Below the pieces are notes generated by a model that saw nothing but the letters and a program-made list of their open reading frames with translations, did not search any database and was not told where the DNA came from. From Mugil cephalus (taxonomy: Eukaryota > Chordata > Actinopteri > Mugiliformes > Mugilidae): 64,000 nucleotides of DNA. Location of the stretch: assembly GCF_022458985.1 (NCBI RefSeq), contig NC_061790.1, positions 3,273,001 through 3,337,000 on the forward strand, written 5' to 3'. The position numbers and the translations under genes are program-made. Every line of letters starts with the position of its first letter. Position 1 is the first letter of the stretch. Positions 1-64,000 of the stretch are shown here, piece after piece.

Positions 1-304
1 AGAGTGGAGGAGAGGGGGGCCTGGAGAGAGAGACAGTGGTGGAAGTTTGATGCTGCTTTGTTCAACAGTTTGTTGCTACTCTTCTTGTTGGTGACGTCCT
101 GAGTACTGTTTTCAGTGGAACAGAGGGTGATTAATCTGTTTTGTTATTTCCCCGAGAGTGGCAGCACTTTGAGTTTGTTGGTGGTCGTTGGTCCTGGTCT
201 GATTTAAGGCCAGCATTTTCAGTTAAGATTTTCTTTTGAAATATTCTAAATAAAGATTTATTTTACACATGATATCCAATCTGTTGTTTTCCTAGCCCAT
301 GAAT
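1..304. other. single-copy left edge, no gene recognised
   Basis: This stretch is not repeated elsewhere in the window, unlike what follows. It has no convincing coding frame. An AATAAA at 249-254 in an AT-rich context could be the end of a transcript that begins outside the window. Homology to the copy at 30,091 starts only at about 305. Confidence 0.4.
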
Positions 305-485
305 ATATTCTTTAGTTTTCTTCCCTTCATCCCCTCGTTAACACCTGGGGAGGTAACACTTCATAAATACAGGCATAAAAGAGGATTTGTGGGAGTGAGT
401 TGTAATGAAGTTGGCTAAAACTATATAACACAGAATGATGTGATCATGTTACACGGTATGTTTTATTACCAGTTCAACCACATCA

Positions 486-1760
486 GGGGCCTCATGTACA
501 AAGACTTGCATGGATTTCCCACTGAAACATGACGTCCGCTAAAATCAGATGTGTCAAAGTAATTTGCATGGATCCAAGGACTTTTCCTTTGTACATCCCA
601 ATCAACGTGGAATTGAGCGTACGTGTTTTATATTGCACTTTTCCAGATGCTGCAGGCACTTAGAATTGTATGCATTATTCATTCACTCACAGTCACACCC
701 TGGTGGTGGTAAACTACCTTAGTACCTACCTGGTGGTAAACTACCTGGGGCAGGCTGATGGAAATGTGGCTGTCAGTTTGCGCCTACTGCCTCTGACCAC
801 CACCAACACCACTCAATGGTGTTGGTGGACAGACTAGGCATAGGGTGTAATCACAAGTGAAGTGGTGGAGTTCAGCCCACCGGTGAAACATGACTGCAAC
901 TCTGCACAACTTTGACCAGAGAGTGGCTACCCTAGTTGGTGACAAAGCTACGATGAGAGCTGTGTCACCCACTGGGCATCCCCAGGGTAAATGTGTTAAA
1001 CTCAGAAATACTGTCATTATACTGGTCACACAATAGGCTGCTCACAATACAAATAACTCGTGCGCGAAGTTGCCAGGATATAAAAGGCATTGACCCATTT
1101 TTAGTCACTTCATTTTTTTTTTTTTTAATTTATTTCTAAATAGACAATGAACCAGGAGAGGGCACCTCCACCAGTCCCACCAGCTCCACCTTCTCCACCA
1201 GCAGCATGCGCCCTGGCGTCTCCATATCAGCTGCTTACGTCCGCCCGACTAGCCGTGTCCTCAAGTCACAAAAACGAAACTGTTAGAGCTATGCATGGCA
1301 TTAATGATCAAATAATTACCACCCATGGCGATATTAGCAATGCCAGAAATGCACTTGTGAATAAGAAGCTAAATTGTGTCCTTGCCTCTTTACATGGTTG
1401 AAATGACATGCTGCTGGCCCATATCGATTCTCGGGTGGCTCGAGGTTGATGGTTCCGGCATCTGGTTCCTCTGGTGGGAGGATGTGCTCTGGCTGTGGTA
1501 TGCGATGGCAGTTTGCCACCTTGTACAGGACACCACAGGCCATTACAGTGCAGCACACCTTCTCTGGTCATAGAGCAGCAGTCCTCCCAACCTGTCCAAG
1601 CAGTGCCAGTGTTCCTTCAGAGTCTGGGAATGGAGGTCATTGTACCTCCTCTCTTGGTCAGTGCTGCCACGATCTCAGGGGGTAGCCATGGTGCCCTGGT
1701 GTCAAATGAAGGCAGAAAACATGTGAAATTTGCTTTCTTTTGTTCATACACCAGTTGAAT
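486..1760. mobile_element. PIF/Harbinger DNA transposon remnant
   Basis: It opens at 486 with a terminal-repeat-like sequence (AGGGGCCTCATGTACAAAG) of the kind seen on fish Harbinger elements, and an inverted partner of its core (CTTTGTACAT) lies near 590. The plus strand at about 880-1,400 carries remnants of the accessory Myb/SANT-like protein, with a proline-rich stretch from 1,147. The minus strand at about 1,370-1,700 encodes the transposase C-terminus (RYNDLHSQT, HWHCLDR, LLLYDQRRCAAL). Two convergent genes are typical of the superfamily. Stops interrupt both, so the element is dead. Confidence 0.7.
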
Positions 1761-2290
1761 GAATCACACCAACTTTTTTCTAAGTATTATAGGTGCTTTA
1801 TCGGGAAACAAAGACAAAGGACAAAACAACTTTATTGCAAGTATTGAGAAGACTGATGACTTTTATTAATGACTGCAAAAGTGCGCTGTGGCTGATACAC
1901 TGGGACATTTCCAACTTTACACACACATTTAATAACACACTACTGAACACAGGGAGACAATACAGGACTTGTTAGAAAGCCCTGCAACTCTAATTTCACC
2001 AGGGAAAAACAAATAATTGTATTTGAAGCGCATATGTATGATGACAATATTTCTTAGTTCAACACATTTACCTTGGGGATGATCTGTGTCACTGTAATGG
2101 GCTCCCATAACTCCGGCGAGAGCTGTGTAACCCACTATGATGGCCACTCTCTGGTCGGAGGGGGTCAGTTCGTATCCTCCTGACCCAATCAGCTGCAATC
2201 AGGTTTCAGCGATATTCCGAAATCCTCCACTTCACTTCTACCTTCATGTCAGACCATTTCTTTTTTATTTATATGTGCGCGCTGCTCCAT
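1761..2290 (-). mobile_element. Harbinger accessory-gene fragment, inverted
   Basis: On the minus strand, 1,929-2,240 encodes EVEDFGISLKPD and then GGYELTPSDQRVAIIVG and GAHYSDTDHPQGK. This matches the plus-strand copy at 6,060-6,300, so two copies of the same accessory protein exon lie in opposite orientations. The family assignment rests on resemblance to the Myb/SANT-like second protein of Harbinger elements. Confidence 0.55.
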
Positions 2291-2389
2291 GGCATAATAG
2301 CGCCACACACACGCTCCCACTCACTTTTCTTTATTTTTGTGTTTATGCCTGATGACAGGCTACCAAATAGAGTATCACTACATGTCTCC

Positions 2390-2950
2390 AATTCATTTAA
2401 TTACACCAACCACCTCCACCGACTACTCTCCGTAGTCCAGGTACGCCATAACATATTGCATTACCCCCATCCAGCGACTCCGATCATCGTTCTTCAACTC
2501 CTCCATCACGTACCGGGAGAGGCCGTACCCGGCGCCGCTCACTCGAACAACGTCCATCCAGAAGCCGGCACAGCCAGCCGGCAACAAGGCGCTGCTCTCG
2601 TCGGTCTTCCGTCATCACTTCCCCTCCGGCCTTAACCCTTCCACGCCTGACTACCGTAACAGACCAGACAGACGCCTGGACATCCTCGCCTCCGCTTCAC
2701 AATCGACCATCCTAAACAGCCCTTCACCTGCCACACTATTTTCTCACTACTACGGCTGGAACTGCTTCGAGCCTTCCACACATCCCTGCAACTGCCTTTC
2801 CCTTCACTTGACATCGCCTCCCTCACTAGTTTCATCAGGTACGCCCCATTTCATCGAAAAGATCAAAACATCTGCAATCCAGGTCAGCTTCTTTACTAAA
2901 CTGATAATCAGAATTCCTTGTCCTTCCATCTCCCATCCACAAATAAGCCG
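2390..2950 (+). mobile_element. DIRS-type (tyrosine recombinase) retroelement fossil, fragment
   Basis: The plus strand carries sequence whose inner part (about 2,690-2,930) matches the reverse complement of the tyrosine-recombinase region at 4,070-4,280 (motif ILNSPSPATL, then HYYGWNC). It is a partial, broken copy in the orientation opposite to its neighbour at 3,470-4,760. It is older than the duplication that produced the unit-3 copy at 32,170-32,740. Confidence 0.55.
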
Positions 2951-2987
2951 GGATCCCATTGACTAACATGGAGGGCTCAGAGCTTAT

Positions 2988-3110
2988 GACCTATACTGCA
3001 GCCAGACACCAGGGGGAGCTCTAAATGCTCTGCCTTCACTTTAGAGGAGCTTTCACTCACAAGACCACGCTTGGTCGAGTTTATTTCAGCCACGTTAAAG
3101 GAGAGGGAAA
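2988..3110. repeat. short interspersed repeat
   Basis: It begins GACCTATACTGCAGCCAGAC and contains ACCAGGGGGAGCTC, a phrase common in short fish repeats. It recurs at 19,353-19,480 and 32,775-32,900, always next to DIRS-type sequence. The class (SINE or short DNA element) cannot be settled here. Confidence 0.5.
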
Positions 3111-3425
3111 GATGGGTTGTGGATCGGAAGGAGCGGAGGGATCGAGGGGAAGTAATAGAGGGGTCTGGGTTCGAGGGGAAGAGATGGAGGGATCGAGGGG
3201 AAGAGATCGAGCGATCAAAGGGAAGAGATAGAGGGACAGAGGGATTGAGGGATCGAGGGGAAGTAATAGAGGGATCTGGGGTCGAGGGGAAGAAATGGAG
3301 GGATCAAGGGGAAGAGATCGAGCGATCAGAGGGAAGAGATAGAGGGACAGAGGGATTGAGGGATCAAAGGGAAGAGATAGAAGGGTCGAGGGTCAAGGGG
3401 GAGAGATAGAGGATCGAGTGACGAA
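3110..3425. repeat. GA-rich minisatellite
   Basis: Degenerate tandem units around GAGGGATCGAGGGGAAGAGAT. The unit-3 copy (about 32,920-33,190) is shorter, and the unit-2 copy has almost none of it (19,500-19,520), so the array length changes between duplicates. Open frames read through it, such as the Arg/Glu/Gly-rich one from 3,071, are by-products of the repeat. Confidence 0.8.
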
Positions 3426-3469
3426 GAGACAGGGAGGAAAGGGTTGACAAAATGATCTGATGAATGGCG

Positions 3470-4760
3470 TAGTATCAATCGTGCATGGTCGGCCGAAGTG
3501 TGGATGCTGGAACCCAGGAAATGAGATCCAGGGTGGGGACATATCTCTGGAAGCGCCGGCTCTTTGACCCCCAAAACAATTCGTAGAGGCGAGTTGGAGA
3601 TGGGCTCTTCTAATGTCGTTGGGATGGTTGTGAATGTGGCTGTGGTAGCCTCAGGATGTCCATCTGGAAGTGGAACCAGACACGTGTGGCTATTGCAACT
3701 GATTTGGTAGTGAATAATGGAACTCGAGGGGATGCATGTCAGGCTAGTTGGGCGTTCACGTGGTTTTGCGAGATTGAATTAAGGAACAGTTAAGGAAATG
3801 TCAGATAGGCTGGCGTGCCGCGATGGTTGTATGAAGTTGAAGAAGATGTGAATTCGGAACATCGGAGGAACCAGAAGAATGTCAAGAGGAACAGCTTTGA
3901 GCGTGGAATCAATTGAGGGGGTCAGGTAACCAACTTGAAGGGAATGGATGCAACAAGCTAAAAGAGTTGCTGTGAGAGGGAGCCGCTTTGGAGCTGTCCG
4001 TGGTTCTGATTTGTGTAGACCTTTAATTAGCATACTTACGTGTGGTGGGGAAATGGAAGGACAAGGAATTCTGATTATCAGTTTAGTGAAGAACCTGATG
4101 CCACTGATGTAGACCTGGATGGTAGATGTTTTGATCTTTTGGATGAAATGGGAGTACCTGATGAAACTAGTGAGGGAGGCGATGTCGAGTGAAGGGAAAG
4201 GCAGTTCCAGCCGTAGTAGTGAGAAGATAGTGTGGCAGGTGAAGGGCTGTTTAGGATGGTCGTTTGTGAAGCGGACGAGAGGAGGCAAGGCTGATTAGTT
4301 GTAGATGGTGGCTGAAAACGGTGGAACCACAATTGGATCAGGATCCGAGTCTATAGTTATGGACCTGAATTTCCGGACGGACATACTAGACAAAGAGTCG
4401 ACCATTGCATTCATGTGTCCTGGAACATGGCGTGCACGGACGATAAATTGGTGTTGGAATGCGGTCAGGGTGAGTTTACTAGTGAACTGCATGATGAGGA
4501 GGGATTTGGAACAGCCTTTATTTATGATGTTTACGATGGCGATGTTCTCAGAATGGATGAGAATTACCTTTTTGGACCACTCATGCCCCAAAAGAAAGGC
4601 TGCAATGACAATGGGATACAACTCGTACGGGGTGGAGGATTGTGACATTTCTGGGGGCCATTGGGAAGCAAACCGGTGTACAATGACCGGTGTCGTTGAA
4701 AAACATGTCCCTGTAAAGTCTAAATTTGGTTGAAAAGTGAAAGGTGAAAGGTGTCTCAAA
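3470..4760 (-). mobile_element. DIRS/Ngaro-type retroelement fossil with RNase H and tyrosine recombinase regions
   Basis: Reading the minus strand, 4,300-4,760 encodes an RNase H-like region (YELYPIVIAAFLLGHEWS, HSENIAIVNIINKG, ARHVPGHMNAM). It is followed at about 3,780-4,290 by an N-terminal and core tyrosine-recombinase region (TIQVYISGIRFFTKL, RLPLTATLLA, PSRHASLSDIS). RNase H followed by a tyrosine recombinase marks DIRS-like retrotransposons, which use a recombinase in place of a DDE integrase. The gag and reverse-transcriptase parts are not present next to it. The element is broken. It predates the unit duplications because copies sit in all four units. Confidence 0.75.
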
Positions 4761-5015
4761 AAAATTAAGAAAGTTCATAAAACTTAATAGCCATGCTTAG
4801 TGTTAACTTATTTTTTTCATTTTGTGTCTGCTTGATACAAATTTAACCCTACGTAGAATTACTAAATACCTACAACTTACTACTCGTTTTTTATCTTAGT
4901 TTTTTTTTTAGTTCACTTAAATTAAACAAACCAATTTCCTTGAATGGGTCCTTGTCCTTCTTCTCTCTCTCTCTCTCTCCCATTTCTTATCTGTTTAGCT
5001 GTTATTACCTATGTA
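4761..5015. other. AT-rich filler with (CT)n
   Basis: AT-rich sequence with a short CTCTCT run near 4,962-4,978. There is no coding or element signature. It is repeated in unit 3 at about 34,540-34,795. Confidence 0.5.
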
Positions 5016-5018
5016 AGC

Positions 5019-6018
5019 CTATGTAAGCCCAAATAACAGACAAACTGCCTGAGTCAAGGTTTTAATACGATCCATGACGATACCTCGCTCCTGAATGATG
5101 GCAGTGGAGATGGGCTGGAGGACCACTAAACTTGGACCCTCATGAGGACTATCTTCACTGACAACTGTCAGCACACCAACAGTGCACTCTAGGGCCTCAT
5201 CTCTCACTGTATCCTACAAAGACACACAAAGACACATTCTTCATGAATACTACTTCATTTGGTATGGTTAAACTAAAGCTATGGTCCACAAGGTCCATAT
5301 ATTCTTGAAGAGTGACACTGACTTTTCAACCTGGACTCCTGCTCCTTAGATTTACAATGAATTAATGTGTACAATGTTTATGTGGCAGATTTCATTTTTA
5401 TTTACTGGCTGTTTAAATACCTCTCAGATTAGCTGTGGAGGAATTGCTGTACAAAATACAAATACATCAATCACTGTACAGAATGTATATTGTATGTTGT
5501 GGAGATAGAATTACATCCACACAGATACAGTTCTATTTTATTGCAGACCAAACTTTTTATCATGTGCAAGTACTTACAGAGCATGTCTTGGAGAATTCAA
5601 TGGAGTTGTCACCAAGTAAAATGGGAATGCCTTTGAGGACAACAGAGTGAAGTACTGTCACATCTGGTGTCTAATGATACACAGAGAAAAGACCAGTTAA
5701 CAGAGTAATTTGCAAGGCACAAGTCAGACAGGAAATAGGGTTGGGCTGGATGATCTCATTTAGAACTTGACTGATGAACTATCATACAGATCAAAAGCAA
5801 AATTAACCTACTTACCATCCAGCTCATGCTGGCCAACAGTTCCCTTTTTTGTTTTGAAGTTCAATGAAACACGGGGTATACTGGTCCAGAGGCTCAAAGA
5901 AATCTCCCCCAAGATTCTTACTTGCGATTCTGTTGAACTCAGCAAACACCTTGTTGACTGTGGTGACATCCCCAACCATAGGTCGACCCACAGTGGTAGT
6001 CCTGTCTTTGACAAGCAC
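5019..6018 (-). pseudogene. SAMD3-like gene fragment, broken
   Basis: The minus strand gives three separated pieces in protein order: about 5,824-6,018 (VGDVTTVNKVFAEFN, then GGDFFEPLDQYTP), about 5,580-5,660 (VVLKGIPILLGDN) and about 5,019-5,207 (ALECTVGVLTVV, RIKTLTQAVCLLFGLT). These resemble the C-terminal part of uncharacterised fish proteins often annotated as SAMD3-like, recalled from memory and not searched. The pieces are separated by plausible introns. A copy lies at 34,800-35,800, and only its last part survives at 20,198-20,475 and 47,727-48,000. It is probably a captured gene fragment or part of a multicopy family. Confidence 0.4.
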
Positions 6019-6059
6019 AGATTGTTGTAGTTGGTAACTAAAGTTGGCCCAGTTTAGAA

Positions 6060-7018
6060 ATAAAAAAAAAAAATGGTCTCACATTAAGGTAGAAGTGAAG
6101 CGGAGGATTTCGGAACACCGCTGAAACGTGATCGCAATGGGCAGGGGGGTTGGGGAAGGGGGGGTCAGGAGGGTACGAACTGACCCCCTCCGAACAGAGA
6201 GTGGCTGTCATAGTGGGTGACACAGCTCTCGCCGGAGTTATGGGAGCTCATTACAGTGACACAGATCATCCTCAAGGTAAATGTGTTAAACTAAGAAATA
6301 TTGTCATTATACCGGTCGTACAATAGGCTGTTCACAATACACATAGCTCGTGCGTGAAGCTGCCAGGATATTAAACACGTTGACTCATGTTCAATGTTCA
6401 ATTTTCTTAATTTTTATTTCTGATAATTGTAAACAGTTTTGGTGATGCCTCCCATCAGCACCGACTCCACACCAGCTGCTGACGTCCGCCCGACTGGCTG
6501 TGTCCTCACCAAACTATGCTGGGATCACGAGACGAAATCAATTATTATTATTATTATTGTCTGGATCAAGTAATAACCGTCCTTGGAGATATTAGCAACA
6601 CAATAAATGCACTTGTAATAAGTAGCTAAACTGTGTCCTTGCCTGTTTACATGGTTGAAATGACCTGCTACCGGGTCCGCATTGCTTCCCGAGGTCCAGC
6701 ATCCAGTTCCTCTGGTGGGGGGATGTTCTATGGCAGTGGTATGGCATGGCGGTGTGCCACGTTGTTCAGACCAGTTCACATATTATTTAAACATTTATGG
6801 GATGAAAATGTTTCCTGCTGACAAAAACAAATTCATCCTGTAATGGCGCTTTGATAGCATGTGTCTGCAGTCAATAGCTCCGATTACATTAGGAAAACCG
6901 GCTCTTGCTGTAAACTGAAGAACACTGAATGATGTAACATTCGTAATGATGGGGTGATGAAGCAGCATACGGGGGGTAAGTCCAGAGACTGGAGCCACAG
7001 TGTTCTACAAACAACCTA
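6060..7018. mobile_element. PIF/Harbinger remnant with internal deletion
   Basis: The plus strand at about 6,180-6,300 encodes the accessory protein piece (RVAVIVGDTALAGVMG, HYSDTDHPQG). The minus strand at 6,640-7,000 holds two transposase pieces: FTARAGFPNVIGAIDCRH, from the catalytic region, and a C-terminal scrap. Comparison with 20,476-21,215 shows that about 480 bp of transposase between these pieces was lost in this copy, including the ARWPGSTH motif. Confidence 0.7.
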
Positions 7019-7119
7019 ATGTTGAACACCACGCCCCACTACAGGTCAGCAGCTTCTGTGTGGAGAGAGCTGTTGTCAAAAAACAAACAAACAAAAAACA
7101 CAAAACAGAATCGAGTGCA

Positions 7120-7350
7120 TGTTTTAAAGTCCCAGTCCACAGTTGAAAGCATCATGGTGTGGTTAACAAGCTGCACAGCTGGGAACAGGAGAGCGCTGCA
7201 TCGCGTGATCAAAGCGGCCCAAAGCATATCGTCAACTACCCCCTGCCCTCCCTGGAAGATATTGCCACCTCCCTTGGCCTCAGCGGAGCACAGAAAATCT
7301 GCAGAAGCCACACGTGGGGGGCAAACTGCTGAGATGTACAATGACAATAC
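7120..7350 (+). mobile_element. LINE 3' end (L2/CR1-like)
   Basis: The plus strand encodes STVESIMVWLTSCTAGNRRA and then LHRVIKAAQSI, the typical C-terminus of a fish L2/CR1-group reverse-transcriptase protein. A frame change leads into YPLPSLEDIA-like sequence. It ends with TGACAATA and then a (TATTC)n tail, the usual 3' end of such LINEs. It is 5'-truncated and dead. Confidence 0.65.
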
Positions 7351-7360
7351 AATCAATATG

Positions 7361-7420
7361 TTCTATTCTATTCTATTCTATTCTATTCTATTCTATTCTA
7401 TTCTATTCTATTCTATTCTA
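7361..7420. repeat. (ATTCT)n microsatellite
   Basis: About twelve TTCTA pentamers forming the LINE tail. Length differs between units (21,451-21,524; 37,151-37,204; 48,958-49,016). Confidence 0.9.
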
Positions 7421-7429
7421 TTTTAATAT

Positions 7430-9014
7430 CAGTGCAGTGACTGAACTGAATGTGTTCTCTATGTATCCTTACCTGGAAACTGAAGCATCCATCAGGATCA
7501 GGAATAAAGACATTTGAATCCATCTGAATTCAACCATTGTTCTTCTCTGTCTCTCTCGTCCTCTTCTCTCGTCCTCACGTTGATGAATGACAGAGTCTCT
7601 AAAGAGTCTTCTACTTAAAGATGAATGCAACATGTGCTCTGTGTGGTTTGTGAGGTCACTTCCTCACAGACATCATGGTCCCTCCTCCACACAACCAACC
7701 AGCAACTCACAACCGCACACATCTCCACTAAAAAGGGACGAGTCATCACAGTTTGTGTAAATGTTCATGCAGTTCTTCTTTTCTATAAACGTATTGCACC
7801 TCTGAAGTCAGTGTTCGGATGTTTTTGTAGCCAGGACAGTCAGGCCTTTTCTTTTCTTATCTTTTCGTTTCACACAGATGAAGTTGAGCTAGGCCTGTTT
7901 TTATTGTAATTTGTCTATTTTATTTAGCAGAAGCCCCAATGCCCCCCCCCCCCCCCCCAAGTTCAGAAAAGAAGCACGAAAGCATTTATCTCAACGAACT
8001 ATCTTCACACATTCAACTTCCTCTATTGTGTTGATTAGCAACAACTTTTCTGTTCTTGACCTCCCTCTAAAACACTGTAGTAAAGAGTCAGCAAAATACA
8101 TCAAACATAAAAATGAAAATATAAAGTTTAAAACAGTGTTCATTCTTTATCTATTTAAAGAAAAGACAATTGTAGAGAGTTGATGTCAACAACTTAAATG
8201 AGGGACAGAGGTGAGAAAACATGGGCTGAAGTCTCTATGAGGAAGTGATACCTCATTAACATGTTCGTCTTTAACTAGAAACCTCTTTAGAGACTGTGTC
8301 TTTCATCAACGTGATGTTACCTGGAAACTGAAGCATCAGGATCAGGAACAAAGACATTTAAATGCATCTGAATTCAACCATTGTTCTTCTCTGTCTCTCT
8401 TGTCCTCTTTTCTCATCCTCACGTTGATGAAAGACACAGTCGCTAAAGAGGTTTCTACTTAAAGATGAATATAACATGTGACTCATGAGCTTAGTGAGGT
8501 CAGTTCCTCATCGTGTCTCCAGTCTGAGGACGATAAAACCACAAGTTACTGTTGTACATCCACAACAACCAAACAGTTTTTATGGGTGAGTAGTTTTACT
8601 CTTCACATGTCAGACTAAGAAACATTTACCAACAAAAGACTAAGGGCTGCATTTTTGCACGTATTTATCTTCACTAACAATCTTCACACATTTGTCTTCT
8701 TCTTACTTTAAGGCCTCAAACACGTGACTGCCACAAATGCACCATGGGAGTGGACACCGTGTGCAATTCTTGTTCTTATTGTGGTTTTGTAGTCACACCA
8801 ATATGCTGCTTCACTCAGCTGCTAAAGATTTTGCTTGTACTTAGAGCTGTATATCACAATCTCTTTGTCATTTTGGTAAATACTATTTATATATTATAAA
8901 TTAAAAGTAGAGGTCACAGATTCAAACCCTGCATCACTGCCTTGTACGCAATGAGGAAGTTAGAAGCGTTACCTTCTTTCTGCACACACTAGAAAGAGAC
9001 TAGCAGTCAATATA
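7430..9014. promoter_or_regulatory. duplicated upstream modules of gene A
   Basis: No gene is seen. Related modules recur inside this stretch: the block containing CACGTTGATGAA and AAAGAGGTTTCTACTTAAA appears at about 7,440-7,640 and 8,310-8,480. Copies of a GAGGAAGTGA-type element lie in both orientations: 7,651-7,665 (reverse), 8,239-8,255 (forward) and 8,495-8,509 (reverse, one mismatch). A poly(C) run lies at 7,942-7,958. Equivalent blocks precede B, C and D. Confidence 0.5.
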
Positions 9015-9028
9015 AGGAAGTGACATCA
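9015..9028 (+). promoter_or_regulatory. ETS/CRE-like composite site, gene A leader 1
   Basis: AGGAAGTGACATCA lies 107 bp upstream of the first leader ATG. It combines an ETS/PU.1 core (GGAA) with a CRE-like half (TGACATCA). The same element sits 103-108 bp before every intact leader exon in the array, which suggests a core promoter site active in blood cells. That role is inferred. Confidence 0.5.
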
Positions 9029-9121
9029 CAGAACGTCAACGCTGTGTCTCTCTATACGGAAAAGAACTGTAGACAGTGAGACAGTTCTAAGAAGGAGGAA
9101 GACGGAGAAAGACGGACAAGA

Positions 9122-12100
9122 ATGATGGATGAATTCAAATGGATTAAACTGTTGTCACTGATGATACTGATGCTTCAGTTTACTGGTAAGGATTCATTTA
9201 ACAGGAATCTCTAAAAGGTCTCTAACAATTCAGTTAATTGTCTCATATATTTGAGATTCAATATGTGGCTAAAAATAAATATGGACTCATTGTGTGATAC
9301 AGATCCATTCAAGTGCAGGTGATTTGATTAATCTGGAATAAATGCTGCAGTCAGATGAAATAAAAACCTTTAAATTAAGATTTAAATATGTGAACATTCT
9401 TCATGGGGTTTCCAGGTGTAGAAGGTTCATCGTCTTCTTTATTCATGTCAGTTTGCGTTTGGTCTCAGTCTGGTGATGAAAATAATCCTTCTCTGCATAT
9501 TCAAAGTAAATTTCATTTAAATTCATGAATATATGAAGAACATATGAAGTCATATGAACCATCGTGGTGTTGATTCAGTGGTCAGAGAGGTGTTAGTTAC
9601 TATTCACAGGGGCTACGGGGCAACGCCTGAGCCTCCAGTCTACAGCAGCAAGCTGTAGGACGAGCTAAATATCAAAATGAGCGGCTCAATCGGGATCGGT
9701 GTCCTATTACTTTTCTTTACGAAATATGAATTTTTCACAACTGCGATAAATTTTTCATTGGAAATGAATGGGACGGCCGGAAAAAAACACGCAAAAAAGA
9801 CAGTTTTTCAAAGGTCTACTGCTCAGGCATACTTTCACCCACAGACTTCATTTGAACTCTAAAAAGTAGACACAAGCCTTATGTATTGGTGCATTATCAT
9901 CTCGTTTTGATAGGTCTTATAGTTGTTGATCAATCACTGTTCAATGATCATGACCTTTTTCGAAAAATCTCGTTTTCGAGTGCGGAATGTTGCTACTTAG
10001 AGTGAGAGAACGTGTTTGAAATCACCTTAAATTTTCCTCTTTTCACGCTTGTCCCGGCCACAATATACACACTAGTCACATGATTTTTTTCCACAGTTGT
10101 AGACAAACTTGTTGTGTCTCTCACAATGTGCTCGGCAAAGCAGTGAGATGTACAGAATTTAAACTGTGAGCCTCTGTTCACGGTAAAGTACCTGTCTGCT
10201 CTCCATTCACTCCAATGTAAAGATTTTCTGAGAAAAGGAGAAGCACCTTTGTGTTTAACTCGCGAGTGTGTCCAAAATATTTGCTCCAGGAGGACCAAAA
10301 ACATATCAAAGTCTTCAGAAAGGGCTTACGACGCCCACAGTCTGCTTGTTTTTCTGATAGGAGCTACCGTTTTGTCACAGTAAGCCCAAATGTGAGACCA
10401 GTAAAAAGGTAACTTTGTGATGACAGTGACACGCACATGCGCGCACGCGCTTAAGCTCAGCAGTAGCAGGATGTACAAACATGTGGGCGAAAGCGTGCAT
10501 TACTCTCTCACACACAGGCTAACTGTGCTAAATGTAGGCTAACTATGCTAACGTAAGCTAACTGTGCTAAATGTGCATTAGGTGTGCTAACTTTAAGCTG
10601 CCTGTGCTAAATGTAGGCTAACTGTGCTAACCGTATGCTAACTGTGCTAAATATGCATTAAGTGTGCTAACTTTAAGCTAACTGTGCTAAATGTAGGCTA
10701 ACTGTGCTAACCGTATGCTAACTGTGCTAAATGATGGTTAAGTGTGCTAACTGTGTGACATGTGGGTCAAGTGTGCGACATGTGGTTTGACTGAACTAAA
10801 TGTAGCCTAACTATGCTAACGTAAGCTAACTGTGCTAAATGTGCATTAAGTGTGCTAACTTTAAGCTAACTGTGCCAAATTTAGGCTAACTGTGCTAACT
10901 CCCATGTTGACAGAGACAGTACCCCCGCCATTAGCTCCCATAGCTCCTTCAAAATTTCCCAGAGGGAATTGTCTAGTTAGAATTTAAAATGTTGATATAT
11001 AAATAAAATATACATTTTATGTTTTTATATATCATATAATTTTTCTGACTCTCCTATCTACAGTGTTCTACAGTGAGATCGGTCCAGTTTCTTGACCAGT
11101 AATAGAACAGAGGAAGATGAGCATGTGAAGATCAACACACTCAGGTCTCATAAAATAACCATGACTTCAGAGGTACCAATGAGAGCTGACAAACGTCATC
11201 ATGAAACCTGCTTGGTTTCCTCTAATAATAAAACAGTGTGAACAGAGAAGCACAGATGCATTTATCTCAACTAACCATCTTCACACATCAACCTTCCTCT
11301 GTTCTGTTCTATACTTGACCTCCCTCTAAAACACTGTGGGAAAGAGAGTCAGTTTAAAACGGTGTTTATTCTTAGTCTGTCCACAGAAAAGACAAATGTA
11401 GAGAGTTGATGTCAACAACTTCAGTGAGGGACAGAGGTGAGAAAACATGGACTGAAGTCTCTATGAGGAAGTGACCTCACTAACCTCATTTTTTTTCTTA
11501 TTGTGGTTTTCTAGTCACAGTAATATGCTCCTTCATTCAGCTACTAAAGATCATTCTTTAGTTTAGACGCAAAGCTGTATATCACAGCCTCAATTTTCAT
11601 TTTCTTCCAGAGTGTTTCTATGTGTCAAATGAAGAGTAGAGGTCACAGAGTCAAACCCTTCATCACTGCCTTGTACACAAGGAACACTAGAAAGAGACTA
11701 GCAGTCAATATGAGGAAGTGACATCACAGAGTGTCAACGCTGTGTCTCTCTACAAGGAGAACTATTTTAGACAGTGAGACAGTTTTAAGAAGGAGGAAGA
11801 CGGAGAAAGACGGACAAGAATGATGGATGAATTCAGATGGATTAAACTGTTGTCACTGATGATACTGATGCTTCAGTTTACAGGTAAAAATCAACAAAAA
11901 TTAATCAATTGAGTCACATATTTGAGATTCAACATGTGGCTTAAAATAAATATAGACCTATTGTGTGATACAGATCCATTCAAGTGCAGGTGATTTGATT
12001 AATCTGGTATCAAATGCTGCAGTCAGATGAATTAAAATCCTTTAAAATAAGATTTAAAATACAAATGGATTCTCACCATTGTCTTCACATCTTAACAATT

Positions 12101-15100
12101 GTTTTACTGTGTGTTATTTACAGGATGTTGTGGTTGTTGTCAGTCATGGTTTAGTGCAGCATCAAACCAAACCACAGATAGAGTTAGAAAGATGAACTCA
12201 TTCATGTTGGTAGTTTTAGTTCCTGGTTTCCCTCCGTGACTGAAATAGTTTCCATGTCAGTGTAGACTGATGTTTTTTGGGTAAATGTTCAGGTTTAGAT
12301 AATGTTCTGCATTAATGGCACTTATGGTGTTCCATACTTTGTGTTTGTCTGGACGGGTGACACACACTTAATGATGATATCAAGGATCATATTTTACTAC
12401 ACTTCATTAAGTCAAAGTTCCTGGAATTAATCCTTATTTTTCTTGTGTTTTGCCAAAACATTAGGTACACTGGTGAAAACAATCCTGTATCTTATCTCAT
12501 GAGGTGACAGTGACAATGTCATTTCACAGTGGTGTGAAAAAGTGTTTGCACCCTTCCTGGTTTCTTATTTTTATGCATGTTTGTCACAACTAAATGTTTC
12601 AGATCATCATCAAATGTAAATATTAGTCAAAGATAATACAAGAAAACACAAAATGAAGGTTTTTATTAAGAAGATAAAACTAAATCCCAGCCTACATGGC
12701 CCTACAAGCCTACAAAACTTTCATTTAAAAACTGCATTTAGTGTTTACTTGTGTTATCTTTGTCTTATATTTTAGTTAATTTGTCTGATGATCTGTAATA
12801 TTTGAGTGTTGATGCAAAAACATGAGAAATCAGGAAGGAGACAACACTTTTTCACACCACTGTATATTCAACAGAGATCATGAAATGTGTGTTGTGAGGA
12901 GTTTAACTCTTCACTCATCTGTTCATGTGTGCTGTCAGAATCTACATAAAGTGTGTATTATAAGAAAAACCTTTAAAAGAAAAGAAGAACAGCGTTACTG
13001 CAAACATTTTTCTCTGGTGATGCTGGTAATTCAGACTTGATATCTGCAGATGACGTCTTCACACATTCCAGTTCAATAAACTGTCTATTGTTGGTCTGAT
13101 CATGAAACACTGTAGAGAGTCCTGAAATGCACCCAATATTAACATTTAAAATCTTGACACAATATTGGACAATGAAAAGTCCAATATTGTGACTTGTGAC
13201 TCCTCAAGTGAAAGAATAATAAAACATGGACTAGAGTCTCTGTGAGTAAGTGACTTCACAAACTGTTCAAAGCACATGTTATATTCATGTTTAAGAAGAA
13301 ACCTCTTTAGAGTCTGTGTCAGACAGAGAAGAACAATGGTGATGTCTTTTCAGATGTATTGCAGTAGTACTTTTGTTGTATTTCAGGACTGACATGTCAC
13401 GGTAGTCTGGGCTTCATCTTTAGTGAAGTATTTCCACACACTTGATGAACTGCTGCTAGTTTGCTGCAACCACCCACTGGACTCCTCACCTGTCTTCTAG
13501 GAGGTGTCCATGTTGTTATTGTCACATGATCAGTGTCTAGTCGACATGATGATTAAAGTGTGATAGCGCCTCACACTAAATATTTTCATTTACATTCTAT
13601 TTTTCATATTTCTGTCTCTTTGTCTCAACAGCAACAACTGGACAACGTTCATCTGTCACTGTCAGAGTTGGACATGATGTCACTTTGTCTTGTGGAAATG
13701 TGAGAGATGGACAGAAGAACTGTGACAGTACTGACTGGTTGTTCAATGGTTTAAGAGACAGAACAACAGTAGAGCTGGTTAAACATGGACAGATCAGATC
13801 TAAACCAGACAGACTGAGAGTTACAACAAACTGTTCTCTGGTTATAAAGAAGGTCACAGATGATGATGTTGGTCATTACACCTGCAGACAGATCATATCA
13901 GGACGACAACAAGGAGAAGACTTTCAGGTTTATCTGTCTGTTATTACCAGTGAGTATTTCCATCATAATGTTCCAGGTCAAACTGTCTCATTAGAACAAC
14001 ATAGTGAAACATGACAATAAGTATGATCACAGTGATGAAGTTCATTTTCCTCTTGTTGTCTTTCTCTCTCAATATCTCCATCTTCTCCAGTGACTGAACG
14101 TGAGGACAATGATAAAGTCGTCTTGTTCTGCTCTGTGTTGGATTATGATTCATGTATTTACACTGTGGAGTGGCTGTATGATGGTAAAGAGAAAATATCA
14201 GACATGCAGATATCATCACCTTCCTGCACTCACCCTGTGACATTTACATCATCTCACCTTAATCAGAGCATTTATGAGTTATTGAAGTGTAAAGTGACAA
14301 ATGGTTACACTAAGAAAGTTCAGCTGTTTACCTTCAGCCCTCAGTCCTCAGGTGAGAAACAAACCAGTTTCTATTATCTATAAAGTAAAGGTAACATGGA
14401 GTCTGTTTGACTGTTCAAATTGTTATATGTTGTTTTTGACTTATTCAGGAAAAGATGAAAAGAGAAAGAACAAAGTGAAATCAACAATTAAACCAACAGC
14501 AACAAGTAAAAAAATGACAACATCAGTGAAACTCACCTCATCAGAACAGACAATCAGAACAACATCTCCAAACACCAACGATCCAACAAATCAACAAGGT
14601 AGAGATGGAATAGTTAAAATCTGAATGTGAGACTGACCCTTGACTCTTTTTTTCTCATATTCAGTCTCAGCCTTCATCATTTTCTTTTTTCTCAACATCC
14701 AGCTCATCATCTCAGACCCAGAGACTCTTTAATCATTTAAACTTCTCTCTCCAGTTTGGTCATGGTGGTATATGATTGTTCCTGTGGGTTTATTATTACT
14801 CTCGATATTTGTCGTCATCATCAGATGGAGGAAAACTAAAGGTGAGAACATTCACAGACCAACATTCTGGTGGAACTTGAATTTTTTAGAGGTTAAACTC
14901 AACTCTTTTATATTTTCAGGAAAGAAAACACAGATGAAAGAAAACACTGTGAGTTTAAACACTGAATAATGAAATTCTTGTACAATGGCAACTGTGTAAT
15001 GATATAAATAATTGCATAAACACAGAATGTTCCTGAACTGTATTTGTACAGGAACTGAACTTAAACTCTGCAGAGACTCAGTCTGGTCCAGAAACCAGTC

Positions 15101-15522
15101 AGGACACGGTGAGATCACAAACTACACCCAGTACAGAGTTACACTCACTGATAGAGCAGATGTAGAGTCATTATGTTGTGTTCTTTATGTTGTGTTCACT
15201 GTGTAGGCTCAACCTGAGGATGGTGTTTGCTACGCCTCCATCAGCTACACCAAGAAGACCAAGAGTAAAGCTAAAGCCCAGGTAAGATCTCTAATGGATC
15301 ATAGTGGAGATGTTAACAGAACAATCATGATGTTAAGAACTCCTGTCAGGTTGTGTTGTGTTGTGTTAAGATTGAGTGGATGAAATGTGCTGCAATGTTT
15401 CCTGTTAGGACCGTGATGATGATGATGAAGGTGGCTCTGTGGTCTACAGCACTGTGAAAGCTTCCTCCTCTTCTGCTGATCCCAGAGACCTCTATTCTAC
15501 CATCAACAAACTAAACAAATAA
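9122..15522 (+). CDS. two-Ig-domain receptor A, ITIM-type tail
   Basis: Predicted type I membrane receptor of 384 aa. Exons are leader 9,122-9,185 (or alternative 11,820-11,883), V-like 13,632-13,949, second Ig 14,091-14,351, stalk 14,449-14,598, membrane 14,755-14,841, and tail 14,920-14,948, 15,052-15,108, 15,207-15,281 and 15,409-15,522. All have GT/AG borders and the frame stays open. Residues 1-21 are a signal peptide (MMDEFKWIK to LMLQFT). V-like domain 22-127 has C42, C52, C89, C106 and W57; second domain 128-214 has C141, C149, C173, C194 and W155. The membrane helix is about 266-287. Tail tyrosines Y331 (VCYASI) and Y360 (VVYSTV) fit the ITIM consensus and Y376 (LYSTI) is close, so it probably recruits SHP phosphatases. 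The ligand is unknown. I know the family only as an unnamed multicopy fish IgSF group. Confidence 0.75.
9605..10400. repeat. unclassified interspersed repeat (GGGGCTACGGGG type)
   Basis: It starts AGGGGCTACGGGGCAACGCC and runs through AATGAATGGGACGGCCGGAA. It is present in the same intron of all units (about 23,440-23,640, truncated; 38,930-39,730; 51,005-51,680). No transposase, reverse transcriptase or terminal repeat was recognised. Short open frames in it are not convincing genes. Confidence 0.5.
10517..10900. repeat. GCTAAC minisatellite
   Basis: Tandem units of about 19-20 bp built on GCTAACTGTGCTAAATGTAG, with variants. It lies between the two leader exons. Equivalents are 24,133-24,332, 39,839-40,223 and 51,827-52,111, with different unit numbers and orders. 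There are no unique spacers, so it is not CRISPR-like. Confidence 0.85.
11712..11726 (+). promoter_or_regulatory. ETS/CRE-like composite site, gene A leader 2
   Basis: GAGGAAGTGACATCA lies 108 bp upstream of the second leader ATG, the same spacing as at leader 1. A further copy with a GACCTCA half lies at 11,465-11,479. This supports a second promoter within the gene A locus. Confidence 0.5.
11820..11883 (+). CDS. alternative leader exon of receptor A
   Basis: It encodes 21 residues (MMDEFRWIK to LMLQFT) plus one base, differing from the first leader exon by K to R. It has its own upstream element and 5' UTR and the same GT donor phase, so either leader can splice to the V-like exon at 13,632. 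It lies 1.75 kb from that exon, against 4.4 kb for leader 1. In units B, C and D the matching exon has lost its start. Confidence 0.65.
12527..12862. mobile_element. MITE, Tc1/mariner-like
   Basis: Near-perfect terminal inverted repeats: CAGTGGTGTGAAAAAGTGTT at the left and its complement ending CACACCACTG at the right. Length is 336 bp with no coding capacity. TA follows the right end and CA precedes the left, compatible with a TA target site with one change. It sits at the same intron position in all four units, so it inserted before the duplications. Confidence 0.8.
13158..13191. repeat. perfect palindrome in leader-V intron
   Basis: A 13-bp arm CACAATATTGGAC, an 8-base loop AATGAAAA and the exact complement GTCCAATATTGTG. 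Unit B keeps it intact near 26,516-26,549, while C and D have one mismatch each. It could be a structured intron site or a remnant of a tiny inverted-repeat element. Confidence 0.7.
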
Positions 15523-17000
15523 GAGGTTAAATCTGTTAAATGGAACATGAAAGCACCAAGAGGAATCTCATGTCCTCTCTTATCTTATATTTTGTGTAAT
15601 ATATCATATATCCTATATCGTATAGGATATCGACAAACCGTCATCAGATCACCTTAGGGTTAGGGTTATACAGTATCATGTCTATGAGACATGGATTCAT
15701 TAAGAGAGTAGAGACTCCCTCTAGTGGTGGAGAGTGTTCATAGGGAGGTCAGACAGACTCTATACTGTCCTCTTTAGACTTTGTCCTCACATGGACACAA
15801 TATTTTACCATGTATTTTATAAAATAGATGCAAATGTATTTCCTTCTGTGGTTCAACACATTTCATGTAAAATTATTTTCCAGTATTTTGTGTTTTCAGA
15901 CCCGTCACATATTCTGATGTAAATAATACTCTAATACATTTAAATTAAAAAGTCTCCCAGTCATAAAACCTGTGTCACATGATTCATTTATTTGTTTTTT
16001 TTGTTTTTTTCATGAAGCTTTCACCTTAGTCATAAATCCATTAAACGTTGGAGAATACTCAGGTGGTTTTATTCCTATAGGAGGTGAAACTGGTGACATC
16101 AACAACCACACGTCTAACATTTAAGCTGTCTGGTCTTCAGTACTTTTAACAATGAAGTCAAGAGTAGAAAGGTTGTTGACCAGTAATAGAAGAGAGGAGG
16201 TGTAATGAGTGAAGACTGTAGCTGAGAAAAATATCTTTTTTCTTGGATTGTGTTCAATAAAAGACAAACGAAGTCCTTATAGCTAGATCCTACCCACTGT
16301 CTTTTCTGTCCTGTGAGTTCCCAGTGAAGGTGATTTTCTTCTGCAGACTGATCACCACGCCCGTTGAAGGATCGATTGGTTGGGGGTTCCCATTTAAATG
16401 TTGTGCTACCATCACTCTGGGGCAACTGGAAGCTCTGCTGTAGTTTCCCTGACAACTGTAAACCTTGCTTACTTCAACTCCACCATTAATAAAGTAACTT
16501 AGTACTTTTACTCTAGTACTGGATTCCCCCGTTAATAAAGTAACTTAATACTTTTGCTCAAGGATTAGACTCGACCTGTAATAAACTGAGTACTTTTACT
16601 CGACTACTGGACTCCATCATTAATAAATTAACTGAGTACTTTTGCTCCAGTACAGGACTCCACCGTTAATAAAGTACCTAAGTACTTTTACTCTAGTACA
16701 GGACACCACCATTAATAAAGTAACTGAGTACTTTCACTCTACTACTGCCGTAACCATGGTTACAAAAATCACACGCACAGAGGAGCTCACAGCAATGGAG
16801 AAGGAGAAGGAGGCCAAATTTCACTCCACAAACACCCAACTGTAACGTATGACCACGTGCTCCTTCCGCACATCCGAACGTACACCCAACACTGACCGCA
16901 CATTCAAATATGACCACTCAGCCCTTCAGTGGCCTGATAAGGACACACTCATGTTCCCCGAGGAGGGATTAAGAAACACTGAGTTGAATCATACCATAAA
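15523..17000. other. 3' flank of gene A
   Basis: Contains the 3' UTR and flanking DNA shared with B and C, including CTCCCTCTAGTGGTGGAGAG near 15,717-15,736 and two to three TTAGGG-like units at 15,654-15,667. Candidate poly(A) signals are ATTAAA near 15,943 and AATAAA near 16,255. At 16,480-16,740 a loose repeat of AATAAAGTAACTNAGTACTTTTACTC occurs. No gene is seen. Confidence 0.5.
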
Positions 17001-17620
17001 TTAAAACAATAAATGTAAAATTCATATTGTTATGTTGGAAGCAACTTCACAAGAAAGGTGAAACAAAACAAACAAACAAACAAACAAAAAAAATGAATGT
17101 ATATGTTGCTTTATATAAACAGTCAAAACACACATGGTCCAATTGACCCTGGAGGACAAAAGGTAGAAGACAACACGAAGGCAGAGGAAAGTTTGTGTTG
17201 GTTGCAGTCTAGAACACACACTGGAAATTCATCATCAATAAATGCTTCATTTTCTAGAAGTCATATTAATGTGAGCAATGGCAAAGAAGAATCAGTTACA
17301 GATAACATTAAGATTTTAAAGCTCAGTAAAGTCAAACATTCAAGATTAAAAATATTATATATATATATATAATATATACTATATAAGACAGTAAATGTTC
17401 TACATAAATACTATCAGAAATATTTGTTGTTGGTTGAAGCTGAGATCAAACAGTGTTGATGTGATTTAGCTGAAGACTCTAAATGTCTTGTCATGTTGTT
17501 GATCCACAGTATTAAAATGATCTTGTGCTTGTGTTGTTTTCTGCTCATGTTAAATGTGATGAGATGATGTTTAACAGCAGTGGACTCGTCTCTGTGGTGA
17601 GTTGATGTTGAAGTTGTTGA

Positions 17621-18844
17621 TCAGTGGAGTCTGACTGAAGCAGAAGGGTCTCCAGAGTTTTCATAGATCACTGAACCTTCACCTTCACCTCCATCATTCT
17701 GCACCTGTGGAAAACAACACCACAAACAAACATCACAAACACTGGTTTGACTCTGTCAAGTTGGACCTGTACAAATGTTTGAATGTTCAGGGTTTAAACT
17801 CACAGTGTTTTCTTCCATCTGTGTCTTGTTCCCTGAAAAGACAAATGAGAGAGTCCACTTTAGCTTCAACAGCCAAATTCCAGGTTCATCAAAAGCTTTT
17901 TCTGACTAAAACTTTCGTCTGTAAATGTTCTCACCTTTAGTTTTAATCCACATATTGAACGTACCAACAGATATTAAGAGTGCTGCTAAACCCACAGACA
18001 CAATGATGGATCTCAAAAAATGGGAAGAATCGAGAAACACAAACAACATGAAAGATTTTTGTTCTGAAGAGTAAACCAAGAACTAATATTCATAGAACAT
18101 TAACTTTAATAAATGTACAATAATGATCATAGCTCCACCAATATCCAAGAGTCAGTCTAACATTTAAATATCAGACATTAAGAGATGAGAGAGATTCAGT
18201 CTCTGTGTTGAAGATTTGGTGGGTTATTGTTGGTTGGAGATGTTGTTCTGATTGTCTGTTCTGATGAGGTGAGTTTCACTGATGTTGTTGTTGTTTCAGT
18301 TGTTTCAGTCTTTGTTGTGGTTGTAGTTTTTCCTTGTTTTTATTGTTGTTACGTCTTCACCTGAACAAATACAATCACAGCATGTAACAATGTCACAGTT
18401 TAATTTGTATATATGATAGAAACTGGTTTGATTCTCACCTAAGGACTGAGGGCTGAAGGTAAACACCTGCCCTTTCTTAGTGTAAACATTTGTCACTTTA
18501 CACTTCAATAACTCATAAATCCTCTGATTAAGGTGAGAAGATGGAAATGTTACAGTGGCAGAGCAGGAAGGTGGTGATATCTCCATGTCTGATATTTCCT
18601 CTTTACCCTCATACAGCCACTCCACTGTGTGACTACATGGATAATGATCCAACACAGAGCAGTCTGTCTGGTTTATATCTGATCTTTCCAAGATTAACCA
18701 ACTTTACTGTTGTTCTGTCTCTTAAACCCTTAAACAACCAGGTAGTACTGTCACAGTTCTTCTGTCCATCTGTCACATTTCCACAAGACAAAGAGACGTC
18801 ATGTCCCACTCTGACAGTGACATATGAACGTTGTCCAGTTGTTG
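17621..18844 (-). pseudogene. receptor pseudogene E, YEN-type tail
   Basis: Minus-strand relative of the D-type gene, tail-to-tail with A. From its 5' side: a fused Ig exon (18,844-18,439), stalk (about 18,360-18,220), membrane exon (about 18,020-17,940), tail exon (17,832-17,804) and last exon (17,704-17,621). No leader is found upstream. A deletion joins the first half of the V-like exon directly to the second Ig domain at about 18,678, with a CTG microhomology, and shifts the frame. The stalk reads into a stop, and the membrane-exon acceptor reads CG instead of AG. The last exon is intact and encodes GSVIYENSGDPSASVRLH. This is a dead host gene. Confidence 0.8.
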
Positions 18845-19065
18845 CTGTTGAGACAAAGAGACAGAAATGTTAAAAATAAAGAGTAACATGAAAAAGATGA
18901 CTGTTACAATTTTTAAAAAGGTTTTAAATTTTTAAAAAGGACCAAACTGTCTCCACTTTCTTCCATTGGTCAAACTGACGCTAGAATCCAGGAATATTAT
19001 TAGTTTCACCATCTGTTGAGTTTGGAGCCAGAGTCTGATCAGTTCTGTGTGAGAGTGGAGCTAAG

Positions 19066-19165
19066 CTAAGATAAGATAAGATAAGATAAGATAAGATAAG
19101 ATAAGATAAGATAAGATAAGATAAGATAAGATAAGATAAGATAAGATAAGATAAGATAAGATAAG
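19066..19165. repeat. (ATAAG)n microsatellite and LINE/SINE tail
   Basis: About twenty ATAAG units. On the minus strand they follow TGCAGGACATCAATAAAGTC, which looks like the 3' end of a retroposon with a (TTATC)n tail. The same pentamer occurs downstream of genes B (29,035-29,107) and C (45,137-45,185). Confidence 0.75.
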
Positions 19166-19509
19166 AAATGACTTTATTGATGTCCTGCAGAAATGTAATG
19201 TAAAAAAAAAAAATTTTTAAAAAATGTAAAAGTGTGTACAGAAAGAACAAGCATGAAAACAAAGAAATGTTGGATGATAAAAAAGCAAGGTGTGATATCA
19301 AACAGTGGAAAAGTACAGCATATAATCCCATAAGTAAAATGAAACTCATCACAGTTTATGACCTATACTGCAGCCAGACACCAGGGGGAGCTCTAAATGC
19401 TCTGCCTTCACTTTAGAGGAGCTTTCACTCACAAGACCACGCTTGGTCGAGTTTATTTCAGCCATGTTAAAGGAGAGGGAAAGATGAGTCGTGGATCGGA
19501 AGGAGTAGA

Positions 19510-20190
19510 GGGATCGAGGGGATGGCGTAGTATCGATCATGGTCGGCCGAAGTGTGGATGCTGGAACCAAGAAAGTGAGATTCAGGGTGCGGGCATATCT
19601 CTGGAAGCGCCGGCTCTTTGACCCCCAAAACAATTGGTAGAGGCGAGTTGGAGATGGGCTCTTCCAATGTCGTCGGGATGGTTGTGAATGTGGCTGTGGT
19701 AGCCTCAGGATGTCCATCTGGAAGTGGAACCAGAAACGTGTGACTATTTCACCTGATTTGGTAGTGAATAATGGAACTCAGGGGAATGTGTGTCAGGCTA
19801 GTTGGGCGTTCATGTGGTTTTGCGAGATTGAGATTGAATTAAGATTGAACACGATAGTATCCAGCGGGTGGAAGGAAATGTCAGATAGGCTGGCGTGCCG
19901 GGATGGTTGTATGAAATTGAAGAAGATGTGAATTTGGAACATCGGAGGAACCCGAAGAATGTCAAGAGGAACAGCTTGGAGCGTGGAATCGATTGAGGGG
20001 GTCAGGTAACCAGCTACAAGGGAATGGATGCAACAAGCTAAAAGAGTTGCTGTGAGAGGGAGCCACTTTGGAGCTGTCCGTGGTTCTGATTTGCGTAGAC
20101 TTTTATTTAGCATACTTACGTGTGGTGGGGAAATGGAAGAACAAGGAATTCTGATTATCAGTTTAGCTGATGCCGCTGATGTAGACCTGG
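19510..20190 (-). mobile_element. DIRS-type retroelement fossil, recombinase part
   Basis: The minus strand encodes the tyrosine-recombinase core (PSRHASLSDISFHPLDTIVF, RVPPMFQIHIF, LPLTATLLA). The RNase H part seen in units 1 and 3 is absent. The fossil is broken and partial. Confidence 0.65.
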
Positions 20191-20475
20191 ATGGCAGATG
20201 CACACCAACAGTGCATTCTAGGGCCTCGTCTCTCGCTGTATCCTAGAAAGACACCCACACATATTCTTCATGAATACTACTTCGATTGGTATGGTTAAAC
20301 TAAAGCTATGGTCCACAAGGTCCATATATTCTTGAAGAGTGACACTGACTTTTCAACCTGGACTCCTGCTCCTTAGATTTACAATGAATTAGTGTGTACA
20401 ATGTTTATGTGGCAAATTTCATTTTTATTTACTGGCTGTTTAAATACCTCTCAGATTAGCTGTGGAGGAATTGCT

Positions 20476-21215
20476 GTGCTACCGGGTCCGTATTGCTTCC
20501 CAAGGTCTGGCATCCAGTTCATCTGGTGGGGGGATGTTCTATGGCAGTGGTATGCCATGGCGGTGTGCCACGTTGTGCAGGACGCCACGGGGCATTACAA
20601 TGCGGCACACCTACTCTGGTCGTAGAGCAGCACTGCCCCCGACCTGTCCAGGCAGCGCCAGGGTCCCTTCAGCGGGTCGATTGCCCTCTCGACCGCTGCC
20701 CGAGTTTGGGACTGGAAGTCATTGTACCTCCTCTCTTGGTCGGTGCCGGGGTTGGTGAAAGGGGTCAACAGCCACCTTCTTAGGGGGTAGCCACGAAATG
20801 AAGGCAGAAAACGTGCGAAATAGATTTAGTTTCCTTTGTTCATACACCATTTGAATGAATCACACTATCTTTTTTCTAATTATAGGTGCTTCAGTGAGAA
20901 AAGAACACTTAGGACGAAACAACTTTATTAACGGATAAAGTAGTTACTCACCGAGAACCCACCCATCGCGCAACCATGCTGTTGGTCAGAATGGACGAGT
21001 TATGCGTTGAACCAGGCCACCTTGCCACCATGTGAGTGAGCTGCATTTGAGCTTCACATATTATTTAAACATTTATGGGATGAAAATGTTCCTGTTGACA
21101 AAAACAAATTCATCCTGTAATGGCACTTTGATAGCATGTGTGTGCAGTCAATAGCCCCGATTACATTAGGGAAACTGGCTCTTGCTGTAAACTGAAGGAC
21201 ATTAAATGATGGAGA
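20476..21215 (-). mobile_element. Harbinger transposase gene remnant, fuller copy
   Basis: Collinear transposase pieces on the minus strand: GFPNVIGAIDC (about 21,170), MVARWPGSTHNSSILTNSMV (about 21,030-20,970), then AVERAIGLLKGRWRCLD-like sequence and LLYDQSRCAAL (about 20,730-20,600). ARWPGSTHDS and VERxxGLLKGRWRCLD are hallmark motifs of HARBI1-type DDE transposases. Stops and frame changes interrupt it. This unit keeps the middle part missing from units 1 and 3. Confidence 0.75.
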
Positions 21216-21269
21216 CATAGTGTTCTACAAACAACCTAATGTTGAACACCACGCCCCACTACAGGTCAG

Positions 21270-21524
21270 CAGCTGGGAACAGGAGAGCACTGCATCGCGT
21301 GATCAAAGCGGCCCAAAGCATATCGTCAACTACCCCCTGCCCTCCCTGGAAGATATTGCCACTTCCCTCGGCCTCAGCGGAGCACAGAAAATCTGCAGAA
21401 GTCACAGGTGGGGGGGAAACTTCTGAGATGTATGATGACAATACAGTCATTCTATTCTATTCTATTCTATTCTATTCTATTCTATTCTATTCTATTCTAT
21501 TCTATTCTATTCTATTCTATTCTA
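21270..21524 (+). mobile_element. LINE 3' end with (ATTCT)n tail
   Basis: Copy of the L2/CR1-like end at 7,120, shortened by about 110 bp at its start. It encodes AGNRRALHRVIKAAQ and ends in the pentamer array 21,451-21,524. Confidence 0.65.
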
Positions 21525-22821
21525 ATATCAGTGCAGTGACGGAACTGAATGTGTTCTCTATGTATCCTTACCTGGAAACTGAAGCATCAGGATCAGGAAT
21601 AAAGACATTTGAATCCATCTGAATTCAACCATTGTTCATCTCTGTCTCTCGTCCTCTTCTCTCGCCCTCACGTTGATGAAAGACACAGTCTATAAAGAGG
21701 TTTCTACTTAAAGATGAATACAACATGTGCTCTGTGTGGTTTGTGAGGTCACTTCCTCACAGAGACATCACGGTCCCTCCTCCACACAACCAACCAGCAA
21801 TTCACAACCACACACATCTCCACTAAAAAGAGAGGGGGCGTCACAGTTTGTATAAATGCTCATACAATTGTTCAGAAAATAAGCACTAATACATTTATCT
21901 CAACCAACAATCTTCACACATTCAACTTCCTCTATTGTGTTGATTAGCAAACAGGTTTTCTGTTCTTGACCTTGGAGACAAATGAAGAGAGTTGATGTCA
22001 ACAACTTAAATGAGGGACATAGGTGAGAAAACATGGACTGAAGTCTGTATGAGGAAGTGATACCTCATTAACATGTTCCTCTTTAAGTAGAAACCTATTT
22101 AAAGACTGTGTCTTTCATCAGCGTGATGTTACCTGGAAACTGAAGCATCAGGATCAGGAACAAAGACATTTGAATCCATCTGAATTCAACCATTGCTCTT
22201 CTATGTCTCTCTCGTCCTCTTCTCTCGTCCTCACGTTGATGAATCCAAAGAGGTTTCTACTTAAAGATGAATATAACATGTGACTCATGAGCTTAGTGAG
22301 GTCACTTCCTCATCATGTCTCCAGTCTGAGGACGATAAAACCACTGACCCAAGTTACTGTTGTACATCCACAACAACCTAACTAGTTTCTATGGGTGAGT
22401 ACTTTTACTCTTCACATGTCAGACTAAGAAACATTAACGAACAAAATACTAAGTGTTGCATTTTTGCACGTATTTATCTTCACTAACAATCTTCACACAT
22501 TTGTCTTCTTCTTACTTTAAGGCCTCAAACACGTGACTGCCACAAATGCACCATGGGAGTGGACACCGTGTGCACTTTTTGTTCTTATTGTGGTTTTGTA
22601 GTTACACCAATATGCTGCTTCACACAGCTGCTAAAGATTTTGTTTCAGTTAGAGCTGTATATCACAGTCTCTTTGTCATTTTGGTAAAGACTATTTATAT
22701 ATCATAAATTAATAGTAGAGGTCACAGAGTTAAACCCTGCATCACTGCCTTGTACACAATAAGGAAGTTAGATGTGTTACCTTCTTTCTGCACACACTAG
22801 AAAGAGACTAGCAGTCAATAT
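21525..22821. promoter_or_regulatory. duplicated upstream modules of gene B
   Basis: Homologous to 7,430-9,014. It has the CACGTTGATGAA blocks and GAGGAAGTGA-type elements in both orientations and no coding region. Confidence 0.45.
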
Positions 22822-22836
22822 GAGGAAGTGACATCA
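22822..22836 (+). promoter_or_regulatory. ETS/CRE-like composite site, gene B
   Basis: GAGGAAGTGACATCA lies 108 bp before the leader ATG, the same spacing as in A, C and D. Confidence 0.5.
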
Positions 22837-22929
22837 CAGAAAGTCAACGCTGTATCTCTCTATACGGAAAACTACTGTAGACAGTGAGACAGTTCTAAGA
22901 AGGAGGAAGACGGAGAAAGACGGACAAGA

Positions 22930-25900
22930 ATGATGAATGAATTCAAATGGATTAAACTGTTGTCACTGATGATACTAATGCTTCAGTTTACAGGTAAGGA
23001 TTCATTAACTTGAAAACTACATGAAAAGTTGATGACATGAAGAGTCTCTAAAAGGTTTGTAACAATTCAGTTAATTGTCTCATATATTTGAGATTCAACA
23101 TGTGGCTAAAAATAAATATAGACTCATTGTGTGATACAGATCCATTCAAGTGCAAGGAATTTGATTAATCTGGAATAAATGCTGCAGTCAAATTAAATAA
23201 AATCCTTTAAATTAAGATTTGAATATGTGAACATTCTTCATGTGGTTTCCAGGTGTAGAAGGTTCATCATCTTCTTTATTCATGTCAGTTTGTGTTCGGT
23301 CTCAGTCGGGTGATGAAAACCATGTTTCTCTGCATATTCAAAGTAAATGTCATTTAAATTCATAAATATATGAAGAACATATGAAGTCATGTGAACCATC
23401 GTGGTGTTGATTCAGTGGTCAGAGAGGTGTTAGTTTCTATTCACAGTTCAACCCCTTCAGCCTCTGTTGTCTCATCTCTGGCACTAGTTAGGGGCTACGG
23501 GGCTTCACCTGAGGCCCAGCCCCTACAGCATCAAGCTTCGCCCCAAAGTCTTCAGGAAGGGTTTAAAACGCCCATGGTCTGCTTGTTTTTCTGATATGAG
23601 CTACTGTTTTGTCACAGTGAGCCCAAATGTGAGACCAGCAAAAACGCAGGAAATCTAACTCTTTTCGCTGACTCGGCTCCGCGCGATTCTGTCATCAGTG
23701 ACGACCACTGTGAGTTGCCACGGCAACCCATGACCCTCAGGCCTGGGCCATAGCTGAGACCAGTTCATTAATCAGTTTTCTCTGCTGTTAATACAGCTGA
23801 TCCCTGTGTCCCACACATTTATGTTACAAGAATACACACCAACACACACACACTACACAGATAACTTTGTGATTACAGTTACACACACACATGCGCACGC
23901 AAGCGTGCCCTCCTCACCCACACACATGCACAGACACACTACATAGGTAACTTTGTGATATTAGAGCTACACACACACACACATGCGCACATTCCTCACC
24001 CTCATCCACACACACACACACGCGCACATTCCTCACCCTCATCCACACACACACACGGGCGGACGCGCTTAAGCTCAGCAGTAGCAGGATGTACAAACTT
24101 GGCCGAAAGCGCGCATCACTCTCTCACACACAGGCTAACTGTGCTAACTCTAACCGTATGCTAACTGTGCTAAATGTTGGTTCAGTGTGCTAACTGTGTG
24201 ACATGTGGGTCAAGTGTGCGACATGTGGTTTGACTGAACTAAATGTAGGCTAATTATGCTAACGTAAGCTAACTGTGCTAAATGTGCGTTAAGTGTGCTA
24301 ACTGTGCTAAATTTAGGCTAACTGTGCTAACTCCCATGTTGACAGAGACAGTACCCCCGGCATTAGCTCCCATAGCCCCTTCAAAATTTCCCAGAGGGAA
24401 TTTTCTAGTTAGAATTTAAAATGTTAATATATAAATAACATATACATTTTAAATTTTTATATATTATATATTTTCTCTGACTCTCCTACCTTCAGAGGTC
24501 TACAATGAGATCAGTCCAGTTTCTTGACCAGTAATAGAACAGAGGAAGATGAGAATGTGAAGATCAACACACTCAGGTTATAAAAAAATAACCATGACTT
24601 CAGAGGTACCAATGAGAGCTGACAAACGTCACCATGAAACCTGCTTGGTTTTCTCTAATAATAAAACCGTGTGAACAGAGAAGCACAGATGCATTTATCT
24701 CAACTAACCATCTTCACACATCAACCTTCCTCTGTTCTGTTCTATACTTGATCGCCCTCCAAAACACTGGGAAAGAGAGTCAGTTTAAAATGATGTTTAT
24801 TCTTAGTCTGTCCACAGAAAAGACAAATGTAGAGAGTTGATGTCAACAACTTCAGTGAGGGACAGAGGTGAGAAAACATGGACTGAAGTCTCTATGAGGA
24901 AGTGACCTCACTAACCTCATTTTTTTTCTTATTGTGGTTTTCTAGTCACAGTAATATGCTCCTTGACTCAGCTACTAAAGATCATTCTTTAGTTTAAACA
25001 CAAAGCTGTATATCACAGCCTCAAATTTCATTTTGTTCCAGAGTGTTTCTATGTGTCAAATGAAGAGTAGAGGTCACAGAGTCAAACCCTTCATCACTGC
25101 CTTGTACACAGGGAACACTAGAAAGAGACTAGCAGTCAATATGAGGAAGTGACATCACAGAGTGTCAACGCTGTGTCTCTCTACAAGGACAACTATTTTA
25201 GAAAGTGTCAACTGTTGTCATTGATGATACCGATGCTTCAGTTTACAGGTAAAAATCAACAAAAATTAATCAATAGAGTCACATATTTGAGATTCAACAT
25301 GTGGCTTAAAATAAATATAGACCTATTGTGTGATACAGATCCATTCAAGTGCAGGTGATTTGATTAATCTGGAATCAAATGCTGCAGTCAGATGAATTAA
25401 AATCCTTTAAATTAAGATTTAAAATTTAAATTGATTCTCACCATTGTCTTCACATCTTAACAATTGTTTTATTGTGTGTTATCAACAGGATGTTGTGGTT
25501 GTTGTCAGTCATGGTTTAGTGCAGCATCAAACCAAACCACAGATAGAGTTAGAAAGATGAACTCATTCATGTTGGTAGTTTTAGTTCCTGGTTTCCCGCT
25601 GTGACTGAAATAGTTTCCATGTCAGTGTAGACTAATGTTTTTTGGGTAAATGTTCAGGTTTAGATAATGTTCTGCATTAATGGCACTTATGGTGTTCCAT
25701 ACTTTGTGTTTGTCTGGACGGGTGACACACACTTCATGAGGGTTTCAAGATTCATATTTTACTACACTTCATTAAGTCAAAGTTCCTGGAATTAATCCTT
25801 ATTTTGCTTGTGTGTCAAAACATTAGGTACACCGGTGAAAACAGTCCTGCATCTTATCTCATGAGGTGACAGTGACAATGTTATTTCACAGTGGTGTGAA

Positions 25901-28849
25901 AAAGTGTTTGCACCCTTCCTGTTTTTTTATTTTTATGCATGTTTGTCACAACTGTTTCAGATCATCATCAAATGTAAATATCAGTCAAAGATGATACAAG
26001 AAAACACAAAATGAAGGTTTTTATTATCAAGAGAAAACTAAATCCCAGCCTACATGGCCCTACAAGCCTACAAAACTTTCATTTAAAAACTGCATTTAGT
26101 GTTTACTTGTGTTATCTTTGTCTTATATTTTATTTATTTTGTCTGATGATCTGTGATATTTAGGTGTTTATGCAAAAACACAAGAAATGAGGAAGGAGAT
26201 AACACTTTTTCACACCACTGTACATTCAACAGAGCTCATGAAATGTGTGTTGTGAGGAGTTTAACTCTTCACTCGTCTGTTCATGTGTGCTGTCAGAATC
26301 TACATAAAGTGTGTATTATAAGAAAAACCTTTTAAAGAAAAGAAGAACAGCGTTACTGCAAACATTTTTCTCTGGTGATGTTGGTAGTTCAGACTTGATA
26401 TCTGCAGATGACGTCTTCACACATTCCAGTTCAATAAACTGTCTACTGTTGGTCTGATCATGAAACACTGTAGAGAGTCCTTAAATGCACCCAATATTAA
26501 CATTTAAAATCTTGACACAATATTGGACAATGAAAAGTCCAATATTGTGACTTGTAACTTCACAGCTGAAAGAAGTGATAAAACATGGACTAGAGTCTCT
26601 GTGAGTAAGTGACTTCACAAACTGTTCAAAGCACATGTTATATTCATGTTTAAGAAGAAACCTCTTTAGAGTCTGTGTCAGACACAGAAGAACAATGGTG
26701 ATGTCTTTTCGGATGTATTGCAGTAGTACTTTAGTTGTATTTCAGTACTGACATGTCACGGTAGTTTGGGCTTCATCTTTAGTGAAATATTTCCACACAC
26801 TTGATGAACTGCTGCTAGTTTGCTGCAACCATCCACTGGACTCCTCACCTGTCTTCTAGGAGGCGTCCATGTTGTTATTGTCACATGATCAGTGACTAGT
26901 CGACATGATGATTAAAGCGTAATAGCACCTCACACTAAATATTTTCATTTACATTTTATTTTTAACATTTCTGTCTCTTTGTCTCAACAGCAGCAACTGG
27001 ACAACATACATATGACACTGTCAGAGTTGGACATGACGTCACTTTGTCTTGTGAAAATGTGATCGATGGACAGAAGAACTGTGACAGTACTACCTGGTTG
27101 TTTTATGGTATAAGAGACAGATCATTAGTAGATCTGGTTGAACATGGACAGATCAAATCTAAACCAGACAGACTGAGAGTTACAACAAACTGTTCTCTGG
27201 TTATAAAGAAGGTCACAGATGATGATGTTGGTCTTTACACCTGCAGACAGTTCATATCAGGACGACAACAAGGAGCAGACTTTCAGGTTTATCTGTCTGT
27301 TATTACCAGTGAGTATTTCCATCATAATGTTTCCAGGTCAAACTGTCTCATTAGAACAACATAGTGAAACATGACAATAATTATGATCACAGTGATGAAG
27401 TTCATTTTCCTCTTGTTGTCTTTCTCTCGCAATATCTCCATCTTCTCCAGTGACTGAACGTGAGGACAATGATAAAGTCGTCTTGTTCTGCTCTGTGTTG
27501 GATTATGATGCATGTAGATACAAAGTGGAGTGGCTGTATGAGGGTAAAGAGGAAACATCAGACATGGAGATATCACCACCTTCCTGCACTCACCCTGTGA
27601 CATTTACATCATCCCACCTTAATCAGAGGATTTATCAGTTATTGAAGTGTAAAGTGACGAATGGTTACACTAAGAAAGTTCAGCTGTTTACCTTCAGCCC
27701 TCAGTCCTCAGGTGAGAATCAAACCAGTTTCTATCATCTATAAAGTAAAGGTAACATGGAGTCTCTTTCACTGCTCAGATTGTTGTATGCTGTTTGTTAT
27801 TTAATCATGTGAAGATGCAACAAAGAAGAAAGTGAAATCAACAATTAAACCAACAGCAACAAGTAAAAAAATGACAACATCAGTGAAACTCGCCTCATCA
27901 GAACACACAATCAACAACAATCCATCAGATCATCAAGGTAGAGACTGAATCTCTCTCATCTTGTTAACTTGATTTTCTCTGATTCATTCTCAGTCTTCAT
28001 CATTTTTGTTCTTCTCAACATCCAGCTCATCACCTCAGACCCAGAGACTCTTTAATCATTTAAACTTCTCTCTCCAGGTTGGTCATGGTGGTATATGATT
28101 GTTCCTGTGGGTTTATTATTACTCTTGATATTTGTCATCATCATCATCAGATGGAGGAAAACTAAAGGTGAGAACATTCACAGACCAACATTCTGGTGGA
28201 ACTTGAATTTTTTCGCTGTAGAGGTTAAACTCAACTCTTTTATATCTTCAGGAAAGAAAACACAGATGAAAGAAAACACTGTGAGTTTAAACACTGAATA
28301 ATGAAATTCTTGTACAATGGCAACTGTGTAATGATTTAAATAATTGCATAAACACAGAATGTCCCTCAACTGTATTTGTACAGGAACTGAACTTAAACTC
28401 TGCAGAGACTCAGTCTGGTCCAGAAACCAGTCAGGACACGGTGAGATCACAAACTACACCCAGTACAGAGTTACACTCACTGATAGAGCAGATGTAGAGT
28501 CAGTATGTTGTGTTCTTTATGTTGTGTTCACTGTGTAGGCTCAACCTGAGGATGGTGTTTGCTACGCCTCCATCAGCTACACCAAGAAGACCAAGAGTAA
28601 AGCTAAAGCCCAGGTAAGATCTCTAATGGATCATAGTGGAGATGTTAACAGAACAATCATGACGTTAAGAACTCCTGTCAGGTTGTGTTGTGTTAAGATT
28701 GAGTGGATGAAATGTGCTGCAATGTTTCCTGTTAGGACCGTGATGATGATGATGAAGTTAGCTATGTGGTCTACAGCACTGTGAAAGCTTCCTCCTCTTC
28801 TGCTGATCCCAGAGACCTCTATTCTACCATCAACGAACTAAACAAATAA
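22930..28849 (+). CDS. two-Ig-domain receptor B, ITIM-type tail
   Basis: Predicted 376 aa. Exons are leader 22,930-22,993, V-like 26,991-27,308, second Ig 27,451-27,711, stalk 27,815-27,937, membrane 28,078-28,167, and tail 28,252-28,280, 28,384-28,440, 28,539-28,613 and 28,736-28,849. The leader starts MMNEFKWIK. The V-like domain is the most diverged of the four (QHTYDT, ENVID, WLFYGIRDRSLVD) but keeps all four cysteines. The original stalk acceptor (CAG in D) reads CAT, so I use the next AG, 6 bases downstream, which keeps the frame. Skipping the exon would also be in frame. ITIM-type tyrosines are Y323 and Y352; an extra Y349 (SYVVY) is peculiar to B, and Y368 is LYSTI. Confidence 0.72.
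23830..24060. repeat. (CA)n-rich region
   Basis: Interrupted ACAC runs including two copies of CACATTCCTCACCCTCATCC. It lies between the truncated interspersed repeat and the minisatellite in the first intron of B. Confidence 0.8.
24133..24332. repeat. GCTAAC minisatellite, unit 2
   Basis: A shorter version of the array at 10,517-10,900, with internal units missing. Confidence 0.8.
25143..25248 (+). pseudogene. decayed second leader exon, unit B
   Basis: It keeps the GAGGAAGTGACATCA element and the end of the leader (LLSLMIPMLQFT with a GT donor), but about 64 bases covering the 5' UTR end and the MMDEFRWIK start are deleted. With no ATG it cannot serve as a leader. Units C and D carry the same deletion. 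Confidence 0.75.
25889..26220. mobile_element. MITE, Tc1/mariner-like, unit 2 copy
   Basis: Same termini (CAGTGGTGTGAAAAAG and CACACCACTG, followed by TA) and same intron position as 12,527-12,862. Confidence 0.8.
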
Positions 28850-30090
28850 GAGGTTAAATCTGTTACATGGAACATGAAAGCACCAAGAGGAACCTCACGT
28901 CCTCTCTTATCTTATATTATGTGTAATATATCATATATCCTACATCGTATCATATTTTGTTTTTTTGTCTTATGGTATCATATCATATCATGTTGGATCA
29001 CATTTTGTCATATGTTATGTTGTGTATAATATATCTTATCTTATCTTATCTTATCTTATCTTATCTTATCTTATCTTATCTTATCTTATCTTATCTTATC
29101 TTATCTTAATACATTCAGACAAACCATCATCAGATCACCTTAGGGTTAGGTAGGGTTAGGGTTATACAGTATCAGGTCTATGAGACATGGATTCATTGAG
29201 AGAGTAGAGACTCCCTCTAGTGGTGGAGAGTGTTCATAGGGAGGTCAGACAGACTCTATACTGTCCTCTTTAGACTTTGTCCTCACATGGACACAATATT
29301 TTAACATGTATTTCATAAAATAGATGTAATTGTATTTCCTTTTGTAGTTCAACACATTTTATGTCAAATTATTTTCCAGTTTTTCTTTAACTGTCACATA
29401 TTCTGATGTAAATAATGATCTAATACATCTAAATTAAAAAGTCTCCCAGTCATAACAACTGTGTCACATGATTCATTTATTGGTTTATGTTTTCATGAAG
29501 CTTTCACCTTAGTCATCAATCCACTAAACGTTGGACAATACTCAGGTGGTTTTATTCCTAAAGGAGGTAAAACTGTTGACATTAACAACTACTGGTCTAA
29601 CATTTAAGCTGTCTGGTCTTCAGTACTTTTAAAAAGGAGGTCAAGAGTAGAAAGGTTGTTGACCAGTAATAGAAGAGAGGAGGTGTAATGAGTGAAGACT
29701 GTATGTTACCAGACAGCTGTGGAAAGAAAGTTCCTGTTTTCACTCTTGTGGAACTCGGTTTTGTTGTGAGGATGAAGAAAATACCACATACAAACAGAAG
29801 GGTCCTTTGTTATCTGACTCCAGTTCTACCAACAAGAAGGAAGGAGAAAAAACTTCCAATATGTTTCATTTTGTACAAACTTCTCATTTTTAGATGTAAA
29901 ATATAAAGTTAATGACAGTTTTCCTGTAAAGGTAACACTCCTAAGTTGGTTTGCACTGATTTTCTATTCAATATTTATTTATTTTCAAAGTCAAAGGTCA
30001 AAAGAGGAGTTTTAAAATAAATGCTGAACTTTGCAAATGATATTTATATTCTCAGTCAGATTTGACCTGGGGGGTCCTGGCTGATGTTAC
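28850..30090. other. 3' flank of gene B
   Basis: Shares the A/C 3' flank as far as about 29,700, including CTCCCTCTAGTGGTGGAGAG, (CTTAT)n at 29,035-29,107 and a TTAGGG-like cluster at 29,140-29,162. From about 29,700 to 30,090 the sequence is single-copy in this window and has no recognised gene. Confidence 0.5.
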
Positions 30091-30270
30091 ACATTCTTTA
30101 GTTTTCTTCCCTTCATCCCCTCGTTAACACCTGGGGAGGTAACACTTCATAAATACAGGCATAAAAGAGGATTTGTGGGAGTGAGTTGTAATGAAGTTGG
30201 CTAAAACTATATAACACAGAATGATGTGATCATGTTACACGGTATGTTTTATTACCAGTTCAACCAGATC

Positions 30271-31540
30271 AGGGGCCTCATGTACAAAGACTTGCATGGA
30301 TTTCCCACTGAAACATGACGTCCGCTAAAATCAGATGTGTCAAAGTAATTTGCATGGATCCAAGGACTTTTCCTTTGTACATCCCAATCAACATGGAATT
30401 GAGCGTACGTGTTTTATATTGCACTTTTCCAGATGCTGCAGGCGCTTAGAATTGTATGCATTATTCATTCACTCACAGTCACACACTAGTGGTGGTAAAC
30501 TACCTTAGTACCTACCTGGTGGTAAACTACCTGGGGCAGGCTGATGGAAATGTGGCTGTCAGTTTGCGCCTACTGCCTCTGACCACCACCAACACCACTC
30601 AATGGTGTTGGTGGACAGACTAGGCATAGGGTGTAATCACAAGTGAAGTGGTGGAGTTCAGCCCACCGGTGAAACATGACTGCAACTCTGCACAACTTTG
30701 ACCAGAGAGTGGCTACCCTAGTTGGTGACAAAGCTCCAGAGAGCTGTGTCACTGACTGGGCATCCCCAGGGTAAATGTGTTAAACTCAGAAATACTGTCA
30801 TTATACTGGTCACACAATAGGCTGCTCACAATACAAATAACTCGTGCGCGAAGTTGCCAGGAAATAAAAGGCATTGACCCATTTTTAGTCACTTCATTTT
30901 TTTTTTTTTTAATTTATTTCTAAATAGACAATGAACCAGGAGAGGGCACCTCCACCAGTCCCACCAGCTCCACCTTCTCCACCAGCAGCATGCGCCCTGG
31001 CGTCTCCATATCAGCTGCTTACGTCCACCCATCTGGCCGTCACAAAACGAAACTGTTAGAGCTATCCATGGCATTAATGATCAAATAATTACCACCCTTG
31101 GCAATATTAGCAATGCAATAAATGAACCTGTGAATAAGAAGCTAAATTGTGTCCTTGCCTCTTTATGGTTGAAATGATATGCTGCGGGCCCATATCGATT
31201 CTCAGGTAGGTCGAGGTTGATGGTTCCAGCATCCGGTTCCTCTGGTGGGGGGGGGGGGGGGGGGGGGGGGGGGGGTGCTCTGGCTGTGGTATGCGGTGCC
31301 AGTGTGCCACCTTGTGCAGGACACCATAGGCCATTACAATGCAGCACACCTTCTCTGGTTGTAGAGCAGCAGTCCTCCCAACCTGTCATAGCAGTGCCAG
31401 TGTCCCTTCAGAGTCTGGGAATGGAGGTCATTGTACCTCCTCTCTTGGTCAGTGCTGTCACGATCTCAGGGGGTGGCCATGGTGCCCTAGTGTCAAATGA
31501 AGGCAGAAAACATCTGAAATTTGCTTTCTTTTGTTCATAC
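30271..31540. mobile_element. PIF/Harbinger remnant, unit 3
   Basis: Copy of 486-1,760: terminal AGGGGCCTCATGTACAAAG at 30,271, accessory-protein remnants on plus, and the transposase C-terminus on minus at about 31,140-31,460. Confidence 0.65.
31247..31275 (+). repeat. poly(G) run, 29 bases
   Basis: Uninterrupted G tract replacing the GGGAGGAT seen at the same place in copy 1 (near 1,476). It lies inside dead Harbinger sequence. It could be a real expansion or an assembly artefact. Confidence 0.9.
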
Positions 31541-32080
31541 ACCAGTTGAATGAATCCCACTAACTTTTTTCTACGTATTATAGGTGCTTTATCGGGAAAC
31601 AAAGACAAAGGACAAAACAACTTTATTGCAAGTATTGAGAACACTGATAACTTTTATTAATGACCGCAAAAGTGCGCTGTGGCTGATGCACTGGGACATT
31701 TCCAACTTTACACACACATTTAATAACACACTACTGAACACAGGGAGACAATACAGGACTTGTTAGAAAGCCCTGCAACTCTAATTTCACTAGCGAAAAA
31801 CAAATAATTGTATTTGAAGCGCACATGTATGATGACAATATTTCTTAGTTTAACACGTTTACCTTGGGGATGATCTGTGTCACTGTAATGGGCTCCCATA
31901 ACTCCGGCGAGAGCTGTGTAACCCACTATGACGGCCACTCTCTGGTCATAGGGGGTCAGTTCGTACCCTCCTGACCCCCCATTGCTGCGATCAGGTTTCA
32001 GCGATATTCCGAAATCCTCCGCTTCACTTCTACCTTCATGTCAGACCATTTCTTTTTTATTTACATGTGCGCGCTGCTCC
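31541..32080 (-). mobile_element. Harbinger accessory-gene fragment, unit 3
   Basis: Copy of 1,761-2,290. The minus strand encodes RVAVIVGYTALAGVMG and HYSDTDHPQGK. Confidence 0.55.
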
Positions 32081-32169
32081 ATGGCATAACAGCGTCACAC
32101 ACACGCTCCCACTCACTTTTCTTTATTTTTGTATTTATGCCTGATGACAGGCTACCAAATAGAGTATCA

Positions 32170-32740
32170 CTACATGTCTCCACTTCATTTAATTACACCA
32201 ACCACCTCCACCGACTACTCTCCATAGTCCAGGTACGTCATAACATCTTTCATTACCCCCATCCAGCGACTCCGATCATTGTTCTTCAACTCCTCCATCA
32301 CGTACCGGGAGAGGCCGTACCCGGCGCCGCTCACTCGAACAACGTCCATCCAGAAGCCGGCACAGCCAGCCGGCAACAAGGCGCTGCTCTCGTCGGTCTT
32401 CCACCATCACCTCCCCTCCGGCCAGAACCCTTCCACGCCCGACTACCGTAACAGACTAGACAGTCGCCTGGACATCCTCGCCTCCGCTTCACAATCGACC
32501 ATCCTAAACAGCCCTTCACCTGCCACACTATCTTCTCACTACTACAGCTGGAACTGCTTCGAGCCTTCCACACATCCCTGCAACTGCCTTTCCCTTCACT
32601 CGACATCGCCTCCCTCACTAGTTTCATCAGGTATGCCCATTTCATCCAAAAGATCAAAACATCTGCAATCCAGGTCAGCTTCTTTACTAAACTGATAATC
32701 AGAATTCCTTGTCCTTCCATCTCCCATCCACACGTAAGCT
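32170..32740 (+). mobile_element. DIRS-type retroelement fossil fragment, unit 3
   Basis: Copy of 2,390-2,950 on the plus strand. Broken and partial. Confidence 0.5.
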
Positions 32741-32774
32741 GGGATCCCATTGACTAACATGGAGGGCTCAGAGC

Positions 32775-33190
32775 TTATGACCTATACTGCAGCCAGACAC
32801 CAGGGGGAGCTCTAAATGCTCTGCCTTCACTTTAGAAGAGCTTTCACTCACAAGACCACGCTTGGTCGAGTTTATTTCAGCCACATTAAAGGAGAGGGAA
32901 AGATGGGTTGTGGATCGGAAGGAGCGGAGGGATCGAGGGGAAGTAATAGAGGGATCTGGGGTCGAGGGGAAGAGATGGAGGGATCGAGGGGAAGAGATCG
33001 AGCGATCAAAGGGAAGAGATAGAGGGACAGAGGGAGTGAGGGATCGAGGGGAAGTAATAGAGGGATCTGAGGTCGAGGGGAAGAAATCGAGCGATCAGAG
33101 GGAAGAGATAGAGGGACAGAGGGATTGAGGGATCAAAGGGAAGAGATAGAGGGGTCGAGGGTCAAGGGGGAGAGATAGAGGATCGAGTGA
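32775..33190. repeat. short interspersed repeat plus GA-rich minisatellite, unit 3
   Basis: Copy of 2,988-3,425: the GACCTATACTGCAGCCAGAC repeat followed by GAGGGATCGAGGGG units, with fewer repeats than unit 1. Confidence 0.7.
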
Positions 33191-33234
33191 CGAAGAGACA
33201 GGGAGGAAAGGGTTGACAAAATGATCTGATGAAT

Positions 33235-34535
33235 GGCGTAGTATCAATCGTGCATGGTCGGCCGAAGTGTGGATGCTGGAACCCAGGAAATGAGATCCAG
33301 GGTGGGGACATATCTCTGGAAGCGCCAGCTCCTTGACCCCCAAAACAATTGGTAGAGGCGAGTTGGAGATGGGTTCTTCTAATGTCGTCGGGATGGTTGT
33401 GAATGTGGCCGTGGTAGGCTCAGGATGCCCATCTGGAAGTGGAACCAGACACGTGTGGCTATTGCAACTGATTTGGTAGTGAATAATGGAACTCGAGGGG
33501 ATGCATGTCAGGCTAGTTGAGCGTCCACGTGGTTTTGCGAGATTGAGATTGAATTAAGGAACAGTTAAGGAAATGTCAGATAGGCTGGTGTGCTACGATG
33601 GTTGTATGAAGTTGAAGAAGATGTGAATTCGGAACATCGGAGGAACCCGAAGAATGTCAAGAGGAACAGCTTTGAGCGTGGAATCAATTGAGGGGGTCAG
33701 GTAACCAGCTTGAAGGGAATGGATGCAACGAGCTAGGAGAGTTGCTGTGAGAGGGAGCCGCTTTGGAGCTGTCCGTGGTTCTGATTTGTGTAGACCTTTG
33801 ATTAGCATACTTACGTGTGGATGGGAAATGGAAGGACAAGGAATTCTGATTATCAGTTTGGTGAAGAAGCTGATGCCGCTGATGTAGACCTGGATGGTAG
33901 ATGTTTTGATCTTTTGGATGAAATGGGAGTACCTGATGAAACTAGTGAGGGAGGCGATGTCGAGTGAAGGGAAAGGCAGTTCCAGCCGTAGTAGTGAGAA
34001 GATAGTGTGGCAGGTGAAGGGCTGTTTAGGATGGTCGTTTGTGAAGCGGACGAGAGGAGGCAAGGCTGATTAGTTGTAGATGGTGGCTGAAAACGGTGGA
34101 ACCACAATTGGATCAGGATCCGAGTCTAGAGTTAAGGACCTGAATTTCCGGACGGACATACTAGACAAAGAGTCGGCCATTGCATTCATGTGTCCTGGAA
34201 CATGGCGTGCACGGACGATAAATTGGTGTTGGAATGCGGTCAGGGTGAGTCTACAAGTGAACTGCATGATGAGGAGGGATTTGGAACGGCCTTTATTTAT
34301 GATGTTTACGATGGCGATGTTCTCAGAATGGATGAGAATTACCTTTTTGGACCACTCATGCCCCAAAAGAAAGGCTGCAATGACAATGGGATACGACTCA
34401 TAGGGGATGGAGGATTGCGACATTTCTGGGGGCCATTGGGAAGCAAACCGGTGTACAATGACCGGTGTCGTTGAAAAAGACGTCCCTGTACAGTCTAAAT
34501 TTGGTTGAAAAGTGAAAGGTGAAAGGTGTCTCAAA
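33235..34535 (-). mobile_element. DIRS/Ngaro-type retroelement fossil, unit 3
   Basis: Copy of 3,470-4,760 with the RNase H-like region (34,070-34,534) and the tyrosine-recombinase region (33,593-34,063) on the minus strand. Broken. Confidence 0.7.
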
Positions 34536-34799
34536 AAAATTAAGAAAGTTCATAAAACTTAATAGCCATGCTTAGTGTTAACTTATTTTTTTCATTTTGT
34601 GTCTGCTTGATACAAATTTAACCCTACGTAGAATTACTAAATACCTACAACTTACTACTCGTTTTTTATCTTAGTTTTTTTTTTAGTTCACTTAAATTAA
34701 ACAAACCAATTTCCTTGAATGGGTCCTTGTCCTTCTTCTCTCTCTCTCTCTCTCTCCCATTTCTTATCTATTTAGTTGTTATTACCTATGTAAGCCTAT

Positions 34800-35800
34800 G
34801 TAAGCCCAAATAACAGACAAACTGCCTGAGTCAAGGTTTTAATACGATCCATGATGATACCTCGTTCCTGAATGATGGCAGTGGAGATGGGCTGGAGGAC
34901 CACTAAACTTGGACCCTCATGAGGACTATCTTCACTGACAACTGTCAGCACACCAACAGTGCATTCTAGAGCCTCATCTCTCGCTGTATCCTACTAAGAC
35001 ACACAAAGACATATTCTTCATGAGTACTACTTCATTTGGCATGTTTCAACTAAAGCTTTGGTCCACAAGGTCCATATATTCTTGAAGAGTGACACTGACT
35101 TTTCAACCTGGACTCCTGCTCCTTAGATTTACAATGAATTAATGTGTACAATGTTTATGTGGCAAATTTCATTTTTATTTACTGGCTGTTTAAATACCTC
35201 TCAGATTAGCTGTGGAGGAATTGCTGTACAAAATACAAATACATCAATCACTGTACAAAATGTATATTGTATGTTGTGGAGATAGAATTACATCCACACA
35301 GATACAGTTCTATTTTATTGCAGACCAAACTTTTTATCATGTGCAAGTACTTACAGAGCATGTCTTGGAGAATTCACTGGAGTTGTCACCAAGTAAAATG
35401 GGAATGCCTTTGAGGACAACAGAGTGAAGTACTGTCACGTCTGGTGTCTAATGATACACAGAGAAAAGACCAGTTAACAGAGTAATTTGCAAGGCACAAG
35501 TAAGACAGGAAATAGGGTTGGGCTGGATGATCTCATTTACAACTTGACTGATGAACTATCATACAGATCAAAAGCAAAATTAACCTACTTACCATCCAGC
35601 TCATGCTGGCCAACAGTTCCCTTTTTTGTTTTGAAGTTCAATGAAACGCGGGGTATACTGGTCCAGAGGCTCAAAGAAATCTCCCCCAAGATTCTTACTT
35701 GCGATTCTGTTGAACTCAGCAAACACCTTGTTGACTGTGGTGACATCCCCAACCATAGGTCGACCCACAGTGGTAGTCCTGTCTTTGACAAGCACAGATT
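34800..35800 (-). pseudogene. SAMD3-like gene fragment, unit 3
   Basis: Copy of 5,019-6,018. The minus strand encodes VGDVTTVNKVFAEFN, VVLKGIPILLGDN and the AVCLLFGLT end. It is a broken host-like gene fragment carried by the duplication. Confidence 0.4.
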
Positions 35801-35839
35801 GTTGTAGTTGGTAACTAAAGTTGGCCCAGTTTAGAAATA

Positions 35840-36795
35840 AAAAAAAAAATGGTCTGACATTAAGGTAGAAGTGAAGCGGAGGATTTCGGAACACCGCTGA
35901 AACGTGATCGCAATGGGCAGGGGGGTTGGGGAAGGGGGGGTCAGGAGGGTACGAACTGACCCCCTCCGAACAGAGAGTGGCTGTCATAGTGGGTGACACA
36001 GCTCTCGCCGGAGTTATGGGAGCTCATTACAGTGACACAGATCATCCCCAAGGTAAATGTGTTAAACTAAGAAATATTGTCATTATACCGGTCGTACAAT
36101 AGGCTGTTCACAATACACATAGCTCGTGCGTGAAGCTGCCAGGATATTAAACACGTTGACTCATGTTCAATGTTCAATTTTCTTAATTTTTATTTCTGAT
36201 AATTGTAAACAGTTTTGGTGATGCCTCCCATCAGCACCGACTCCACACCAGCTGCTGACGTCCGCCCGACTGGCTGTGTCCTCACCCAAACTATGCTGGG
36301 ATCACGAGACGAAATCAATTATTATTATTATTATTGTCTGGATCAAGTAATAACCGTCCTTGGAGATATTAGCAACACAATAAATGCACTTGTAATAAGT
36401 AGCTAAACTGTGTCCTTGCCTGTTTACATGGTTGAAATGACCTGCTACCGGGTCCGCATTGCTTCCCGAGGTCCAGCATCCAGTTCCTCTGGTGGGGGGA
36501 TGTTCTATGGCAGTGGTATGGCATGGCGGTGTGCCACGTTGTTCAGACCAGTTCACATATTATTTAAACATTTATGGGATGAAAATGTTTCCTGTTGACA
36601 AAAACAAATTCATCCTGTAATGGCGCTTTGATAGCATGTGTCTGCAGTCAATAGCTCCGATTACATTAGGAAAACCGGCTCTTGCTGTAAACTGAAGAAC
36701 ACTGAATGATGTAACATTCGTAATGATGGGGTGATGAAGCAGCATACGGGGGGTAAGTCCAGAGACTGGAGCCACAGTGTTCTACAAACAACCTA
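35840..36795. mobile_element. Harbinger remnant with internal deletion, unit 3
   Basis: Copy of 6,060-7,018, with the same loss of the middle of the transposase. Confidence 0.65.
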
Positions 36796-36899
36796 ATGTT
36801 GAACACCACGCCCCACTACAGGTCAGCAGCTTCTGTGTGGAGAGAGCTGTTGTCAAAAAACAAACAAACAAACAAACAAACAAAAAACACAAAACAGAA

Positions 36900-37204
36900 T
36901 CGAGTGCATGTTTTAAAGTCCCAGTCCACAGTTGAAAGCATCATGGTGTGGTTAACAAGCTGCACAGCTGGGAACAGGAGAGCGCTGCATCGCGTGATCA
37001 AAGCGGCCCAAAGAATATCGTCAACTACCCCCTGCCCTCCCTGGAAGATATTGCCACCTCCCTCGGCCTCAGCGGAGCACAGAAAATCTGCAGAAGCCAC
37101 ACGTGGGGGGCAAACTGCTGAGATGTACAATGACAATACAATCAATATGTTCTATTCTATTCTATTCTATTCTATTCTATTCTATTCTATTCTATTCTAT
37201 TCTA
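36900..37204 (+). mobile_element. LINE 3' end with (ATTCT)n tail, unit 3
   Basis: Copy of 7,120-7,420. It encodes STVESIMVWLTSCTAGNRRA and ends in pentamers 37,151-37,204. Confidence 0.65.
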
Positions 37205-38337
37205 ATATCAGTGCAGTGATGGAACTGAATGTGTTCTCTATGTATCCTTACCTGGAAACTGAAGCATCAGAATCAGGAATAAAGACATTTGAATCCATCT
37301 GAATTCAACCATTGTTCATCTCTGTCTCTCGTCCTCTTCTCTCGTCCTCACGTTGATGAAAGACACAGTCTATAAAGAGGTTTCTACTTAAAGATGAATA
37401 CAACATGTGCTCTGTGCGGTTTGTGAGGTCACTTCATCACAGAGACATCACGGTCCCTCCTCCACACAACCAACCAGCAATTCACAACCACACACATCTC
37501 CACTAAAAAGAGAGGGGGCGTCACAGTTTGTATAAATGCTCATGCAATTCTTCGTTTCTATAAACGTATTGCACCTCTGAAGTAGGTGTTCGGATGTTTT
37601 TGTAGCCAGGACAGTCAGGCCCTTTTCTTTTCTTTTCTTTTCTTTTCTTTTCTTTTCTTTTCTTTTCTTTTCTTTTCACACAGATAAAGTTGAGCTAGGC
37701 CCGTTTTTATTGTGATTTCTCTATTTTATTTGGCACAAGCACCACATTCTCTGTCTCTCTCGTCCTCTTCTCTCGTCCTCACGTTGATGAAAGACACAGT
37801 CTCTAAAGAGGTTTCTACTTAAACACAAATATAACATGTGACTCATGAGCTTAGTGAGGTCACTTCCTCATCATGTCTCCAGTCTGAGGACGATAAAACC
37901 ACAAGTTACTGTTGTACATCCACAACAACCAAACAGTTTTTATGGGTGAGTAGTTTTACTCTTCACATGTCACATTAAGAAACATTAACCAACAAAAGAC
38001 TAGGGGCTGCATTTTTGCACAATCTTCACACATTTGTCTTCTTCTTTTGAGACCTCAAACACGTCACTGCCATAAATGCACCATGGGAGTGGACACCGTG
38101 TGCACTTCTTGTTCTTATTGTGGTTTTGTAGTCACACCCATATGCTGCTTCACTCAGCTGCTAAAGATTTTGCTTTAGTTAGAGCTGTATATCACAGTCA
38201 CAGTAAAGACTATTTATATATCATAAATGAATAGTAGAGGTCACAGAGTCAAATCCTGCATCACTGCCTTGTGCCAATGAGGAAGTTAGATGTGTTACCT
38301 TCTTTCTGCACACTAGAAAGAGACTAGCACTCAATAT
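37205..38337. promoter_or_regulatory. duplicated upstream modules of gene C
   Basis: Homologous to 7,430-9,014 but shorter. It includes a (TTTTC)n array at 37,621-37,677 not expanded in A. No coding region is seen. Confidence 0.45.
37621..37677. repeat. (TTTTC)n microsatellite
   Basis: About eleven TTTTC units. The matching site in unit 1 (about 7,845-7,868) has only two or three imperfect units. Confidence 0.9.
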
Positions 38338-38352
38338 GAGGAAGTGACATCA
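38338..38352 (+). promoter_or_regulatory. ETS/CRE-like composite site, gene C
   Basis: GAGGAAGTGACATCA lies 108 bp before the leader ATG. Confidence 0.5.
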
Positions 38353-38445
38353 CAGAAAGTCAACGCTGTGTCTCTCTACAAGGACAACTATTTTAGACAG
38401 TGAGACAGTTATAAGAAGGAGGAAGACGGAGAAAGACGGACAAGA

Positions 38446-41400
38446 ATGATGAATGAATTCAAATGGATTAAACTGTTGTCACTGATGATACTGATGCTTC
38501 AGTTTACAGGTAAGTATTCATTTAATAGGAGTATCTAAAATGATCTAACAATTCAGTTAATTGTCTCATATATTTAAGATTCAACATGTGGTTTAAAATA
38601 AATATAGACTCATTGTGTGATACAGATCCATTCAAGTGCAGGTGATTTGATTAATCTGGAATAAATGCTGCAGTCAGATGAAATAAAATCCTTTAAATTA
38701 AGATTTAAATATGTGAACATTCTTCATGTGGTTTCCAGGTGTAGAAGGTTCATCGTCTTCTTTATTCATGTCAGTTTGTGTTTGGTCTCAGTCTGGTGAT
38801 GAAAACCATCTTTCTCTGCATATTCAAAGTAAATGTCATTTAAATTCATAAATATATGAAGAACATATGAAGTCATGTGAACCATCGTGGTGTTGATTCA
38901 GTGGTCAGAGAGGCGTTAGTTACTATTCACAGGGGCTACGGGGCAACGCCCGAGCCTCCAGTCTACAGCAGCAAGCTGTAGGACGAGCTAAATATCAAAA
39001 TGAGCGGCTCAATCGGGATCGGTGTCCTATTACTTTTCTTTACGAAATATGAATTTTTCACAACTGCGATAAATTTTTCATTGGAAATAAATGGGACGGC
39101 CGGAAAAAAACACGCAAAAAAGACAGTTTTTCAAAGGTCTACTGTTCAGGCATACTTTCACCCACAGACTTCATTTGAACCCTAAAAAGTAGACACAAGC
39201 CTTATGTATTGGTGCATTATCATCTCGTTTTGATAGGTCTTATAGTTGTTGATCAATCACTGTTCAATGACCATGACCTTTTTCGAAAAATCTCGTTTTC
39301 GAGTGCGGAATGTTGCTACTTAGAGTGAGAGAACGTGTGTGAAATCGCCTTAAATTTTCCTCTTTTCACGCTCGTCCCGGCCACAATATACACATTAGTC
39401 ACATGATTTTTTTCCACAGTTGTAGACAAACTTGTTGTGTCTCTCACAATGTGCTCGGCAAAGCAGTGAGATGTACAGAATTTAAACTGTGAGCATCTGT
39501 TCACGGTAAAGTACCTGTCTGCTTTCCATTCACTCCAATGTAAAGATTTTCTGAGAAAAGGAGAAGGACCTTTGTGTTTAACTCGCGAGTGTGTCCAAAA
39601 TATTTGCTCCAGGAGGACCAGAAACGTATCAAAGTCTTCAGAAAGGGCTTACGACGCCCACAGTCTGCTTGTTTTTCTGATAGGAGCTACCGTTTTGTCA
39701 CAGTAAGCCCAAATGTGAGACCAGTAAAAAGGTAACTTTGTGATTACAGTGACACACACATGCGCGCACGCGCTTAAGCTCAGCAGTAGCAGGATGTACA
39801 AACATGTGGGCGAAAGCGTGCATTGCTCTCTCACACACAGGCTAACTGTGCTAAATGTAGGCTAACTATGCTAACGTAAGCTAACTGTGCTAAATGGGCA
39901 TTAGGTGTGCTAACTTTAAGCTGCCTGTGCTAAATCTAGGCTAACTGTGCTAACCGTATGCTAACTGTGCTAAATATGCATTAAGTGTGCTAACTTTAAG
40001 CTAACTGTGCTAAATGTAGGCTAACTGTGCTAACCGTATGCTAACTGTGCTAAATGATGGTTAAGTGTGCTAACTGTGTGACATGTGGGTCAAGTGTGCG
40101 ACATGTGGTTTGACTGAACTAAATGTAGCCTAACTATGCTAACGTAAGCTAACTGTGCTAAATGTGCATTAAGTGTGCTAACTTTAAGCTAACTGTGCTA
40201 AATGTAGGCTAACTGTGCTAACTCCCATGTTGACAGAGACAGTACCCCCGCCATTAGCTCCCATAGCTCCTTCAAAATTTCCCAGAGGGAATTGTCTAGT
40301 TAGAATTTAAAATGTTGATATATAAATAAAATATACATTTTAAGTTTTTATATATCATATAATTTTTCTGACTCTCCTATCTACAGAGTTCTACAGTGAG
40401 ACCAGTCCAGTTTCTTGACCAGTAATAGAACAGAGGAAGATGAGCATGTGAAGATCAACACACTCAGGTTATAAAAATAACCATGACTTCAGAGGTCCAA
40501 TGAGAGCTGACAAACGTCACCATGAAACCTGCTTGGTTTTCTCTAATAATAAAACCGTGTGAACAGAGAAGCACAGATGCATTTATCTCAACTAACCATC
40601 TTCACACATCAACCTTCCTCTGTTCTGTTCTATTCTTGACCTCCCTCTAAAACACTGTGGGAAAGAGAGTCAGTTTAAAACGGTGTTTATTCTTAGTCTG
40701 TCCACAGAAAAGACAAATGTAGAGAGTTGATGTCAGCAACTTCAGTGAGGGACAGAAGTGAGAAAACATGGACTGAAGTCTCTATGAGGAAGTGATACCT
40801 CACTAACCTCATTTTTTTCTTATTGTGGTTTTCTAGTCACAGCAATATGCTCCTTCACTCAGCTACTAAAGATCATTCTTTAGTTTAGACACAAAGCTGT
40901 ATATCACAGCCTCAATTTTCATTTAGTTCCAGAGTGTTTCTATGTGTCAAATGAAGAGTAGAGGTCACAGAGTCAAACCCTTCATCACTGCCTTGTACAC
41001 AGGGAACACTAGAAAGAGACTAGCAGTCAATATGAGGAAGTGACATCACAGAGTCTCAACGCTGTGTCTCTATACAAGGACAACTATTTTAGACAGTGTC
41101 AACTGTTGTCACTGATGATACCAATGCTTCAGTTTACAGGTAAAAATCTATAAAAATTCAATCAATTGAGTCACATATTTGAGATTCAACATGTGGCTTG
41201 AAATAAATATAGACCTATTGTGTGATACAGATCCATTCAAGTGCAGGTGATTTGATTAATCTGGAATCAAATGCTGCAGTCAGATGAATTAAAATCCTTT
41301 AAATTAAGATTTAAAATGTAAATTGATTCTCACCATTGTCTTCACATCTTAACAACTGTTTTACTGTGTGTTATTAACAGGATGTTGTGGTTGTTGTCAG

Positions 41401-44400
41401 TCATGGTTTAGTGCAGCATCAAACAAAACCACAGATAGAGTTAGAAAGATGAACTCATTCATGTTGGTAGTTTTAGTTCCTGGTTTCCCTCCGTGACTGA
41501 AATAGTTTCCATGTCAGTGTAGACTAATGTTTTTTGGGTAAATGTTCAGGTTTAGATAATGTTCTGCATTAATGGCACTTATGGTGTTCCATACTTTGTG
41601 TTTGTCTGGACGGGTGACACACACTTAATGATGATTTCAAGATTCATATTTTACTACACTTCATTAAGTCAAAGTTCCTGGAATTAATCCTTACTTTTCT
41701 TGTGTCTTGCCAAAACATTAGGTACACTGGTGAAAACAGTCCTGCATCTTATCTCATGAGGTGACTGTGACAATGTCATTTCACAGTGCTGTGAAAAAGT
41801 GTTTGCACTCTTCCTGGTTTCATGTTTTTATGTATGTTTGTCACAACTAAATGTTTCAGATCATCATCAAATATAAATATTAGTCAAAGATGATCGAAGA
41901 AAACACAAAATGAAGGTTTTTAGTATCAAGTGAAAACTAAATCCCAGCCTACATGGCCCTAAGGCGCCAACACTTTTTCACACCACTGTACATTCAACAG
42001 AGATCATGAAATGTGTGTTGTGAGGAGTTTAACTCTTCACTCGTCTGTTCATGTGTGCTGTCAGAATCTACATAAAGTGTGTAGTATAAAAAAAATGTTT
42101 TTAAAGAAAAGAAGAACAGCGTTACTGCAAACATTTTTCTCTGGTGATGCTGGTAATTCAGACTTGATATCTGCAGATGACGTCTTCACACATTCCAGCT
42201 CAATAAACTGTCTACTGTTGGTCTGATCATGAAACACTGTAGAGAGTCCTTAAATGCACCCAATATTAACATTTCAAATCTTGACACAATATTGGACAAT
42301 GAAAAGTCCAACATTGTGACTTGTGACTCTACAAGTGAAAGAAGTGATAAAACATGGACTAGAGTCTCTGTGAGTAAGTGACTTCACAAACTGTTCAAAG
42401 CACATGTTATATTCATGTTTAAGAAGAAACCTCTTTAGAGTCTGTGTCAGACACAGAAGAACAATGGTGATGTCTTTTCAGATGTATTGCAGTAATACTT
42501 TAGTTGTATTTCACGACTGACATGTCACTGTAGTCTGGATTTCGTCTTCAGTGAAGTATTTCCACACACTTGATGAACTGCTGCTAGTTTGCTGCAACCA
42601 CCCACTGGACTCACCTGTCTTCTAGGAGGCGTCCATGTTGTTATTGTCACATGATCAGTGACTAGTCGACATGATGATTAAAGTGTAATAGCACCTCACA
42701 CTAAATATTTTCATTTACATTCTATTTTTAACATTTCTGTCTCTTTGTCTCAACAGCAACAACTGGACAACGTTCATATGTCACTGTCAGAGTTGGACAT
42801 GACGTCACTTTGTCTTGTGGAAATGTGAGAGATGGACAGAAGAACTGTGACAGTACTACCTGGTTGTTCAATGGTTTAAGAGACAGAACAACAGTAGAGC
42901 TGGTTAAACATGGACAGATCAGATCTAAACCAGACAGACTGAGAGTTACAACAAACTGTTCTCTGGTTATAAAGAAGGTCACAGATGATGATGTTGGTCT
43001 TTACACCTGCAGACAGTTCATATCAGGACGACAACAAGGAGCAGACTTTCAGGTTTATCTGTCTGTTATTACCAGTGAGTATTTCCATCACAATGTTTCC
43101 AGGTCAAACTGTCTCATTAGAACAACATAGTGAAACATGACAATAATTATGATCACAGTGATGAAGTTCATTTTCCTCTTGTTGTCTTTCTCTCGCAATA
43201 TCTCCATCTTCTCCAGTGACTGAACGTGAGGACAATGATAAAGTCGTCTTGTTCTGCTCTGTGTTGGATTATGATCCATGTAGTCACACAGTGGAGTGGC
43301 TGTATGAGGGTAAAGAGGAAATATCAGACATGGAGATATCACCACCTTCCTGCTCTGACCCTGTGACATTTACATCATCTCACCTTAACCAGAGGATTTA
43401 TGAGTTATTGAAGTGTAAAGTGACAAATGTTTACACTAAGAAAGTTCAGCTGTTTACCTTCAGCCCTCAGTCCTCAGGTGAGAATCAAACCAATTTCTAT
43501 CATCTATAAAATAAAGGTAACATGGAGTCTGTTTCACTGTTCAGAATGTTGTATGTGGGTTTTTTATTAAATCATGTGAAGATTCAACAAAGAAGAAAGT
43601 GAAATCAACAATTAAACCAACAGTAACAAGTAAAAAAAAATGACATCAGTGAAACTCACCTCATCAGAACAGACAATCAGATCAACATCTCCAAACACCA
43701 ACGATCCAACAAATCACGTTTCAAATATCTGAAGTTTAAATGTCACCAGTTTTCTCTCATGTTGTTGTAAAGGGAACATGGAGGATGTTCTCACTGTGCT
43801 GATGGTTTCATGTCATTATTCTATGTTTTAGGCAATGATCCAACAACAACAACAACAACTACTACTACTAGAAAATCAACCACAACAACAATAAAACCAA
43901 CAACTCCAATTACAGAGATGACAGCAACATCTAAACTAACCTCATCAGAACAGACAATCAACAACAATCCATCAGATCAACAAGGTAGAGACTGAATCTC
44001 TCTCATCTGTTAAAGTCTGAATGTCAGACTGACTCTTGATTTTCTCTGATTCAGTCTCAGTCTTCATCCTTTTCTTTCTTCTTAACATCCAGCTCATCAT
44101 CTCAGACCCAGAGACTGTTTAATCATTTCAACTTTTCTTTCCTCCTCTGTATCTTCCATCCACGTCCACCATTTTCAGTGTCTCATGTCATAAGTTAATG
44201 TTGATCTGAGCACTTTCTTGTCTTCTCTCTCCAGGTTGGTCATGGTGGTGGTACATTTTCATTCCTGTGGGTTTAGCAGCAGTCTTAATTGTTGTGGTGA
44301 TCATCAGATGGAAGAAAACTAAAGGTGAAACGAAAGTTTTGATGAAGCTGTGCTGGAGTTTGGCTATTGATGCTCCAGTTGACTCTGATTTGTCTTTTTT

Positions 44401-44950
44401 ATGTTTTCAGGAAACAAGACACAAGTTGAAGAAAACACTGTGAGTGGAAACACTGAACACTTTAATACACATCAATTTATTTTTACAACAATGTTGAATT
44501 ATATATATATGTTATATGTTCACCACTAGTACAGACAACAAACACTAATAAGAACAAATGATAACAAGCTCTGAATTTATGTTCTGAATAGATTTGAGCG
44601 TCATTATGTTGTGTTCTTTATGTTGTGTTCACTGTGTAGGCTCAACCTGAGGATGGTGTTTGCTACGCCTCCATCAGCTACACCAAGAAGACCAAGAGTA
44701 AAGCTAAAGCCCAGGTAAGACCTCTAATGGATCATAGTGGAGATGTTAACAGAACAATCATGACTTTAAGAACTCCTGTCAGGTTGTGTTGTGTTAAGAT
44801 TGAGTGGATGAAATGTGCTGCAATGTTTCCTGTTAGGACCGTGATGATGATGATGAAGGTGGCTCTGTGGTCTACAGCACTGTGAAAGCTTCCTCCTCTT
44901 CTGCTGATCCCAGAGACTTCTATTCTACCATCAACGAACTAAACAAATAA
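38446..44950 (+). CDS. two-Ig-domain receptor C, ITIM-type tail
   Basis: Predicted 367 aa. Exons are leader 38,446-38,509, V-like 42,757-43,074, second Ig 43,217-43,477, stalk 43,832-43,984, membrane 44,235-44,324, and tail 44,411-44,439, 44,640-44,714 and 44,837-44,950. An upstream stalk exon (about 43,575-43,720) has a stop and no usable donor, so I skip it; all Ig and stalk exons are phase 1, so skipping keeps the frame. The used stalk is a run of Thr (GNDPTTTTTTTTTRKS) likely to carry O-glycans. The membrane segment (YIFIPVGLAAVLIVVVII) differs from A and B. The ELNLNSAETQ tail exon of A and B is missing. ITIM-type tyrosines are Y314 and Y343, and Y359 is FYSTI. Confidence 0.72.
38930..39730. 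repeat. unclassified interspersed repeat, unit 3
   Basis: Copy of 9,605-10,400 in the first intron of C. Almost identical to unit 1. Confidence 0.5.
39839..40223. repeat. GCTAAC minisatellite, unit 3
   Basis: Nearly the same unit order as 10,517-10,900, supporting a close relation of units 1 and 3. Confidence 0.8.
41034..41139 (+). pseudogene. decayed second leader exon, unit C
   Basis: GAGGAAGTGACATCA at 41,034-41,048 is intact, but the leader start is deleted exactly as in B. The donor (CAG then GTAAAA) remains. Confidence 0.75.
41784..41988. mobile_element. MITE, internally deleted, unit 3 copy
   Basis: Both ends are present (CAGTGCTGTGAAAAAG and CACACCACTG, followed by TA), but about 130 bp of the interior are gone. 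Same intron position as the other units. Confidence 0.75.
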
Positions 44951-45740
44951 GAGGTTAAATCTGTTAAATGGAACATGAAAGCACCAAGAGGAATCTCATG
45001 TCCTCTCTCATCTTATATTATGTGTAATATATCATATATCCTGTATTGTATCATATTTTATGTTGTCTTGTCTCATGGTATCATCTCATATCATACTGGA
45101 TCACATTTTATCATATGTTATGTTGCATATAATATATCTTATCTTATCTTATCTTATCTTATCTTATCTTATCTTATCTTATCTTAATACATACAGACAA
45201 ACCATCATCAGATCACCTTAGGGTTAGGGTTATACAGTATCATGTCTATGAGACATGGATTCATTGAGAGAGTAGAGACTCCCTCTAGTGGTGGAGAGTG
45301 TTCATAGGGAGGTCAGACAGACTCTATACTGTCCTCTTTAGACTTTGTCCTCACATGGACAAATTATTTTAGCATCTATTTAATAAAATAGATGCAAATG
45401 TATTTCCTTCTGTGGTTCAACACATTTTATGTAAAATTATTTTCCAGTGTTTCGTGTTTTCAGACCTGTCACATATTCTGATGTATCTCATGATCTAATA
45501 CATTTAAATTAAAACGTCTCCCAGTCGTAACACCTGTGTCACATGACTCCTTTATTTGTTTTGTTTTTTTCATGCAGCTTTATTTTAGTCATAAATCCAC
45601 TAAAAGTTGGAGAATACTCAAGTGGTTCTATTCCATAAAGCAGGTGAAACTGGTGATATTAACAACTACACGTCTAACATTTAAGCTGTCTGGTCTTCAG
45701 TATTTTTAACAATGAGGTCAAGAGTAGAAAGGTTGTGGAT
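44951..45740. other. 3' flank of gene C
   Basis: Homologous to the A and B 3' flanks, including (CTTAT)n at 45,137-45,185 and CTCCCTCTAGTGGTGGAGAG at about 45,280-45,299. No gene is seen. Confidence 0.5.
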
Positions 45741-46620
45741 GTTAGCTAAAACCATGTACCACAGTATGGTGTGATCATGTTTCACATCTTGTTATAACCA
45801 GTTAAAACAACACGTGTGACTATTTGCTGCCATTAAAAAAAAAACTCAAAAAGGTTTCAAAAAAATATCCTGACTGAACATTGACATAAACCAGTGAGTG
45901 TTAATGAATCAACATATTTGTCTCTGATCTGATAATTCAGAACAACAGTGTTTTTTTTTAAACTCAAAATTTATTTGTGATTTTATGTACATTGGGTTAA
46001 TCATACCATACATTACAAAAATAAATGTAAAATTCATATTAACATGTTTTAAAGAAGTTCAAAAGTTAAAAAGATATAAAAAATAAAAAATGAATATATA
46101 TGTTGCTTTATAGTCAAAACATACGTGGTCAAATTGACCCTGTAAATGCTTCATTTTCTAGGAGTCATATTACCGTGAGCAGTGGCAAAGAAGAATCAGT
46201 TACAGATAACATTAAGATTTGAAGCTCAGTAAAGTCAAACATTCAAGATTAAAAATATTAAAGACAGTAAATGTTCTACATAAATACTATCAGAAATATT
46301 TCTTGTTGGTTGAAGCTGAGATCAAACAGTGTTGATGTGATTTAGCTGAAGACTCTAAATGTGTTGTCATGTTGTTGATCCACAGTATTAAAATGATCTT
46401 GTGCTTGTGTTGTTTTCTGCTCATGTTAAATGTGATGAGATGATGTTTAACAGCAGTGGACTCGTCTATGTGGTGAGTTGATGTTGAAGTTGTTGATCAG
46501 TGGAGTCTGACTGAAGCAGAAGGGTCTCCAGAGTTTTCATAGATCACTGAACCTTCACCTTCACCTCCATCATTCTGCACCTGTGGAAAACAACACCACA
46601 AACAAACATCACAAACACTG
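45741..46620 (-). other. inverted 3' flank of a D/E-type gene
   Basis: The reverse complement of this stretch matches the sequence downstream of gene D (56,420-58,080, minus an insertion there). It is the 3' flank of the minus-strand gene of which only last exon F remains. Confidence 0.65.
46497..46580 (-). pseudogene. isolated last exon F, YEN-type tail
   Basis: The minus strand encodes VQNDGGEGEGSVIYENSG and then an RLH end with a stop, with an intact acceptor (CCACAG). At about 46,620 the sequence switches to a copy of the A-type 3' flank (46,620-47,180), so all upstream exons are gone. It is a counterpart of the last exon of E. Confidence 0.8.
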
Positions 46621-47180
46621 TTTTCAGACCTGCCACATATTCTGATGTAAATAATGATCTAATACATTTAAATTAAAATGTCTCCCTGTCGTAACACCTG
46701 TGTCACATGATTCATTTATTTGTTTTTTTGTTTTTTTCATGCAACTTTCACCTTAGTCATAAATCCATTAAACGTTGGAGAATACTCAGGTGGATTTATT
46801 CCTAAAGGAGGTGAAACTGGTGACATTAACAACTACACATCTAACATTTAAGCTGTCTGGTCTTCAGTACTTTTAACAATGAGGTCAAGAGTAGAAAGGT
46901 TGTTGACCAGTAATAGAAGACAGGAGGTGCAATGAGTGAAGACTGTAGCTGAGGAAAATATCCTTTTTCTTGGATTGTGTTCAATAAAAGACAAACGAAG
47001 TCCTTATAACTAGATCATACCCACTGTCTTTTCTGTCCTGTGAGTTCCCAGTGAAAGTGATTTTCTTCTGCAGAGTGATCACCACGCCCGTTAAAGGACC
47101 GATTGGTTGGAGGTTCCCATTTAAATGTCGTGCTTCAATCACTCTGGGGCAACTGGAAACTCTGCTGTAGTTTCCCTGAC
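46621..47180. repeat. second copy of A-type 3' flank
   Basis: Matches about 15,890-16,460 next to gene A, including TTGTGTTCAATAAAAGAC. It is joined directly to unit 4 transposon sequence at about 47,183. Confidence 0.7.
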
Positions 47181-47182
47181 AA

Positions 47183-49016
47183 ATGGGCTCTTCTAATGTC
47201 GTCGGGATGGTTGTGAATGTGGCCGTGGTTGGGTCAGGATGTCCATCTGGAAGTGGAACCAGAAACGTGTGACTATTTCACCTGATTTGGTAGTGAATAA
47301 TGGAACTCAGAGGAATGTGTGTCAGGCTAGTTGGGCATTCACGTGGTTTTGCGAGATTGAGATTGAATTAAGATTGAACACGATAGTATCCAGCAGGTGG
47401 AAGGAAATGTCAGATAGGCTGGTGTGCCGGGATGGTTGTATGAAATTGAAGAAGATGTGAATTCGGAACATCGGAGGAACCCGAACAATGTCAAGAGGAA
47501 CAGCTTTGAGCGTGGAATCGATTGAGGGGGTCAGGTAACCAGCTACAAGGGAATGGACCAGCTAGGAGAGATGCTGTGAGAGGGAGCCACTTTGGAGCTG
47601 TCCGTGGTTCTGATTTGCGTAGACTTTTAATTAGCATACTTACGTGTGGTGGGGAAATGGAAGAACAAGGAATTCTGATTATCAGTTTAGCTGATGCCGC
47701 TAATGTAGACCTGGATGGCAGATGCACACCAACAGTGCATTCTAGGGCCTCGTCTCTCGCTGTATCTTACAAAGACACCCACACATATTCTTCATGAATA
47801 CTACTTCATTTGGTATGGTTAAACTAAAGCTATGGTCCACAAGGTCCATATATTCTTGAAAAGTGACACCGAATTTTCAACCGGGACTCCTGCTCCTTAG
47901 ATTTACAATGAATTAGTGTGTACAATGTTTATGTGGCAAATTTCATTTTTATTTACTGGCTGTTTAAATACCTCTCAGATTAGCTGTGGAGGAATTGCTG
48001 TGCTACCGGGTCCGTATGGCTTCCCAAGGTCTGGCATCCAGTTCATCTGGTGGGGGGATGTTCTATGGCAGTGGTATGCCATGGCGGTGTGCCACATTGT
48101 GCAGGACGCCACGGGGCATTACAATGCGGCACACCTACTCTGCCCCCGACCTGTCCAGGCAGCGCCAGGGTCCCTTCAGCGGGTCGATTGCCCTCTCGAC
48201 CGCTGCCCGAGTTTGGGACTGGAAGTCATTGTACCTCCTCTCTTGGTCGGTGCCGGGGTTGGTGAGAGGGGTCAACAGCCACCTTCTTCGGGGGTAGCCA
48301 CGAAATGAAGGCAGAAAACGTGCGAAATAGATTTAGTTTCCTTTGTTCATACACCATTTGAATGAATCACACTATCTTTTTTCTAATTATAGGTGCTTCA
48401 GTGAGAAACGAACACTTAGGACGAAACAACTTTATTAACGGATAAAGTAATTACTCACCGAGAACCCACCCATCGCGCAACCATGCTGTTGGTCAGAATG
48501 GACGAGTTATGCGTTGAACCAGGCCACCTTGCCACCATGTGAGTGAGCTGCATTTGCGCTTCACATATTATTTAAACATTTATGGGATGAAAATGTTCCT
48601 GTTGACAAAAACAAATTCATCCTGTAATGGCACTTTGATAGCATGTGTCTGCAGTCAATAGCTCCGATTACATTAGGGAAACTGGCTCTTGCTGTAAACT
48701 GAAGGACACTAAATGATGGAGACATAGTGTTCTACAAACAACCTAATGTTGAACACCACGCCCCACTACAGGTCAGCAGCTGGGAACAGGAGAGCGCTGC
48801 ATCGCGTGATCAAAGCGGCCCAAAGAATATCGTCAACTACCCCCTGCCCTCCCTGGAAGATATTGCCACTTCCCTCGGCCTCAGCGGAGCACAGAAAATC
48901 TGCAGAAGTCACAGGTGGGGGGCAAACTGCTGAGATGTATGATGACAATACAGTCATTCTATTCTATTCTATTCTATTCTATTCTATTCTATTCTATTCT
49001 ATTCTATTCTATTCTA
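47183..49016. repeat. short transposon mosaic, unit 4
   Basis: Copy of 19,640-21,524: DIRS-type recombinase sequence on minus (47,185-47,720, a broken fossil), SAMD3-like tail (47,727-48,000), Harbinger transposase on minus (48,001-48,760, with ARWPGSTH and GFPNVIGAIDC-type motifs), and LINE 3' end (48,780-49,016) with an (ATTCT)n tail. Confidence 0.8.
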
Positions 49017-50381
49017 ATATCAGTGCAGTGACGGAACTGAATGTGTTCTCTATGTATCCTTACCTGGAAACTGAAGCATCAGGATCAGGAATAAAGACAT
49101 TTGAATCCATCTGAATTCAACCATTGTTCATCTCTGTCTCTCGTCCTCTTCTCTCGTCCTCACGTTGATGAAAGACACAGTCTATAAAGAGGTTTCTACT
49201 TAAAGATGAATACAACATGTGCTCTGTGTGGTTTGTGAGGTCACTTCCTCACAGAGACATCACGGTCCCTCCTCCACAAAACCAACCAGCAATTCACAAC
49301 CACACACATCTCCACTAAAAAGATGTTTTTGTAGCCAGGACAGTCAGGCCTTTTCCTTTCTTTCCACACAGATAAAGTTGAGCTAGGCCCGTTTTTGGGT
49401 AATTTGTCTATTTTATTTGGCACAAGCCCCCCCCATTCAATGGACAAAACCATCTCAACCAACAATCTTCACACATTCAACTTCCTCTATTGTGTTGATT
49501 AGCAACAAGTTTTCTGTTCTTGACCTTGGAGACAAATGTAGAGAGTTGATGTCAACAACTTAACTGAGGGACAGAGGTGAGAAAACATGGACTGAAGTCT
49601 GTATGAGGAAGTGACCTCATTAACATGTTCGTCTTTAAATAGAAACCTCTTTAGAGACTGTGTCTTTCATCAACGTGATGTTACCTGGAAACTGGAGCAT
49701 CAGGATCAGGAACAAAGACATTTGAATCCATCTGAATTCAACCATTGTTCTTCTCTGTCTCTCGTCCTCTTCTCTCGTCCTCACGTTGATGAAAGACACA
49801 GTCTCTAAAGAGGTTTCTACTTAAACACAAATATAACATGTGACTCATGAGCTTAGTGAGGTCACTTCCTCATCATGTCTCCAGTCTGAGGACGATAAAA
49901 CCACTGACCCAAGTTACTGTTGTACATCCACAACAACCTAACTAGTTTTTATGGGTGAGTAGTTTTACTCTTCACATGTCAGACTAAGAAACATTAACGA
50001 ACAAAATACTAAGTGTTGCATTTTTGCACGTATTTATCTTCACTAACAATCTTCACACATTTGTCTTCTTCTTACTTTAAGGCCTCAAACACGTGACTGC
50101 CACAAATGCACCATGGGAGTGGACACCGTGTGCACTTCTTGTTCTTATTGTGGTTTTGTAGTCACACACATATGCTGCTTCACACAGCTGCTAAAGATTT
50201 TGCTTTAGTTAGAGCTGTATATCACAGTCTCTTTGTCATTTTGGTAAAGACTATTTATATATTATAAATTAATAGTAGAGGTCACAGAGTCAAACCCTGC
50301 ATCACTGCCTTGTACACAATGAGGAAGTTAGAGGCGTTATATTCTTTCTGCACACACTAGAAAGAGACTAGCAGTCAATAT
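49017..50381. promoter_or_regulatory. duplicated upstream modules of gene D
   Basis: Homologous to the upstream modules of A-C, with GAGGAAGTGACCTCA near 49,608 and its reverse near 49,238 and 49,858. No coding region is seen. Confidence 0.45.
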
Positions 50382-50396
50382 GAGGAAGTGACATCA
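50382..50396 (+). promoter_or_regulatory. ETS/CRE-like composite site, gene D
   Basis: GAGGAAGTGACATCA lies 108 bp before the leader ATG. Confidence 0.5.
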
Positions 50397-50489
50397 CAGA
50401 AAGTCAACGCTGTGTCTCTCTATACGGAAAACTACTGTAGACAGTGAGACAGTTCTAAGAAGGAGGAAGACGGAGAAAGACGGACAAGA

Positions 50490-53400
50490 ATGATGAATGA
50501 ATTCAAATGGATTAAATTGTTGTCACTGATGATACTGATGCTTCAGTTTACAGGTAAGGATTCATTTACTTGAAAACTTGTACATGAAAAGTGGATGATA
50601 TGAAGAGTCTCTAAAAGGTTTGTAACAATTCAGTTAATTGTCTCATATATTTGAGACTCAACATGTGGCTAAAAATAAATATAGACTGATTGTGTGATAC
50701 AGATCCGTTCAAGTGCAAGGAATTTGATTAATCTGGAATAAATGCTGCAGTCAAATTAAATAAAATCCTTTAAATTAAGATTTGAATATGTGGGCATTCT
50801 TCATGTGGTTTCCAGGTGTAGAAGGTTCATCATCTTCTTTATTCATGTCAGTTTGCGTTTGGTCTCAGTCTGGTGATGAAAACCATCTTTCTCTGCATAT
50901 TCAAAGTAAATGTCATTTAAATTCATAAATATATGAAGAACATATGAAGTCATGTGAACCATCGTGGTGTTGATTCAGTGGTCAGAGAGGTGTTAGTTTC
51001 TATTCACAGTTCAACCCCTTCAGCCTCTGTTGTCTCACCTCTGGCACTAGTTAGGGGCTACGGGGCTTCACCTGAGGCCCAGCCCCTCAAGCAGCAAGCT
51101 TCGCCCCGAGGTCCCTCGGGGGATTGTTATCCCGTGTGTTTCTTCTTATTATTAGGGGCTACGGGGCAACACCCGAGCCTCCAGTCTACAGCAGCAAGCT
51201 GTAGGATGAGCTATATATCAAAACGTGCGGCTCAGTCGGGATCAGTGTCCTATTACTTTTCTTCATGAATATGAATTTTTCGCTACTGTCATAAATTTCC
51301 CATTGGAAATGAATGGGACGGCCGAAGAAAAACACGCAAAAAAGACAGTTTTTCAAAGGTCTTTTGCTCAGGCATACTTTCACCCAGAGACTTCATTTGA
51401 ACTCTAAAACATAGACACAAGCTTTGAGTATTGGTGTATTAATCCGCGTTTTGATAGTTCTTATAGTTGTTGATCAATCACTGTTCAATGACCATGATCT
51501 TTTTCGAAAAATCTCATTTTCGAGTGCGGAATCTTGCTACTTACAGTGAGAGAACGTGTGTGAAATCGCCTTAAAATTTTCTCTTTCCACGCTCGTCCTG
51601 GCCACAACTTACACACTAGACACATGATTGTTTCCACAGTTGTAGACAAACTTGTTGTGTCTCTCACAATGTGCCCTCCTCACCCACAGACATGCACAGA
51701 CACACTACACAGGTAACTTTGTTATATTAGAGCTACATACACACACACACTTACACGCGCTTAAGCTCAGCAGTAGCAGGATGTACAAACATGTGCCGAA
51801 AGAGCGCATTACTCTCTCACACACAGGCTAACTGTGGTAACTCTAAGCTAACTGTGCTAACTGTATGCTAACTGTGCTAAATGTTGGTTAAGTGTGCTAA
51901 CTGTGCGACATGTGTGTCAAGTGTGCGACATGTGTGTCAAGTGTGCGACATGTGGTTTGACTGAACTAAATGCAGGCTAACTGTGCTAAATGTAGGCTAA
52001 CTATGCTAACGTAAGCTAACTGTGCTAAATGTGCATTAAGTGTGCTAACTACGGGTTAACTGTGCTAACTGTGGGTTAACTGTGCTAAATGAACGCTCAC
52101 CGTACTAACTCCGATGTTGACAGAGACAGTACCCCCGCCATTAGCTCCCATAGCTCCTTCAAAATTTCCCAGAGAGAATTTTCTAGTTAGAATTTAAAAT
52201 GTTGATATATAAATAACATATACATTTTAAATTTTTATATATTATATATTTTTTTCTGACTCTCCTATCTACAGAGGTCTACAATGAGACCAGTCCAGTT
52301 TCTTGACCAGTAATAGAACAGAGGAAGATGAGAATGTGAAGATCAACACACTCAGGTTATAAAAATAACCATGACTTCAGAGGTCCAATGAGAGCTGACA
52401 AACGTCACCATGAAACCTGCTTGGTTTCCTCTAATAATAAAACAGTGTGAACAGAGAAGCACAGATGCATTTATCTCAACTAATCATCTTCACACATCAA
52501 CCTTCCTCTGTTCTGTTCTATACTTGACCTCCCTCTAAAACACTGTAGGAAAGAGAGTCAGTTTAAAACGGTGTTTATTCTTAGTCTGTCCACAGAAAAG
52601 ACAACTTCAGTGAGGGACAGAGGTGAGAAAACATAGACTGAACTCTCTATGAGGAAGTGACCTCACTAACCTCATTTTTTTTCTTATTGTGGTTTTCTAG
52701 TCACAGTAATATGCTCCTTCACTCAGCTACTAAAGATCATTCTTTAGTTTAAACACAAAGCTGTATATCACAGCCTCAATTTTCATTTAGTTCCAGAGTG
52801 TTTCTATGTGTCAAATGAAGAGTAGAGGTCACAGAGTCAAACCCTTCATCACTGCCTTGTACACAAGGAACACTAGAAAGAGACTAGCAGTCAACATGAG
52901 GAAGTGACATCACAGAGTCTCAACGCTGTGTCTCTCTACAAGGACAACTATTTTAGACAGTGTCAACTGTTGTCACTGATGATACCAATGCTTCAGTTTA
53001 CAGGTAAAAATCAATAAAAATTCAATCAATTGAGTCACATATTTGAGATTCAACATGTGGCTTAAAATAAATATAGACCTATTGTGTGATACAGATCCAT
53101 TCAAGTGCAGGTGATTTGATTAATCTGGAATCAAATGCTGCAGTCAGATGAATTAAAATCCTTTAAATTAAGATTGAAAATGTAAATTGATTCTCACCAT
53201 TGTCTTCACATCTTAACAACTGTTTTACTGTGTGTTATTAACAGGATGTTGTGGTTGTTGTCAGTCATGGTTTAGTGCAGCATCAAACCAAACCACAGAT
53301 AGAGTTAGAAAGATGAACTCATTCATGTTGGTAGTTTTAGTTCCTGGTTTCCCTCTGTGACTGAAATAGTTTCCATGTCAGTGTAGACTGATGTTTTTTG

Positions 53401-56400
53401 GGTAAATGTTCAGGTTTAGATAATGTTCTGCATTGATGGCACTTATGGTGTTCCATACTTTGTGTTTGTCTGGACGGGTGACACACACTTAATGATGATT
53501 TCAAGATTCATATTTTACTACACTTCATTAAGTCAAAGTTCCTGGAATTAATCCTTATTTTTCTTGTGTCTTGCCAAAACATTAGGTACACTGGTGAAAA
53601 CAGTCCTGCATCTTATCTCATGAGGTGATTGTGACAATATCATTTCACAGTGGTGTGAAAAAGTGTTTGCACTCTTCCTGGCTTTTTGTTTTTATGTATG
53701 TTTGTCAAAACTAAATGTTTCAGATCATCATCAAATGTAAATATTAGTCAAAGATGATGCAAGAAAACACAAATTGAAGGATTTTGTTATCAGGACAAAA
53801 CTAAATCCCAGCCTACATGGCCCTACAAGCCTACAAAACTTCCATTTAAAAACTGCATTTAGTGTTTACTTGTGTTATCTTAGTCTTATATTTAATTTAT
53901 TTTGTCTGATGATCTATAATATTTAGGTGTTTATGCAAAAACATGAGGAATCAGGAAGGAGACAACACTTTTTCACACCATTGTACATTCAACATAGATC
54001 ATGAAATGTGTGTTGTGAAGAGTTTAACTCTTCACTCGTCTGTTCATGTGTGCTGTCAGAATCTACATAAAGTGTGTAGTATAAAAAAAATGTTTTTAAA
54101 GAAAAGAAGAACAGCGTTACTGCAAACATTTTTCTCTGTTGACGTTGGTAGTTCAGACTTGATATCTGCAGATGACGTCTTCACACATTCCAGTTCAATA
54201 AACTGTCTACTGTTGGTCTGATCATGAAACACTGTAGAGAGTCCTTAAATGCACCCAATATTAACATTTCAAATCTTGACACAATATTGGACAATGAAAA
54301 GTCCAATTTTGTGACTTGTAACTTCACAACTGAAAGAAGTGATAAAACATGGACTAGAGTCTCTGTGAGTAAGTGACTTCACAAACTGTTCAAAGCACAT
54401 GTTATATTCATGTTTAAGAAGAAACCTCTTTAGAGTCTGTGTCAGACACAGAAGAACAATGGTGATGTCTTTTCAGATGTATTGCAGTAGTACTTTAGTT
54501 GTATTTCACGACTGACATGTCACGGTAGTCTGGGCTTCATCTTTAGTGAAGTATTTCCACACACTTGATGAACTGCTGCTAGTTTGCTGCAACCACCCAC
54601 TGGACTCCTCACCTGTCTTCTAGGAGGCGTCCATGTTGTTATTGTCACATGATCAGTGACTAGTCGACATGATGATTAAAGCGTAATAGCGCCTCACACT
54701 AAATATTTTCATTTACATTCTATTTTTCACATTTCTGTCTCATTGTCTCAACAGCAACAACTGGACAACGTTCATCTGTCACTGTCAGAGTTGGACATGA
54801 CGTCACTTTGTCTTGTGGAAATGTAAGAGATGGACAGAAGAACTGTGACAGTACTGACTGGTACTTCAATGGTTTAAGAGACAGAACAACAGTAGAGCTG
54901 GTTGAACATGGACAGATCAGATCTAAACCAGACAGACGGAGAGTTACAACAAACTGTTCTCTGGTTATAAAGAAGGTCACAGATGATGATGTTGGTCGTT
55001 ACACCTGCAGACAGATCATATCAGGACAACAACAAGGAGCAGACTTTCAGGTTTATCTGTCTGTTACTACCAGTGAGTATTTCCATCATAATGTTCCAGG
55101 TCAAACTGTCTCATTAGAACAACATAGTGAAACATGACAATAATTATGATCACAGTGATGAACTTCATTTTCCTTTTGTTGTCTTTCTCTCTCAATACCT
55201 CCATCTTCTCCAGTGACTGAACATGAGGACAATGATAAAGTCGTCTTGTTCTGCTCTGTGTTGGATTATGATTCATGTAGATACACAGTGGAGTGGCTCT
55301 ATGAGGGTAAAGAGGAAATATCAGACATGGAGATATCACCACCTTCCTGCTCTGCCAATGTGACATTTCCATCATTTCACCTTAATCAGAGGATTTATGA
55401 GTTATTGAAGTGTAAAGTGACAAATGTTTACACTAAGAAAGTTCAGCTGTTTACCTTCAGCCCTCAGTCCTCAGGTAAGAATCAAACCAGTTTCTATCAT
55501 CTATGAAGTAAATGTTTCAGATTGTTATATGTGGGTGTTTCATTTAATCAGGTGAAGATGCGAAGAGAAAGAAGAAAACAAAATCAAAAACAATTAAACC
55601 TACAACAACAAGTACAAAAAAAATGACAACAATAGTGAATCTAACCTCATCAGAACAAACAATCAGAACAACATCTCCAACCAACAACGATCCAACAAAT
55701 CACATGTTTAAGGATCTGAAGTTTAATTGTCACCAGTTTTCTCTCATATTGTTGTAAAGGGAACATGGAGGATGTGCTCACTGTGCTGATGGTTTCAAGT
55801 CATCATTTTGTGTTTTAGGCAATGATCAAAGAACAACAACCACAACAACTACTACTACTACTCGTACTAGTAGTAGTATTCGAAAATCAACCACAACAAC
55901 AATTAAATCAACAACTCCAATTACAAAGATGACGGCAACATCTAAACTCACCTCATCAGAACAGACAATCAACAACAATCCATCAGATCAACAAGGTAGA
56001 GACTGAATCTCTCTCACATTTTAAAGTTTAAATTAAAGTCTTAAAGTTAGATTATATTAATATTAGTTCTTGACGATTGTTGTTTCCAGATTCTTCTCAT
56101 TTGTTGAGATCCATCATTGTGTCTGTGGGTTTAGCAGCACTCTTAATATCTGTTGTTACAGTCAACATGTGGATTAAAAGTAAAGGTGAGAACATTCACA
56201 GATGAAAGTTTTAGTCAGAAAAGGCTTTTGATGAACCTGGAGTTTGGCTGTTGAAGCTAAAATGGACTCTCTCATTTGTCTTTTCAGGGAACAAGACACA
56301 GATGGAAGAAAACACTGTGAGTTTAAACTCTGAACATTCAGACATTTGTACAGGTCCAACTTGACAGAGTCAAACCAGTGTTTGTGATGTTTGTTTGTGG

Positions 56401-56499
56401 TGTTGTTTTCCACAGGTGCATAATGATGGAGGTGAAGGTGAAGGTTCAGTGATCTATGAAAACTCTGGAGACACTTCTGCTTCAGTCAGACTCCACTGA
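50490..56499 (+). CDS. two-Ig-domain receptor D, short YEN-type tail
   Basis: Predicted 342 aa. Exons are leader 50,490-50,553, V-like 54,755-55,072, second Ig 55,214-55,474, stalk 55,819-55,995, membrane 56,090-56,185, and tail 56,288-56,316 and 56,416-56,499. An earlier stalk exon (from 55,552) has a good acceptor but no donor and is probably skipped. V-like domain 22-127 and second domain 128-214 match A closely. The stalk is Thr-rich, and the helix (SIIVSVGLAALLISVVTVNM) lacks a charged residue for adaptor pairing. The tail has no ITIM. It ends GEGSVIYENSGDTSASVRLH with a single tyrosine, Y329, in a YEN context that fits Grb2-type pYxN binding. Its tail exons match pseudogene E and exon F, not A-C. 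Confidence 0.75.
51005..51680. repeat. unclassified interspersed repeat, unit 4
   Basis: Two adjoining GGGGCTACGGGG modules. A strong hairpin (CCCCGAGG, TC, CCTCGGGG) lies at 51,104-51,121 between them. Units 1 and 3 retain only the second module. Confidence 0.5.
51827..52111. repeat. GCTAAC minisatellite, unit 4
   Basis: Same family as the other units but with a GTGTGCGACATGTGTGTCAA duplication and GGGTTAACTGTGCTAACT units not seen elsewhere. Confidence 0.8.
52898..53003 (+). pseudogene. decayed second leader exon, unit D
   Basis: Composite element at 52,898-52,912 is intact; the leader start is deleted as in B and C. A donor remains at 53,003. Confidence 0.75.
53648..53983. mobile_element. 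MITE, Tc1/mariner-like, unit 4 copy
   Basis: Full-length copy at the same intron position as in units 1-3, with CAGTGGTGTGAAAAAG and CACACCATTG ends followed by TA. Confidence 0.8.
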
Positions 56500-56806
56500 T
56501 CAACAACTTCAACATCAACTCACCACAGAGACGAGTCCACTGCTGTTAAACATCATCTCATCACATTTAACATGAGCAGAAAACAACACAAGCACAAGAT
56601 CATTTTAATACTGTGGATCAACAACATGACAACACATTTAGAGTCTTCAGCTAAATCACATCAACACTGTTTGATCTCAGCTTCAACCAACAAGAAATAT
56701 TTCTGATAGTATTTATGTAGAACATTTACTGTCTTTAATATTTTTAATCTTGAATGTTTGACTTTACTGGGCTTAAAATCTTAATGTTATCTGTAACTGA
56801 TTCTTC

Positions 56807-57556
56807 TGTAGTGTATTATCTTCTTGTTTTTCTCTTTTGTCCCTTTCGTGTGTTTGGGGTTTGTGAAGTGTGTATAAAGTTCTTGTAAATAAACCTTTTT
56901 AAATGCAAGATAAGACTTGTCAGCGGTGATCACTTCTTTCTTCAGCACATCCACATACAACAATTTTGTGTTTTTCTGTGTTGCTGTTGGGTCACACAGT
57001 TAAAGACTCTTTGTGGGGTGGTTGTTGTGCTGCTGATGGAAGTTATTCATCGTTCTCAATTTCTAAATATGAGGTTTTAATTGTGTTGCTGGAAACGCAA
57101 AAAGGGGGCAAAAGATTTAGATTTAAAGGAAATAAGAAGATAAGAAAAAGAGAAGTTAGGAATAAGGAATAAAAGGAAATAAGAGTAGGCCTACAAATAG
57201 GGAAAAGGTGAAGAAGAGAATAGAAAAGGAATAGAAGAAATAAGAGTAGAAAAGCCTAATTAGTAACATGTTGCACTAAAAGTCACATCGTGCAAAGTTA
57301 AGTGGACTAAGTGGGCCCTTTACCGCTGCAACTAGTAAGACATATTTATTTTAGCTGCTGTGTGAAAATTGGCTTTATTGGCTTAATAGGAATTGGCTTA
57401 AAGTAAAAATAGGATAAAAAAAAAGAAAGAGAGAGAACTCCTGGGCCCAGGGGGACTTTGGAACATTTCGATTTTTGTTTAAAAAAGGTAAATTTATAGG
57501 AAAATGGGAACCAAGAATATAAGACTTCTTTCTTCAGCACATCAATATACAACACT
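56807..57556. mobile_element. possible LTR-type element fossil
   Basis: An insertion of about 750 bp in the 3' flank of D that is absent from the homologous flanks of E and F. It is bounded by a short duplication (CTTC, or CTTCT) and has TG...CA ends. The first ~155 bp (with AATAAA at 56,888-56,893) end in CTTTCTTCAGCACATC plus ACAACA, and a similar ending recurs at the right end (57,522-57,556). No protein region was recognised. It looks partial and is younger than the divergence of D from E and F. Confidence 0.35.
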
Positions 57557-58600
57557 TCTTTGCCGCTGCTCACGTTTATATGACTCCTAGAAAATAAAGC
57601 ATTTATCGATGATGCATTTCCAGTTTGTGTTGTAGACCACAACACAAACTTTCATCTGCCTTCGTGTTGTCTTCACACCTTTCGTCCTCCAGGGTCAATT
57701 TTGACCCCATTTGTTTTATTCTTATTTTTTATATCTTTGTAGTGAACTTGTTTACAACATGTTAATATAAATTGTACATTTATTTTGTTATATATGGTAT
57801 GATTCACCCAATGTACATAAAATCACAAATAAATTTTGAATAATAAAAAAAAAAAAAATGAAATTCTCAATTATTTCCACTCCGGTTAAGATCAGGGACA
57901 AATATGTTGATCCAGTAACACTCACTGGTTTATGTCAATGTTCAGTCAGGATATTGTTCTGAAACCTTTTTAAGTTTTTTTTAATGGCAGCAAATAGTCA
58001 CACCTGTTGTTTTAACTGGTTATAACATGATGTGTAACATGATCACACAATTCTGTGGTACATTGTTTTAGCCAACGTCCACAACCTTTCTACTCTTGAC
58101 CTCATTGTTAAAAATACTGAAGACCAGACAGCTTAAATATTTCACCTGTAGTTGATAATGTCACCCGTTTCACCTCTTTCATGGAATAAAACCACCTGAG
58201 TATTCTCCAACGTTTAGTGGATTCATGACTAAGGTGAAAGCTGCATGAAAACATAAACCAATAAATGAATCATGTGACAAAATTATTACGACTGGGAGAC
58301 ATTTTAATTTAAATGTATTAGATCATTATTTACATCAGAGTATGTCACAGGTCTGAAAACACGAAATCCTGGATAATTATTTTACATAAAATGTGTTGAA
58401 CCACAGAAGGAAATACATTTGCATCTATTTTATGAAACAGATGCTAAAATATTGTGTCCATGTGAGGACAAAGTCTAAAGAGGACAGTATAGAGTCTGTC
58501 TGACCTCCCTATGAACACTCTCCACCACTAGAGGGAGTCTCTACTCCCTTAATGAACCCATGTCTCATAGACCTGATACTGCACAACCCCAACCCTAACC
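57557..58600 (-). other. inverted 3' flank, end of the array
   Basis: Reverse complement of the flanks found between A and E and between C and F. It includes the 3' UTR mark of an ITIM-type gene (CTCTCCACCACTAGAGGGAG near 58,517-58,536) and CCCTAACC near 58,590. The ITIM-type gene to which it belonged is absent, so D is followed by a truncated inverted remnant. Homology ends near 58,600. Confidence 0.7.
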
Positions 58601-59763
58601 TAAGCATTTATGATAAAAAAGAATCGTAAGCCTCAAAGCACCTTGTATAGAAGTGAGAAACTTCCAAACTGTCCTTACTTCCCAAAGAAGACCTCACTTT
58701 ATTTGTTAAAACTGACACCGGTCCTCTGTACTTACTCTCTCTGACAGAAATCTTGCGTTATCCCATACAAAAGTTCATTGTGTAACATAGCTTGTCATCA
58801 GTATCAAAGCATTCACAACGACAACATGACGTCACATTGATGATTATAATCACAGTGCAGATTTTAGAGAATGAATGAGTATGTCAGGACCAAGACGGCT
58901 GCAACTATTCGGCCGAAATAACCCAAAGTTTTTACCTTTGACGCAAAATCTTCACATTTCAGAGCAGACATAACAAATTCCACAAATATACATTTACTTA
59001 GTGTGAGAAAGACACACTTAAACACATGAATTAACACAAACACACAACATTCACAGGCATTTAGTCAGAGTAATTAGTGTGTGTGTTGAGCATGAAGAAA
59101 TTGCAGTTGGGGGGCTGTTAATGCAGTTAAGGACAAAGGGCTGTCAAACAAACTGATTCTGCTTCACTGGTGAAATCACAACCCCCAACAGGACACATTC
59201 CAGACACAAGCAGGACTCTCTGCACCACGGGACGATTAAGATGAGGAAATCAACTGAAAGATAAATGTGGATTAGCTCCTAAGATTCACTAACTGGTCGA
59301 GAAAAGAGCAGAGCTGGTGTCAAAAGCTGCACTGGCATTCACCACAAACACATATACACACAAACATATTCTACTTTACAGTCATTTCCATGAGATGCAA
59401 CACTGAGAGATTTTAGATCTAGATTTTCGTTCTTTATTATCATCCACTATAGGATACAGCCGGCACCACCTCGCCAAAAAGCCCAACGGACATCCATGAA
59501 TGAGAGTAATTACATCATTAGGCATACAAATGGGCTAATTTGGCTCTTTTTTTTCCTCCCTAACTCTCTGAAAGCATGACCCAGTTCAAACACCCAATAG
59601 CAAATCGGGGAAAATCTCCTGAGCCAATGGAAACCTTGGTGCCGCCCACCGGAGTGCATAATAATAAGAGGCAGAATAATAACATGAGGGGGTAAACTTG
59701 TAGAAGCTGCAGCTTGCTCAGTGTCCTTTGGAGATAACTTGGACTCACCCGAAAGCTTTCACC
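58601..59763. other. intergenic region and fabp7 promoter
   Basis: Single-copy DNA. Close to the gene are CCAAT at 59,593 and 59,623 and an AT-rich CATAATAATAA at 59,657-59,667 that could act as a TATA-like element about 100 bp before the ATG. No other gene is seen. Confidence 0.45.
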
Positions 59764-60837
59764 ATGGTCGACGCCTTCTGTGCCACTTGGAAACTGGTTG
59801 ACAGTGAGAATTTCGATGACTACATGAAAGCGCTGGGTGAGTGTCAGCATCTTTGGCTTGATTTGCTGTCAAAAGAAAAAGAAAAGTAACTTCAATTAAC
59901 AATCCCATTCCACCTCTGCGCCTTGCTCAGGTGTGGGCTTTGCCACCAGGCAGGTCGGTAATGTGACCAAACCGACTCTGATCATCAGCCAGGAGGGAGA
60001 CAAGGTGGTGATCCGCACCCAGAGCACCTTCAAGAACACGGAGATCTCCTTCAAGCTGGGAGAGGAGTTTGACGAAACCACCGCGGACGACAGAACCTGC
60101 AAAGTGAGAACTTTTGCTTTGCTTGCCAAGGATGAAAAAGTTAAAAATGCACCTGCAAAATCCACGTTTAAAGTGTTTAACTGTGCTTAAAATCAAATAG
60201 TCTAAAATATGACATTCTTACTGGAATTCATTTGTTTGTGTGTCAAGTAGAACGTGTTTTTTCTACAATATAAGAGTGTGGTTTTGCTCTTTTGATCCTT
60301 TGATGCATTTTTCACTTCCTTTGTGAAAGGAATTCACTTTTATTTAATTTTTCCTTCTTTCAGTCCACAGTGTCTCTGGATGGAGATAAGCTGGTGCACG
60401 TCCAGAAGTGGGACGGCAAAGAGACCAAGTTCGTCAGAGAAATCAAGGACGGCAAGATGATCATGGTAAGATCGTGCAAACACTCCATCATTACACCCGC
60501 CCCTGTGACTGCATCGCCATGCATGACTTAAATAGTGTATATATTTAATGAAAGAGCATAAAAGGTTTGGTGTAGCCATGTTTGTGTGGAAGATGTTCGG
60601 TTCTATCACCAGGAAAATAATTCTCAGATCAGTTTCTTTAAAAATAAGTCCATGAATTCAAAACACTTTTTAAATCGTTAAATGCCTTTTTTCACACGTT
60701 TGTTCATATTAGTTGATGTTTTGTTGGTACGGCTTAAGGGGTTAGGAAACCACGGTAACCAGCTTGTTCTCCCCCCACCCCTGCAGAATTTGACCTTTGA
60801 AGATATCCATGCAGTGCGTACCTACGAGAAGGCATGA
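59764..60837 (+). CDS. fabp7: fatty acid-binding protein 7, brain type
   Basis: Cytosolic lipid chaperone of 132 aa that carries long-chain, especially polyunsaturated, fatty acids in glia and developing brain. Four exons with the classic FABP sizes: 59,764-59,836 (73), 59,931-60,103 (173), 60,364-60,465 (102) and 60,787-60,837 (51), all with GT/AG borders. The protein opens [20 protein letters not shown] and contains [16 protein letters not shown] and [14 protein letters not shown]. It ends VRTYEKA, giving the carboxylate-binding Arg107, Arg127 and Tyr129 (counting Met). The FCATWKL start and [10 protein letters not shown] place it with FABP7 and not FABP3. The neighbouring first exon at 63,313 fits the vertebrate FABP7-SMPDL3A pair. 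Which teleost duplicate this is (fabp7a or fabp7b) cannot be told. Confidence 0.95.
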
Positions 60838-61050
60838 GCGCCCCGACGGACACCGTCCCAAACCGGCCATGAAGTGTTGATTTTTTAATTATTGTTTGAC
60901 TGTATGCTTCTCTTTGCACTTCATCCTGCTCCACATGTACAAGGCCTGCAAGCTGCACATGTTTTGTAAGAATTTTTTTTTTTTTTATATGAATACATTT
61001 CTGTCACGGTGGATGGATCGTCTTTGCAACCCTGTGTGAAACATCAGATG

Positions 61051-61060
61051 AATAAATAAA
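61051..61060 (+). terminator. fabp7 poly(A) signal
   Basis: Overlapping AATAAA hexamers (AATAAATAAA), about 215 bp after the stop codon. Confidence 0.7.
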
Positions 61061-63182
61061 ATTTAAAAAATAACACAGAGAATAAATCTTCTTCTGTCTC
61101 TTCCTTTGTTGGGTTGATCCCAGACCTCTGACCTTTCTGCAGAGGAGGGGAATGGGGAAGCCTTTTTTTCTGCATGAGTCAATAAAGGGACACTGAAATG
61201 TATTAATTTCCGAAACAGAATCACATTCATGCACACAAAGAATTTCTCTGTTGGATTTAAATAATAAAGAAGCCATCTAATAGAGAAAGGGAACTGTACA
61301 GACTGTGTGTTAATGTAAGATATAGAAAAGGTTTTGTGTGATCACAAGAGGCCTTTTTCGCACAATAAAAGAAGACATGGCCGTTCAATTACAAGAAAGG
61401 CTGTGCAGAATCAGTCTAGTCATTTTGCAGCTCAGCTTTAAAATCAGAAGATGTAATGAAGCGGCCGCATTCATTCACAGGCTGGTGGAGATGTTCGTGT
61501 AGCTGATTTACTGATCCCTGCATGGAAATGATTTTGTCCAAGGAGTCTATAACCTATATGAACAAGATATAGACCCAAGTATAAAACAAAATAAGAATGA
61601 GGTAGAAGTTAAATTTAGAAAAATGTGCAGTCCAATTTACATGAATTACACTGTAAAGAAACATTTGGCTGAAGTGTCTTGTGTGCTTAACACCATAAAT
61701 TATCCCCAGTCGACACGGCTTGCTTGTTTTCAGCACCTTCATGTGATTTCTTCCGATTTTAAACCCTCAGATGACTTCAGTCCTTGCTTTGAGGCTGAAT
61801 TAATTCAAATGCTCTTGAAGGGTCAATTCACCCAAGCGTGTTTCATCACTTAACTCTCCTCTCGTGGAATCTGGCCATGCATGTGTTTGAGGTTTCAGCT
61901 GCCTTCTTTCCAGTAACAGTGTTTCTGTACTTCTGTTACTACATAATCCACAGATCTCAGTGAAATACTTGAAACATTCTGAATAAAGTGAATTACCCGC
62001 AGTTAAATGGGCACTGAATAGTAGTATGAAACTGGTTGACCATCAGAGAGTTATCATCTGAATCTCACGGTTCAGCTGTTTTGGTTCGTTTCCTCTGTTT
62101 TCATCTTAGGAAATCATCGATCACTAGCTAAAGAATGAATGAAGTGTCCGATATTTCCCTAAGGAGATAGTAGAGACCAAAAACTGAGCTACAACGGTGT
62201 GCTTATCAGACTTACAACCAACAGGTAACTAGAAACACAAAATGCTGCTCACAACTTAAAAAGTCAGTACTCACATGGGTCACGTTTCCACTGCTTTAGT
62301 TTAAAGTTTTTCCACTCTCCGAGGCCCCCTGCTGGCCCGGAGCTCCAAGAGGTTGCCTTTTTAGAGGCAACCTGAATATTTGAATAGTTTTACAGTTTCT
62401 CTGATGTTTGTTAAACCGTGTACTGTTAGAGTACATACTGGAATGTATACTTGTGTGTCAAATGAGGTGACTCCTGATGTTGGAGTCTACAGGTTTCGAG
62501 AGATATGTGTTAGGACATTTAAAATGAAGTCTGGTTTTCTTGCACAGCTCATCCTCAGAAATATGATCTGACAACATTACTTGGCCCAACGATATCAGAA
62601 CGATGTGATGTTGATTAATCCAAAAGTATCAATGCTGCGGTATGAAATACTTGCAATCCTTTAACTAATGCTTAAAGATAATATTTTAGATGTGATTGTT
62701 TAGTCGGTGGAGATGCTCGTGTAAGATGGTCGCGCTCAGTATGTAAAGTCTGGATGAATGTGAATTAAAGTTAAGATTCGAGTGTTTTGTTTCCCTGTTC
62801 AATGAAATTCTTCTATTTTGCAATGCAAACACACCACAAAGTGCTTCACAAAATGGGCCCCCACGAGGAAACAAACAAACAAAAACAAAAACTGGAGCTA
62901 AAAACTGAAAGATTAATAGACCGTTAAAAACGGATAAAGACAAGCAATAGTTACAATAATAATAATGTATATAAATATGTACGGATTTAATGATAAAATG
63001 CAAACAAAGACTTAATAAATGAGTAAAATAAATTAGAAAGTATTTTGCATTGGAGAAATTTAAAGCAGCAAAAGCACAGAGTTACATCCCAGCACATATC
63101 TACAGCTCAAATATCTCAAATGAGAAATAAACTGCTACAGACTTCCATGTTTCATTTTCATCGCTTCCTCCGCCCAGCTCCA
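61061..63182. other. intergenic DNA
   Basis: AT-rich single-copy sequence between fabp7 and the next gene. No coding region, RNA gene or recognisable mobile element was found. Open frames here are short and lack splice context. Confidence 0.5.
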
Positions 63183-63192
63183 GTCACGTGAC
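63183..63192 (+). promoter_or_regulatory. CLEAR/E-box element GTCACGTGAC
   Basis: A perfect 10-bp palindrome 121 bp before the ATG of the next gene. GTCACGTGAC is the consensus bound by TFEB/TFE3 at promoters of lysosomal genes. It is followed by an ETS-like CTTCCTG at 63,210-63,216, giving a plausible TATA-less promoter. Confidence 0.6.
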
Positions 63193-63312
63193 CAGGTAGT
63201 CGCTCTACTTCCTGTTTACTTCTGAGAAGAAGTGACCCACTGCGGGAAGTCGCTTTATTTTATGTTTATAGGCTATGTGACACACCGTGCTGTCTGCTTT
63301 AACGCTGTCAAC

Positions 63313-63403
63313 ATGGAGCAGCTCCTGTGTCTCCTGTTCTTGTTGTTCGTTGCTCCACTTTCAGCAGCACCGACTGGAAGCAGCAGCTACCTGCCGGGGA
63401 CAG
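63313..63403 (+). CDS. smpdl3a: first exon of a secreted/lysosomal protein, probably acid sphingomyelinase-like phosphodiesterase 3A
   Basis: It encodes MEQLLCLLFLLFVAPLSAAP and ten more residues to PGT plus one base, with a GT donor at 63,404 (CAG then GTGAGC). The first 18-19 residues form a typical signal peptide ending at SAA. The window ends inside intron 1, so no catalytic residues are visible. The name rests on position beside fabp7, since SMPDL3A adjoins FABP7 in vertebrates, on the signal peptide and exon phase, and on the CLEAR element upstream. SMPDL3A is a secreted and lysosomal nucleotide phosphodiesterase. If synteny is broken here this could be another secreted protein. Confidence 0.5.
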
Positions 63404-64000
63404 GTGAGCCCAAAACCCGGAACTTAACTGCTCAAGAGATCAAACATGACCCCCTACCAGGTTATCTATGCACTGTGTTTCTATCCGAACGTGTGCACGG
63501 GCGAAAATGTGCAGAATTAACATCCTAAAGTTGATCTAATTCGAAATGTTTTATGGGCTGTTCGTGATTTAGCAAAACAAGTGGGCATTTCCTTAAATTT
63601 ATCGCAGCTGTGTTGATGTAATGCAAGCCGAATTCAGGATAACACTGTATGGGTTTATATTAGGTGATGAAATTTGCTATAGAAGTTATACGTCCTTTGC
63701 TCTTTGCTAAAATGTTTGGAATTTTGAGATTTTTAAACGGAGTTCAGGCAAGAACGTCACCCTCGGCGAGCCGCACTCTTAAATGCGATTTAAATGGTCT
63801 AATGAGAGACAGGTTCAAGTAATATTTGGATTACTAAACAATTTTATGGCTATTTTTTATTACATTGCATTTAATAAGACTTAAAACTATCACAAAATTT
63901 AACTGAGCTGCGACATAAACATTTAAATACACTTCCGTCTTTATCTCGCGATACAGTGGTCAAGCAAAAGGAGAACTTGGATTAAATAAAAAAATTCTTA
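63404..64000 (+). other. intron 1 of the 63,313 gene, cut by window end
   Basis: Begins with a GTGAGC donor. No acceptor followed by a convincing exon was found before the end. Confidence 0.5.

Follow-up and report, generated by a model that had tools for sequence, protein, structure and literature searches.

Several families of immunoglobulin (Ig) receptors have been named in fish: NITR, DICP, PIGRL, NILT and LITR stand side by side in PMC7867084, and PMC10267477 likewise gives a list of named families. According to PMC2442602, the V and/or second domain of NITRs ends in a J (FGXGTXLXV) or J-like motif, and their second (I) domain has six conserved cysteines; NITRs are linked to map4k2l/men1/rtn3 or to spon2/fgfrl1, and medaka has one lone NITR elsewhere. 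The V domains of NILT carry CX3C, CX6C or CX7C (PMC3022915), and SITR, whose second domain is CD300-like, lack a membrane segment (PMC3031540).

Here, a window of 64,000 bases from Mugil cephalus (C21:3273001-3337000, contig NC_061790.1) was analyzed, and relatives were searched for across 634.8 Mb of the genome in 24 contigs. A first-pass annotation had claimed a tandem array of four complete-looking receptors with two Ig domains plus two remnants between 9122 and 56499. Both ends proved exact: the ATG of the first distal leader is at 9122, and the stop codon of G4 ends at 56499. Gene models for G1 to G4 were obtained from an alignment of the array copies plus reading of splice sites; all four genes lie on the plus strand and splice to uninterrupted ORFs with canonical GT/AG sites throughout, and both remnants were recovered, each on the minus strand (Table 1). 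The splice models also bore out the phase-1 Ig exons: junctions of the leader, V, second-domain (D2), stalk, and membrane exons fall in phase 1, and phase 0 is used by the tail exons that carry the tyrosines. Exon structure and tail motifs support the reading of the genes as immune-type two-Ig receptors with tyrosine tails. The array is just a part of the family, whose members span more than 2 Mb of C21.

Table 1. Receptor genes, remnants, and leader exons in the window (positions counted from the first base of the window)
Feature	Position	Strand	Remarks
Distal leader upstream of G1 (MMDEFKWIKLLSLMILMLQFT)	9122..9185	+	ATG intact, GTAAGG donor, phase 1
G1	11820..15522	+	384 aa; ITIMs VCYASI and VVYSTV
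G1 ectodomain exons	leader 11820-11883, V 13632-13949, D2 14091-14351, stalk 14449-14598	+	
G1 TM and cytoplasmic exons	TM 14755-14841; 14920-14948, 15052-15108, 15207-15281, 15409-15522	+	
Remnant of YEN-tail partner gene	17627..18842	-	fused, frame-broken
Pieces of this remnant	V 18842-18660, D2 18661-18443; TM 18031-17936; tail 17704-17627	-	V joined out of frame to D2
Two leader exons	21632-21576 and 22193-22137; MVEFRWIQMSLFLILMLQF	-	GTAA donors
G2	22930..28849	+	335 aa; ITIMs VCYASI and VVYSTV
G2 exons	distal leader 22930-22993, V 26991-27308, D2 27451-27711, TM 28078-28167, tail to 28849	+	
Orphan leader exon	37256..37312	-	ATG, GTAA donor
G3	38446..44950	+	367 aa; ITIMs VCYASI and VVYSTV
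G3 exons	distal leader 38446-38509, V 42757-43074, D2 43217-43477	+	
G3 exons, continued	stalk 43832-43984, TM 44235-44324, tail exons to 44950	+	
Orphan YEN-type tail exon	46503..46580	-	remnant of lost minus-strand partner
Two leader exons	49124-49068 and 49745-49689	-	ATG, GTAA donors
G4	50490..56499	+	342 aa; no ITIM; sole tail tyrosine in VIYENS
G4 ectodomain exons	distal leader 50490-50553, V 54755-55072, D2 55214-55474, stalk 55819-55995	+	
G4 TM and cytoplasmic exons	TM 56090-56185; 56288-56316, 56416-56499	+	

When exons were scanned singly, the V exons of all four genes scored above the Pfam V-set cut-off (32.0-37.6 bits versus 26), and the D2 exons scored above the C1-set cut-off in 4/4 genes (21.1-30.0 versus 21). 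Scanned as whole proteins, G1 fell below the C1-set cut-off (15.1) and G4 lay above it (22.3). The best PDB matches of a profile built from 13 D2 sequences were Ig constant domains (E 7e-6), and on profile comparison D2 resembles C1-set domains. PDB sequence searches returned general Ig-fold matches only, NCBIfam gave nothing above cut-off, and the G1 tail matched SIT weakly (22.7 bits, under the cut-off of 27.6). Among viral and prokaryote genomes, 54 and 114 matches to the V pattern were found, none of which was confirmed by tblastn.

Every plus-strand unit has a distal leader with ATG and donor intact, and only G1 keeps an intact near leader in addition. In G2 to G4 the near leaders share a deletion of about 66 bases that includes the start codon (in G2, at about 25210, the ATG part is gone). 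With this leader broken, G2 to G4 would depend on transcription from the distal leader and on a predicted splice of about 4 kb. Stalk exon choice also differs: one type is used in G1 and a second in G3 and G4, and G2 lacks a spliceable stalk exon, an ATG standing where the acceptor AG should be. The repeats of the array are segmental copies rather than chance similarities, as in positions 307-7938 and 30093-37744, which are 95.7% identical. This 7.7-kb block has smaller relatives at 19.5-21.9 and 47.2-49.3 kb; the three ORFs scanned from it had no Pfam match, and it is probably a mobile element copied along with the array. Directly downstream of the array, at window 59900-60190, lies a fatty-acid-binding-protein exon (Pfam lipocalin family), presumably of FABP7, which is a handy synteny anchor. 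An ORF at window 63226-63528 contains the signal-peptide-like MEQLLCLLFLLFVAPLSAAPTG and had no Pfam match.

Compared with the named families, the array resembles NITR in being germ-line and clustered, in combining a V with a second Ig domain, in being mostly ITIM-bearing, and in its diversified V domains (PMC2442602 for NITR). However, no FGxG (J or J-like) motif was found in G1 to G4, whose V domains end in QVYLSVIT or QVYLSVTT, and D2 has four cysteines rather than six (21/22 aligned D2 domains). Nor was the NITR linkage found for the two markers searched, men1 and the Spond_N genes: Menin matches fell on C1 (8/8) and Spond_N matches on C5, C10, and C3 (10/10), with none on C21. NITR membership, which the first-pass annotation had excluded for the missing J-like motif, was therefore rejected on motif, cysteine count, and linkage alike. 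NILT are likewise clustered fish V receptors with phase-1 Ig exons and phase-0 ITIM exons (PMC3022915). The V domain of G1, in contrast, has cysteines spaced 9, 36, and 16 apart and lacks the close pair of NILT, so that NILT membership was rejected too. A close second cysteine pair in V also marks CD300-like receptors and PIGRL, and it was absent from the V domain of G1. SITR differ in that G1 to G4 have a membrane segment and no CD300-like second domain.

SIRP, compared here by description rather than by sequence, have one V and two C1 domains, making three Ig domains. As in SIRP, related ectodomains here occur in an ITIM member and in non-ITIM members, but all four genes have one V and one C1-like domain, with an extra cysteine pair in both. 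LITR typically have FcR-like C2-type domains and not V-set domains, whereas the first domain of the array genes scores above the V-set cut-off, a contrast made with the domain type of LITR and not with a LITR sequence. That the array belongs to an already named fish family, most likely DICP or another one, is unlikely in our view. DICP, one of the named families listed above, combine two Ig domains with ITIMs, an architecture seen here as well. However, zebrafish DICP genes are MHC-linked, and MHC class I matches in this genome fell on C14 (114/115) and C18 (1/115), with none on C21. By title and abstract opening, no fish family with V and C1-like domains was found among the matches listed in the open-access literature, most subscription papers lying outside it. 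Judged from these comparisons, the family appears to match none of the named fish families compared here, being set apart from NITR and NILT by their described features and, on weaker comparison, from DICP and LITR.

To place the array within the genome, the G3 domains were used as queries; the resulting counts are lower bounds. The V domain gave at least 63 matches, of which 50 had E values of 6.2e-7 or better, 49 of them on C21; the remaining strong match, on C20, is interrupted by three stops. One exon is matched in two pieces, which brings the 49 to about 48 V exons. Three of the 49 places contain a stop, and the place at 18.8 kb of the window is truncated. The matches on C21 cluster at 1.28-1.35, 2.72-2.86, and 3.12-3.49 Mb. 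D2 gave at least 29 matches, and all 25 with E below 0.02 were on C21. The YEN tail was found in at least 10 places, again all on C21. A query from the 2.72-Mb group recovered most of the same V places and added a gene on C9. Similar "uncharacterized" proteins presumably occur in other teleosts.

Some relatives depart from the two-domain form. At C21:3225524-3227475 (L060), three V exons stand in tandem behind a YEN-type leader, like beads on a string; two of them are joined in frame with long stretches rich in Thr and Pro, and some V copies of this locus are without the full cysteine set. A diverged group at C21:2.722-2.742 Mb (L061) has six V exons, five with 38-41% and one with 36% identity to G3, and the four-cysteine pattern also occurs in the two that were read. 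The tandem-V gene at C21:2.827 Mb (L062) has a V pattern with extra cysteines that matches the array. In the off-cluster relative at C9:2073939-2074211 (L063), one exon encodes both V and the second domain, and the tail is short. Its V shares the extra-cysteine pattern of the array, and this gene could be close to the ancestral one.

The tails fall into distinct classes. Two ITIMs are present per tail in G1 to G3 and none in G4, the YENS of whose VIYENS is presumably a YxN motif of the Grb2-binding type. Among 25 D2 loci, one or more ITIM exons occur in 11 (G1-G3, L015, L018, L019, L023, L024, L027, L029, and L032), seven have the YEN tail (G4, L012, L013, L016, L017, L020, and L021), five have short tails read by eye as tyrosine-free (L025, L026, L028, L030, and L031), and one has another tyrosine tail (TMIYGTI, L022); no class was assigned to L033. 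Closely related ectodomains are thus joined to ITIM and to non-ITIM tails, as in paired receptors. The ITIM/non-ITIM state requires eight changes on each of the trees of V (22 rows), D2 (23), and V+D2 (23), close to the shuffled means of 7.7-7.9, indicating that ITIM class does not track the ectodomain, although these trees are poorly supported and their starred branches force at most two tail-class changes. Such scatter of tails over the ectodomain tree would be expected of paired receptors that exchange ends. The YEN label was somewhat clustered on the D2 tree (four changes versus a shuffled mean of 5.5; 35/500 shuffles as low).

G4 itself combines segments of different affinity. In one 150-base stretch of its V exon, identity is 0.95-0.96 to G1 and G3 versus 0.89 to the YEN type, and G2 is no nearer than the YEN type there (0.89). 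The D2 exon is nearer to the YEN type (0.94-0.96 versus 0.87-0.93), as is the sequence from about 56001 on (0.92-0.99 versus 0.63-0.85), and the stalk exons are nearer to the ITIM genes. G4 is a probable mosaic of the ITIM and YEN gene types, judging by these identities. It has no ITAM-like pattern and, by eye, the core of its membrane segment is free of K, R, D, and E; the other non-ITIM members were examined for these features by eye only. With neither a charged residue in the membrane core nor an ITAM, the G4 type shows no sign of a DAP12-like activating partner.

A second type of leader was found in five minus-strand exons of the window, all with ATG and GTAA donor. Leaders on opposite strands diverge from each other across gaps that measure 737, 1134, and 745 bp in the window; in the neighboring unit at 3.264-3.265 Mb, the gap is 1143 bp. 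Both members of this neighboring unit are recognizable, a minus-strand YEN gene (L012) with a frame-broken V exon and a plus-strand ITIM gene (L015). Within the window, the D2 remnant near 18.4 kb scored 18.9 bits, below the C1-set cut-off of 21. The basic unit was probably a head-to-head pair, with an ITIM gene on the plus strand and a YEN-tail gene on the minus strand.

An extra cysteine pair is common to both V and D2. Four cysteines are present in 21/22 aligned V domains (L025 is without the first) and stand in register in 21/22 aligned D2 domains (L032 has two); L022 and L031 each have one further, nonconserved cysteine in D2. These alignments omit the V of L012, L021, and L033 and the D2 of L013, L021, and L033, which have stops, frame breaks, or no match. 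The D2 of L032 is without both extra cysteines together, which fits a predicted disulfide in this one case. Disulfides are predicted between C30 and C67 in V and between C21 and C45 in D2. Structures predicted from four window sequences that are 83-95% alike had a mean pLDDT of 40 (V) and 61 (D2), too poor for a check of the extra disulfide.

To quantify selection on the ectodomain, codon models were fitted in IQ-TREE (GY+F3X4), with the null of omega 1 taken over a coarse grid of eight kappa values in four tests; L012, L021, L022, L027, L032, and L033 were left out. Omega was 1.82 in V clade 1 (11 sequences; 2 delta lnL 8.51, p 0.0035) and 2.53 in V clade 2 (8 sequences; 2 delta lnL 10.93, p 0.0009), values open to distortion by gene conversion. 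For D2 it was 1.31 (10 sequences, p 0.25) and 1.07 (8 sequences, p 0.76), neither being significant. Among G1 to G4, V dN was higher than first-intron divergence (0.032-0.044) in 4/6 pairs and lower in 2/6. In the 11 clade-1 V sequences, 28 of 105 columns have three or more residues, and 22 of these 28 lie in BC, C-C'', or the domain end (56/105 columns; permutation p 0.0011, with strand and hot-region borders set by eye after the alignment had been seen). The 22 columns of C-C'' hold 13 of them.

These data bear on two further explanations. We consider it improbable that the array is decaying and largely silent, consisting of segmental copies of recent origin that retain little function. Such decay would agree with the near-leader deletion common to G2-G4, the stalk acceptors lost in G2 and G3, the broken minus-strand partners, the D2 stop in L013, and the V frame break in L012. 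Nevertheless, full ORFs and splice sites are kept in all four plus-strand genes, and dN/dS of the V domains is significantly above 1 and not about 1. The 27-residue YEN tail, moreover, matches at 93-100% in 9/10 places, although several of these places belong to broken copies and may simply be of recent origin. Still less probable is that the genes encode CEACAM- or JAM-like adhesion receptors rather than immune-recognition receptors. Although CEA, CEACAM1, and JAML are among the best PDB profile matches of the V domain (with VEGFR1, otk, and titin), the CEA/CEACAM matches span just some 27-31 positions of the profile, near strands E-F. CEACAM N-domains typically lack the canonical B-F cysteines, which are present in the array V domains; the dense expansion on a single chromosome together with V-domain diversification also speaks against adhesion receptors.

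Taken together, the array likely belongs to a single-chromosome family of paired inhibitory and non-inhibitory type I receptors, probably of fish leukocytes, and by analogy the best reading is that this family would work like SIRP, NITR, or KIR. The membrane-distal V domain may bind a variable ligand, either microbial or a polymorphic self molecule; the C1-like D2 and, except in G2, a Thr/Ser-rich stalk would hold this V domain off the membrane. By comparison with known ITIM receptors, G1 to G3 would be inhibitory, the phosphorylated ITIM pair recruiting SHP-1 or SHP-2 and dampening activation. G4 and the other non-ITIM members, with a similar ectodomain and a one-tyrosine or tyrosine-free tail, may compete for the ligand or signal differently. 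Tandem duplication of head-to-head pairs probably produced the array, with decay of the minus-strand partners within the window, and recombination probably gave G4 its YEN tail. The genes would be expressed in leukocytes, and the divergent pairs may share promoters.

More tentatively, the family might form an as yet unnamed fish receptor complex, with about 48 V exons, four-cysteine V and C1-like domains, head-to-head ITIM/YEN pairs, and recombination that moves tails between ectodomains. Such a complex would couple one fast-evolving recognition surface to opposite or competing signals. Independent of NITR, it would be the equivalent in fish of the leukocyte receptor complex of mammals. If the family is separate, chromosome-scale paired receptors with a diversifying V domain would be missing from the picture of fish innate recognition drawn from NITR, DICP, PIGRL, NILT, and LITR, and the divergent ITIM/YEN pairs together with the mosaic G4 would offer a simple natural system for swaps of signaling tails.
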